NCBI GenBank assembly: GCA_038049695.1
Contig: CP142461.1
Location: 29,953,001-30,017,000, forward strand
Source of the DNA: Cinnamomum chago
Taxonomy: Eukaryota > Streptophyta > Magnoliopsida > Laurales > Lauraceae
Reading direction: 5' to 3'
Length of the DNA: 64,000 nt
The notes under the pieces were generated by a model, which searched no databases, was not told the origin of the DNA, and saw only the letters and a list, made by a program, of their open reading frames with translations. Positions 1 through 64,000 of this stretch are shown here, in pieces. Each line of letters begins with the position of its first letter. Positions within the stretch are counted from its first letter, which is position 1. The position numbers were made by a program, and so were the translations under genes.

Positions 1-2703
1 GGCATCATCCCCAGCGTTATCATCATCATCCTCGTCAGAGCTGCCACTGCTATCATCAGGCGCCTCAGTCGGCACGAAGCCTGAGAAATCAATATCTGGA
101 AAAACAGTAAAGATCTTCCCTCGGAGCTCCTCGTAGCCATCAATAAAGGCATCAATGAGACCATTCGCTAACTCCTTCTCAGCCTGAGAAGCTCTATCAT
201 GTGCCGCCTTCATCTCTGTCTCCACAACAGTCTCTCTGAGCAACGCCCTCTCGCAGGTCTGTGCAAGCTCAGCCTCACTGAGCGAAGCCCTATCACGGGC
301 CTTCACTAGCTCAGCCTCACTGAGCGAAGCCCTCTCATGGGCCTTCACTAGCTCAGCCTCTGCCTTGGTCGCCCTCTCGCGGGCCGATGAGAGCTCAGTC
401 TCAAGCCCGATCGCCCTCTCGCGGGCCGCTGTAAGATCAGCCTCGAAAGCTTCTCTAGCAGCTTCAAGAGCAGCAATCTTCCCTTGAGCAACGAAGAGCT
501 CTTTTTGCATACTCTCATTGTCCTGTTTCAGCTGACTGTTATGTCGGGCCCTTGATAACAAGCAGACGGACGCAGTAGAAGCCTGAAACAATAAGAGACA
601 AAGAAAATGAGAGTACACATATATAAAAAATGAAAGTTTGGAGAAAAGGGAACAGTAAGCCTTTACCTGAGCCAGACCTTCCAAGAAGGTGTTGATAATG
701 CCCTCGGTGCCCAAAGTATTAATCTGAATAACTTCGGGCGGAAACACAAGCATCTCGAGTTTCTCCCTGATAACTAGTGGGTTGCCTAGCATGGGACCAA
801 CCCAAGATGGTACCCCTGTAGAAGTTCCCAAATGAGGAGGATGTATACGAGGAGCAGAAGGTGTAGCCGGAGAGGGAGACTTTGGGATAACAGTAGTGGT
901 TGAGGGGGTCGCCTGATGGGAACACACACGAGTCTCCATAGGAGGAGTTGCTGTTGGGGGAGTCACATCAAGCAACATTGACGAAGGAGCCCCAAGGGAG
1001 GTACCATCCTTCCTTGCCACCTTCAAAGGAGGAGTGCCCCTACTGGATAGACGGGCCCCAATCACTTGTCTATCTATCCCTGCGAAAGTAAAAGCATTAC
1101 TTGGGTGAGGATTATCAAGTAAACAAAAAGAAAGCAGAAGTCAAGTACCTTTTCTTTTCAAAGGAGATTCCGAAGATGGGCCACTAGCTCCACTACTCTC
1201 TTTGGGTAAGAGAACTCCCAAGTCTTTTTCAGGACAGGCCCTCACGGCCTGCAGCTTCCATTCCTGACTCATGGAGAGCACTGGCGTGTCTACAAAAGGA
1301 TAATGGGTAAGCACATATATATATATATATAAAAGGAGTAGCAAGTGAATGACTTACCAAGTTTTTTGGCGTCACCCAAGCTCGATCTGACTCTGCACCA
1401 AAGCCCGATCTGACTCTGATACCCACTCTCCGCCAACGAATAAGAAGCGAGATTTCCAGCTATGACAGTTAGAGCGCAACCCAGTGAGCAGCTTGCCACC
1501 CCTAAGGGTAAAATAGTACCATCCCCTGTTGGGGACTGGAGACTCGCTCAAATTGTAAGTCGCGTGAAACTCCACAGGTGAAGCATCCTCTTGATGCACT
1601 CTCCTCCACAATGCAAGGAAGCCCGATAAGACTCTCCAACCATTTGGCGCTAACCGCCCCAGGGTCAATGAAAAGTAATGGAGAACGTGACAAACCGGGG
1701 AGGACATGGGAAACCTCAATCCAGCTTCAAGCATTTCCTCATAAATTACAATATCACCAGACGAGTCGTCGCAAGCGGGCTCATCCAAATTAGGTCGACG
1801 GCATAACACAGTAGGGGGAATACGATAAGCGGCAACAATCCTCAAAATATCACTATCAGAAGTGAGCAAGCTAAAAAGAGTACTCACCTTGGACCCGCGT
1901 CGACGTCAGTAACAACTTTGCTCCGGTACTTTTTCGGACGAGGATGCAAAACTCTATTTGGTGTGTTGGCAGAAGAACTGCACCTCCTTTTATTTCGCTC
2001 GCCTGGGTCGCACCTGCCACTCTCACCGCTGCCACCAGCAGTAGAGGCACCTTTTTCCCTCCCATCACCAGCACCAGCAAGGGCGCCCAGGGTGGCACCC
2101 CTGCCTCTTCCATCTCTAGCGCCAACAGCAGGGGCACCCAGGATGGCGCCCCTTCCCTTTTGTCCCACAGCAGCAGCAGGTTGCCTTGGGCGCCCTAGCC
2201 CCTTCCATCGCCCGTCACAGCAGTAGCAGTGGGGGCATCAGGGGCGCCCCCGTCCGTGGATCGTCGCAGCAGCAGGGGCGCCCCGCTCATGGCTCACCGC
2301 AGCAGCATGGGCGCCGCCCACCGTGGCTCACCGCAGCAGCAGGGGCGCCCTGGGCAGCGCCCCGCCCGTGGCTCACCGCAGCAGTAGGTGCGCCCTGTGC
2401 AGCGCCCCGCCCGTCGATCGCCGCAGCAGTAGGGGAGCCCAGGGCGTCGCCCCGTTCGTCGATCGTCGCAGCAGCAGGGGCACCCAGGGCGGCGCCCCGT
2501 TCGTCGATCGCCGCAGCAGCAGGGCGCCCCGTCCGACGCCTGCAGCAGCGCCAGGGGCGCCGCCCATCGCTCGCAACACATGGCGATCCTCCTCCCTGCA
2601 GCGGCCAATCGTTGCCAGCGGCAGCAGCAGGGCTGGTGGTGGCCAGCCCTTTGCCACCAACGCAGACACCATCTTCTACATCTCGTTGGTCCGGATGCTC
2701 CAT
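1..2703 (-). CDS. antisense accessory ORF of the left Tat element (putative gypsy-type transposon protein)
   Basis: The gene lies on the strand opposite to gag-pol. The N-terminal part (about 2700-1900) is Ala/Gly/Pro-rich and built largely from a 15-residue repeat. The middle (about 1870-1380) has the pattern YEEMLEAGLRFPM, LAPNGWRVLSGF and GWYYFTLRGG, typical of the Pfam family called putative gypsy type transposon (PF04195). The C-terminal part (about 540-150) is a long coiled coil of repeated A-E-L-V-K-A-R-E-R-A type blocks, followed by an acidic tail. GT...AG intron-like gaps of 60-90 bp are visible between segments, for example near 580-670 and 1085-1145, and splicing of such ORFs is known in the family. 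Function unknown. It is an element gene, not a host gene. Confidence 0.7.
2215..2545. repeat. 45-bp GC-rich minisatellite inside the antisense ORF
   Basis: About seven imperfect copies of a 45-bp unit built on GCAGCAGCAGGGGCGCCC followed by a GCGCCCCG/GTCGATCG part. The period is a multiple of three, so on the minus strand it encodes a 15-residue Ala/Gly-rich repeat. The spurious plus-strand reading frames here are its mirror. Confidence 0.8.
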
Positions 2704-2992
2704 AGTGGTTGCCTTTTTTCTCTTTTGAACAAGAAGAGAATGAACAACCTCAAAGAAGGGTAAACAATTTCAAAGGAGAATGGAGAAAGTAGTCCCTATT
2801 TATAACCTAGGGTTTCAAAGAGGGAAAGAACCATGAGCCAGAAGGACTCTCCTATGAAACCCAGAAAGAAAGGGCAGAGACGGGCAATGTCTGGGAAGGC
2901 TACAAATGCTCAGAATGAAGAAAGCCTGGATATTCAAAATTCCTCACTTTCAAAGTTTCCTTTGGCGCGAGGCATTCGGGGGCAAATAACGA

Positions 2993-3517
2993 GTCAGGTC
3001 CAAGTGACCCAATCCATATTGACATGGGACCAAAACTCATGACCCGATAAGGTCCAAGCCCAACCCATGAGCCTGGTCACGTCATCACAGCACACCCAGA
3101 AGCCTCATCATCACTTTAGAATTAGTAAACCCTTATCCCCACTTATGCAACCAAGTCATGCGGAGAAGATCCTACTTGCCTCGTCCGTCGAGGGCAGTTC
3201 GAAGACTCCGCCAAAATAGAGCGCCCGTTGCTGAAGAGTCGTCCCCATCTGTTAGGGGAAGACTATAAATCAAAGACCCCCATCGGCGCTTGAAGGGAAA
3301 GGAACATTGATCCATGTTTGCACATTTCTTGTATTCTCCTAACCTGTAATCTCTACACATCGGAGAAGTAAAATTACCGGCAATCTTTGCCTTTCTGGAG
3401 TGGATGTAGGTCACATTGACCGAACCACTATAAACTCTCTCTCTCTCTTCTTCAATTTCCACATTAATCACTCATTACTTGACCGGTGGTGTCCGAAAAC
3501 ACTTTTTGGCATCATCA
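2993..3517 (+). repeat. 3' LTR of the left Tat element
   Basis: Aligns over its length with 56061-56574 at roughly 95 percent identity by eye, plus one gap of about 14 bp. It contains a TATAAAT box (3264-3270), a CT-rich tract and the terminal CATCATCA. The start given is where homology to the other copy begins; it is not a canonical TG, so the true LTR start may lie further left. Confidence 0.8.
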
Positions 3518-4060
3518 AGTTGTTTCACCCACTAAATAAGTCTTTGTATGGAAGCGTGCATTTTAACTTGTGAGTGCCTGGCAATTGCAATTAATTTTGA
3601 ACATTCATATAGTAATTTATAACAACTTTGTCATGATTTTGATATTGAAATTTATGAATTTGGAGCTAGTAAGTAAGATATATGGTTTATTATCCACCTA
3701 GGAGTTGGTGGAGTGGCATAAGACATGGATTTTCTCCCCATGTGTCTTGTGTTTGAAACTCACCCCTAATTTTCCCGTGAGTGTTTGTGTGGGTTTAACG
3801 AACACTACCTGAAGGATTACTCCCGTTGGGTTAAAGACCTTAGAGATACCCACGTCATAAAAAAAAAAAAAGAATAGTTCATTTTTCCTAGCTAAAAATT
3901 TACTGTCGAAGAGGCTCTCACATCTTATAGATTATGTTAGAGTGCCCTTACAGCTCTACTCTAGCACTTCCATGGTCTTTTAACCAATGCTATTTATTTT
4001 TCTATGGTTAAAAGGTCATTAAACTTCCAGGTTGAAAAATCATGGGTAAGGATAATTTAG
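3518..4060. other. intergenic spacer
   Basis: AT-rich sequence between the left LTR and the first hAT element. Apart from the SINE at 3694-3871 no gene or repeat is recognised. Confidence 0.6.
3694..3871 (+). mobile_element. tRNA-derived SINE
   Basis: About 178 bp. The 5' part resembles a tRNA-like Pol III promoter: an A-box-like segment near GTTGGTGGAGTGGC and a B-box-like GTGTTTGAAACTC. It ends in a 13-bp A tail (3859-3871). The plan is that of plant tRNA-related SINEs. No clear target-site duplication was found. Confidence 0.6.
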
Positions 4061-5781
4061 TAGGGGTGTAATGGTTGGTTAACCAGTCATTTTGGAAAAA
4101 ATGTTAACCGAACCGTGAATCACGGTTTTCTATTTTTAAAAATTGTAACCGTAACCATATTTGAAAAAATCGTTAAAAATCGAACCGTGGTTAACCGTAT
4201 TAGACGGTTCGGTTACAATTAATTATCACTTAAAATAAAAAAATGAGACACAATAATCTTCTTTTTCACAAGCCAAAAAATCCATCAATTTGCGCAATAC
4301 AATAAAAATTACAAACCATAACCAGAGGAACACTTACACTGGGAATTCACAGTCGGTCTCTTGTTTCCTTTTCCTATCACTTTTATGAAAACAATCCATA
4401 TTTAACATTCCAGTTCCAATAGAAATAATGCCTTTTGGACGCCAAAATCACTATATATATGCATGACCTTGACCGAAGATGTCAAGTAGCATAACCGTGA
4501 GAGCAAAAGTGCAGAAAAGTGCTAGTTGTTGCAGCTATTGCATTGCTGGCTCCATTTTTAAACAAAGGGGTGGAGGCTACCTTTGGCATAGAGTTGAACC
4601 CTTGCACAACTGCTAAGTGCATTGCCGAGTGCAAGAAGGTCCTCAACGAGAAGTACACCAGTGCCACAATGAAGAAAACAATATTATGAGGAGGAATCAA
4701 AACTAAAAAAAATCAAAAAGATATATTCTGGATTAGTTTTCTGGATCTCTAGTACTCCATGTACCAGAAACCTAATCAAAGAAACCAAAGATGATATAAG
4801 TCCAAGTACTAAAAATAACAGAGAGAAATTAAAGAGAGGGTTGAAAAAATGGAAAACTAAAAACACATTAAGACAAAATCACATATTACAAGAGCCTGTC
4901 AAACATCAAACTAAAAAAAAAAACCCAATATCATACCTAAAATATGGTACAAATATGGGAGAAAGAATCACACATTTAATTAACAAAAATCAAGAACCCG
5001 CCACATAAAGAACCTGGAATTAATCAAGGCCAATCATTTGGGGTTTCTAGGAACTGACCTAATCAAATTGGGTGAAAATGATTTCTATGTAAAAATAATT
5101 TCATCAATACAAGTTTGATAAAAGATTTCATCATAGAAGCAAAGGGAGGGGTCTGTTTCAAACAACCCATGCCTGGAAATGAGGTTTCGTCCTTCATTGA
5201 AGGAGACTTTGGAAGAAGATGAAAAGGGATTGAAGAGAAAAGGTGCCGTTGTTTTCTTTTTAAATGGTGGAGGGATTCTGGGTTTTCCTTTGGATAAGAG
5301 GCGGTGGACTGGTGGTAACCTGCAGGGGGTCGATGTTCTCTTTGGCGTCGTCGCGTCGCCGTTGTCGGTGCTTTCCCGTTTTCCACTAGGAGAGAACTTC
5401 CTACTGTCACCGCGTCTTCTTCCTCATCGTGCGCTTGGGAGTTAGAGAGAGAGAGAGGAGAGAAATGGATACTTAGTTATGGACTAGGGTTTCGTTTTGT
5501 CATGGACTCAAGTCAAGTGTATAGTGTATATATTTCATTTATACCCTCTATTTTTTGTAAATAGTATAATGGTACCGTTAACCGTGTGTCACTTAACCGA
5601 ACCATATTTTACGGTTTGATTCGGTTAATAAGCGTGAGTCAATTTTAAAAACCATAACAGAACTGTAAAGTGCGGTTTTCCACTTTTACTAACCGTAACC
5701 GTAAACGAACTGTGAAGCACGGTTATTAACCGTGGTTTGGTTTGGTTAGACGGTTTTTTATTATTTTCTTTTACACCCCTA
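4061..5781. mobile_element. non-autonomous hAT element (TAGGGGTGTAA family, copy 1)
   Basis: The ends TAGGGGTGTAA and TTACACCCCTA form terminal inverted repeats. Flanks are TAATTTAG and TAATTTAA, an 8-bp target-site duplication with one mismatch, the size expected for hAT. About 150-200 bp at each end is packed with copies of CCGAACCG, AACCGTG and CGGTT in both orientations, probably transposase-binding subterminal repeats. No transposase is visible. The interior holds a short secreted-peptide-like reading frame at 4519-4689 and sequence I do not recognise. Confidence 0.85.
4519..4689 (+). pseudogene. fragment resembling a small secreted Cys-rich peptide
   Basis: One frame reads 56 residues to a TGA with no ATG. 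It begins with a signal-peptide-like hydrophobic run (VLVVAAIALLAPF), passes a possible cleavage region, and then has three close cysteines in the pattern C-X4-C-X3-C followed by a basic tail. A CAG directly upstream (4512-4514) could be a splice acceptor, so this may be a captured second exon. I do not recognise the family. Only hydropathy and cysteine spacing support it; it may be chance. Confidence 0.3.
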
Positions 5782-6196
5782 TAATTTAAACTTTCATCTC
5801 AATTATAGGAATGCATCAAAATGGGCCCAGGAGATAGACCGCATAATTATCCTATGGGGTTTGTGGTAATTTCTTAAACTTCAAACATTGATGGGCAAAT
5901 GTCAAGTCTTAGAGCAGCCATATAGTCAAAATCACGAAAAAAAAAGGTGGGCCCCACTATACATTGAAGAAGGGCGCTGCACTATAGTATGTTGTAGGTC
6001 TACCTCAAATTTAGCCCATCGTCTCAAAAATGTTGGCCCAATTAACAGACAAGGGTGCCCCTCGACATTCATAGGCTTCTATTTCATCTTAACTTCTTAA
6101 CCTATATTTTCCAAAAAAAAAAAAAGGAGAAAGAAAAATTAATGAAAATTTCTTTATTTTAAAAAGTGTATAGAACGGCCCTCTTGATTTATCCAT
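5782..6196. other. intergenic spacer between hAT and MULE
   Basis: No gene recognised. The last 35 bases (AAGTGTATAGAACG and onward) are the left flank of the MULE insertion and resemble 53971-54003. Confidence 0.6.
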
Positions 6197-6477
6197 GGGA
6201 AAATTTCAAAATAGGGCCTAAGTTATTTTCAGATTTCAAAACCGGATAAAATAAGAATGTAATTTTAAAATAGGCCTTAAGTTTTCCAAAAACATTTTAA
6301 TCGAGGACATTAGGTGAATTTGATATGTTTATTCCCTCATTTTTTCCAAAACCCAAAAATGCCCTTTAAGGCTCAAGTTAAAGAGAAACCGTCTTTATTT
6401 CCCATTCCCATTCCCCTCTCCTTAGCTCCTTCTCCATTTTCCATTCCACTCTTCTCCGTTCCTTCACCATTTCAGGT
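6197..6477. repeat. left terminal inverted repeat of the Pack-MULE
   Basis: Reverse-complementary to 10960-11237 at about 85-90 percent by eye. Shared landmarks are AATGCCCTTTAAGGCTCAAG and the inner end TTTCAGGT. Confidence 0.85.
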
Positions 6478-7005
6478 ATGGCGAGCATCTTCTCTTCTCA
6501 TGCGAGCACACTCTAGGTGATCACACCGCCTGCCACCGCCGTGTGCAATGAAGAAATCAGTCTTACCCTCAGCGCTCTTGGTGCAGCCTAAGTGCTGGCA
6601 CCACCTCTCTCCACCATGCGCCTTGCAGAAAGCTATATGGCTCTTAGCACCCTTGTTGCATCCTGTTTTGTGGCACCTTTGCCCACCTCCATGTGCAATA
6701 CAGAGACCTGAAGCCCCTCTCCCTCCTTTTGAACACCCATCAAACCTGCACCTCTTACCCAAGAGAAGAGCAGGCATATACCCACCCGAATTCCTCTTAG
6801 CAGAAGTGGATCCTTCATCAACAATTGGAATATGCCCATTGACTAGCCTCTGGTTTTGGAGAGACATTGGGTCATATTCACACTGTTGTGAAGCAGAACT
6901 TTCTTGCAGGACTGCAACTTCAGCAGACCCTCTAGAAAGCCCAAGTTTTAGCATTGCAAAACCACTATCGGAAGGCAACCATTGGCTAAGCACAGGGACG
7001 GAACC
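6475..7005 (-). pseudogene. captured WRKY19-like protein fragment, C-terminal part
   Basis: On the minus strand this encodes repeated Cys/His modules of the type RCxxxGCxKGxxGxxxxCxAHGGG, for example RCRFDGCSKGGRG, RCHKTGCNKGAKS and WCQHLGCTKSAEG, each followed by a form of AHGG. Such tandem modules are typical of plant WRKY19-like proteins and related putative regulators. Before them is a Ser/Gln-rich region with FAMLKLGLSRGSA. No WRKY domain is present. The upstream part of the same gene is at 10576-10935, separated by the solo LTR. Its place between MULE repeats, with the last module running into the left repeat, marks it as a transposon-captured piece. Confidence 0.75.
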
Positions 7006-7010
7006 ATTAT

Positions 7011-10000
7011 TGTCACGCCCCCAAAAGTGTAACCGGGGTTATACGTGAGATTAGGGCCAATTAAAACTTTTTCCACTATTAATCAAATGTAACTTGCCCT
7101 AATCATGTCCCATAGGATCGTAAGTCCGCGGTGAGGTATAAATGTTTCCTCGATAATCATAAAACACAGCGGAACATCATAATTAAACAGATGGTACAAT
7201 ATAACATTTCAGAGTATGCACATCTTTCTTTTCTATAGTTTCAGTTTAGCAAAAGATAACAAAAGTGTATTAATTAATGGCCTCTAACAAAACCTAAGCC
7301 AAAAGAGAATAAATATAAACCGAAGTATGAAGGCACTCGTGTGCTGGTCATGACGACAATACCGTCGACACACAACTCGTACTCACCATCAGGCTAAACT
7401 GCCTGAAGCGACGCCTCCACTTTCCCAAAGGTAAATGTATCCGGTACCTATGCACCAAGTGCAGCATCAGACACGACGGTCGGCAGGCAGATATAAATAT
7501 AAAACATCAATAGATATGCAGAACGAATCAGAGTAAACGATAGACAAGATCATAAGACATGCATAGCATCCTGATCGTAAGAAGTGCATAGCATTCGAAT
7601 CAATATCAATCTAACTTAAACATCTAGCAAGATAGGCGGTCCACATATGCTAATTACCATGGGATAGTGTCATTGCCCTCCCTACTCCCATTGAGTTGTG
7701 GTGGAGATATCAAGGCACTGGATATACCAGGCAGCAAGTCACAGGATTAAAGCCTGGCAACAAGGCACGAGTAATAACTCGGCAACAAGGCACAAGTAGT
7801 AACTTGGCAACAAGGCACGGTAATGACCCGGCAAACAAGCAAGATCCATCAATAAGTAAAAGGTCGTACTGCGCAGACGTTCATCAAGGTCCTCACACAG
7901 ATGGTGCCCCATCTGTGTTGGGCGATATACAGCTGAGTGGTGCCTGACACAAGGATCCCTAGACAAACAATAGTGAGGGGCTAGGCTTTCTTGCGTGAAC
8001 AAGATTTATCATCAAAAGAGAGACTACTTTCCATTATCAAGTCAAGATCAATCAAGCAAGCTTATTCAAATGTCAATACCATAAGTAGTCCTCATCAAGC
8101 TTTTACAATCAAAGCCACCTAGCCTCAACACCCCTATCAATCGTCAAAACAAGCGGAACATCAAAAGGGATCCTAAGTTCAACACCTAGGTTCATCAAGA
8201 AACCCCAAAATAAAACAAAGCAAACGAAGCTAAGGAAAATGAACATAGCATGTAGAAAAGTACCAGACGGTACAATCTGGAATCAGAAGCGATAAACAAT
8301 CCAATCCTAGGTAGAATGTTAAACCAGAGGCATCGTACAACCATACTCAATCAACGAAAGGAATTAGGGTTCGCGATACCCAAACAAACAGTCTTCGTGC
8401 ATAGATATAAAAGAGGGTATCCCGTTGTCCCGTACCGTTCAAGATTGAGATAGGTTGTAACCGATGTAACCGGATTAACCGTAAAAGACGTCGGCTCAAA
8501 ACATCTTTACATATAGTCAAATGAGTCCAAAAAGGTAGCCAAGGTTCCACCTAAGTCCAACCGAACAAAGTCAAAAGGGCCCTTCAAAAGGTATCCATCA
8601 TTGGGCCCGGTCCACATCCCACACAGAGTACCCGGTCAACCCGACCCAGTCCGGTCGATCGGAAGTTGTAAACAAATGGAGTGCACAGTGATTTCTATCA
8701 GGCTCCAGAGAGCCTCATTGTGTGTGGCCGGTCGACTCGGTCCCCTTGGTCGGTCAACCACATACACTACAGTTACAGAACCTCAGTTCTGCAACTGAAG
8801 TAAAATGGGTGGAAACCCCTTTCCAAAATCCCAGAACATGTAATCAGTCAATATGAAGGGCCTAACCCTTCCATTCTAGTCCTGCAAACAAAGAAAATAG
8901 GGTATTGCCCTCTCCACATACATCCATCCACATACATCCATACCCCCTCTCATCAAGTCCATCCAACCAACATCCATCCCAATCCAACCATTCAATTTAT
9001 ATTATCATGTTTTCAACATTTAAAGTATCAATGAGCATGTGGTCATCTAAATCATCATCAATCATCAAATCAAAGAAAAGACAAACATATCGAAACATAT
9101 ATATAAATATCTACTTGCCTTTGGTTGAAAATGCCAAATCCACAAATCCTAGCTCCATAGCCCAACAAACCAAACCTAAGGGATAATTAGTAAATAAAAC
9201 TAAATTAAATATAAAATTACTAGAGGGGAAGCTCTAAGCTACCAAATACATTTCTACACCCAAAGTGTATTAAACCAAACCTAAGGGGAAAGAGAGCTTA
9301 CCAAACAAATGGGTGGATGGAGTGGTGGCTTGCAAATTGGAGATGATTGAGCTAGCGGGGTCCATGCGGAGATGATAATGATCATCGGAGGTTGTGGGGC
9401 CCACTTGATTGGTGGCCCACTGATTAGTGGTGATATGGCTCTTGGTGGTCCATTGACGAGAAGGAGAGTGAAGGTAGAAAGAAATAAAGAATGGAAAAAG
9501 AATGAGAATGAAGAAACAGAGAATGAATTAGAGAGAGAGAGAGTGGAATGGTGAGATGGGTGAGGGGAGAAAAAGTCAACGTGAGTGGAGTGAGGTGAGT
9601 GAGAGGTGAAATGAGATGAGAGAAAATGAAATGGGTGGAATGGGTTAAAATCGTTGGCAGCAAGGGAGTGAGAGAGAAAGAAAGTAAGAGAGAGAAACAA
9701 ACAAAGAAAGGGAAACAAAGAATGAAAGGAATGAACAGTGAAGGGGAAAAATGGGGGAAAACAAAGAGAGATAGAGTGGGCTGGTTCGCCGGAGATGGGG
9801 AGCTCGGCGACGGTGCAGGTGGGTCCGGCGGCGACGGTGATGGCGCCGGGACAGTGGGCAGCATGGCTGGGTGAGATGAGGGAGAAGAGAAAAGGGGCTG
9901 TGAGCTGGGAAGAGGGAGAGATAAGTGAGAGATGAGATGAGATGAGAAGAGATGGGAGAAGGAGAGGAATCCGTCGGAGTTGAGGGTGACCGGTGGCGGC

Positions 10001-10570
10001 GTGCTCGTTGTTCGGCGAGGAGAGTGAGATGGAGAGAACGGGAGAGATGAGAGAAACAGAGGGGGAGGGCGGCTGTTGTGAAGGAGTGAATGAGAATGAA
10101 GAATGGAGGGGAAATGAAGATAAGGGAGAGGAAAGGAAAGAATAAAGAAAGAGAAGGGGGCGGCAGCTGTCCATGCACGTGGAGTGAGGGGAGAGGAGAA
10201 AATGAGTGAGGAGAGAGAGAGAAATGAAGAGAGAGAAAGGAAAGTTTAATGGGTTTGGGCCCGGTCACGCTTTGGGTCGGGTTCGAGGGTCCGAATCGAG
10301 GTGCAACAGAAGGATAAAGTCCGGGAAATTAGGTAATCTACCCGATGGTGTCAAAATCTCAAAAAGTGAAAAACTACTAAAAAGCCCTCGGAACTTTCCG
10401 GAAATAGCGACACACACCCCTACTGTACCCAAACGGGCTCGGATCTCAACCCAATTTCGCACGCGCAACCCTAAAGATTAATCGGACCTGTTTGGCTTAT
10501 AAACGAGCTTAATTAGCTAAAAACACAATTAACTAAACTAATTATAACCTTAGAATTTCGGGATGTTACA
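7011..10570. mobile_element. solo LTR nested in the Pack-MULE
   Basis: A 3560-bp block bounded by TGTCACGCCC and GGGATGTTACA (TG...CA), with a perfect 5-bp duplication ATTAT at 7006-7010 and 10571-10575. It contains no gag or pol domain and no second copy of its own end, so it is best read as a solo LTR left by recombination. Long LTRs with TGTCACGCCCC-like starts are common in chromovirus (Tekay/Del-like) Ty3/gypsy families; that family assignment is inference. The 9440-10250 part is a strongly purine-rich plus strand, which gives long spurious frames. It is younger than the MULE it interrupts. Confidence 0.8.
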
Positions 10571-10575
10571 ATTAT

Positions 10576-10935
10576 TTTTAACAGTCCCAACTGGGTAATA
10601 ATCATCAGCATAACAACTCGGAGATGGACCTAACCCAAGAACCAACTTGCAACCATCATCCGAGGCTTGGGAAGAATGAGCAAGATTACTCTCGTAATTG
10701 TCGGATTCTTAAGTCTTGAACCTCTTGATTGCCCCATAGCCAACATAGCCAGAGTCAATGTTGCATCAGCCATGTTCTCAACTTTTTTGTAACCAGTGAT
10801 GTGTTTGTTCGCATATGGACTGATGAGTTGCACCTTTCTGGCAGACGAGGAATCTGTCGCATTGAGATCCATACTCGGTCTTCGTAAAAAGAAAAAAGCA
10901 GATAAAGAACTTGAGAAGATGCTCATCGTGGACAT
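10576..10935 (-). pseudogene. captured WRKY19-like protein fragment, N-terminal part
   Basis: The minus strand encodes a segment starting MDLNATDSSSARKVQL and, in a second frame, the conserved-looking SDDGCKLVLGLGPSPSC followed by YADDYYPVGTVKN, resembling the N-terminal half of WRKY19-like proteins. The two parts are in different frames and a TAA lies between them, so the copy is broken. It lies just inside the right MULE repeat and continues at 6475-7005 on the other side of the nested solo LTR. Confidence 0.65.
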
Positions 10936-10959
10936 TCACTCCCGGCTGGTGCTCGCGGG

Positions 10960-11237
10960 ACCTGAAATGGTGAAGGATAGGAGAAGAATGGAATGGAAAA
11001 TGGAGAAGGAGCTAAGGAGAGGGGAATGGGAAATGAAGGACTGTTTATCTTTAACTTGAGCCTTAAAGGGCATTTTTGGGGTTTCGGAAAAAAATGAGGG
11101 AATAAACGGCTCAAATTCACCTTATGTTCTCAATTGAAATGGTTTTGGAAAACTTAAGGCCTGTTTTGAAATCACATTCTTATTTTGTCCTGTTCTGAAA
11201 TATAAATATAACTTAGGCACTGTTTTGAAAATTTCCC
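10960..11237. repeat. right terminal inverted repeat of the Pack-MULE
   Basis: Inverted copy of 6197-6477. The outer end AAATTTCCC abuts TTTATCCAA, the right copy of the 9-bp target-site duplication. Confidence 0.85.
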
Positions 11238-11355
11238 TTTATCCAAAATATTCACTTGTCCAAGTGAGGGAAGATTGAACGAGGAAGCCTAGTCAAAGAC
11301 AACTTTCTACTTATTTCTATTTACCATGAAGGAAAGCAAAAGCAACTCGTAATGT

Positions 11356-11363
11356 GATATAAG
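11356..11363 (+). promoter_or_regulatory. TATA-like element upstream of A1
   Basis: GATATAAG about 180 bp before the A1 ATG. The equivalent place in A2 is a full TATATAAG. Position and sequence fit a core promoter; no transcript data. Confidence 0.35.
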
Positions 11364-12534
11364 ATGTCTCCGTTCCTAGTGAGGATCATATAGTATTCTC
11401 ATTCAATCGTCAAAGAAAGAAGAGCAGATCGAGAAAAGTACCTTTGCAAGTCTAAGAGCCTATCTTTGTGTTTAGAGTGGCCAAATCAGACCCTTCTGAA
11501 ATCCAACACTGCATTTAACAGCCCCCTCGGGTTAGTGCAATGAAAATAATTTCTTCCCATCCACTACAGCACTTGCATACATCCTTTGAGCTGAGAGATG
11601 TGTTTCTTCTCCCAGATGATGCGATCTTACATATTTTTGCCAGATTGCCTTTTGAATCTCTCGTTAGATTTAAATCTGTAAGTGAGTTTCGACATACATT
11701 GTTTTCCGACTGGTACTTCATTAAACTCAATAATGAAGAGTCATGGAAAAAACCAATGGCCTTGCTTGTAGAAGATAATTCTAGCAGAAATCCTATGAGA
11801 TGTGTGGACAAATCGGGTCTCTCTTTCGAGTTCATTCTAGGTTTCTAGAACGATCATGTGCGGGTTAGAGCCTCTTGTAATGGTTTGTTGTTTTGCTCAA
11901 GTATGAAAATTGATAGGGCTTACTATGTCTGCAATCCAATGACTAGAGAGTTCAAGTTACTTCCTGTCATTGAAGAGAGAAGACTCACTAAAATCGTGGG
12001 TTTGGCTGTTGACCCATATACTCAGAGGTACAATGTAGTTTTGGCAGTCTTGGCAGACTCTGATTCGTCATACGTCCTTAGGCTTTTTAATTGCTTGTTA
12101 TTTGATTCAGAGACCAATGTTTGGAAGAAGTTGGTTTTCGATTCATTTGGCACTGGTGGTGGACTTGTTTATACTATAGACCAGAATCGGGTTGTCTCCG
12201 TTGGCCGCTCACTTTATTGTCTATCTGTGAGTTCAAAAATACTAGCATTTGATTTGTTCAATGAGGCCTGGAAAAAGACCACTCCCCCAGCTGAGATTGC
12301 TAAAAGTTGTGCAAGTAGGGTTCTCTTGTTGGAGTTGGAAGGGTCTTTGTTAGTGATAAACATTATGGGGGAGTGGATGAATATATGGGTGTTGAAAGAT
12401 TGCCTGAGAGAGGAATGGGAGCTGGCTGATAGAGTGAATCTAGGGAGCATTAGTGAATTCTTAAGAGAGACCGCATTTCCAATAACACTTAATAGGGATT
12501 TCATATTCCTAAGAACCTTCAGAGATGTATGGGT

Positions 12535-12860
12535 CACTACAACAATTTACATTTTTCCCGGCGTTTTTTCCCGGCGTAAATATTAAACGCCGGGGAAAGT
12601 ATACCTTTTCCCGGCGAAAATATTTTTTACGCCGGTATAGGTCACTTTTTCCCGGCGATTTATTTTTTCGCCGGTAAAGATAACTGGGTTAATAAAAAAG
12701 TTGTTAAAAACTTTTCCCGGCGCGAATTTTCGCCGGCAAAAGTGGGTTTTACCGGCGTATTTATATTTCGCCGGCAAATGTCTCCCGCGCCTTCATTTGG
12801 GACATCCCGCGCTGTTTGCCCGAAGTGGTTTTGCCGGCGCACTATTTGCGCCGGGCTTGA
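12535..12860. repeat. left subterminal repeat region of the CACTA element
   Basis: Contains about a dozen CCGGCG or CGCCGG motifs, mostly as TTTTCCCGGCG or GCCGGCAAA in both orientations. In known CACTA elements such motifs bind the transposon's own DNA-binding protein; that role is inferred here. Confidence 0.85.
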
Positions 12861-12894
12861 TTCATTCCCAACATATGTTTATCGAAACATATGT

Positions 12895-13345
12895 TTATCG
12901 AAACCCTCTCTGTGCTTCAAACCATCTCTCTGCTTCAAACCCTTTCTCTGCGCCCATCTCTCTGCTTCTCCCTCTCCGTCTCGCAGCGCCTCTCTACTTC
13001 TCTGCTTCTCCCTCTCGGTCCATCTCCCTCATATGCTTCTCCCTCTCGGTCCTTCTCCCTCGTCTCTGCATTTCCCCAAAGCACACAAGAAATCGCCCAT
13101 CTCCCTCTCGGTCCATCTCCCTCATCTCTCTGCATCTCCCTCTCGGTCCCTCTCACCTCGTCCAGCGCCCATCTCCCTCGTCCAGCGCCCAAGCTCCCTC
13201 TCCGTCTCGCAGCGCCCATCTCCCTCGTCCAGCGCCCAAGCTCCCTCTCCGTCTCGCAGCGCCCATCTCCCTCGTCCAGCGCCCAAGCTCGCAGCGCCCA
13301 TCTCCGTCTCGCCCAAGCTCGGCGTCGGTTGCAGGTAATGCGCCC
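12895..13345. repeat. CT-rich minisatellite in the CACTA element
   Basis: Blocks of CTCCCTCTCGGTCC and a longer unit CAGCGCCCATCTCCCTCGTC repeat several times, most regularly at 13150-13320. Several overlapping reading frames here are products of the repeat and not genes. Confidence 0.75.
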
Positions 13346-16300
13346 ATCTCCGTCTCGTCGGCGTCGTTTTCTTCTCCATCTGTCTGCAAATCTGATTTGT
13401 TCTCTTTTCCTTTTTATTTATTTTTCTTATTTTTTCCTGCTTTTAAATAAATTTTCCTCAAGCCATTAAAATAAAAAACCAGTTACAACCAGTCCAACCA
13501 GTCCAACCAGTTCTAGGATTTGGAACCTCAGGGACTACAGTTTCCTTGGCTGAAAAATTCAAGTGCACAGGCTCTGTTTTGTTGTGGTGTGGTCTACTCT
13601 AATCTTTGTTTCTAGAGGATCATTGAGGTGGTTTTAGCCATTGATGATCCATGGCTGTGGAGTGTGGGGGTGAAGCCTAAAAATCTAGATATTGACCCTA
13701 CACTCGATCTTGGGCCATGGTTTATGATGGGGTTGTTATCTTAACCTTCTATCTCGTTTGCCCATTTTTATCAGTCATGGTGGGATTGATCTGGTTGTTT
13801 GTGGAATGGAGGTGTCTACTAACAACTGAGACATGGAAATATGGAATGTGATGAGCCCAACTGATGCAGGATTAATTCATGTTTCAGTATATCTAGAGAG
13901 TCTAGTGGCAGCCACAATTGTGACCGTTTTGGGTCATCCAATGATAGGATTTTGCATTTATGAACTCTCTTGGTGACAACAAATCTCACAGTATTATATA
14001 GATCATTTTCATTCAATCACCATACAAATCCAAACAGAGAGTAGAGATACCCACTTTTTTTTTTCTCAATCCAATTATGAAAACATATCCATTGAATAAT
14101 TGATATAATAATGAAGAGAGTTGTATGGACTGCTTAGTGCTTACAAGAGTTTGTAAAAGGTTAAAAAAAAATTCATATTATTTATTTTAATGATCCAAAG
14201 GATTAAAAGTGATGGGGCTTCACTAGACAAGGGGAGTGACCTAAATGATATGGGAAGTCTATCCCCTCCTTTTTTTCTCCTAAATTTTGTTGCTAATGAT
14301 GGGTTTCAATTCAATCTCCATGCCCTTTCCTTCCCCCAATGACAGTTAAGACGAATCCATTTCTCTAATTACAATCAATCGCATTTCCACTTTGGATTCA
14401 GTTTCTCTCCTTCTCGCCTCCTCACCTCATTAAAGCCTGATAAAACTCATGAAGATCTCTTATCTAAAAGACACTTCCTATCACATGGCAAATAATCAGA
14501 CACGGCCACTGTAGTGTCATGACCAAGCAACAAGGCAAAAAATTTCCAATCCATCTATCTGGTATGCTCTCTTGGTGTTTGTATAATCGCCACACTCAAT
14601 TTATGCCCATACAACGTCACAAGTATATGCAGCGGAAGTTCATGCCCTCTCGCCAACAGTCTTACGCCAAACATCCGCAACTACGTAGTAGTACTACTCT
14701 CCCCTCTCAACAATTCCGTTTCACTTTTTATTGACACTGTCAGTTTGCTGTTTGATTTTTGCTAGAAATGTGTGTCGATCAAAATCAGACAATGATATGA
14801 TTGTTAATCACGGTTGGGTTTATTTACAATATACTTGCACTGCGTAGAGCCATTCAACTTTGAGTCCCTTTAAGTGATGTTTGGATCAGTTTTCATGGTG
14901 GTAGCCTTTTCAGTGTTGCCTTGAAAATTATCTTCTACTGTTGTTGTTTTGCCTGTTATATTAAAAAGGGCCAATCATGAGATGAGAGAGAGAGAGAAAG
15001 AGTATTTTGGCTTTTTTTTTAATAGTGGCCCTTCAATACAAAGTAATGTTAAAAGTAGAGAAGGTGGTAACCTAATTTCTAAAATGGTTCACATCCAAAT
15101 TCAATGCCTACACGATTTCAAGAATTTTACTTTATTTGCATTATAAAGTGAATGAGACCTTTATTCACTTTATTAAATCTCTTATTTTTATTCACTTTAT
15201 TAAAAAATGCAAATAAGAGCAAATTTGCTTATTAATTATTATTCTTTGGTTGTCATCATTGATCAATTTTGTCTTATTTTTACTTCTTGTGAGAAATCTC
15301 TTAAGTATTTTCTATGTCTTCATCTACTTTTGTTGGGTAATACATCAACAGCAACTGATGACATGTGGACATCATACCAAGAAGACAGTGATTTATTTAT
15401 TGTCCTTTATATTTTTTTTAAGAGCAAACACTTCCATTAGTGATTAATAAAAGTTACCTGTGATTCGTGCTTGAGATTTGGAAATGTCTATTGAATTAGT
15501 TTATTTATCAGCTTACGAGGACTGTGGGTCCAGGCCTTACAGAGCAGAAAGAGATTATTTTAGACTGTTTTTGGTCTTCCATGGTGGGTCCTTGCATAGG
15601 CATCTAGCCATAATCCCCTTTTTTCATTGGTTCAATTCTCAGCCACTGGGCTTTCTTCCTACCTTCCTTTCTTTTTTTATTCCCCCATTTTTGGTAAGTT
15701 TTAAACTCATTGGGATTAGTGAGATATAACATAAATAGATTTGGTGTTGAACTTGCAGTAAACACCAAAGTGCCTGTGTGTTTGCATTGAATTGAAGTTG
15801 ACAATGGCATATACATAACAACATTAGTACATTACCTTTGTGGAAAATGCTTAGTTCCCAGCCATCTCTCCAATTAAATCCCAGGAAGCAAGATTCTATC
15901 TACGAAATCTGTTCCACGAGCAATTGCAAGTACAGTCTAGCATTGTGCGTCCCACTTGGGCCCACCTTTCAGCAGTGCAGACACTCAATAGTCTTTTTAT
16001 CCTATGATCTAGCAAGAGTCCTTAACTTTATACTCACTAAATCTTTACTCATGGTTGAATTAATCAATGTACTTCCTAGTGATTAATTAGCGAATATGGA
16101 CTACTGATTTGAATGGAATGGAATGGCTTCAGCTATTCTTTCTCTTACTTTTCCCTCATTTCAAAGATGGGTCCCTTTCTACCAAGAAAAAAGATGGCTC
16201 CCTTTACTCCTCTAGAAGTTGATAGGGTACATTTTTGAACCTATGTACAACCCTTTTGGTTTTTTTTTTTTTTTTTTTTTTAACGGTAACGAAAGATTTC

Positions 16301-16808
16301 ATTCAAAAAAAAAAAAAAAAAGAACTAAGTATAGAAAACCAAAGAACTAAGCAGAACTAAGGGTGACAATATAGCTGAGATATTGGAAACATCTGGCAGA
16401 ACTAAGCCCCAAGTTGACACATCTACAGGTGACAAGGTGAGACCTGTGCAACTTTGATAATTTATAATGCTGATGGAACATGCTGTTCTAGTAACATTAT
16501 GCTCATTTTTGGCTCAAGTAATGGTTTATTCTCTCCTTGGGCTCCTGGTGTTCCACTTGAGGTTGTCTAATCTGATCAAAGCCAGACTTGGCTCTTGTGG
16601 AACCCCAGAAACTCATCCATCTATTTCTTTAACTACTAAGATAACACTTCAACACAAATTTTCTTTAAATGTATGGGTCTGTCATATACTTGGTCCATTG
16701 GAAGAGTCAACACTTTCTCGGAATTTTTTTTTTTACGTGGAATCCTCTAATTGCACAAACGCAACCTTAAACTTACGCTTCAAATGCATTTGTGAAAATT
16801 CCTGACAG
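13346..16808. other. CACTA interior without recognised genes
   Basis: AT-rich sequence with no transposase motif and no frame I can assign. A poly-T/poly-A tract at 16261-16322, with ACGGTAACGAAAGATTTC between the runs, resembles the 3' tail of a short LINE on the minus strand. The last bases (about 16740-16800) may hold the preceding exon of the captured LRR gene. Confidence 0.5.
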
Positions 16809-17102
16809 AGATTTGACGCGCAACTACCTCAACGGTACAATCCCACCCGAATGGGGCTCTTTCAAGCGACTGACCAAAATGTAAGTTTCTACACTGCACC
16901 ATGTTTGGCATTTTTTGTTTTGGAAGCAAATCATATCTTGTGTTTTCTGAATTACACATGGAGTTGGTGTGTTTTTCTGCTACTGCAGCTCTTTGACTGG
17001 AAACCGCTTATCTGGGAAAATCCCAAAGGAGATTGGGGACATTACTACTCTACAAGAACTGTATGCTTTCTTTTTTTATAAATGGGTTCTGAAATTTCTA
17101 TT

Positions 17103-17141
<39 letters not shown>

Positions 17142-17400
17142 TTTGAATGTAGAGATTTTAGTAGGGAATTGGATTTTCAGGTTCCTTGAAGCCAACCAGC
17201 TTTTCAGGTTCCTTGAAGCCAACCAACTTTAAAACACAGAGTTGAAATTTTATGTCATCAAAACATTTATAGGAGGAAGCAAAATTGCTTGTCTATGCCA
17301 CTGCTGAATACATCCATTTCATTCTATGTTGCAGTGTGTTAAGGAACTGTAATCTTTATGGACGGATCCCTGCATATGTTGGGAAAGCTGGGACTCATTT
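16809..17400 (+). pseudogene. captured LRR receptor-like kinase fragment (LRR VIII type) with introns
   Basis: Two exons of exactly 72 bp (16809-16880 and 16989-17060) each encode one LRR: LTRNYLNGTIPPEWGSF and SLTGNRLSGKIPKEIGDI. Each is bounded by a correct AG acceptor and GTAAGT or GTATGC donor. A third piece (17335-17400) encodes LRNCNLYGRIPAYVG between AG and GTAAGT. Between them, 17185-17230 has a duplicated LEANQL. Single-LRR 72-bp exons and these sequences match the extracellular part of LRR VIII kinases such as At1g07650, At1g53430 or LIK1. No kinase domain is present. Retained introns show capture at DNA level. Its place inside the CACTA borders makes this a transduplicated fragment. 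Confidence 0.8.
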
Positions 17401-18534
17401 GTAAGTTGATTTTCTATTAGTTATGTAATCACATGTTTGGCTGCTCACCGCAGTGGGGCACTAGATTTATCAATTTGAATGCGTTTTCCTATCTGATTCT
17501 TGTTGTAGTTTCTCCATGCCACATGAGGTTGGTGGGCAGATGGAATGGTTTGGTGAATAGATTTCTGATTTTATTTGTCTTAGCAGATGGGTCCTATTTG
17601 AGTGTTTCACAGAGATGGAAAAGTTGCTCTGGACTTGATGATGGAAGGGTGGTTTGTGTGGGCTGAGTGCTGAGATGAAGTTGATCAGAAGATGAGTGAA
17701 GTGGTTGGGCGTGCAGGTGGATTCGGACTCGAATTGGTAGAGGTGGGACGTATGATGATGGTTGCTTGGAGCAATTTCAAAGAGGGACTGGACTGGATTA
17801 AGTTTGTGCATGTGGGCAGGGGGTGTTGGGTGTAGGTTCGGTGGAGATGGTGATTTGCAGTAGCCGATTGGTTGCAAAAAAATTGACTTGGTGTTTGACT
17901 GGTTTTGGTTGGAAGGAATGGGTTGCTGGCATATATGGCGTTTGGAATGCGTGCAGATGACTTCGGGGCGGATTTGGTCATTTGTTTGGATGGCTCAGAG
18001 GGAGATGAGGAATAAGGAGATGATCCTAAGATTGGGTGTGGATGGAGATGATGGAGTTGTGTGGGCTGGCTATTTGGTTGCAGTCGAGATGGTCTGGAGT
18101 CTGGACGTGAGGCTCTGTTCTCGGCTCGGGGCTCAGTTGGTGAAGAAAGACAAGTTTGTTTGACAAGGAGAGAGATAACTAGCAAGAGAGAGAGAGATCG
18201 TTAAAGAAGCATGAAGTCAAAATAAGAAGCGTGGATAAGGTTGTAAGAAGTGAATATGTATAGATTTTCAAATATGGTATGTTGTACATTTGGATGAGGT
18301 TGTAAGAGGTTGTTTCTCTCTAACAGTTGACTCAACTCTACACGAATTGGATAATATTAATTTTCATTTTGGTTGGATGTTGCCCTTTTCAATTATTGTA
18401 TATTTTTGTGTTGATAGATTTTTATTAATTAGATTAATTTTTTTTAATTGGAGACCTTCAGTGTAATGATTTATATATAGGAAAAAAAATTGATTAAAAT
18501 ATAAATATTTTGCCGACCTAAAAGAAGTGCGGCA

Positions 18535-19086
18535 AAATTTTAAAAAAAAATTATATTCATGTTTTCCCGGCGCAAAAAAGCGCCGGCAAAAAATTTTCTA
18601 AAATAAATTTATGATTCCCGGCGAAAAATAACGCCGGCAAAGAATTATAAATATTTATTATTTAAAATATAAACTTTTTACCGGCGAAAATAACGCCGGC
18701 AAATGTTTTTTAAAAATTTATTATTTTAAACATAACACTTTTCCCGGCGAAAATTAACGCCGGCAAAAGTTTTTAAAAAATTTTTTATTCAAAATATAGC
18801 CCTTTACCGGCGAAAATAACGCCGGCAAAGCTTTTTTAAAAATTTATTATTTAAAACATGACACTTTTTTGCGGCGAAATAATAACTTTTCCCGGCGTTA
18901 TTTTTCGCCGGTAATGTTAAACTTTTGCCAGCGCTTCCTGATTTCGCCGGAAAAAGGTTTTACTGGCACACTTTTCCCGGCGCTTTGCCGGCGCAAAAAA
19001 AAACGCCGGTAAATGTTTTCTCCGGCGTTTTTTTGACCTTTGCCGGCGTTTTTTTAGCGCCGGGAAAAATGTAAATTGTTGTAGTG
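18535..19086. repeat. right subterminal repeat region of the CACTA element
   Basis: A run of about five 60-65 bp tandem units (about 18560-18850), each holding an inverted pair CCGGCGAAAATAACGCCGGC, separated by AT-rich stretches and followed by irregular CCGGCG motifs up to the terminal repeat. A CRISPR-like look was considered and dismissed. Confidence 0.85.
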
Positions 19087-21113
19087 GGTATTTCGTCGCA
19101 AGAGTAGAAAGTGGAACAAAGTTCATAAAGCGTCATGGAGATTTGCTACCTTTCCTTTTAGAAGCACACTATGTTCATGTTACTAGAATCTGGAGTCTTA
19201 TTAATTATTTGGATAATTACAAGCATCTGAGGCTGAGTTTTCTCTTTGTTTGTTTTTCTTAGGGTGATTAGAATGCTTAATTTTTTTTGGTTCCTGCTTA
19301 TAATCAACTTTTTCTATGTTTTTCCTTGCTGCATCTTTTCACGTTTGGATCTTAATTAGCGCAGTTGATTGTTTCCTTCTATTATGTTAATTGGAGTGTT
19401 GTGTTATTGATTTATTAAATCAAGTGGGACCATACCTTAAAGAGATACATGAATGAAGTCATTTTACTAATGACTCATTGGAGTCAATTTCATGTGCAGA
19501 AAAAAGTGCTAGCTTAGTCCACTTTTAGCAGCATAAAACAATTTCCAACGGTAAAAAAGTGCCACAAACCCTTGGATCGCGGCGGGTGTTGGGGTGGAAA
19601 TGACACTTTTAGCAGCGGAAAACAATTTCCACCATTAAAACTAAGTTCTGTTAAAGGCGCCTTTTTTTTTGTTGCTAAAAATCACTTCTTTTTTTTTGTT
19701 GATTTAAAACTCTATTTAGCACCATTACTTTGTTGAACTCTTTCTATGTTGAAAATGGGTATGGCTGAAATCGTTATGGCCTAAGAATGGGTCATGATTG
19801 TTTAGCAACATTAGAACCGTTAAGATAATATTCGGTAACACTGTAGAGTTAGAATAGTTTAGTGAGTATTCATACATTTATAATATACAACTTTAAAAAA
19901 TCATTAATAATATCCATGTAGTCTTCCACATGTAAACCATGGGAAAATTAAAAATTAATTTTGAATCATTAAATTAAACATAATTCCTCTTTGATAAAGC
20001 TTTTTTAATCATTAAATTGAACAGTTCTACGAATTTTTTTTCTTTTCTAAAAAATGAATCGAAACAGACTTCAGGATTGACAATCAAAGACATGTTTCTT
20101 TAAGAAAAAATGTCCATGTTTTATACTCTGGTGTCTTCAACAAAATTTTAGGCTAAAAAGTTCATGTTTTATACTCTTGTGTCTTCAACAAAATCTTAGG
20201 CTAAACTACATTGTATATTCTGACAGGTTAGAAATATAGAATTATAGTTTAATCACAAAGATTATATTCACAGTATCTTATAACCGATGGTTGTTATATT
20301 TCCGAAATCTTATGCTTAGAATGTTTTGACATCATTATTAAAATTGTTAAATGATGAATTCAACCAAAGAAACTTCCATTATAAATCAAATGGTTCTAAT
20401 TAATCTTGTTAAATATAAAAATAATTTCAATGAAGCTTATAAGTTAAGTGAATTACTAGAACATATTTTAGGCCATTGTTTGCCTCCTTAATGGACGAAT
20501 TAGCTTAGTGATTCCAACCTTTGGTTTCTCGCGCAAGAACCCTAGACATTTTAAGTAACGTCTAACTTATAATTTGAAGAGCCATCAGGAAACCCCATAA
20601 TAATTGGATTATAGGTTTCGGGGGCAACGAGGGCATGCTGCCCCCTCTCGACCCTCAACCCACAGAGTGGTGGTATCTTTCATTGCTAGTACCTAGTACC
20701 TAGAGCTTAGTTAGATAGATCTAGTGTTGGACCACTTGAATTGTAACGTGTAAGCTTGAGATCAGCAAAGAGTGGCTGTTTGGGCCGATTTTCACTCCCG
20801 GATTGTTCGGAGACATCTGAAGCATGAGGAATTGGTGATAAGACAAGGGTATTTAATATAAACTTAGTGCTTTGGAATGTCAAGCACCACTAGTGTTGAA
20901 AACATGGCATTCAAATCCTATAGGCGCATAAAGTCGAATATTATCATGCTTACATGTTAAGGCCAATCTCAGACTTAGAATGGCTCCTTGTAGTTAATGA
21001 TTCCTTGAATGATGTTCCACAGGTTATTAGTTGTACCTTGTGTACTTGTTTACTTACGTGCCTCAGGCATGCTTTTCTTTTATGGATAATGTTTCATTTT
21101 ACATCGTACCCCC

Positions 21114-21242
21114 ATGTCGCTTGCCGACGTTAGCGTCGCAATTTGGCTATACGGAGTCGTGCCCGGGGACTTTGCGGACATGGAAATGCCGCTTCTTCCT
21201 TTCTATCGACAAGATCCTTGGCTGTTCTTTACTGGTTGGTGA
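21114..21242 (+). other. 42-codon exon-like segment, copy in U1
   Basis: Open frame of 42 codons plus stop beginning MSLADVSVAIWLYGVVPGDF and ending near FYRQDPWLFFTGW. The copy in U2 keeps the frame with a few substitutions; in U3 most of it is deleted. Base composition is more GC-rich than the surroundings and GTGAGC at its end could be a splice donor. I do not recognise the protein. It may be an exon remnant of a gene older than the array. Confidence 0.3.
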
Positions 21243-21984
21243 GCTAGAGGGAGAGGAATCCATGCTCTCTTGGACTTGCTTGAGAGAGAGAGAGAGAGAG
21301 AGAGTTCAGCTTTTTAGGGCATGTTTGTGTAATATTTTTTAGAGGAAAAGTGAACAGTTTTTTATGGAAAACTTATTTTTCTGATGTTTGGCACGGAATA
21401 ATTTTGGGGAAACGCTTTTCTGCACCATCAACATTTTTCTTGATTATGGTGGAAATGAGTTTCCTATGGGGATATGGAAAATAGATTTCTACGGAAAACT
21501 TCTCCCTCTTAGTCCATTTTAACCCAAAACCCTACAACTCTTTCATTTTTTATTTTTTTAAATAAATTATTATTTGATGCTGAATAAATAATATACAAGT
21601 TATGTTATTTTTCTCCAAAAGATTATTTCACCAAATTAGAAAATTTGATTTTCTATAAGAAATTCATAACGCACCAAACAATATTGGCACCAATTCAATA
21701 GAGAATTTTTTTTTTCACCAAACATGAATTTCGAAATTCTACGGAAAATCGTTTTACGAGGTTTTCATTTTTATGGAATTTGATGACGTGACAATTTTCT
21801 CTTTTTGCGGAAAGGGTGTGTACACAAACGTGCCCTTAATGTTATTTTTCAAAACTCCAAAAGTGTCTAAATTCCATTTTTATATATTCATTTCAGATTT
21901 TTCAGTTTTTGGGCCAAGATAAATTGAGGATTACCCAGCTGGATATCAATATCCCAACATTCCTTGACAGTGTTAAAAGAAAAA

Positions 21985-22260
21985 AAAATACAGGGTGGAG
22001 CAGCCACATAGCTTCAAACTCGAAAGGGGTTTTCATTGAAGAGGGATGAGGGTTGTGGGAGAGCAAGATGGGGTTATGATCAGAAGAGATTCTGGGCAAA
22101 GGAGAGAGAGATGGGTCATAATGTTGATTAAGGAGAAACTCTATCAAGGCGAGATGCAACATAGCCCGAACTTTGGCAATTATTTGACCAACAGCTGCTT
22201 CCCTGTGGAGCCAATTCCGGGCTTGCAGCCAGCGTCATGCTGTTGAAGTCGTTGGCGGGT
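21985..22260 (-). pseudogene. LINE (L1-type) endonuclease fragment, U1 copy
   Basis: Minus strand encodes, in more than one frame, pieces of an L1-type apurinic endonuclease: NDFNSM (from GDFN), SRLDRV, LPRISSDHNPILL and FEFEAMWLLHP. Their order matches plant LINE ORF2. Only about 275 bp remains and it is broken. The same fragment is in U2 and U3, so it was present before the array duplicated. Confidence 0.65.
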
Positions 22261-22692
22261 GGTTGAAATTGAGTCTTAATTACATCATTGCTTTGAAATG
22301 ACATTGAATCACCAATCAAACAAAAGGACGGTTAGTAGCTAGAGCAGAAATTTATCAGGTGTGACCACAAAGATCTTTGTTTGGAAGTAGTTAGCTGAGG
22401 CATAAATACTAGTTATTAAGCTGACCGTACCATTGTTGGGGGTTGGTGAGGGTAATGGTGGGATGTTGGGAGGAGGTCTCAGAGAAAAAAAAAAAAAAAA
22501 AACTTTAAAAAACTGAGATGATGGGACGAGCTTAGGAGGCAGATTGAACTGTTTCGTTGAAGTTCAATTTCCTTAGGACCCTTTTCTTTTCTTTTTTTTT
22601 ATAAGTACGCAGTAGAGGTGTAAAAAGAAAATTGAAAAACCATCTAATCAAACTGAGCTCAACCGAATCGAACCAAATTACGGTTAATAACC

Positions 22693-23690
22693 GTGTTTCA
22701 TAATTTGAAGTGTTTCCCAGATGATGTGATGTTGAATATTTTTGCCAAATCGCCTGTTGAATCTCTTGTTAGATTTAATTCTGTTTGTAAGCATTGGCAT
22801 AAATTGATATCCAACAAATACTTTATTCAGTTCTATAATGATGAGTCATGGGAAAAAAAAAAACACCAATCGTCCTTATAAAAAGGTGGTCTGGAAAAAT
22901 TTGTACGGGCTGTGTGGGTAAATCAGGTTTCTCTTCTGAGTTCAATCTGGGTTTCTTGGATGATAATGTGATAACAAAAGCCTCTTCCAATGGTCTGCTT
23001 TGTTGCACACGCACGACAAATCCAAAGGCTAGCTATGTCTGCAATCCAATGACTACAGAGAGTTTAAGTTGCTTCTGAAATCTTAAAAAAGGAGATCCAT
23101 TTATGAAGAAAACCTTTTGTTAATAAATTTGGCTGTTGACCCACATACTTACAGTGTTTGCAAACTTCGATCCTCCATACTCCAGTTTGCTTCCTATTGA
23201 GTGCCTGGTTTTTAATTCAGAGACCAATGCATGGAAGATATTTGGTTTTGATTTATCTATCAGCCAAGAACACACTATATTAAGATGAAGGGTTTTTGAG
23301 GCGATTTTGAATATGACTTGTTATTTTGACTGGGAGTTATAACTCCCCACTTTTAATATGTAACCACTCTCCACTTCCAATATAGAACTACTCATTTTCC
23401 TCATTGAACCACCTCTTCTTATCACATTTTCACAAAACTTCCTTTCTATCCCTATGATAATCATCAAATCATTTTCATAAGCATTGAAGATTGATTTTGT
23501 GTAATTTGAGTTTTTCTTAAAATATCACTATATATACTTTTTAGTTATTGGTGAACGGTTATTTTACTAGTTGATAATGAACATAATTAGACCGTCTCCG
23601 TGGGGTGGGTCGCTCGCTTTATTGGTTAACATTAAGTGTAAAAAATATTAGTGCTTGATTTGTACAATGAGGTGACTCAATAGAATGGAT
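22693..23690 (+). pseudogene. F-box pseudogene B1
   Basis: A decayed relative of the A gene: FPDDVMLNIFAKSPVESL and VCKHWHKLISNKYF (F-box), SSEFNLGFLDDNVI, SNGLLCC and ASYVCNPMTTES (F-box-associated domain), in several frames. It has no ATG: homology begins at a GTG fused to the end of a hAT-like AACCG remnant. A Helitron-like insertion (about 23271-23570) splits the second half, after which DNA homologous to the A gene's VSVGRSLYC region continues at 23590-23675. Unlike A it keeps the F-box Cys and Trp of VCKHW. Confidence 0.8.
23271..23570. mobile_element. Helitron-like fragment inside B1
   Basis: Homologous to 46405-46690: begins CACTATATTAAGATGAAGG and contains GACTGGGAGTTATAACTCC and repeated TATGTAACCACTC-type words. 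The 3' hairpin of the full copy is missing. Also present in B3 and mostly lost from B2, so it predates the duplication. Confidence 0.5.
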
Positions 23691-23954
23691 TGTTGAGATT
23701 CATTCTCTTTCTCTCTCTCTCTCCCTTTAAATGTCTTATTCTATAAGGGCACTATGCACTATGTTTTTATTTTTTAAGGATAGTCTGGTTATTTTGTATA
23801 AAACCACAATTCTTTTTCAAGAGGTATGTATGGACAGCACAGTTGGTGTAACCCTAATTTTAAAGGCTCAAGCTCTTGTGCATCTTTCTTGCACTTTATT
23901 ACAGTACAAGACAACTGGGGCCCAACAACTCAGGGGTGTAGCAACTCGTAATGT

Positions 23955-23962
23955 TATATAAG
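23955..23962 (+). promoter_or_regulatory. TATA box candidate of A2
   Basis: TATATAAG, 177 bp upstream of the A2 ATG and only 11 bp after the AGCA duplication junction. A1 and A3 have GATATAAG here. Everything upstream of the junction is the tail of the previous unit. Confidence 0.45.
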
Positions 23963-24138
23963 ATGTCTCCGTTCCTAGTGAGGATCATATAGTTTTCTCA
24001 TTCAATCGTCCAAGAAAGAATAGCAGATCGAGAAAAGTACCTCTGCAAATCTAAGAGCCCATCTTCGTGTTTACAGTGGCCAAATCAGACCCGTCTGAAA
24101 TCCAACACTGCATTTAACAAGCCCCTCTGGTTAGTGCA

Positions 24139-25230
24139 ATGAAAATAATTTCTTCCCATCCACTACAACACTTGCATACATCCTTTGAGCTGAGAGATGT
24201 GTTTCTTCTCCCAGATGATGTGATCTTACATATTTTTGCCAGATTGCCTTTTGAATGTCTCGTTAGATTTAAATCTGTAAGTGAGTTTCGGCATACATTG
24301 TTTTCAGATAGGTACTTCATTAAACTCAATAATGAAGAGTCATGGAAAAAACCAATGGTCTTGCTTGTAGAAGATAATTCTAGCAGAAATCCTATGAGAT
24401 GTGTGGACAAATCGGGTCTCTCTTTCGAGTTCTCTCTAGGTTTCTTGAACGATCATGTGCGGGTTAGAGCCTCTTGTAATGGTTTGCTGTTTTGCTCAAG
24501 TATGAAAATTGATAGGGCTTACTATGTCTGCAATCCAATGACTAGAGAGTTCAAGTTACTTCCTGTCATTGAAGAGAGAAGACTCACTAAAATCGTGGGT
24601 TTGGCTGTTGACCCATATACTCAGAGGTACAATGTAGTTTTGGCAGTCTTGACAGACTCTGATTCGTCATACGTCCTTAGGCTTTTTAATTGCTTGTTAT
24701 TTGATTCAAAGACCAATGTTTGGAAGAAGTTAGTTTTTGATTCATTTGGCATTGGCGGTGGACTTGTTTATACTGCTGACCAGAATCAGGTTGTCTCCGT
24801 TGGCCGCTCACTTTATTGTCTATCTGTGAGTTCAAAAATACTAGCATTTGATTTGTTCAATGAGGCCTGGAAAAAGATCACTCCCCCAGCTGAGATTGCT
24901 AAAAGTTGTGCAAGTAGGGTTCTGTTGTTGGAGCTGGAAGGGTCTTTGTCAGTGATAAACATTATGGGGGAGTGGATGAATATATGGGTGTTGAAAGATT
25001 GCCTGAGAGAGGAATGGGAGCTGGCTGATAGAGTGAATCTAGGGAGCATTAGTGAATTCTTAAGAGATACTGCATTTCCAGTAACACTTAATAGGGATTT
25101 CATATTCCTAAGAACCTTCAGAGATGTATGGGTATTTCGTCGCAAGAGTAGAAAGTGGAACAAATTTCATAAAGCGTTATGGAGATTTGCTGCCTTTCCT
25201 TTTAGAAGCACACTATGTTCATGTTACTAG
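24139..25230 (+). CDS. F-box protein A2, At5g49610-like
   Basis: Single-exon gene of 363 residues. F-box at about residues 20-62 (FLLPDDVILHIFARLPF...), then an F-box-associated interaction domain with CNGLLFCSSMKIDRAYYVCN, VGLAVDPYTQRYNVVLA, VSVGRSLYCLS and EWMNIWVLKDC, ending PFRSTLCSCY. Order and length match Arabidopsis F-box protein At5g49610, whose C-terminus also has RRKS/RRSK-like and FRST motifs. By family knowledge it is the substrate receptor of an SCF (SKP1-CUL1-F-box) ubiquitin ligase; its target is unknown. Odd point: the F-box Cys and Trp (VCKxW in B copies) are Ser48 and Arg51 here, which could weaken SKP1 binding. The ATG at 24139 is shared by all A copies. It lies 196 bp after the U1/U2 junction. 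Confidence 0.9.
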   Translation: MKIISSHPLQHLHTSFELRDVFLLPDDVILHIFARLPFECLVRFKSVSEFRHTLFSDRYFIKLNNEESWKKPMVLLVEDNSSRNPMRCVDKSGLSFEFSLGFLNDHVRVRASCNGLLFCSSMKIDRAYYVCNPMTREFKLLPVIEERRLTKIVGLAVDPYTQRYNVVLAVLTDSDSSYVLRLFNCLLFDSKTNVWKKLVFDSFGIGGGLVYTADQNQVVSVGRSLYCLSVSSKILAFDLFNEAWKKITPPAEIAKSCASRVLLLELEGSLSVINIMGEWMNIWVLKDCLREEWELADRVNLGSISEFLRDTAFPVTLNRDFIFLRTFRDVWVFRRKSRKWNKFHKALWRFAAFPFRSTLCSCY

Positions 25231-27174
25231 AATCTGGAGTCTTATTAATTATTTGGATAATTTCAAGCATCTCAATCTGAGTTTTCTCTCTGTTTGTTTT
25301 TCTTAGGGTGATTTTAATGCTTAAGTTTTTTTTTTTTTTGGTTCCTGCTTATAATCAACTTTTTCTATGTTTTTCCTTGCTGCATCTTTTCAAGTTTGGA
25401 TCTTAATTGGTGCAGTTGATTGTTTCCTTCTATTATGTTAATTGGAGTGTTGTGTGATTGATTTATTAAATCAAGTGGGACCATACCTTAAAGAGATACA
25501 TGAATGAAGTCATTTTACTAATGACTCATTAGAGTCAATTATATGTGCAGAAAAAAGTGCTAGCTTAGTCCACTTTTAGCGGCGTAAAACAATTTCCAAC
25601 GGTAAAAAAGTGTCACAAACCCATGGAACACGGCGGGTGTTGGGGTGGAAATGTCACTTTTAGCAGCGGAAAAAAATTTCCACCATTAAAACTAAGTTCT
25701 GTTAAATGCGCTTTTTTTTTTTGTTGCTAAAAATCACTTTTTTTTATTGATTTAAATCTCTATTTAGCACCATTACTTTGTTGAACTCTTTCTATGCTGA
25801 AAATGGGTATGGCTGAAATCGTTATGGCATAAGAATGGGTCATGATTGTTTAGTTACGTTAGAACCGTTAAGATAATATTCAGTAACACTGTAGAATTAG
25901 AATAGTTTAGTGAATATTCATACATTTATAATATACAACTTTAAAAAATCATTAATAATATCCATATAGTCTTCCACATGTAAACCATGGGAAAATTAAA
26001 AATTAATTATGAATCGTTAAATTAAACATAAATCCTCTTTGATAAAGCTTTTTTAATAATTAAATTTAACAGTTCTATGAATTTTTTTTTCTTTTCTAAA
26101 AAATGAATCGAAATAGACTTCAGGATTGACTATCAAAGACATGTTTCTTTACGAAAAAATTGTTCATGTTTTATACTCTGGTGTCTTCAACAAAATTTTA
26201 GGCTAAAAAGTTCATGTTTTATACTCTTGTGTCTTCAACAAAATCTTAGGCTAAACTACATTGTATATTCGAACAGGTTAGAAATATAGAATTATAGTTT
26301 AATCACAAAGATTATATTCACAGTATCTTATATGTTATAACCGATATTGGTTGTTATATTTCCGAAATCTGATGCTTAAAATGTTTTAACATCATTATTA
26401 AAATTGTTAAATGATGAATTCAACCAAAGAAACTTCCATAATAAATCAAATGGTTCTAATTAATCTTGTTAAATATAAAAATAATTTCAATGAAGCTTAT
26501 AAGTTAAGTGAATTACTGGAACATATTTTAGGCAATTGTTTGTCCCCTTAATGGACGAATTAGCTCAGTGATTCCAACCTTTGGTTTCTCGCGCAAGAAC
26601 CCTAGACATTTTAAGTAACCTTAACTTATAATTTGAAGAGCCATCAGGAAACCCCATAATAATTGGATTAGGTTTCGGGGACAACGAGGGCATGCTGCCC
26701 CCCTCTCGACCCTCAACCCACAGAGTGGTGGTATCTTTCATTGCTAGTACCTAGTACCTAGTACCTAGAGCTTAGTTAGATAGATCTAGTGTTGGACCCC
26801 TTGACTTGTAACGTGTAAGCTTGAGATCAGCAAAGAGTGGCTGTTTGGGCCGATTTTCACTCCCGGATTGTTCGGAGACGTGAAGCATGTTGAATTGGTG
26901 ATAAGACAAGGGTATTTAATTTAAACTTAGTGCTTTGGAATGTCAAGCACCATTAGTGTTGAAAACATGGCATTCAAATCCTGTAGGCGCATAAAGTCGA
27001 ATATTATCATGCTTACATGTTAAGGCCAATCTCAGACTTAGAATGGCTCCTTGTAGTTAATGATTCCTTGAATGATGTTCCACAGGTTATTAGTTGTACC
27101 TTGTGTACTTGTTTACTTACGTGCCTCAGGCATGCTTTTCTTTTATTGATAATGTTCATTTTACATCGTACCCC

Positions 27175-27303
27175 ATGTCGCTTGCGGACGTTAGCGTCGC
27201 AATTTGGCTATATGGAGTCGTGCCCGGGGACTTTGCGCACATGGAAATGCCGCTTCTTCCTTTCTATCGACAAGATCCTTGGCTGTGCTTTACTGGTCGG
27301 TGA
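27175..27303 (+). other. 42-codon exon-like segment, copy in U2
   Basis: Same length and frame as 21114-21242 with Asp-to-His, Phe-to-Cys and Trp-to-Arg differences, ending LPFYRQDPWLCFTGR. A preserved frame in two copies is weak support for coding origin, because the copies are young. Confidence 0.3.
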
Positions 27304-28052
27304 GCTAGAGGGAGAGGAATCCATTTGGACTTGCATGAGAGAGAGAGAGATCAACTTTTTTAAGGCATGTTTGTTTAATACTTTTTAAAGGAAAAGTTGA
27401 CTGTTTTTTTTATGGAAAACTTATTTTTTCGATGTTTGGCGTGGAATAATTTCGTGGAAACGCTTTTCTGCACCGTCAGCATTTTCCTTGATAATGGTGG
27501 AAATGAGTTTCCTATGGGGGTATGGAAAATAAATTTCTTCGTAAAACTTCTCCCTTTTTTCCTCACTCTTAGTCCATTTTAACCCAAAACCCTATAACTC
27601 TTTCATTTTTTATTTCTTTAAATAAATTATTATTTGATGCTGAATAAATAATATACATGTTATGTTATTTTTCTCCAAAAAATTATTTCACCAAATAAGA
27701 AATTTTGATTTTCTATAAGAAATTCATAGCCGCACCAAGCAACATTGGCACCAATTCAATAGAGAATTTTTTTTTTCACAAAACATGAATTTCTAAATTC
27801 TATGGAAATCATTTTACGATGTTTCATTTTTATGGAATTTGCTGACGTGATAATTTTCCATTTCTGCAGAAAGGGTGTGTACACAAACTGCCCTTAATGT
27901 TATTTTTCAAAACTCCAAAAGTGTCTAAATTCCATTTTTTTATATTCATTTTAGATTTTTTCAGTTTTTGGGCCAAGATAAATTGAGGATTACTCAGCTG
28001 GATATCAATATCCCAACATTCCTTGACAGTGTTAAAAAAAAAAAAAAATTAC

Positions 28053-28320
28053 AGGGTGGAGCAGCCACATAGCTTCAAACTCGAAAGGGGTTTTCATTGA
28101 AGGGATGAGGGTTGTGGGAGGGCAAGATGGGGTTATGATCAGAAGAGATTCTGGGCAAAGGAGAGAGAGATGGGTCATAATGTTGATTAAGGAGAAACTC
28201 TATCAAGGCGAGATGCAACATAGCCCGAACTTTGGCAATTATTTGACCAACAGCTGCTTCCCTGTGGAGCCAATTCCGGGCTTGCAGACAGCGTCATGCT
28301 GTTGAAGTCGTTGGCGGGTG
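28053..28320 (-). pseudogene. LINE (L1-type) endonuclease fragment, U2 copy
   Basis: Near-identical to the U1 copy: NDFNSM, SRLDRV, LPRISSDHNP and FEFEAMWLLHP on the minus strand. Confidence 0.6.
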
Positions 28321-28521
28321 GTTGAAACTGAGTCTTAATTACATCATTGCTTTGAAATGACATTGAAATCACCAATCAAACAAAAGGACGGTTAGTAGCT
28401 AGAGCAGAAATTTATCAGGTGTGACCACAAAGATCCTTGTTTGGAAGTAGTTAGTTGAGGCATAAATACTAGTTATTAAGCTGACCGTACCATTGTTGGG
28501 GGTTGGTGAGGGTAATGGTGG

Positions 28522-29516
28522 TAGAGGTGTCAAACGGGCCGGAGCGGCCGTGCCGGCCCACCCATGCCACGGGCCGGGCCAGCACGGCCCGCCAGGGAAA
28601 TACCCTGACACGGCATGGCCCACTGGCACACTGGAGCGGGCTGGGCCAGCGGGCCGGTGGGCTTTTTTTTATTTTTTTCACTCCTGGCGCGACAATAAGT
28701 GCAGGAAGAAGTGGTTTTGTAGGGTGCACGTATTGGACCGTTGATATAACCGATGCTTGAAAGTTAAAAGAGCCCAAGAATTGACAAAAAACATAGAGCA
28801 AGATAAAGCCAGGAGAAACAGATGAGATGGTTAACAATTAACTGCCATTGCCAACAGTCAACAGACAGGTGGGGTCAGGATTTTCAGCAAGCTCGGATTT
28901 GTTCAAGGCCAACCTATTTAATAAACTGCAAGCTGGCCATCAATATCCGTAGAAATAATAAAGTAAACATCAAATTAATTAAAAAAATAATAATTTGAGA
29001 GACGAGAGAAAGAAAGGATTGAAATAGAAATGAGATCAGAAACTCCAACAGCCGATTCAGTTTTCTTGGGTTTTTTGAAGCGTATAAATGAAGTCTAAAG
29101 GTTTAGACTTTCCTTTTCCACTTGTTGTGATCTGCTAACCATAGATAAAATAAGAAAACCAAACCTTGGGACTACTTTTCCACTGTCTTTTCTTTATCAC
29201 TTAAAACACAAACATGCCTTTAATGATAAGGCTAACCAATGTTAGAGATGTAGTTGCGCCAGGAGTAAAATCACCTAAAATTATAGACTTTGTAAAATTG
29301 AAAAGGACACAAAATACCCCATATATGATCATTTTATGGCTGTTTGGGGGGGGGGGGGTAAAATGGAAATTTTTTTTTTTAAATGTCACTTTTGGGCGGG
29401 CCGTGCCTGGCGGGCCATAGAGGGCAGCCCACGTGCCAGGCGGGCCCGGCCTGCCGGGCCACGGGCTGTTGACTGGCGGGCTGGACAGGGCCGGCCCGGC
29501 CCATTTGACATCTCTG
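28522..29516. mobile_element. non-autonomous hAT element (TAGAGGTGTCAAA family)
   Basis: Ends TAGAGGTGTCAAACGGGCC and GGCCCATTTGACATCTCTG are inverted repeats. Flanks AATGGTGG and AATCGTGG are an 8-bp target-site duplication with one mismatch. U1 shows the empty site (GGTAATGGTGGGATG) near 22452. About 100 bp at each end is rich in GGGCCGG and GGCCGTGCC subterminal words. No transposase. An inner inverted pair ACTCCTGGCGC (28680 and 29261 regions) hints at a second element nested within. Confidence 0.88.
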
Positions 29517-30319
29517 AATCGTGGGATGTTGGGAAGAGGACTCAAAGAAAAAAAAAACTTTAAAAAACTGAGATGATGGGACGAGCTTAGGAAGCAGATT
29601 GAACTGTTTAGTTGAAGTTCAATTTCCTTACAGCCCTTTTTTTTTTTATAAGTACGCAGTAGAGGTGTAAAAAGAAAAACGAAAAACCGTCTAATCAAAC
29701 TGAGCTCAACCGAATCAAACCAAATCGTGGTTAATAACCGTGTTTCATAATTTGGAGTGTTTCCCAGATGATGTGATGTTGAATATTTTTGCCAGATTGC
29801 CTGTTGAATCTCTTGTTAGATTTAAATCTATTTGTAAGCTTTGGCATAAATTGAAATCCAACAAGTACTTTATTCAGTTCTATAATGATGAGTCATGGAA
29901 AGAAAAAAAAAACACCAATCGTCCTTATAAAAAGGTGGTCTGGAAAAATTCATACGGGCTGTGTGGGTAAATCAGGTTTCTCTTCTAAGTTCAATTTGGG
30001 TTTCTTGGATGATAATGTGTAGGGGTGTAAGAAAAAACCGCCTAACCGTCAAACCGCACCGAACCGAACCGAACCGCGGTTATTAACCGTATTTTCACGG
30101 TTCGGTTCGGTTACGGTTAATAAAACCAAAAAACCGCACGGTTCGGTTCGGTTACGGTTTTCCACAATATTCACGGTTATTAACCGAACCGAACCGTAAA
30201 ATATGGTTCGGTATACGGTTAACCGCACCGATAACAAATAAAATTATATACAAGGGGGGTAAACGAAATTTTCCTTACCTAAAACCAAACCCTAGCTTCC
30301 CAGTCCCACATCGTCATCG

Positions 30320-31630
30320 CCTCCCAGACGCCTCCCTTTCTGCTCTCTCCCTCCCTCTCATCTCCACATCGTCATCGCGTCATCGCCTCCCTCTCTCAGC
30401 AGCTCCCCTCTCTCAGGTACACGCATCTTTCCATCTCTCCTTTCTCCCTCTCTGCTCTCTATCCCTCACTCTCTCCATCTCTCTGCTCTCTGCTCTCTCC
30501 CTCTCTGATCTCCCTCTCTCCCCTCTCTCATCGTCTCCCTCTCTGCTCTCCCTCCCTCTCTGATCTCCCTCTCTCCCCTCTCTCATCATCTCCCTCTCCG
30601 CTCACCCTCTGTCTCTCCCTCTCTGATCTCCCTCTCTCCCGTCCACTCTCTCTGCTCTCTTCCTCACCCTCTCTCTGCTCCGCCCACTCTCTCCCTCTCG
30701 TTTGCTCCTTCTCCCCCTCGCTCTCTCCCCTTCGTTTCCGCCCTGCGCCCACACGCCTCCCTCTCTGCTCTCCCTCTCTACCCTCTCTGCTCTCTCCCTC
30801 TCTACTCTACCCTCTCTGCTCTCCCTCCCTCTCTGCTCGCTCCCTCTCTCTCTCTCCATCTCGATCTCTCTGCTCTCTCCCTCTCTGATCTCCCTCTCTC
30901 CCCTCTCTCATCGTCTCCCTCCTCTGCTCTCTCTCTCTCTGCTCTCCCTCCTCTGCTCTCTCTCTCTCTGCTCTCCCTCCCTCTCTGATCTCCCTCTCTC
31001 CCCTCTCTCATCGTCTCCCTCTCTGCTCTCCCTCCCTCTCTGCTCTCTCCCTCTCTCTCTCTCCATCTCCATCTCTCTGCTCTCTCCCTCTCTGATCTCC
31101 CTCTCTCCCCTCTCTCATCGTCTCCCTCCTCTGCTCTCTCTCTCTGCTCTCCCTCCCTCTTTGATCTCCCTCTCTCCCCTCTCTCATCGTCTCCCTCTCT
31201 GCTCTCTCTCTGCTCTCCCTCCCTCTCTGATCTCCCTATCTCCCCTCTCTCATCGCCTCCCTCTCTGCTCTCTCTCTGCTCTCCCTCCCTCTCTGATCTC
31301 CCTCTCTCCCCTCTCTCATCGTCTACCTCTCTGCTCTCTCTCTCTGCTCTCCCTCCCTCTCTGATCTCCCTTTCTCCCCTCTCTCATTGTCTCCCTCTCT
31401 GATCTCCCTCTCTCCCGTCCACTCTCTCTGCTCTCTTCCTCACCCTCTCTCTGCTCCGCCCACTCTCTCCCTCTCGCTCGCTCCTTCTCCCCCTCGCTCT
31501 CTCCCCTTCGTTTCCGCCCTGCGCCCACACGCCTCCCTCTCTGCTCTACCCTCTCTACTCTCTCCCTCTCTACTCTCCCTCTCTACCCTCTCTGCTCTCC
31601 CTCCCTCTCTGCTCTCTCCCTCTCTCTCTT
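30320..31630. repeat. CT-rich minisatellite within hAT copy 2
   Basis: Variants of CTCTCTGCTCTCCCTC and TGATCTCCCTCTCTCCC over 1.3 kb. There is a higher-order duplication: the segment starting GTCCACTCTCTCTGCTCTC at 30641 recurs at 31417, an offset of 776 bp, including the unique words TTCGTTTCCGCCCTGCGCC. Long reading frames on both strands are artefacts of the repeat. Confidence 0.85.
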
Positions 31631-32215
31631 GGAATGCCATAATAGGAGGTATGCAACAAGGATCCAACCAACTTGTTATTCTGACTAATGTGGAATATGA
31701 TCCTGCAAGATGCATATTTCCCATCTTGGTTACTCGCTGGATTATTGGTCTGATGGTTTTTGGATTTGGAACGCTTTAAAAATCTCCATGATTCCAAAAT
31801 CCCAACCACTTAATTATAGGCCTATAGTTGGTTAGGAATGAAGACACAAGCAGTCCTATCAAGATCAATGATCCAGATCTAGAAACTATGTATTGGCTTT
31901 GTAGTCAACGAAATGACATGTTTTCCCTGACTACTCCAACATCAACATCAATTCATGTCTATGAATATCATCGAATTCTTAGCTTTTCTGCTCTTAGTTG
32001 TAAGCTTTGTTATCAGTTCACTTAACTGAACTGTGAAATGCTGCTTAGACTATTGAGACCATACATGATGTGCTTATATTGCAAAAAAATTCCATTCTTT
32101 TACAGGCTATGTGCACAATGGGCAAGGTGAGGAAGCCTTGAAATTACATTCCTTAATGGTGGAAACAAATATAAGAAACATCTCTTACTCAGGTTTTCTA
32201 CCATGTTTGTTTTAA
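31630..32215 (+). pseudogene. captured PPR-like gene fragment in hAT copy 2
   Basis: Two short coding-like pieces: SWNAIIGGMQQG (31629-31664) and, after a good acceptor TTTTACAG, GYVHNGQGEEALKLHSLMV (32106-32162). Both fit the start and end of plant PLS-class PPR motifs (xSWNAIIxGYxxNGxxxEALxLFxxM). The roughly 440 bp between may be intron. No full PPR motif is present, so the call is tentative. Confidence 0.5.
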
Positions 32216-32845
32216 CTAGATGAATGAAATTAAATTATACTGTATTACTGTGTATATTTTTCCACGGTTATTAACCGTAACCGAACCGTATAATACGGTT
32301 AACCGCGGTTCGGTTTTCCATGGTTTTTGTATATACGGTTACGGTTACGGTTTTTAAAGACGGAAAACCGCGGTTACGGTTCGGTTAACGGTTTCCCCAA
32401 AAAGACCGGTTAACCGAACCGTTACACCCCTAATAATGTGATAACAAGAGCCTCTTCCAATGGTCTGCTTTGTTGCACACGCACGACAAATCCAAAGGCT
32501 AGCTATGTCTGCAATCCAATGACTACAGAGAGTTTAAGTTGCTTCCAAAATCTTAAAAAAGGAGATCCATTTATGAAGAAAACCTTTTATTAATAAATTT
32601 GGCTGTTGACCCACATACTTACAGTGTTTGCAAACTTCGATCCTCCATACTCCAGTCTGCTTCCTATTGAGTGCCTGTTTTTATTGAGTACTTATTGGTG
32701 AACGGTTATTTTACTAGTTGATAATGAACATAATTAGACCGTCTCCGTGGGGTGGGTCGCTCGCTTTATTGGTTAACATTAAGTGTAAAAAATATTAGTG
32801 CTTGATTTGTACAATGAGGTGACTCAATTGAATGGATTGTTGAGA

Positions 32846-32885
<40 letters not shown>

Positions 32886-33113
32886 TTAAATGTCTTATTC
32901 TATAAGGGCACTATGCACTATGTTTTTATTTTTTAAGGATAGTCTGGTTATTTTGTATAAAACCACAATTCTTTTCCAAGAGGTATGTATGGACAACACA
33001 GTTGGTGTAACCCTAATTTTAAAGGCTCATGCTCTTGTGCATCTTTCTTGCACAATATTACTGTACAAGACAGCTGGGGCCCAACAAATCAGGGGTGTAG
33101 CAACTCGTAATGT

Positions 33114-33121
33114 GATATAAG
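33114..33121 (+). promoter_or_regulatory. TATA-like element upstream of A3
   Basis: GATATAAG, 177 bp before the A3 ATG and 11 bp after the U2/U3 junction; one base weaker than the A2 version. Confidence 0.35.
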
Positions 33122-33297
33122 ATGTCTTCGTTCCTAGTGAGGATCATATAGTATTCTCATTCAATCGTCCAAGAAAGAAGAGCAGATCGAGAAAAGTACC
33201 TTTGCAAATCTAAGAGCCCATCTTCGTGTTTACAGTGGCCAAATCAGACCCGTCTGAAATCCAACACTGCATTTAACAGCCCCCTCTGGTTAGTGCA

Positions 33298-34389
33298 ATG
33301 AAAATAATTTCTTCCCATCCACTACAGCACTTGCATACATCCTTTGAGCTGAGAGATGTGTTTCTTCTCCCAGATGATGTGATCTTACATATTTTTGCCA
33401 GATTGCCTTTTCAATCTCTCGTTAGATTTAAATCTGTAAGTGAGTTTCGGCATACATTGTTTTTCGACAGGTACTTCATTAAACTCAATAATGAAGAGTC
33501 ATGGAAAAAACCAATGGTCTTGCTTGTAGAAGATAATTCTAGCAGAAATCCTATGAGATGTGTGGATAAATCGGGTCTCTCTTTCGAGTTCTCTCTAGGT
33601 TTCTTGAATGATCATGTGCGGGTTAGAGCCTCTTGTAATGGTTTGCTGTTTTGCTCAAGTATGAAAATTGATAGGGCTTACTATGTCTGCAATCCAATGA
33701 CTAGAGAGTTCAAGTTACTTCCTGTCATTGAAGAGAGAAGACTCACTAAAATCGTGGGTTTGGCTGTTGACCCATATACTCAGAGGTACAATGTAGTTTT
33801 GGCAGTCTTGGCAGACTCTGTTTCGTCATACGTCCTTAGGCTTTTTAATTGCTTGTTATTTGATTCAGAGACCAATGTTTGGAAGAAGTTGGTTTTGGAT
33901 TCATTTGGCACTGGGGGTGAATTTGTTTATACTGCAGACCAGAATCAGGTTGTCTCCGTTGGCCGCTCACTTTATTGTCTATCTGTGAGTTCAAAAATAC
34001 TAGCATTTGATTTGTTCAATGAGGCCTGGAAAAAGATCACTCCCCCAGCTGAGATTGCTAAAAGTTGTGCAAGTAGGGGTCTCTTGTTGGAGCTGGAAGG
34101 GTCTTTGTCAGTGATAAACATTATGGGGGAGTGGATGAATATATGGGTGTTGAAAGATTGCCTGAGAGAGGAATGGGAGCTGGCTGATAGAGTGAATCTA
34201 GGGAGCATTAGTGAATTCTTAAGAGATACTGCATTTCCAGTAACACTTAATAGGGATTTCATATTCCTAAGAACCTTCAGAGATGTATGGGTATTTCGTC
34301 GCAAGAGTAGAAAGTGGAACAAATTTCATAAAGCGTTATGGAGATTTGCTGCCTTTCCTTTTAGAAGCACACTATGTTCATGTTACTAG
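33298..34389 (+). CDS. F-box protein A3, At5g49610-like
   Basis: Single-exon gene of 363 residues, about 97 percent identical to A2. Same domains: F-box at residues 20-62, F-box-associated domain to the end, C-terminus PFRSTLCSCY. Differences from A2 include Gln39-Ser40 for Glu-Cys in the F-box, VSSYV for DSSYV, and a GTGGEFVYTADQ segment for GIGGGLVYTADQ. It carries the same Ser48/Arg51 in place of the usual F-box Cys and Trp. No stop, shift or insertion is seen. Expected role: substrate receptor of an SCF ubiquitin ligase, target unknown. Its upstream sequence is the tail of unit U2. Confidence 0.9.
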   Translation: MKIISSHPLQHLHTSFELRDVFLLPDDVILHIFARLPFQSLVRFKSVSEFRHTLFFDRYFIKLNNEESWKKPMVLLVEDNSSRNPMRCVDKSGLSFEFSLGFLNDHVRVRASCNGLLFCSSMKIDRAYYVCNPMTREFKLLPVIEERRLTKIVGLAVDPYTQRYNVVLAVLADSVSSYVLRLFNCLLFDSETNVWKKLVLDSFGTGGEFVYTADQNQVVSVGRSLYCLSVSSKILAFDLFNEAWKKITPPAEIAKSCASRGLLLELEGSLSVINIMGEWMNIWVLKDCLREEWELADRVNLGSISEFLRDTAFPVTLNRDFIFLRTFRDVWVFRRKSRKWNKFHKALWRFAAFPFRSTLCSCY

Positions 34390-37287
34390 AATCTGGAGTC
34401 TTATTAATTATTTGGATAATTACAAGCATCTCAAACTGAGTTTTCTCTCTGTTTGTTTTTCTTAGGGTGATTTTAATGCTTAAGTTTTTTTTTTGGTTCT
34501 TGCTTATAATCAATTTTTTCTATGTGTTTCCTTGCTGCATCTTTTCAAGTTTGGATCTTAATTGGTGCAGTTGATTGTTTCCTTCTATTTTGTTAATTGG
34601 AGTGTTGTGTGATTGATTTATTAAATCAAGTGGGACCATACCTTAAAAGAGATACATGAATGAAGTCATTTTACTAATGACTCATTAGAGTCAATTATAT
34701 GTGCAGAAAAAAGTGCTAGCTTAGTCCACTTTTAGCGGCGTAAAACAATTTCCAACGGTAAAAAAGTGCCACAAACCCATGGAACGCGGCGGGTGTTGGG
34801 GTGGAAATGTCACTTTTAGCAGCGGAAAACAATTTCCACCCTCAAAAGTACTGTTAAATGCGCTTTTTTTTTTGTTGCTAAAAATCACTTTTTTTTTGTT
34901 GATTTAAAACTCTATTTAGCACCATTACTTTGTTGAACTCTTTCTATGCTAAAAATGGGTATGGTTGAAATCGTTATAGCCTTAGAATGGGTCATGCTGG
35001 TTTAGCTACGTTAGAATCGTTAAGATAATATTCAGTAACACTGTAGAATTAGAATAGTTTAGTGAATATTCATACCTTTATAATATGCAACTTTAAAAAA
35101 TCATTAATAATATCCATATAGTCTTCCACATGTAAACCATGGGAAAATTAAAAATTAATTATGAATCATTAAATTAAACATAATTCCTCTTTGATAAAGC
35201 TTTTTTAATCATTAAATTGAACAGTTCTACGAGAATTTTTTTTTCTTTTCTAAAAAATGAATCGAAACAGACTTAAGGATTGACTATCAAAGACATGTTT
35301 CTTTAAGAAAAAATGTTCATGTTTTATACTTTGGTGTCTTCAAAAAAAAATTAGGCTAAAAAGTTCATGGTTTATACTCTTGTGTCTTCAACAAAATCTT
35401 AGGCTAAACTACATTGTATATTTTAATAGGTTAGAAATATAGAATTATAGTTTAATCACAGATTATTTTCACAGTATCTTATAACCGATGGTTGTTATCT
35501 TTTCGAAATCTGATGCTTAAAATGTTTTGACATCATTATTAAAATTGTTAAATGATGAATTCAACCAAAGAAACTTCCAAAATAAATCAAATGGTTCTAA
35601 TTAATCTTGTTAAATATAAAACTAGAGCAAGTTCAGTGAATTACTAGAAGAATAAAAATAATTTCAATGAAGCTTATAAGTTTAGTGAATTACTAGAATA
35701 TATTTTAGGCCATTGTTTGCCCCCTTAATGGACCAATTAGCTTAGTGATTCCACCCTGTGGTTCCTCGCACAAGAACCCTAGACATTTTAAGTAACCTCT
35801 AACTTATAATTTGAAGAGCCATCAGGAAACACATAATAATTATCATGCTTACATGTTAATGCCAATATCTCAGACTTAGAATGGCTACTTGTAATTAATG
35901 ACTCCTTGATTGATGTTCCACAGGTTATTAGTTGTACCTTGTGTACTTGTTTACTAACGTGCCTCACGCATGCTCTCCTTTTATGGATAATTAATGTTCA
36001 ATTTACATCGTAGTACCCCATGTCGCTTGCCACGTTGGCGTCCCAATTTGCATGAGAGAGAGAGAGAGAGAGAGTTCACCTTCTTTAGAGCATGTTTCGT
36101 AATACTTTTTTAGGGAAAGTGGATGGTTTTTGATGAAAAATTTATTTTTCGATGTTTGATGCGGAATAATTTTGTGGAAACGCTTTTCTGTATCATCAGC
36201 ATTATTCTTGATAATGGTGGAAATGAGTTTCTTATGGGGGGTATGAAAAATAGATTTCTTCAGAAAACTTCTCCATCTTTTTCTCACTCTTGTCCATTTC
36301 AACCAAAAACCCTACAACTCTTTCATTTTTTTATTTCTTTAAATAAATTAGTATTTGATGTTGAATAAATAATATACATGTTATGTTATTTTTTTTCAAA
36401 AAATTATTTCACTAAATAAGAAAATTTGATTTTCTATAAGAAATTTACAGTCGCACCAAACATCATTGTCACAAATTCAATAGGAATTTTTTTTTTTTTT
36501 GCACTAAACATGAATTTCTAAATTTTACGGAAATCATTTTTTAAGGTTTTCATTTATATGGAATTTGCTGACGTGACATTTTTTCCTTTCCGCGAAAAAG
36601 GTGTGTACATAAACGTGTCCTTAATATTATTTTTCAAAACTCCAAAAGTGTCTAAATTCCATTTTTACAGATTCATTTCAGATTTTTTAGTTTTTGGGCC
36701 AAGACAAATTGAGGATTACCGAGCGGGATATCAATATCCCAACATTCCTTGACAGTGTTAAAAAAAAAAAAAAAAAAAAAAAAACAAACAGGGTGGAGCA
36801 GCCACATAGCTTCAAACTCGAAAGGGTTTTCATTGAAGAGGGATGAGGGTTGTGGGAGAGCAAGATGGGGTTATGATCAGAAGAGATTCTGGGCAAAGGA
36901 GAGAGAGATGGGTCATAATGTTGATTAAGGAGAAACTCTATCAAGGCGAGATTTATCAGGTGTGACGACAAAGCTCTTTGTTTGGAAGTAGTTGGTTGAG
37001 GCATAAAGACTAGTTATTAAGCTGACCGTACCATTGTTTGGGTTGGTGAGGGTAATGGTTGGATGTTGGGAGGAGGACTCAGAGGAAGACTTGGCCAAAC
37101 ACCAGATTGAACTGAGATGATGGGACGAGTTTAGGCGGCAGATTCAACTGTTTAGTTGAAGTTCAATTTCCTTACGACCCTTTTTTTTTTATAAGTATGC
37201 GGTAGATGTGCAAAAAGAAAATCAAAAAACCATTTAACCAAATTAAACTGAACCGAATCGAACCGAACCAAACCGCGGTTAATAACC
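34390..37287. other. U3 spacer between A3 and B3
   Basis: Shortened version of the U1 and U2 spacers. The block that holds the 42-codon frame is largely deleted near 35840-36050. A truncated LINE fragment remains at 36787-36955, and a hAT-like AACCG remnant lies just before B3. Confidence 0.6.
36787..36955 (-). pseudogene. LINE (L1-type) endonuclease fragment, U3 copy
   Basis: Keeps LPRISSDHNP on the minus strand, with FEAMWLLHP-region DNA (SLKLCGCSTLF in the shifted frame), but lacks the NDFN end present in U1 and U2. Confidence 0.55.
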
Positions 37288-37481
37288 GTGTTTCACAATT
37301 TGGAATGTTTCCCAGATGATGTGATGTTGAGTATTTTTGCCAGATTGCCTGTTGAATCTCTTGTTAAATTTAAATTTGTTTGTAACCTTTGGCATAAATT
37401 GATATCCAACAAGTACTTTAATCGGTTCTACAATGATGAGTCATGGAAAAAAAAAAAAAAAACAATCGTCCTTATAAAAAG

Positions 37482-37578
37482 GGAGGAAGTCCACATGAAC
37501 CGAATGGGGAGACCGGATTCTCGCCCGATCCCCCATGAGGACCATTGGATCCCCCCATTCGGTTCATGTAGCAGGACT
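37482..37578. mobile_element. 97-bp foldback MITE, MULE-like
   Basis: Absent from B1 and B2. Its ends are near-perfect inverted repeats around ACATGAACCGAATGGGG. Flanks TATAAAAAG (37473-37481) and CATAAAAAG (37579-37587) are a 9-bp duplication with one mismatch, the size used by Mutator-like elements. No coding capacity. Confidence 0.8.
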
Positions 37579-37974
37579 CATAAAAAGTTGGTCTGGAAAA
37601 AATCGTACGGGCTGTATGGGTAAATCAAGTTTCTCTTCTGAGTTCAATCTGGGTTTCTTGGATGATAATGTGATAACAAGAGCCTCTTCCAATGGTCTGC
37701 TTTGTTGCACAGACACAACAAATCCAAAGGCTAGCTATGTCTGCAATCCAATGACTACAGAGAGTTTAAGTTGCTTCCTAAATCTTAAAAAAGGAGATCC
37801 ATTTATGAAGAAAAACCTTTTGTTAATAAATTTGGCTGTTGACCCACATACTTACAATGTTTGCAGACTTTGATCCTCCATACTCCAGTCTGCTTCCTAT
37901 TGAGTGCCTGGTTTTTAATTCAGAGACCAATGCATGGAAGATATTTGGTTTTGATTCATCTATCAGCCAAGAAA

Positions 37975-38275
37975 ACATTATACTATATTAAGCTGAAGGG
38001 TTTTTGAGACAATTTTAACCATGACTTATTAATTTGACTGTGAATTATAACTCCCCACTTTTAATATGTAACCACTCTCCACTTCCAATATGGATACACT
38101 CATTTTCCTCATTAAACTACCTCTTCTTATCACTGTTTTATAGAACTTCATTTCTATCCCTATGATAATCATCAAATCATTTTCATAAGCATTGAAGATT
38201 GATTTTGTGTAATTTGAGTGTTTTTTTAAAAAATCACTATATATACTTCTTAGTTATTGGTGAACGGTTATTGTA
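37975..38275. mobile_element. Helitron-like fragment inside B3
   Basis: Same sequence class as 46405-46743, starting TATACTATATTAAGCTGAAGG-like and lacking the 3' hairpin. Confidence 0.5.
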
Positions 38276-38394
38276 CTAGTTGATAATGACCAGAATTGGA
38301 CTGTCTACGTGGGTTGCTCGCTTTATTGGTTAACATTAAGTTAAAAATTATTAGTACTTGATTTTTACAATGAGGTGACTCAATCTCAACAATC

Positions 38395-38397
<3 letters not shown>

Positions 38398-38441
<44 letters not shown>
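38398..38441. repeat. (CT)n microsatellite
   Basis: About 22 CT repeats. The equivalent tracts in U1 (about 23703-23724) and U2 (about 32851-32885) are shorter, so the length varies between units. Confidence 0.9.
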
Positions 38442-38444
<3 letters not shown>

Positions 38445-38596
38445 AAATGTCTTTTTCTATAAGGGCACTATGCACTATGTTTTTATTTCTTAAGGATAGT
38501 CCGGTTATTTTGTATAAAACCACAATTCTTTTCCAAGAGGTATGTATGGACAACACAGTTGGTGTAACCCTAATTTTAAAGGCTCATGCTCTTGTG

Positions 38597-39599
38597 TAGG
38601 GTTGCACATAGGCGGTTCGGATCGGTTTAACATTAAAACCAACAACCAAACTGAACCTATCGATTTTTTAATTAACCGATCCGATTCGACTGATGGAGAG
38701 GGCTTAAACCGAACCGAACCAAACCAAACGGTTCGGTTCGGTTCGGTCGGTTAAACCATTGTTTTTTATTTTATTTTTTTGAAAATCAAACATTGAAAAT
38801 TTCAAAATGATGATACCTCGTCCTTTGCATTTATTACAATGTTTAGTGCAAACATAAAAATCCTACATTCCATACTAGACTAAACGCATATTAAAAATAA
38901 TCATACTCCAGAAAGAGAGTTTGGACTAAACACAAGCTCCCAAAAAAAAAAAAAAAAACCAACTTGCAGTAAAACATTCATTCAGCTGATACCATTTGGA
39001 ATTATAATAGAATAATAGTTCATGTTAAGAAAAGTTACACACAAACGGAATCTGTATCAGAACCCATTGTATTTTTAAAAAATGAAGGCTTCTTAACACA
39101 TTGGTTAGGTAAGACTAAAACCAATCATCAAAAGGCTAGGATCTATTGACTTTTCTATTATTCTCAAGAGTGCAGCCTTCTGATAAAAACTTCATTGAAA
39201 CAAGTTAGGAATTATGATGGAAGGAAAACACCATGTACAGTAATCCTTCAATTTGCAATGAAGTATCAAAAAGCATTTAAGATATTAGAAGAGATGCACT
39301 GATGTGGTGTTGACGGTTGAGTTCATGTGAGAATGAAGTTGTGGAATGTAATTTTGAAAGTAGTAAAAAACGAAACCTTAGAGCTAAAATAGTAAAAAAA
39401 CAATACTTAAGTTACTACATACGGTCGGTTCGATTTAAGCGGTTAACCATGGGCTCAAACCGATAACCGACCGATGTAAGCAATTTTTATGATTTTCAAA
39501 CCATTAACCAAACCGATCTACTATAAACCGATCCGAACTGCCCGGTTCGGTCGGTTCAGCTCGGTTTTGCGGTGATACCAAATTTTTTGTACAACCCTA
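38597..39599. mobile_element. non-autonomous hAT element (TAGGGTTGCACA family)
   Basis: Ends TAGGGTTGCACA and TGTACAACCCTA, with a perfect 8-bp duplication CTCTTGTG (38589-38596 and 39600-39607). U1 and U2 show the empty site. Both ends are rich in GGTTCGGTTCGG and ACCGATCCG words. No transposase in 1003 bp. Confidence 0.9.
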
Positions 39600-39900
39600 C
39601 TCTTGTGCATCTTTCTTGCACAGTATTACTGTACAAGACAGCTGGGGCCCAACAAATCAGGGGTGTAGCATTTTGATAGCCCTAGGTGTATTGCAAAGTA
39701 GGTTATAAGAGGAATTCCAATAAATGTGTAAATCCATCAGTGGGTCACATGATTAAAATCCTAGGAGCTCAGATTTATTACCCTTGGACCCACTGATGGT
39801 TTAAATTGATCGCTCAGATCATCTCTAACCATGGCCCAGGAGAATCCAATCCAGTATGACTTGAAGTTGTAAGAGTGGCCCACAGCAGATCACAAATCAA

Positions 39901-41554
39901 ATGGTTTGTATGTTCTTCATCAACCATTATCATCTCAAACTCTATTCTTCCAAGATCAGATCTTTCTTCATGATTGCCCACTTTAATGCATTCTGCAGCA
40001 TCTCTTCCTCATCCTCCAAATTTTTAAATGCCATGATCAACGACCACGTCCGGAACGGACGTTTAATCGATGCCTGGAAGATGTTTGATGAAAATCCCCA
40101 CTGCAGAAACCTCACTTCTTGGAATTCAATGTTGAATGGGTACATAAAAAATGATCAAATTCGACTTGCCTGTCAGTTGTTCGACGAAATGCCTGAAAGA
40201 GATGTGGTTTCTTGGAACACATTGCTCGCAGGGTTCCGGCGCATTGGGGATTCCGAGCAAGTTGTTCGACGTTTTGTCCGAATGGAAAGGATTGGAGTGA
40301 TACCCACTGAAGTGACATTCACTACGGTAATTAGCGCGATTTCTTATATTGGTTTTGAGGCTTTGGTGCAGCAGCTTCATGGCCGCGTGATCCTTTTAGC
40401 TTTCAGTTCAAATGTGTTCGTTGCAACAGCATTGATTGGTGGGTATGCAAATTTGGGTGATAGTATTACTTTGTGTCGAGTGTTTGATGAAATGTTGGTC
40501 AAGAATGTCACGTCATGGAATGCTTTGATTTCGGGTTATATGAAGTTGGGGTGCATGGATGAGGCCCGTTTGGCATTCGAGAGAATGCCTGAGAGAAATA
40601 TAGTTTCTTGGACTAGTTTGGTTCATGGGTATGTTTGTAATAAGATGCCCGATGAAGCTCGTTGCTGTTTTGATAAAATGCCTGAAAGAAATGTTTTCTC
40701 TTGGACAGTGATGATCAGCGGGTATGAGAAGAATGGGAAATTTGTTGAAGCATTGGAGTTGTTCCTTTCTATGCGAGAATCGGATGTTTGCCCAAACCAA
40801 TCTACTTTTTCTAGCGCACTGAGTGCTTGTGCCGGGTGCTCATCTCTTTTCATCGGAAAGCAGGTTCATGTTGGCATCTTGAAGTCTGGTTTGCCACTTG
40901 ATGTGGTCTTGTTGAGCTCCCTTGTTGATATGTATGCCAAATGCGGGCATGTTGATGCTGCAATTCGTGCCTTTGAGGCCATGCCTGAGAAGAATTTGGT
41001 GTCTTGGAATTCGACGATATGTGGCTATGCTAGACATGGTATTGGTGTGAAAGCATTGGAGCAGTTTGAAAGAATGAAGAAACATGGTATAAGACCCGAT
41101 TACATTACAATTTGTTAGTCTGTTATCTGCATGTAGGCATGGTGGATTGGTAGAAGAAGGTGAAAGATATTTCTCTTCAATGGAGAGTGACTTTGGAATA
41201 AAACCAAAGATAGAGCATTATGCATGCATGGTGGATCTCTATGGAAGAGCAGGTCAGCTAGATAAGGCAGAGAAGTTGATCAGGGAGATGCCACTTGAGC
41301 CCGATGTTGTTGTATTGGGTGCATTGCTTGCAGCTTGTGGCATTCATTCGGACCTGGAACATGGGTTGGTTGCTGCAGAGTTGATGTACAAGTTGGAACA
41401 TGATCATCCGGCTATTTATTCACTGTTGTCAAAGATTTATGGTGATAGAGGAGGTTGGAACGAGGTTCTTGAGTTGCGGAAAGTGATGAAGGAGATGGGA
41501 GCTAAAAAGCAGAAGGGAAGTAGCTGGATTCAACCTTCCTTTTGTGTGAGTTAG
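39901..41554 (+). pseudogene. PLS-class pentatricopeptide repeat gene with one apparent frameshift
   Basis: Encodes tandem PPR motifs of the P-L-S type, such as SWNSMLNGYIKNDQIRLA, FDEMPERDVVSWNTLLAGF, SWTVMISGYEKNGKFVEAL and VDMYAKCGHVDAAIRAFEAM, ending with an E-like motif (GAKKQKGSSWIQ). No DYW domain. Such proteins bind organellar RNA and act in editing or processing. The first frame is open for 405 residues to YITIC; the expected continuation FVSLLSACRHGGLVEEGERYF is in the +1 frame, so one extra base near 41107 explains the break. Either sequence error or recent loss. The ATG may instead be a later Met (residue 24, MIAHFNAF). It lies just outside the array edge, on the same strand. Confidence 0.85.
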
Positions 41555-44500
41555 ATTGGAAATACTTGAGTACCTGCCAGGTTTCTGTCAAGTAACAATG
41601 ATGATAATATGGGTGATAGACTGGAAGAAAGTAGTCCTCCCCTCTCACTCCCTCAGATGAGTATGAGAAGTTTAAAGACTAATTCTAACCCAAGAAAGGA
41701 AGAAGAGAATAGCTGTTAATATTTATTTATTTGGTGTTAATCACTTTAAGTGAGCAGCATCAACCATTATGAGAAGTTGCATATATCTTCGTGACATAGG
41801 TCTTCATGAAGGATGTAATGGATCGAGAATCCAGATAGTTGCAGCAAGAATCATGCTCACTAACTCTATTCACATTTTGCCCGACACATTACAAGCTTGG
41901 AATGACCTGTTGATCTTGGAAGTACTCCACCTGAAGTGTCTGTTCTTCTTGATACCAAAGGACCATGTAAGAAGACTGAAGATGCCTCCTACTTCCCCGG
42001 TACATGAACTGGCATTTCATAGTTCAGATGAAAATTTCACATGAAAGTTGAGGCAACTCCATTTTAGTTAGATTTAAAGTTGTCATTGGAACCATAGAAT
42101 GACAAACGAAAGCTGTGGCGCTAATGATACCTGGTATGATATATCAAATGGCAGGAGACGATAGACTCGGTCTTTCTCACGAATCATCATCTTCATCATC
42201 GTCTTCCTCATCATCAGCAAAACCTTATATCATCATTCTGGGATCAGCTTTCTTTCTCAAGAATGGCATGCTAAAATAATTGAAGAACACTCTTTTAATG
42301 TGAAATGTGAAGATATAGCTTCTATGCAACAAAACAATTGATGTTGTTAAAGTGTAGAATATTTGAAGAATTGGAAAATAATAAACGATACCAAGTTTTT
42401 GTGGCAAATGCAGACTCTTGGAGTGTACAAAAAGAAAGCATCAAGCATAAATTTGAAAAAAAGAATTACCTTGGGCTGTCTTGTTTACAAGGATTAAGTT
42501 TGTGTTGATTGGCCGGGCTCTCCAAGCAAATAATTTCATGCTATATTGGCATGAGACCTCAACAGTGGGCTGCTTCTTTTGATGGGTATATTCTCTGCAA
42601 CAGCAGTTATATATGATTTTAATAGGGTGGAGATTCACCCTAGCAATAAAGAAAGGTTTGAATTGGTTCGTTAGTGGTGGAAGACAATTTTCAAGGAATG
42701 TAATGTATTGGTTGAGTGGAAAGGCTTTAAAAAGCCACTGCAATTGTACCATAATTTAGATTATATCAGAGCTTTCACAAAGGAATTGGATGCTAAATTC
42801 CACCATATCCCTTGGGAGAAACTGGGAACCAGATCCATTGGCTAAATCAAGGGCAAGGGAGAATCTTTTCATTGACAATTTGATTTACACGCCACTGCAC
42901 AGATATGTAATTTACCTGTAGCTTCAGTCATCATGTTGGATGTACACATTCCTCAGTACAAGGGAAAGAAAGGGTACAAGAAGTAAGGAAACTAATGATT
43001 GATCGATGCTGAGGCCTAAAGAACTTATAATTACATAAAATTCAAATACGAGGGAAAGAAAGGGAACAACTAGTGAGGAAACTAATGACAGATGTGGCCT
43101 AAAGAACTAGTTACAAAATGTCAAAATATACAAAGGGCAAAACAATTAAATCATCTTCCTCTTGAGCTTTTGTTGGATTGGGTATCTATGAAGGGAATGA
43201 ACAAGCTAGGCGGATGTGGCATGGGATTGCAAGTAGGAAGCTTCATTTGTTGTCATCTTGCTTTTATCACTTGGTGAACAGAGTAGGAGCCAGCTAAAAA
43301 TTTTTACACCAGGTGCTATTACAAAATCAGACAGACCGTGGATCGTCCATCTACCTAAAAATCAACTCCATTAGTCATTACGCTCCATCTAATTCAAGGC
43401 CTTGAAAGGAATGGCTGAGTGGATGTCACATTTTGCAGGAAAAAAAGAAGCCAGCATGCAAAAAACTAGACTTTTCTATTTATTTTTATACAACCCAATG
43501 GCATGGGCTAATACAATCTCAAGAAAACCTGCTTCGCATGTGTTTCATGGTTCTTTGGAAGAAGTGTTCTTTTGGCATCAAAGATAGGGAGTTCAATGCT
43601 TGCAAGCGGGTGAACAGAACACCCACCTCTTCCATACAATCTCAATCAGAGCATGACAACCATCATTTTGGAGGGTGCTGACTGCTGAGGCCATCAGTGA
43701 TTATGGAGCAGATCACTTTAGAGTCCTGTTTATGATCTTCAGCCTAATTGTCAAGGCTATGAATTAAGAGGCTCCTTCCTAATTTCCTCAAGTTGGAGGA
43801 CAACAGTGACCTTCTCCTCCAGATACCCACGGAGGAAGAAAGTCTCTAGTCCTTAGGCCCTACTAATGCCCCAGGGACCAGACGGATTCCTAGGTTCCTT
43901 TTTTTTTAGAGTTGTAAGTGCCTAAATATTTACGGGCTTGATAATATGGATATAGAATTTCTTGGGAAAGATCAAATACCTGAGACTTGAAAAAGAAGGA
44001 AAAACAAAAGTCAGAGACCCTAGCTGCAGTCAGCCAAATGAACTCTGATGCCTTAGTTAGTTCAGGAACTAGACAAAGGATGAGTGAGTGGAGAGGAAGG
44101 GGAGTTTTAGAGTATGGGTGTAAAATGTTGCATGTAAGTGTTTATGCGTTATGCATGGACATTCTCTAGATTTGCTCCTTGTATATATAGGCCAAGAGTT
44201 GACTTTTGGAGACAAGTCCCGTCAGACCTTACCTTGATGTCTTGAGAGTAGAGTCCCATTACACCTTTCCTTAGTTGACCTTAGAGGCAGGGTCCCATCG
44301 GACTTTATCTTGATGTAGACGTGGCCGCCGGATAATGATAACTTCTTATCTCGATCTCGATCCCGATCCGAGGCATGTCACCATCAATCAATACGTTGTG
44401 CAACGTAGTTGAGTCTCCTCTATAGGAGTGCAGTCACAACTGACTAAGAGTCAATACCTGTCTCGGCTATCCGAACCGAATTGGAGATGATGCTGAGGTC

Positions 44501-45236
44501 AGGTGTGACTTTGGTATGGAAGCAGTCTGACACTATTGCCGAGATGAAAAAGCCGAGACCAAGATATGCTTAGCTGGTACATTTACCAAAACTCACATAA
44601 TCTCGGTATTAGGAAAATGTCTCACACAAGAGCATTTTGAAATACAACTAAGTCCATTGTTGGTCCAGTTCAAAAGTTCTTTTGGGATGGTGATCTAGAA
44701 GTCAGAATCACTAACACCTTCATAGTTCTCATCTCCATAAAGGAAAGCTCTACAAATATCCAGCATTATCACTCGATAAGCTTTTGCTACACCTCCTACA
44801 AGATTTTTTCTAAAATCTTTGTTCAAAGAATCAGGCCACTCCTAGATATAACATCTCATCCCACTCCCATGCCTCTTCCATTCCCAATCATCCAGAACAA
44901 TACTCCTACAACCGTAAGCATGGGCTCCATTGGGTGATCCCTTATCTCAATTCCTATATCTCATGCGTGTTGATAAGCACGGGCTCCATTGGGATTAATT
45001 TTTTGCAAAGAGGAGGATCCCAGGGAGTCCTTAAAATTTTCCCATCCCCATCCCCATGAGGGTCCCCAAGTGGGCCCTACTACACACTTGAGCTTATCTT
45101 ATCTTAAACTTGAGCTTATGAGAGTTAGCTCATATATATAATCTCTAGAAGACTAGAATTATTAGAGATTACATTTATTGTAAACTTACGGACCCACTGA
45201 TGGATAAATGGCAATGAATACTAGTGTCACCGAGAC
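41555..45236. other. gene-poor region after the PPR gene
   Basis: No gene is recognised in 3.7 kb. A local duplication (about 42955-43030 and 43050-43115) shares GGGAAAGAAAGGG and GGCCTAAAGAACT. A TCATCATCTTCATCATCGTC stretch near 42185-42215 is low-complexity. The 44200-44650 part has the feel of an old LTR but no ends could be defined. Confidence 0.45.
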
Positions 45237-45761
45237 AACCAAGGATTGATTCCTGGAATTGGGTTGAAAGTATCACTGCGAGGGCAATAGCAATAATAAT
45301 AATTAGATTGTAGACATTGAGTGTTCGAATTTGGACCTAACAGGACCCAACCCTGATTATCAATCAGACCTGAACAAAGGATTGGACTGGACCTGATCAT
45401 CAAAATAAATAAAAAAAATGTGCGTCTGCCGGGAGTCAAACCCAAGGATTGATTCCTGGAGTTTGGTTGAAACTATCACTGTGAGGGCAATAGCAATAAT
45501 AATAATTAGATTGCAGACATTGGGAGTTCGGATTTGGACCTAATAGGACCCAACCCTGATTATCAATCAGACCTGAAAAATGGATCGGACTGGACCTGAT
45601 CATCAAAATAAAATAAGATGTGCGTCTGCCGGGAGTCGAACCCAAGGATTGATTCCTGGAGTTGGGTTGAAACTATCACTGTGCGGATTTGGACCTAAAA
45701 GGACCCAGCAGACCTGAACAATGGATTGGACTGTACCTGATCATCAAAATAAAATAAAATG
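45237..45761. repeat. tandem repeats (about 200 bp) with tRNA-Gly 3' ends at the unit joins
   Basis: Three copies of a unit containing CCAAGGATTGATTCCTGGA, GGGCAATAGCAATAATAATA, GGACCCAACCCTGATTATCA and GGACCTGATCATCAAAATAA. The third copy has an internal deletion. Joins at 45420-45442 and 45620-45642 carry GTGCGTCTGCCGGGAGTC followed by GAACC or AAACC, the reverse complement of the T-arm and acceptor 3' strand of plant tRNA-Gly(UCC). Confidence 0.8.
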
Positions 45762-45841
45762 TGCGTCTGCGGTCGCGGTCGCACCCGCACCCGGGTCTGT
45801 TGCTTGGAAGGCAATTATCCTTACAGTTGGACTACAAGCGC
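45762..45841 (-). pseudogene. tRNA-Gly(UCC) pseudogene
   Basis: On the minus strand TGTAGTCCAAC, TAAGGATAATTGCCTTCCAA and AGACCCGGGT match the D arm, anticodon arm (anticodon TCC at 45806-45808) and variable/T-arm start of plant tRNA-Gly(UCC). The T arm is expanded by a GGTGCGACCGCGACC stretch, so the loop and stem are wrong; the length is 80 rather than about 72. The acceptor 3' side GCAGACGCA is kept, but the 5' side is GCGCTTG instead of GCGTCTG. Not expected to work. Confidence 0.75.
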
Positions 45842-46404
45842 TCGCTGTATATATAATGATTATTTTAATTATTTATTCTATATGAACTCATAGCTAATGA
45901 TTTTTTTTTTTTTTGACCTACACGTATGAGCACATTATGTTATAAATGAGGCTTTGCACAATTGATTAAAGGTTTGGATCCTATATTGACTTATTTCTAA
46001 ATAACAAATTTGAGTTGTTTTTCAGAAAGGCCAACCCACCTCTAGGAATGGAATTGGAACTAGAACCATATGGGCCCATCTGGAAGAATTTACTCATTTT
46101 AGGGTAGGGCCGTAGGGGTTTGAGATATTTCCCCATGACCCACCCATATAAAAAAATGATTATCATCTGATCATGTGTGGTAGGTAGTGGTTTAGCATGC
46201 TTTGAGCGCCTCAAAATTGTCCAATTTATAGCTTGGAGAGTCCCTAAACCCTGGCATCAGAAAATACCAGACACTTAAAATTAGATTGTGGCCTCACTTC
46301 TTGGATCCAAATTGCTTAAAAAATGGTCCTTGCTAGATTTCAAATTTTAGCCCAATTATGGACTTCAATAAGTCCACTTTTTGGTCTCTTCGGAGAGATC
46401 CAAT
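45842..46404. other. intergenic spacer
   Basis: AT-rich; nothing recognised. Confidence 0.5.
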
Positions 46405-46743
46405 TATACTATATTAAGCTGAAGGATTTTGAACATAATTTTGACCATAACTTCTGATCTTGACTGGGAGTTATAACTCTCCATTTCCAATATGTAACCA
46501 CTCATCTCTACTTCCAACATGTAACCACTCATTTCCTCCACCTCATGTAACCACCTCATCTTTCCACTTTTTCACTTTTCCGCAAGAACTTCATTTCTAT
46601 TCCTATTATAATCACCAAATCATTGCCATAAGTATTTGATGATTAATTTTACTTAATCTGAGTTTTTATTAATAAATCAGTAAATATACTTTTCAGTTAT
46701 TTGTGAACATGCTCGTGCTAAGCACGGGTTGTTGTGTTACTAA
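46405..46743 (+). mobile_element. non-autonomous Helitron-like element
   Basis: The 3' end has a 17-base hairpin CTCGTGCTAAGCACGGG (46712-46728) followed about 12 bp later by CTAA, the CTRR end and spacing seen in plant Helitrons. The 5' end TATACTATATTAAGCTGAAGG resembles plant Helitron starts but lacks a clear TC. Fragments of the same family lie in B1 and B3. Confidence 0.55.
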
Positions 46744-46811
46744 ATATATTAAGTCTACTTTTTGAGCGGTTGGGGTTTTAATGAGTGAACCCACCTTGTG
46801 ATATAAAAGGC

Positions 46812-46842
<31 letters not shown>
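46812..46842. repeat. (TAA)n microsatellite
   Basis: Ten TAA repeats. Confidence 0.9.
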
Positions 46843-46925
46843 CTCTCAAGGTTGCTCTTTTAAGACTAAAGGTAAATGGAATTGAAATATCACAACATTA
46901 GGAGAATTTTCTCCATGGGGGTGTT

Positions 46926-47438
46926 TAGAGATGTCAAATGGGCTGTGTCGTGGCAGTCAACGGCCCGTGGCTCGGCCGGCCAGGCGGCACAACATGGCAC
47001 GGCACGTGATATTTGATATTTTTAGTGTAATTATAAAAAATATAGACTTTTATTTTTTACTATCCAAAAAATTGTAAAGTTTTTTAAAGTAATCCTATTG
47101 AAAAATCTTCAAATAGAAAATATCCAAATGGTTCTCTTCTCAATAGAGTAGGTCGGATTTGACAGAACCACTTAAATTTGTGTCATATTCTTCTTTGTGT
47201 GTATCTTTTAATTTTTTTTAGTGTAGGACATTTGTTTTTCCAGCCCAAAATCGTGTAAGACCTTTGTTTTTTTAGGTCAAAATGTTAGAACCATACGAAG
47301 CCCATGGCACGATAGGCACAGCACGACCCAGCACTACTCGGGCACAACCCTGTGCCCTTGTCGTGCTGTGCCGGCCGACTCCCTAGCCAGCACAACTCGA
47401 GCATGGCCCATGCCGGCACAATCCATTTGACGTCCCTA
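46926..47438. mobile_element. hAT MITE (TAGAGATGTCAAA family), deletion derivative
   Basis: Ends TAGAGATGTCAAATGGGC and CATTTGACGTCCCTA, flanked by GGGGTGTT and GGGGCGTT (8-bp duplication, one mismatch). Its interior, with CCAAATGGTTCTCTTCT and CACTTAAAT, matches the 3' untranslated part of the transposase-bearing relic at 53050-53240. It is therefore an internally deleted relative of that element. Confidence 0.88.
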
Positions 47439-47904
47439 GGGGCGTTCATATGCCGACCAAGTTGGAATTCAGTGGTGGGGAGCCTGAAGCCCCCCAAATG
47501 AGACAAACAATTTTAGCAAAAAAGAATATATTTGTTTGCTAGAATGAAGAGTGTTTTCTTCCTCCCTTTTTTTATTTTGGTAATTAGAATGGACAGTTGA
47601 ATCTATGGGCTTTTACACACTCATCCAAACCAGTTGAACTACAGATTAAATTAGTAAAAAAGACCTTTCTAGTTTTTTAAACATCATCCACTGGGCTCGA
47701 GCAAAACCTATTCCAGATGTGTCGTTCTCCTCTGCCTCTTTAGAAGTTTAAGCATTAAGATATTAAGAATCAACAATCTTTTTATATCCATCTCTGTGTG
47801 AGATTGGAAAGATCTCCACAACACAAGAAACCCTTGCGACCAAAAAACAATACTTCATGTAAGAAACCATATACGTCGTCCATATAGACTGCACAAGAAC
47901 AACG
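47439..47904. other. intergenic spacer
   Basis: Nothing recognised. Confidence 0.5.
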
Positions 47905-48075
47905 GGATCGAAACCCGCTCTGATACCATATAATAAACCATATCTCAATCCAAAAGCTTAAACTGATAGGTGGAAGGCACATACATGTATATTAAGACAT
48001 GACAAGCCTATTACTTAAGCGATGTGGGATGTGGGACTTCCCAACATCGAACACACACATTATTAACATGACAAA
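47905..48075 (-). mobile_element. TRIM/Copia-like LTR fragment
   Basis: On the minus strand TGGTATCAGAGC (47917-47928) is the typical Copia/TRIM primer-binding site for initiator tRNA-Met. It is preceded by an LTR-like stretch of about 140 bp with GGGAAGTCCCACATC, a word common in plant TRIM LTRs. No coding region and no second LTR were found. A broken fossil. Confidence 0.55.
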
Positions 48076-51000
48076 CATCTAAGTATAGGAGAAAATAAGT
48101 TACGATAATTATAAAGATGTTGCAAAGTATGCTACACCTCAGTAGCACTCATTTCTTTTCTTCTTTCAGGAGTCTGAAAGCCCATTATTATTGTTGCTCC
48201 AAATAGTCACCAAGCGAGCAGGGATAGCAAGGGTTGGATTAAATAGTTGACCCACCGTGAGGCCCACTTATATCATGGTTATTGTGGTTCACTTGCCATC
48301 TAGACCCTTCATCTAGTGGGTCCCACAATAAATGGGCTCCACTCCCACAATATATATATACAGTTTTCCTCGTACCCTGTAAACGACTTCAATCATCCCG
48401 AATCCGACTATCTCATGGTTGCAAGGTGGCAAACGGGTCAGGTGGGGCTAACACAAGACGGATTAACAAGGGCTGTGGATGGGTTTAGGCTCAACCCGTA
48501 TTCGACCTATTCTTAAAACAAGTCAAGGATATGGAACTTCAACCTACACCCAATGTGCGTCAACCGGACATATCCTACATTCAATGTGGGTCAACTCATT
48601 TAACCCGACTATAAAATCATGGCTTGAACGGCCTTTTCAAATGTTAAGGCTGTATTTGACTAAACTTGCACGCAATAAAAAAAAATCCCACTATAAGCTT
48701 CACTCATTTTATAAAAATTATACTATTTTAAATGTTAAAACATTAAATAACCAAATTATTTAAATGGGTTTAGATATATGGATCAGCCCTAACCAAACAC
48801 ATTTATATAAGTTAGGTGGGTTCACCCCATCATAATAGAACCTTTTTATGCATGGGAAGAGGAAGACCACAAAGAAAAAATGATAATGCGAGAGATTGGC
48901 CATGCATATAAAAATGGTAACTTACCTAGAGATCAAATCCTTGACAACGGATTGACATGCACGAGTGCCAATTGGGCAACTCGTCGTTGTTGTTGGAATT
49001 AGTACTTGAGTGCTCCTGAGGAGTACTTTACTTTACATCCAATGGGCTCGAAGAATCTACCCATCTATCTCATCCTAGAGAAGGAAGATATTGTTATCAT
49101 GGGAAGAAGCTGGTCTTCTTCAATTTTCCAGTGGCCGGATTTTGATTTTTCAGGGCTTTATCCGAACTGGGCACTGCTATTTCGGTGGTCAGATATGGAG
49201 GTATGGATCGTGGACAGCGTTCTGTGGACGGTCGTGATGGTGTTAAAGTCACTGGCTTTGGTGGCCATGCTCTGTTTCTTCTTCATCTTCTGTGGCTGCA
49301 GCATCTAGAAGGTTCTTCAAGCAAATCTTTCAACTTTTGTTTGCTGTTTTGGATTGTTGTTTACTGTACATCAAAATTGGATATCTGAGGGAATACAATT
49401 CCAGCTGTGTATGTTTGGCTTTCATTCGGGCTGGATTTCGGTTTGAATTTTGGGTTAACTTACATATGTTGGTCTGGGCTTAGTTTGAACCAATATCCAA
49501 TTCAACCCTAGGAAGTTGCAACTCCACTGGTGACCGCTCAATTTAAGCCTGCCTTTGCGCGTTTTTTTTTTTTAAGTTATTGGAGGTTTCCAACCATTTA
49601 TTTGGGTTGGACTAATCTCTCTGGGCCCGAAAGGAAGCCGGATAAATTCCTTTATAACTCCAGTATGGTAGTGTAGTTTTGAACCTACAACCTCCGGATG
49701 CAAACCATGGTCATAGGCTAACTTGGGGTTGACTTTGCTTTGAAATATGAGAGAAAGAAAAAAAATCCTGTGTCCTTCAGATCCATCAATTCTCAACTGC
49801 CTTTACTTCTGAAATTTAGACTACCAAAATAATTGTCCTTGGTGTGTAGGCATTATTAGCACAAATGTTGATTAGAGTTAGCTCCAAACATGGTCGAATG
49901 TAAAATATATGATCAAGAATAAAAAAGAAACACGAAGTAGAATGAAATTTAGTCCATTTAATGGGCATATTTGTTTAGCCACTATAAAGTAAAAGTAAGC
50001 CCAATGGTCATATATTCCCCTCTTACTATCGATGTTTAGATAAAAAGGTAGTGTGTGGTAATGTTTAATCGGCACTTTATTTTACCACATGATTTACTAC
50101 AAGCTACTTTTTCTTTACCACATAAAAGCATGGTAAAATGTGATACCCCAGGCACCGATGCTCAGGGAAGAGTCATGCTAGACCGAATAAGGAAGCACCG
50201 CACAAAGCGGAAATAGGAGTTCACTTCCATGGAAACTACCCTGCACAAACATACTCTATTGGTGGTGAAGATTCTGATTCCTCACTCATGTGGAAATGAA
50301 AATCTATAAAGCCCAAAATCCTTGAGCTATTGAAAGGGCCCATGATCCGCGTAACAAGCCCATATCTTTCCATTATTTTCTTTGTTTTTGTTTCCATTGA
50401 AAAGGCAATTCAACTCTACCTTGTTTGGATGAGTCTGTCCCAATAGATGAAGTAATGTTGTAAGCCACATGTAATATATTTCACTTCAGCTCTAAATACT
50501 TCTATTTCCTTCAGTAAAAGTGGATTATATTCCAAGCTTTAACTTTAAAATAAGCATCCAAATGGAGTGAAGTGAAGTACTCTACTTTAACTTCAACCTA
50601 CTTCTCTTCACTCTACTCCATATGTGAAATTTAGTTCATTTTTACTCCACTCCTCATTAAACCAAATAGGCCCTAAGGAGTTGCAGCCCCCTAATCGGCG
50701 TATAGAATACTTAGACCATGCCCACAATTAGAAAACATGATTAAAAGGAAAAGAAATTAAGAGGGCATAACTTTTTCACCCAACAGGCACATTGGTGTCA
50801 TTTAAAAAAAAAATGCACTTGAATGAAAAGGATTATGCTTTACAAATTAATTGAAAAAGGGAGGCTAGGCTGGCCAAGAGATTAGCATGCAGAAGTCTGA
50901 GACTATGTTCTCGGTAAATACTCCTCACAATTTAAATAGAGATATCTGTGAGGAGCTTTAGATAGACAGGTCCACTGACTCTTTTATTTTATTGGGCTCT

Positions 51001-51589
51001 ACTCTCTATGTGGGTTCTTACAACAATGAAGATATCTATGGAACTATTGAAGTTTTATTCTTCCTCTTGGTTTATGGAACTATGAGGAAAGAAGAGTGGT
51101 AAATCACCTACTTTATCTTCTAATTTAACAAAATCTTCTTTTCCCCATAAATTTGGGATATTTATACAAGGTTCGATGTTATTGAAGACGGAAAGAAAGT
51201 TGAAAAGTAAAAAATAAATTTTGTAGTAAGATTTATTATGCCAAATCAAAATCGGGTACTGGCCATTTGTCAACACATAGGCAAAAAAGTTTAGCTTTAT
51301 ATAAGCTGACGGATGCAGGGGCAAGGGGGCTTAGTTCACAGACCCAAATTTCTACCAATGGTGGTGGTAGTAACAGAAGCAGTTTGGGTCTTTTTTTCCT
51401 TCAATGCACAAAGTGCTAAACAAAATCTTGTTAAAATGATTGTGTTATCCGAATTACCATTTTTTTTTTGTTGAAAATGAGTTTTTTGAAGAATGAGTCC
51501 AAAAATACTGTCCACCACAATTTCACAGTATTTCAAGAAATACAGTTAGAAATGATGCTATTAGACTCTAGTAGAAAGATAAAACAAAT
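48076..51589. other. gene-poor region
   Basis: 3.5 kb of AT-rich DNA. Short frames (for example 49006-49308) have no recognisable motif. No transposon ends were defined. Confidence 0.45.
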
Positions 51590-53378
51590 ATTAAAAATTA
51601 CAGTGTAGAAACTCTTGGTAGAATAGCCATAACTACAGATACGTGGACTTCTAAAGGGAGTTATAGTTTTCTTTGTATTACTGCACATAACATAGATGCA
51701 AAATGGATTATTAATAAACATATAATTAATTTTAGCTGTCTTAAATGGCCACACAATGGCATTAGAATAAATACATTTATTTTAGAAAAACAAGATGAAT
51801 ACAATATTAATGAAGAAGTTATATCTATAAGTTTAAATAATGCCAGCAATAATACACTTCCAAAATAGATGTGTATGTCACATCTTAAATCTCATTGCAA
51901 AGGTTGGTTTAAAGCATTTTTTAAGTTACACAGATGCTATTAAAGACATTGCTAAATTTATTTTATGCTCCGTATAGAGAAGACAATTCTATGCCCAAAT
52001 ATGTGTGAGGCAAGGCGTATTAGCTATTAAAAATACCTAAAGAGGTAGAACATAGATGAAATTCTATGTATGATTTGTTAAACAAGGCAATTGACTGGAA
52101 AACAATTTTGAATGAATTTTGTGCTTTTCATGCACAAGATTCGTTGATGAGTGATGAACATTGGGAGTTATGCGCCCATATAACAGATTTATTAGAAACT
52201 TTTTATATTTCAACATTGCTTTTTCCAGGATATATTATCCCACATCTAATGAAGCTTTTTAAAATTACTTTACAACTCAATAGATTTAGAGATTATTTTT
52301 TACTGAATAACACTAAAAGAAACATGGAATAAAAAATTAATAAATATTAGAAAGAGGCTCCAATGACATTTTCTTTAGCTGCTGTATTTGATCCTAAGTT
52401 AAAATTAATTGGTGTACAATTTTTTGATTGATGGAATAAATAAAAATATGAATTATCAAGATTTAAATATTTTTTTTCAAATATAAGGGCATATTTACAA
52501 GCACTTTTTCAATTTTATTGTGAGCAAATGGGTACAACTGAGGTTAGTATGAGCCATTAAAAAATTCAGCAAATATGTGAAGGTAAGTGAGATGTGTGGT
52601 ATTCTTCACTGTCCACGGGCATGGCATCCAGCGCAAGCTCAAGTAATACAGTGACGGAGTTATCATCGCATCTTGATGTTGGTGTAATTCGAGTGTAGCG
52701 TGCATCTAGTTTTGACCTTCTAGCCTGGTGGAAGCAACAAAAAAGCATTTATCTGGTGTTGGCCGCCATTGCTTGTGTTCTATTGACTATTCTAATGTCT
52801 TCTATAGCATCAGAACATGCTTTTAGTGCAGGTGAACGTGTGGTGGATGACAAAAAAAAATCTAATTGAAGAAACGGTGGAGTGTTGTGTTTGCCTACGA
52901 GACTGGTATTTGACAGATAAGAGGATGTAAGAGTTGACAGCAATGGAATATTATGATTCAGCAGAATATATTAATGGACTACACATCTGATTTTTTACTT
53001 TTTCTTTCATTGTAATTTTTAAATATATGAGTTTTTCATTTTTTTTTGTTTTTATTTTCTAAAAGGATTGTAAGGTTTTGAAGATAATCCTATGTAGAAA
53101 CCTTCAGGAAGTTAAGATCCAAATGGTTCTCTTCTTAGCGAAGTAGGTTGAGTTGACCAAACCACTTAAATATCTTTGTCATTCTCCGTACTTGTGTTCT
53201 AATTTTTAATTTAAATACCAAAAAGATGAAAAAAATTAATCGGGGGAAATTTTTTTTAAAGAGGCGTGTTGAGCATGCCTGGCCTGGCACGGCCCAGCAC
53301 GATCCAGTCTGGCCCATGGTGGGTCGTGCCGTGCTAGGAAAAAATGCACGGCCAGCCCCGTCCCTTTTGACATGCCTA
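51590..53378 (+). mobile_element. decayed hAT element with transposase remnant
   Basis: The 3' end GTCCCTTTTGACATGCCTA matches the terminal repeat type of the 46926-47438 and 28522-29516 elements, with GGCCTGGCACGGCCC subterminal words before it. Transposase remnants occupy most of the interior. The 5' end was not found, so the start given is only where coding homology begins. Confidence 0.75.
51610..52985 (+). pseudogene. hAT transposase pseudogene (Ac/DAYSLEEPER type)
   Basis: Clear hAT motifs in order: AITTDTWTSKGSYSFLCITA (first catalytic Asp region, from about 51623), HILNLIAKVGLKHF (51874 on), NSMYDLLNKAIDW after a TGA replacing the Trp of RWNS (52055), LLETFYISTLLFPG, and the C-terminal dimerisation domain LLAWWKQQ...SSIASEHAFSAG and VLCLRDWYLTDKRM (52718-52930). 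Several stops and frame changes break it, for example TAG at the end of LPK and TGA in the RWNS motif. The N-terminal BED zinc finger is not visible. A DNA-transposon gene, not domesticated by any sign here. Confidence 0.88.
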
Positions 53379-54537
53379 TTTACATTGCCTCGTTTGACAT
53401 GCCTATTTACATTTTGTTATTTATTCGAATTTCAAAGATCGACGTTAACGGTTCACACCTTCGAGGTATCTTAAGTCCAGTATAATATTGTCCGCTTTTG
53501 CCCTATGAGGGGCATGACTTTGTTTCTGGCCGCTATAAGACCCAAAACGTGTTATAGTAAGCATAGACAGCGTCCTCTATATTAGCCTAGGCTCTGGACG
53601 CTTCATGAGTGATGTGGGATCTTACAATGTACAAGGTTTCTTAATTGTAAATTTAGGAATAAGAATCTCTTCATTATATAATAGATAGCCTGTTTCTTTT
53701 AAAGGAGGATCTGCCAGGAATTCACCAGATGTGACATGTTGTCTTTTGGAATTTCTGAATCTCATGTTTCTTCACTAGCATTTTCAGATTCCAGCACATG
53801 AAAGGTCTCTTTTGAACTTTGTGAATCCAGGAATTCCACTCCCTTTCCATTTTGGTGGAATTCCTGGATGCTCAAGCCCAGAGGAGTATTCAGGAATTCT
53901 ATTATGTCTGGAAATGCAAGAGTTCCCCATATAGAAATTTCTGGAATTCCAACAAAGAAACAAGCTTCGAAAGTGTATAGAACGATCCTCTAGATTTTTC
54001 TAAATATTCACTCTTCACAAGGTGAGGGAAGAGAACAGAACAGAGGGAGAGTTGGGATTTTAAAAACCTTTGTGTTCGTAATTAGTGGAATCAAAAGCCT
54101 TATTTCTTGGACCGATTCTTGTCATTAAAAGAGTTAGAGAATGATTAGGTCTCCTGATTGTAATACAGCACACATGTTCTCTCTTTTTAGTTGAGAGGTT
54201 AAGGTTAAATAAGGTTTCCTTAACAATCTTTCCTTTCTAGTGTGAGTTGTTCCTAGAAACCTTTTAAACGAACAGTACGTCTTCTCATTCAGTTCGAGAG
54301 AGAGAGAGAGTAGGCTGTGGAAACTTTTGAGGTAAGTGGTTTGAAAACACACTGCAAGTCCCTTTTTAGTTAGACAAAAATTTAAACTTACTGTCGACTT
54401 TCTTTTTTCACCAGCGTATTATATTAGGAAACCACTCTTTTCACCCTCACCGATCTATGTTTCTCGACCATTACATTCTTTATATGCATGCTTTATTCTT
54501 CTTCTTGCTTTAATGTAACTGTTGAATTACAAAGGAC
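53379..54537. other. upstream region of the DUF295 F-box gene
   Basis: No gene. A tandem copy of TTTGACATGCCTATTTACAT (53367-53386 and 53393-53412) adjoins the hAT end. GATGTGGGATCTTACAATG near 53610 resembles plant LTR ends but is too short to assign. 53971-54030 resembles the sequence flanking the Pack-MULE at 6160-6196 and 11238-11275. A GA run at 54296-54311 precedes the gene by about 225 bp. Confidence 0.5.
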
Positions 54538-55538
54538 ATGGAAGAAACTACTAGTAATTGGTCAGATTTTCCCCAACCTCTTCTTGAACTGATTTTGAAG
54601 CCCCTGACCCTGCCTGATCATCTTCGGTTCGCCTCCGTTTGCCGCTCATGGCGCAAATTAAAGCACAAAGAGAGACTCTTCATCATCCTGCTCCACATGC
54701 CCCTTTCCTCATCGTTCGTGGAATGATCAACAACATAATAGGCAGCCAACTCTTCATTCTCTCAGAGAAAAGAATGGAAAAGACACCAGTGCCTCATCGC
54801 TTTTGTCCTCAGTCCATCTCATCTTCTGGTGGTTGGCTTTTGTTGCAGGACTCCGATGATACGCACATCAAATTTCTCTTCAATCCATTCACCAATACAA
54901 GAGTTGATCTTCCAGAGGCAGAAGAACTTGTCCACTATCACGATTGCCTCTTCTTCTTTACTCCAGCTGATCCCCATGGCGCTCTCCTGGTCACTAAATC
55001 AAACAACAAATTCCTTCTTTCCCGACTCAACGATCAGTACTCAAACCGAACGTTTCATCAAGTGGAATGGAGGAGAATTTCTTTTATCTCTAATGTCATC
55101 TTCTTTGAGGGAAAGTTGCATGCATTGAATGAGGATGGGAGTCTTGTCTTGGCTGACCCACTCTTTGCTACCAGTGAAGTGACGATGGGAATGAAATTGC
55201 AAAATAGTCGATTACCACAGTGGCATAGGTTTCAAGGATTCTATTTGATGGAATCTTGTGGACAGTTACTGTTGGTGAGAGTGTTGGTAGTGCACACAGG
55301 TCTCAACTTTGATGTTTTTAGAGCGGACTTAACCGAGTGGGAGTGGAGGGAGATAGAAGATTTGGGTGATCGGGCGCTGTTCTTGAGCCGAAAAGGTTTA
55401 GTTTCTGTTTGTGCAAGCGAATCCGGCTGTAAAGCAAATCGCATCTACTATGTTCCCAGTATGATAGAGTGGAGTCTTTATTTATATAAGCAATCCAATG
55501 GGATGAACGGGTACATACGTAGAATTCGAATTGGGTAA
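54538..55538 (+). pseudogene. F-box/DUF295 gene with one apparent frameshift
   Basis: Starts MEETTSNWSDFPQPLLELIL with an F-box to FASVCRSWR (residues 8-38), as in SKIP23-like and other DUF295 F-box proteins. The frame then changes near 54650: the continuation IKAQRETLHHPAPHAPFLIV lies in the second frame and runs about 290 residues with NPFTNTRVDLPEAE, FFEGKLHALNEDGSL and a Cys-rich RIYYVPS region typical of DUF295. One missing base in the SWR region explains it. If real, only a 62-residue peptide is made; if an error, a normal 330-residue SCF substrate receptor. It is unrelated in its C-terminus to A1-A3. Confidence 0.8.
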
Positions 55539-56060
55539 AGATGGGTTGGACATTCCTTCAATTCCAGAATGTGAAGGAGTCATTGGTTGTGACTGGCTCA
55601 CATGACCATGTATGTTGAGTTGAACTTCAATTTCCTCATTCAGTTATCTTAACTTCTTTTGTTTCTTTCTCTTTATGTTTTTTGTTCCAAAGCTATAATA
55701 ATTAATGAGAAGTTTGTCCTGATTTCATCATAGAACAATATGAATCTGAAGATGATAAGAAAAATGGTTTAATGGTTTTAATGTTGAAGAAGCTCTCCCA
55801 CCTGACAATTTTTTCTGAGCGCTGTTCGAAGGGCATTCATCTGTTTTTCTGGGTATCCAGCATCGTCCTTCATTGTTTGGCATTGTATAGTTAATTGCAA
55901 GCATATGGGAATGTGGCCTTTCTCTGCATTATATTGCTTGATGGGTCAGAAGATCGACCATGTCGATCTATTGAGTTCAACTTCAAATTGCTTATTGATT
56001 TATTTATCTACCTTTGTTTTCTTTTTATTCTTTTTTGTGTTCAACTACAAGTTGTGACAG
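55539..56060. other. intergenic spacer
   Basis: T-rich sequence between the F-box gene and the right-hand Tat element; nothing recognised. Confidence 0.5.
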
Positions 56061-56574
56061 GTCAGGTCCAAGTTACCCAATCCATATTGACCTGGGATCA
56101 AAACTCATGACCCGATAAGGTCCTGGCCCAACCCATGAGCCTGGTCACGTCATCACAGTACACCCGGAAGCCTCATCATCACTTTAGAATTAGTAAACCC
56201 TTATCCCCACTTATGCTACCATGTCCTGCAGAGAAGATCCTACCTGCCTCGTCCGTCGAGGGCAGTTCGAAGACTCCGCCAAAATAGAGCGCCCGTTGCT
56301 GAAGAGTCGTCCCCATCTGTTAGGGGAAGACTATAAATCAAAGAGCCCCACCGGCGCTTGAAGGGAGAGGAACATTGATCAATGTTTGCACATTTCTATT
56401 ATTCTCTTAACCTGTAATCTCTACACATCGGAGAAGTAAAATTACCAGCAATCTCTGCCTTTCTGGAGTGGACGTAGGTCACATTGACCGAAACTCTCTC
56501 TCTCTTCTTTAATTTCCACATTAATTACTCATTGCTTGATCGGTGGTGTCCGAAAACACTTTTTGGCATCATCA
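56061..56574 (+). repeat. 5' LTR of the right Tat element
   Basis: Homologous to 2993-3517. TATAAAT at 56332-56338, terminal CATCATCA. The left end is the start of homology to the other LTR; the canonical TG start is not resolved. Confidence 0.8.
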
Positions 56575-56577
56575 GTT

Positions 56578-56595
56578 TGGCGCCGTCTGTGGGAA
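56578..56595 (+). promoter_or_regulatory. primer-binding site
   Basis: TGGCGCCGTCTGTGGGAA three bases after the LTR. The first nine bases are complementary to the 3' end of tRNA-Asp, and this sequence is frequent after LTRs of plant Ty3/gypsy elements. Confidence 0.8.
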
Positions 56596-57049
56596 TAGAT
56601 AATTTCCTTTTTCGAAATTATGGTGATCACTACAAGATCAACGAGACGACAAGATGGCAATCCCTCGCGGGAGGGTGAGGGTAATCCTATACTGACTAAT
56701 CTTGCACCGATTACTCCTGCTCCCTCTCCTCAATAAATGCTGGAAACCATGCAGCAGCTGGTGACAAAAAACCAGCAGATACTGCAACTCATGCTCGTAG
56801 GGCGAGGAGGAGCACAATTTGGTACAGTACCGCAAGAAGTACCGCGCTCGGAGCATCCGACTGCTCCGCGCAGGGGAGCACCTCACCTGGGCGCCCATCC
56901 CCATGGTGCCCAGGGCCGAGGAGCAAACCATGGCGCCCAGGGCCGAAGAGTACACCTAGGCGCTCATCCCCATCGCGCCCAGGGCGCCTCTGCTGGACTT
57001 CCACCTCCTCCCTCTATTTCTAACGATGAGGATCCTCATTTCCAGGAGG

Positions 57050-58150
57050 GGGGAGTGAAAATCACAGCATGGAAGATGGGAGTTATTTCCCTAGTCCGTC
57101 CAGGGAACCCTGCAATCACTGCAAGGAAAAGATCAAAGAAATGCAGAATCAACTGGGCGATGTCTTCAACGCCATAATGGCGCAGGCACCGGAGATGGTA
57201 GATTATCTGGTCAGACGAACGGATACACCGTTCAAGCCTGACGTGGTGAACTACCCACTCCCTCGGAAGTTCAAAATGCCATCCGTGGAGACCTTTGATG
57301 GAACGAAGGATCCATTGGACCATCTGGAGACTTACAAAACCAAAATGCATCTGCATAATATCCCTGACGAAATAATGTGCAGGGCGTTCCCAACTACATT
57401 GAAGGATTCTGCTCGGCAGTGGTTTGCCAATCTCCCCCAAGCATCCATAGCCACCTTCGGAGAGTTGAGCAAATCTTTTGTCTCACACTTTATCGGTGGG
57501 CGCCGCCACCAGAAGCCTGCCACACACCTGCTCAGCATAAAGCAGGATAAACATGAGAGCCTCATAAGCTACCTCACTCGTTTTAACGAGTAGGTACTTC
57601 AGGTTGAAGAGCCCGACGACAAGGTCTCCATGACAGTCTTCCTAGGAAGCCTTCGCTCATCAAGTTTCCTCTTTTCATTGATGAAGCGCTCGCCAAAGAG
57701 CTTTCCGGAACTGCTGGCAAAAGCCCAGAAGTACATGAATGCTGAAGACATCACGAGAGCCAGGCGAGGAGAGTCCTCCAGACCAGAGGACAAGGGGAAG
57801 GAGCGGGACAGAGACGAAAAGAAGGAAACAAGCAACAAGCGAAGCAGGACTGAGAGGGTACCTGTAAGGGACCGACTCGGTCCTGCCACGCAGAGAAACA
57901 GACAAGTGTTCATTCATCTCAATGCCACTGTTGAGCACATCTTGTTCCAGATACAAGATGACCCTGCCATAAAATGGCCTGGGAAAATGAAATCTCCTCC
58001 AAACCGCCGGAACCCAACCAAGTACTGTCGCTTTCATCGCGACCATAGCCATGACACTGATGACTGTTATGACCTCAAGCGGCAGATTGAGGATCTCATT
58101 CAGTGTGGCCACCTCCGCCAGTATGTTACTGGTAGGGGGCAAGCACTGCC
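57050..58150 (+). other. gag region of the right Tat element
   Basis: Shows the plant retrotransposon gag core (ETFDGTKDPLDHLETYK, CRAFPTTLKDSARQWF) and, downstream, a Cys/His knuckle-like YCRFHRDHSHDTDDC. Fossil, broken. Confidence 0.8.
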
Positions 58151-58349
58151 GCCGCCACCACCTCGCAATCTAGAGGACCATCAACCGATAGGGGAAATCC
58201 GAACCATCTCGGGAGGACTGGCAGAATCGCTCTCTGCCATGAAGGCCCATGCCAGAAAGGCAAGGCATCCTGATGAGGCACGCCCATCCAAAGCGCATAG
58301 GCTTGGCACTAACGAAGTCATATCCTTTTCAGATAAGGATTTAGAAGGG

Positions 58350-58700
58350 ATCCAGCACCCCCATGATGACCCTCTGGTGCTCACAATGACCGACGCCAAT
58401 TTTCAGGTACACAGAATCTTGGTAGACAGTGGTAGCTCTGCAGATATCCTATTTGCAGAAGTTTATGATAAGCTGAAACTGGGCCGGGAGAGGCTGCAGC
58501 CTGTCAAATCCCCCCTCATCGGCTTTTCAGGGGAGAAAGTGTATCCCTTAGGGGCAATCACACTGCCAGTCACAGTCGGGGCGGCACCCCGAAGTTCCAC
58601 TACAATGGTCAACTTCCTAGTGATAGACTGCTCCTCGGCCTATAACATCATACTGGGACGGCCAACTGTTAATGCATTAAGATCCGTCCTCTCCACCTAC
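58350..58700 (+). other. aspartic protease domain
   Basis: RILVDSGSSADILFAE is the DSG active-site motif of Tat-type proteases; NIILGRPTVNAL follows at the usual distance. Confidence 0.85.
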
Positions 58701-58949
58701 CATCTCATCCTCCGCTTTCCAACCCCGAATGGAATCGAGGAGGTAAGTGGGGACCAGGTAGCAGCAAGAGAATGCTACGTCTCCTCAATGAAAGCCAAGA
58801 AAACACAAGAGGCGTTGCAAGTTGGAATCTTGGACCCGAGAGACGAGGCCACTACAGAGAGGGGAGAACCAGTTGAAGCACTCACCCCTGTGGTCTTAAA
58901 TGAAGACCTCCCTGTTAGAAGAGTATACATTGGTTCTTCTTATTCTGAG

Positions 58950-59820
58950 GATCTGGTCCGCCACTTGACAAACTTTCTGAGGAATAACATGGACATGTTC
59001 GCATGGTCACATGCGGATCTTGAAGGGATTGATCCCGAAGTCGCCACTCATCGCCTCAATGTCGACCCTCGCCACAAGCCTATCCGACAAAAGCTAAGGG
59101 GCGCCTCCACTGAAAGGGCCCAAGCAATGGACAAGGAGGTCGGGAAGCTAATAGAGAATGGGGCTATCAGGAAAGTAGCATACCCTGAATGACTCTCAAA
59201 TGTCGTGATGGTAACGAAGGCGAATGGGAAGTGGAGCCTATGCGTCGACTTCACCGACCTTAACAAGGCATGTCCAAAGGACTACTACCCGTTGCCAAGG
59301 ATTGATCTCCTCATCGACGCCACAGCAGGACATGAACTGCTCTCCTTCCTGGATGCTTATTCTGAATACAACCAGATCAACATGCATCCCCTAGATCAAG
59401 AGAAGACGCCGTTCATCACCCCGAAGGGGACCTATTGCTATAGGGTCATGCCTTTCGGGCTGAAAAATACAGGTGCAACCTACCAACGCCTAGTGAACAA
59501 AATGTTTCACTCACAGATTGGGTGGACCATGGAAGTTTATGTGGACGACATGTTGGTGAAGAGCCTCGCCGCTGCAGATCACATCGACCATCTCCAAGAA
59601 ACTCTCAATATTCTCAGGCTCTATCGCATGAAGTTGAATCCTGAGAAGTGCGCCTTCGGTGTGGGGTCGAGAAAATTCTTGGGCTTCATGGTCAACCAAA
59701 GGAGAATAGAGGCGAACCCTGATAAAATCAAAGCTATACTGGACATGAGGTCGCCCACTTCCACCAAGGAGTTGCAGCGCCTCAATGGAAGGGTTGCAGC
59801 ACTTAATAGATTTGTTTCCA
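58950..59820 (+). other. reverse transcriptase domain
   Basis: Motifs LCVDFTDLNKACPKDYYPLP, FITPKGTYCYRVMPFGLKN and the catalytic YVDDML are visible. Fossil. Confidence 0.88.
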
Positions 59821-59849
59821 TGTCTGCCGAAGCTTAAAGCCTACAATTC

Positions 59850-60250
59850 CACTCCCCTTCTTCTTTCACATGCTGCACCCGGCGAGGTGTTATATTTGTA
59901 TCTCTCTACTTCCCCCTCAGCAGTCAGTTCTGTCCTCATTAGAAATCATGATGGAGTGCAAAAGCCGATCTATTATGTAAGCAGAGCATACCGAGGGATA
60001 GAGCCCAGATACTCGGAGTTGGAAAAACTGGCGCTCGCCCTCATCTCCACGACAAGGCGCCTACGACATTATTTTCAGAGCCATACAATTGTTGTAGTTA
60101 CCGATCAGCCTCTGAAGAGAATACTAGGAAAGTCGGATGTATCCGGGAGACTCGTCAAGTGGGCAATAGAACTAGGCGAGTTCGATGTCCAGTACCAGCC
60201 AAGGGCGGCCATCAAAGCACAAACCCTAACCGACTTTGTAGCTAAATTTA
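59850..60250 (+). other. RNase H domain (first)
   Basis: KPIYYVSRAYRGIEPRYSEL and VVVTDQPLKRIL are the RNase H region that follows RT in Ty3/gypsy. Confidence 0.8.
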
Positions 60251-60299
60251 CATACTCTATCGACCCCGGCGCACAAGTCGATCTGTCACCTACCGAAGA

Positions 60300-60570
60300 C
60301 ATCCAAAGGGGTACCCAGGGCTCCCAGCCTCTTCCACACGCCGAGGCCCCGGACACACAAGACCCCCTAGGCGCCCAATCTGTTCCTGGTGCCTAGGAGG
60401 CCTCCCCCTCAGGCCTCGGCGCCCAAAGCTCTCCGGGCGCCCAAAGCTCTCTAGGCTCCCAACCTCTTCTAGGTGCCCAGGGGACCTCCTCGTCAGGCAC
60501 CCAAAGCCCCCTGGGTGCCCAGGCTCTTTCAGGCGCCTAGGGGACCTCTTCACCAAACTCCAAAGACCCC
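60300..60570. repeat. GGCGCCCA-rich linker repeats
   Basis: Short imperfect repeats of GGCGCCCAAAGC and TAGGTGCCCAG between the two RNase H regions. The same GCGCCC-type words recur at 56880-56995 and in the left copy's minisatellite. Confidence 0.65.
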
Positions 60571-60619
60571 CTGCACGCCCAGCCTCATCCAGGCGATCAG
60601 ATTCTCTCGCCACAGCCAC

Positions 60620-61020
60620 TTTGGAGACAATATGTTGATGGCTCGGCAACCAGTGAAGGAAGTGGAGATGGCTTCATCCTAATCAGCCCTGATGGTACAC
60701 CCATTAAGTACGCAGTAAAACTCCACTTCATTGCCTCTAACAATGAAGCAGAATATGAGGCCCTCCTCTCTGGTCTGAGATTGGCGATAGAGATGGACGC
60801 CTTGCCCCTTTGTTGCTTACAGTGATTCAAAACTGGTGGTCAATCAAGTAAATGGGGAGTTCGAAGCAAAAGAGGAAAGAATGCAGGAGTACCTTGGCAT
60901 GGTGAAAAGATTGATCCCGCGTTTCCAATGCTTCCAGATCTGTCACATCCCTAGAGGGGAAAACATGGCAGCAGATACACTCGCCAGGCTCGCCTCATCG
61001 TTGGAGGCCTCATCTGCCGA
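60620..61020 (+). other. second RNase H domain (archaeal-type, Tat-specific)
   Basis: YVDGSATSEGSGDGFILISP, SNNEAEYEALLSGLRLA and YSDSKLVVNQVNGEF fit the additional archaeal-type RNase H known in Tat elements. Confidence 0.8.
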
Positions 61021-61199
61021 ACCAACATTCATTGGGCACCAGTTGGAGCCGAGTAAGTTAGATGTAAATACTATAAACATCAACTGTACAATGGATGAGT
61101 CAAACTGGATGACCCCCATAAGGGCGTACCTCCAAGAAGGTACAGAGTCAGATGATCCCCTCGAAGCGAAAAAAACTTAGGATGAGGGCTTCAAAGTTC

Positions 61200-62300
61200 A
61201 CTCTCCTGCAAGACACACTCTACAAGAAAGGTTACTGCTTACCTCTGCTGCGCTGCCTTTCACCTGAGGAAGCTGACTACGCCCTCCGTGAAATTCACGA
61301 AGGAATCTACGGGAATCACTCTGGAGGAAGCTCCCTTGCCCACAAAGCACTAAGGCAAGGATTCTTTTGGCCTACCATGGTGAAGGACGCCAAATAATTT
61401 TCCAAAAAATGCGACAAGTGTCAACGCTTCGCCACTGTGCCAAGGCAGCCACCGGAGGAGCTGACTTAAATTTTGAGCCCGTGGCCTTTTTCCAAATGGG
61501 GCATTGATATCTTGGGCCCCCTTCCGTTGAGCAGAGGATAGTGCAAGTTTGTAGTCATCGCCATTGACTACTTCACAAAATGGGCGGAGGCAGAACCCTT
61601 AGCAAAAATAACAGACTCAAAGGTAAAAGACTTCGTTTGGAAAAACCTAGTCTATCGCTTTGGGATACCTCACGCCATTGTTAGTGACAATGCCAAGCAG
61701 TTTGATAACAAACTCTTCAACACTTTCTGCTCCGACCTCCATATAAAGCAGCCTCATTCCAGTCTGGCACACCCACAAGCAAATGGGCAGGCAGAAGTCA
61801 TGGTAAGAACGGTCCTTCGCAACCTGAAGACAAGGCTCGAAAGAGCGAAGGGTCTTTGGGTTGACGAGCTCCCAGGAGTGTTATGGGCCTATCGAACCAC
61901 GCTGCCTTTCTCTCTCACTTTTGGGACTGAGGCAGTCATCCCTGTCGAGATAGGTGTACACTCTTCAAGGGTTCATCTCCATGACCCCGTCACCAATGAC
62001 GAAGGACTCCGCATCAACCTCGATTTGATAGAGGAGGCAAGGGAGATGGCTATGGTCCGTAACGCGGAGTACAAACGACGCATGGCAAGGTACTACAACT
62101 TGAGGGTGAAGCCTCGTTCCTTTTAATAGGGAGACCTAGTCCTCAAAAAGGTGATCCTCGCCACAAAGGACTCTCGCGAAGGAAAGTTGGGAAGGGTCGT
62201 ACCTCATAACAGAAGTAATAAGGCTAGGCACCTACAAAATCCGAAATTCTGAAGGAAAGGTCTTACTCCATCCATGGAACGCGGAACATTTGAAGAGGTA
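61200..62300 (+). other. integrase domain
   Basis: Zinc-binding part with HEGIYGNHSGGSSLAHKAL and CDKCQRFA, catalytic core with AIDYFTKWAEAEPLA and SDNAKQF, and a C-terminal part with TFGTEAVIPVEIG. Fossil. Confidence 0.82.
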
Positions 62301-62469
62301 CTATCAGTGACATTCTAAAAGAGCCAGAGTAGCTAGAGTAGTGAGGGTGTGGGGTTTAAGTTGATTTTTTTTTCTATTTTCAATTGACATTGTTCAAGCA
62401 GTAAGAAATGGAGGAATAAAACACTACATTTTGTGAGAAAAGATCCTTACATTTTAATTCAATTACCAA

Positions 62470-64000
62470 AAGTTAGGCTGTAAGTTGCGTTTCTAAAAAA
62501 AAAAAAAAACAAAAGAGTACAACAAAAGCCCCCTGCCCCTTCATCACTCTCAGAGCTGTCCTCTTCATCCTCGTCATCATCCTCGGCATCATCCCCAGCG
62601 TTATCATCATCATCCTCGTCAGAGCTGCCACTGCTATCATCAGGCGCCTCAGTCGGCACGAAGCCTGAGAAATCAATATCTGGAAAAACAGTAAAGATCT
62701 TCCCTCGGAGCTCCTCGTAGCCATCAATAAAGGCATCAATGAGACCATTCGCTAACTCCTTCTCAGCCTGAGAAGCTCTATCATGTGCCGCCTTCATCTC
62801 TGTCTCCACAACAGTCTCTCTGAGCAACGCCCTCTCGCAGGTCTGTGCAAGCTCAGCCTCACTGAGCGAAGCCCTATCACGGGCCTTCACTAGCTCAGCC
62901 TCACTGAGCGAAGCCCTCTCATGGGCCTTCACTAGCTCAGCCTCTGCCTTGGTCGCCCTCTCGCGGGCCGATGAGAGCTCAGTCTCAAGCCCGATCGCCC
63001 TCTCGCGGGCCGCTGTAAGATCAGCCTCGAAAGCTTCTCTAGCAGCTTCAAGAGCAGCAATCTTCCCTTGAGCAACGAAGAGCTCTTTTTGCATACTCTC
63101 ATTGTCCTGTTTCAGCTGACTGTTATGTCGGGCCCTTGATAACAAGCAGACGGACGCAGTAGAAGCCTGAAACAATAAGAGACAAAGAAAATGAGAGTAC
63201 ACATATATAAAAAATGAAAGTTTGGAGAAAAGGGAACAGTAAGCCTTTACCTGAGCCAGACCTTCCAAGAAGGTGTTGATAATGCCCTCGGTGCCCAAAG
63301 TATTAATCTGAATAACTTCGGGCGGAAACACAAACATCTCGAGTTTCTCCCTGATAACTAGTGGGTTGCCTAGCATGGGACCAACCCAAGATGGTACCCC
63401 TGTAGAAGTTCCCAAATGAGGAGGATGTATACGAGGAGCAGAAGGTGTAGCCGGAGAGGGAGACTTTGGGATAACAGTAGTGGTTGAGGGGGTCGCCTGA
63501 TGGGAACACACACGAGTCTCCATAGGAGGAGTTGCTGTTGGGGGAGTCACATCAAGCAACATTGACGAAGGAGCCCCAAGGGAGGTACCATCCTTCCTTG
63601 CCACCTTCAAAGGAGGAGTGCCCCTACTGGATAGACGGGCCCCAATCACTTGTCTATCTATCCCTGCGAAAGTAAAAGCATTACTTGGGTGAGGATTATC
63701 AAGTAAACAAAAAGAAAGCAGAAGTCAAGTACCTTTTCTTTTCAAAGGAGATTCCGAAGATGGGCCACTAGCTCCACTACTCTCTTTGGGTAAGAGAACT
63801 CCCAAGTCTTTTTCAGGACAGGCCCTCACGGCCTGCAGCTTCCATTCCTGACTCATGGAGAGCACTGGCGTGTCTACAAAAGGATAATGGGTAAGCACAT
63901 ATATATATATATATATATAAAAGGAGTAGCAAGTGAATGACTTACCAAGTTTTTTGGCGTCACCCAAGCTCGATCTGACTCTGCACCAAAGCCCGATCTG
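62470..64000 (-). CDS. antisense accessory ORF of the right Tat element (C-terminal part)
   Basis: Same protein as in the left copy: acidic Asp/Glu/Ser C-terminal tail (about 62530-62640), long coiled coil (about 62760-63130), intron-like gap, then a Pro/Thr/Ser-rich region and further upstream segments. The N-terminal half is beyond the window. It runs convergently toward integrase. Confidence 0.7.
62585..64000 (+). repeat. near-identical repeat of window positions 1-1413
   Basis: The two stretches differ, by eye, only in a G/A change (CAAGCATC versus CAAACATC) and in the length of a TA microsatellite. The offset is 62584 bp. This is far more similar than the LTRs of the same two elements. 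Confidence 0.92.

Follow-up and report, generated by a model that had tools for sequence, protein, structure and literature searches.

Three nested tandem duplications around an F-box array of Cinnamomum chago and their probable stepwise history

The F-box array described here, from C11 of Cinnamomum chago, is one of three that are nested within two larger tandem duplications of ~45 kb and 62.6 kb, and its stepwise history at three levels is, with good confidence, the following. A segment with two genes, A and B, would first have been duplicated head to tail, between joining sites with only AGCA in common, most likely through microhomology-guided template switching or end joining. The array would then have grown to three units by unequal exchange, with units 1 and 2 as the younger pair, and a ~45-kb segment containing this array, presumably already in its three-unit state, would have been duplicated in tandem at TTCAACT, a 7-bp overlap. 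The upstream array would have lost one of its three units when units 2 and 3 exchanged within the B pseudogene, and in the last step homologous recombination between the right ends of the two arrays (block P) would have produced the 62.6-kb copy.

The window, i.e. the whole stretch of DNA analysed, is 64 kb long (C11:29953001-30017000; genome of 1.06 Gb in 14 contigs), and the region analysed around the arrays covers 230 kb of C11. A search of the genome for unit starts gave eight units on C11 in three arrays: S1 upstream (two units), S2 in the window (three) and S3 downstream (three), the units being cited below as S1u1, S1u2 and so on. S1 is a paralogous array located ~51 kb upstream on the same chromosome and represents the two-unit form with the junctions of S2 that was predicted, as a paralogue and not as an allele of another accession; the arrays of two, three and three units here take the place of copy-number variants among individuals. 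The first-pass annotation had described a three-unit F-box array in the window, which holds for the number of units but is too simple for their content, as each unit has two F-box loci, many of them broken (Table 1).

Table 1. Window coordinates of the units, genes, inserted elements, junctions and block P
Feature	Position	Strand	Remarks
AGCA left edge	11341..11344		AAA-AGCA-ACTCG
Unit 1 (S2u1)	11341..23939	+	A pseudogene, B pseudogene, inserted 6.55-kb element
F-box A, unit 1, broken	11540..12534	+	stop at codon 103, split at 12535 by element
Inserted element, unit 1	12535..19086		ends CACTACAA...TTGTAGTG, 3-bp target duplication GGT
F-box B, unit 1, pseudogene	22714..23252	+	frameshift, stops
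AGCA junction 1	23940..23943		GTGT-AGCA-ACTCG
Unit 2 (S2u2)	23940..33098	+	intact A, B pseudogene, two inserted elements
F-box A, unit 2, intact, 363 aa	24139..25230	+	F-box and At3g26010-like beta-propeller
I2a, unit 2	28522..29516		8-bp target duplication, one mismatch
I2b, unit 2	30020..32432		8-bp target duplication ATAATGTG
AGCA junction 2	33099..33102		GTGT-AGCA-ACTCG
Unit 3 (S2u3)	33099..39666	+	intact A, B pseudogene, one inserted element
F-box A, unit 3, intact, 363 aa	33298..34389	+	F-box and At3g26010-like beta-propeller
F-box B, unit 3, pseudogene	37309..37958	+	changes of frame
I3, unit 3	38597..39599		8-bp target duplication CTCTTGTG
AGCA right edge	39667..39670		GTGT-AGCA-TTTTG
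Block P	38048..43907		three copies on the chromosome, at the right end of each array
Tract without P1/P3 substitution (indels apart)	39472..41578		covers the right edge
PPR-protein ORF	39901..41118	+	immediately beyond the right edge, copied along with block P
Level-3 crossover interval	42223..43072		P3-like substitutions to the left, P1-like to the right
TTCAACT, copy of the level-2 junction	50409..50415		GGCAA-TTCAACT-CTACC

Both outer edges and the two internal junctions of the array had been placed on the word AGCA, with flanking bases which differ in the manner expected of a tandem duplication; direct reading of the positions confirms the sites to the base, and the flanks were borne out as well (Table 1). 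The same annotation held that its reading would fall if homology between units ran beyond the outer edges. In the self-comparison of the window, unit homology starts at 11341, 23940 and 33099 and ends at 39670, none being listed beyond the first or the last of these positions, and the unit ends 33032-33102 and 39600-39670 are 98.6% identical. The flanks of the array are copied along with it elsewhere on the chromosome, but this is homology between arrays and not between units, and is therefore not what the annotation had in mind.

In the three arrays together, three left edges, five internal junctions and three right edges lie on AGCA, the internal junction of S1 differing from the others by one base after this word. 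The four sites in the window are one founding junction that was inherited and not four coincidences: since a duplication junction is passed on to every later unit, the coincidence is to be counted once, as a single 4-bp overlap. This overlap between the left and right edges is exactly four bases long, with mismatches at the neighbouring bases on both sides. When random breakpoint pairs were drawn (up to 200,000 for each overlap length), an overlap of at least 4 bp was obtained in 2.0% of the pairs at the spacing of the array (P 0.020). Taken alone, a 4-bp overlap is weak evidence for a mechanism, and it is the 7-bp overlap of the ~45-kb duplication (level 2, see below) that strengthens the case; at both levels the short shared bases are kept once and long homology at the breakpoints is absent, which are two of the features of microhomology tandem duplication.

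The junction sequence GTGTAGCA(A/C)CTCGTAATG has five matches in the 1.06-Gb genome, all of them in this cluster, and the reversed control has none. The ~95 bp to the left of the breakpoint are, among the matches listed (best 40 of 165), covered by the three arrays only, and the matches listed for the right flank outside the PPR part and for the last 71 bp of the unit (best 40 of 41 candidates) likewise belong to the arrays only. A single-unit or empty-site copy was not found through the left flank (best 40 of 650, swamped by repeats, and best 40 of 165), through the right flank (best 40 of 41 candidates) or through the exact junction in the genome, and the joined-flank string expected of an empty site is absent from the 230 kb searched.

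These searches also bear on the possibility that the unit arrived as an insertion, AGCA being its target-site duplication, and was then multiplied in place by exchange, a model under which a single AGCA-flanked unit would look the same as under the duplication model. The left end of the unit is, however, the 5' region of an F-box gene, 199 bp upstream of the start codon of A, and no copy of the unit with these ends was found elsewhere, as the five junction matches all lie in the cluster and the last 71 bp match only the arrays among the best 40 of 41 candidates. Three more distant relatives of A are present, on C2 (68%), at C11:30.57 Mb (74%) and at C11:55.0 Mb (65%), and in the one of the three that was compared, at C11:30.57 Mb, homology stops short of the unit boundary. 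An origin by insertion is, on this evidence, highly improbable. Transposition of the reversed-ends type would leave a transposon end at the duplication junction. This does not fit level 1, where no transposon end was seen at the AGCA junctions, the junction sequence is restricted to the cluster and the nearest dispersed repeat found stops ~100 bp short of the left breakpoint, on its left side.

Inserted elements flanked by target duplications account for the unequal sizes of the units. From their end sequences we take these elements to belong to the CACTA and hAT superfamilies, the one in unit 1 being presumably of CACTA type. Part of I2a is common to S2u2 and unit 2 of the upstream array S1, I2b splits the B pseudogene of unit 2 and contains internal tandem repeats, and I3 occurs in S1u2, the final unit of S1, as well.

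Trees were calculated for S1u1, S1u2, S2u1, S2u2 and S2u3, S3 being omitted since it is nearly identical to S2, and their topology changes along the unit. For the middle of the unit S1u1 pairs with S2u1 (98/97) and S1u2 with S2u2 (100/99), S2u3 standing apart, and for the back of B S1u2 groups with S2u3 (100/100); among the groups tested, which were chosen after the site patterns had been inspected, S1u2 with S2u3 is rejected in the middle (AU p 0.00047) and S1u2 with S2u2 at the back of B (AU p 1.3e-11). In columns 9400-11150, S2u1 and S2u2 are 95.8% identical, and S2u3 is about 90% identical to both; the corresponding values at the back of B are 96.8% versus 92.0 and 92.5%, and the gap is smaller in columns 8400-9400 (96.1% versus 94.9 and 94.5%). 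Units 1 and 2 are accordingly sisters over the middle of the unit, with unit 3 the older lineage there, and the identities in columns 9400-11150 fit growth from two to three units by unequal exchange. It is the age of unit 3, which in the middle of the unit predates the split between units 1 and 2, that makes it very unlikely that all three units were produced by a single rolling or template-switching amplification and owe their differences to later conversion, even though all junctions agree except for a single base of S1u2, a point in favour of such a single event.

The unequal exchange from two to three units is not placed within the unit, since the trees have low support at the A-gene end (83-86) and over the front of B (68-83). 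Private sites of S2u3 amount to 92 of 1916 in the middle, as opposed to 8 of 1000 in the left part (Fisher p 5.9e-10); because the long branch of S2u3 is confined to the middle and is missing from the left kilobase, it follows that the units have been homogenised at their A-gene end, over the left 1-2 kb. S2u2 and S2u3 go together at 12 of the 20 two-against-three sites between 25165 and 25882 (tree 100/99), which reflects either local conversion or a remnant of the older exchange.

The second unit of the upstream array carries part of I2a, an element of S2u2, together with I3, an element of S2u3, and given these mixed insertions and the mixed trees, S1 probably shrank from three units. There were thus probably three unit lineages already when S1 and S2 parted, and the loss of a unit from S1 most likely took place by an exchange between units 2 and 3, with the crossover between 37403 and 38273 in the coordinates of unit 3. 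The mosaic structure to be expected of unequal crossing-over is seen in S1u2 and in block P2, the window copy of block P, though conversion can leave similar traces, and the S1u2 mosaic could alternatively have resulted from gene conversion between arrays. S1 might also be read as the ancestral two-unit stage, from which the three-unit array later expanded, and it does share both edges and the junction with that array while being one unit shorter. The presence of part of I2a and of I3 in S1u2, the nearest relative of which switches along its length, makes this order of events unlikely, as does the fact that a simple expansion would leave I2a in unit 3, where it is not found.

The first-pass proposal of a microhomology-mediated duplication, followed by unequal crossing-over to three copies, is therefore retained in its core, for which the 4-bp overlap, the lack of a transposon end, the mosaic units and the younger split between units 1 and 2 all speak; it falls short in that the array is one of three within two larger duplications and in that the left 1-2 kb have been homogenised.

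At the second level, S1 and the original S2 constitute a tandem duplication of ~45.3 kb, with its left edge at C11:29895548, its junction at C11:29940826 and its right edge at C11:30081582. These three sites have exactly TTCAACT in common, the next bases being mismatched, and an overlap of at least 7 bp was found in 0.064% of random breakpoint pairs (P 0.00064). No collinear homology was detected outside the edges in 25.5 kb to the left and 18.4 kb to the right, the remaining matches there being short and scattered. The region of the right edge is of low copy number (three matches including itself, with 3 of 3 candidates scored), and the left edge is situated within a dispersed repeat of high copy number (best 40 of 994 candidates), which may have had a role. 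A late insertion of a truncated repeat was considered as the source of this junction and rejected, as collinear homology is not resumed in the 18.4 kb beyond it and the sequences to the left of S1 and of S2 are collinear past the repeat; a tandem duplication fits the junction better.

At the third level, S2 and S3 follow one another with a period of ~62.6 kb and show 49 differences in 56,706 bp outside block P (0.086%). The direct repeat 1-1412/62585-64000, which was considered as a pair of long terminal repeats, reflects this period instead. Of the three copies of block P, the one in the window (P2) switches parent type along its length: it is like P3 at 80 sites differing from P1 between 37577 and 42223, 76 of which lie before 39472, and like P1 at 16 sites differing from P3 between 43072 and 43907, which leaves a crossover interval of 0.85 kb for the 62.6-kb duplication. 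There is one P1-private site, at 43258, and 108 P3-private sites, 92 of them past the end of homology. P2 has no private substitutions. Two indels are private to it, one of 12 bp at 38398 and one of 1 bp at 41109, so that it is more than a plain combination of P3 and P1; later small changes would explain these indels. The whole pattern looks like that expected from one unequal exchange between P1 and P3 with a few later changes.

P1 and P3 themselves differ at 76 sites in 37577-39471, directly to the left of a tract in which they show no substitution (Table 1), and this tract would be the product of an earlier conversion or exchange. As the right edges of both S1 and S2 fall within it, S1 offers no separate confirmation of the right breakpoint.

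It is possible, if somewhat unlikely, that the 62.6-kb copy is an assembly artefact in which two haplotypes were joined at block P. The divergence of only 0.086% over 56,706 bp would be in keeping with two haplotypes, and the hybrid seen could stem from a misjoin at block P just as well as from a crossover. Against it, the 230 kb analysed contain no N, and the near-identical stretch of block P measures ~3.6 kb, which is short for long reads, this last being a weak argument. The 62.6-kb copy is accordingly treated here as a probable homologous exchange between block P copies.

With regard to gene content, the two F-box loci of each unit, A and B, have ~73% DNA identity to each other, and the start codon of A lies 199 bp after the unit start. 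The intact A proteins of the window have the plant F-box (FBX) architecture, i.e., an F-box domain (Pfam, 23.3 and 25.9 bits, cut-off 20.5) with a substrate-binding domain, here the At3g26010-like propeller (37.5 and 41.1 bits, cut-off 25). Of the eight units, five (S1u2, S2u2, S2u3, S3u2 and S3u3) have A as an open frame of 363 aa, and in the remaining three (S1u1, S2u1 and S3u1) it is broken. The lesion is common to S2u1 and S3u1; S1u1 has a stop at codon 162 and an insertion, S2u1 another insertion and its stop at codon 103, and the tail of the broken A in unit 1 of the window resumes at ~19085-19089, after the inserted element. The B copies show frameshifts, stops or fragments in the matches listed. 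The PPR-protein ORF encodes 405 aa in the window versus 550 aa in the two other copies.

Values of dN/dS among three of the intact A copies were 0.36, 0.66 and 0.36 (one-sided Fisher p of 0.021, 0.24 and 0.045, respectively), which suggests weak constraint at best. The picture as a whole would be consistent with neutral birth-and-death, in which a few intact F-box genes are kept.

The position of the founding break, 199 bp upstream of the start codon of A, means that the internal units received the tail of the preceding unit as their upstream region, and unit 1 kept the old one. The A copy with the old upstream region is dead in both independent lineages (S1u1 and S2u1), and an open frame is retained by the internal copy of each of the three lineages S1u2, S2u2 and S2u3, that is, two of two broken versus none of three, counts which are too few to show an effect (Fisher p 0.10). 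It is conceivable, though rather doubtful, that a putative chimeric promoter made by the junction took over expression and that selection may keep only the copies driven by it.

A literature search, the coverage of which leaves most subscription journals outside, yielded no published description of this cluster. What the cluster offers is that one assembly gives three nested duplication levels with their breakpoints, two founded at 4-bp and 7-bp overlaps and one through an apparent homologous exchange, so that the start of an array by microhomology can be told apart from the change in its size by homologous exchange. The exact junction sequences would allow both rates to be measured in a population, and the growth of an F-box cluster can be traced step by step.

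The closest documented case, going by the available text, is that of EPSPS in Kochia scoparia, where units measuring tens of kb stand in tandem and have multiplied by unequal crossing-over, and where a further repeat type shows at its start a 7-bp identity with the boundary of a mobile element, attributed to microhomology-mediated repair; tandem units, unequal exchange and a 7-bp overlap are alike in the two systems (PMC6808082). In Kochia a 16-kb mobile element closely flanks all repeats on both sides and is regarded as the initiator, whereas no element end is seen at the AGCA junctions of the F-box array, and selection, by a herbicide, is known for the Kochia array but not for this one (PMC6808082). 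In Arabidopsis, direct repeats of 99% identity around AT3G18530/AT3G18535 are described, in the parts accessible, as leading to duplications and deletions by NAHR, and the leftover repeat can be chimeric there, like block P2 here; that system has one level segregating among accessions, whereas in C. chago the exchange would be the third and latest of the nested levels, all within a single assembly (PMC5101643).

The copy-number variants of rice include, according to the available account, gene duplication with breakpoint microhomology, read as end joining, and NAHR cases are a small minority (44, 0.48%); that catalogue is arranged by breakpoint class and, as far as accessible, gives no unit-by-unit history, which is readable here (PMC4812662). 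Growth of F-box genes by tandem duplication with many pseudogenes, interpreted as genomic drift, is common to plant F-box families and to this array, but the phylogeny in question is one at family scale, and its available text contains neither 'unequal' nor 'gene conversion' (PMC3030570). Microhomology duplication, unequal exchange and birth-and-death are already known mechanisms, and what is unusual here is the amount of history that can be read: the cluster stands above the ordinary in its three nested tandem duplications, of which two show short and clean overlaps, and in its record of exchange at the level of units.

On self-comparison, the two ends of the window (1–1412 and 62585–64000) form a direct repeat with 99.6% identity, which is the 62.6-kb period of either a recent tandem duplication or an assembly duplication; the window therefore begins and finishes at one same repeat position. 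Beside the right edge of the F-box array lies a PPR ORF, which encodes 550 aa in both other chromosomal copies of block P, the probable exchange substrate of the 62.6-kb duplication, as against 405 aa in the window copy. A 1-bp insertion at 41109 is private to the window copy of the block; this could represent either a recent lesion or an error in the sequence.

The stretch resembling the decayed F-box B locus, outside the three AGCA-bounded units of the array, is an older related fragment. The 299-aa ORF, located within the same duplicated segment, matches the KIB1-4 beta-propeller, a domain frequent in F-box-type proteins. A retroelement remnant is also present, its ORFs bearing domains of reverse transcriptase and RNase H. 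Self-comparison also revealed imperfect internal tandem repeats (30314–31629) within I2b, the insertion in unit 2.

To the left of the founding breakpoint is a dispersed element with inverted arms, whose right end is approximately 100 bp from it. Among the 40 matches scored from 165 candidates, several copies of this element elsewhere are -/+ pairs with 1.1–1.4 kb spacing, as is likewise the copy in S1, the two-unit F-box array of the same chromosome; in the window copy some 5 kb separates the two arms. The repeat at 10341–10570 recurs at regular steps outside the window among the 40 matches scored from 650 candidates; the series on C12, C8 and C3 are evenly spaced tandem arrays in which a dispersed element is the repeating unit.

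Features accompanying the F-box array (window positions unless a chromosome is named)
Feature	Position	Details
Inverted repeat arms of dispersed element	6197–6487 and 10950–11237	86% (window self-comparison)
PPR ORF	39901–41118	Adjoins right edge of array
F-box B-like stretch	46403–46708	Past right edge; 77% identity to 3' part of F-box B (self-comparison)
ORF, 299 aa	54639–55538	KIB1-4 beta-propeller, E 4.6e-38
Reverse transcriptase and RNase H ORFs	59205–60396	
Copies of 10341–10570 repeat	C12:21549352–21589179	At least 8; 5,657 bp step
Copies of 10341–10570 repeat	C8:42268904–42280461	At least 3; 5,664 bp step
Copies of 10341–10570 repeat	C3:2573503–2591403	At least 4; step ~5,890 bp
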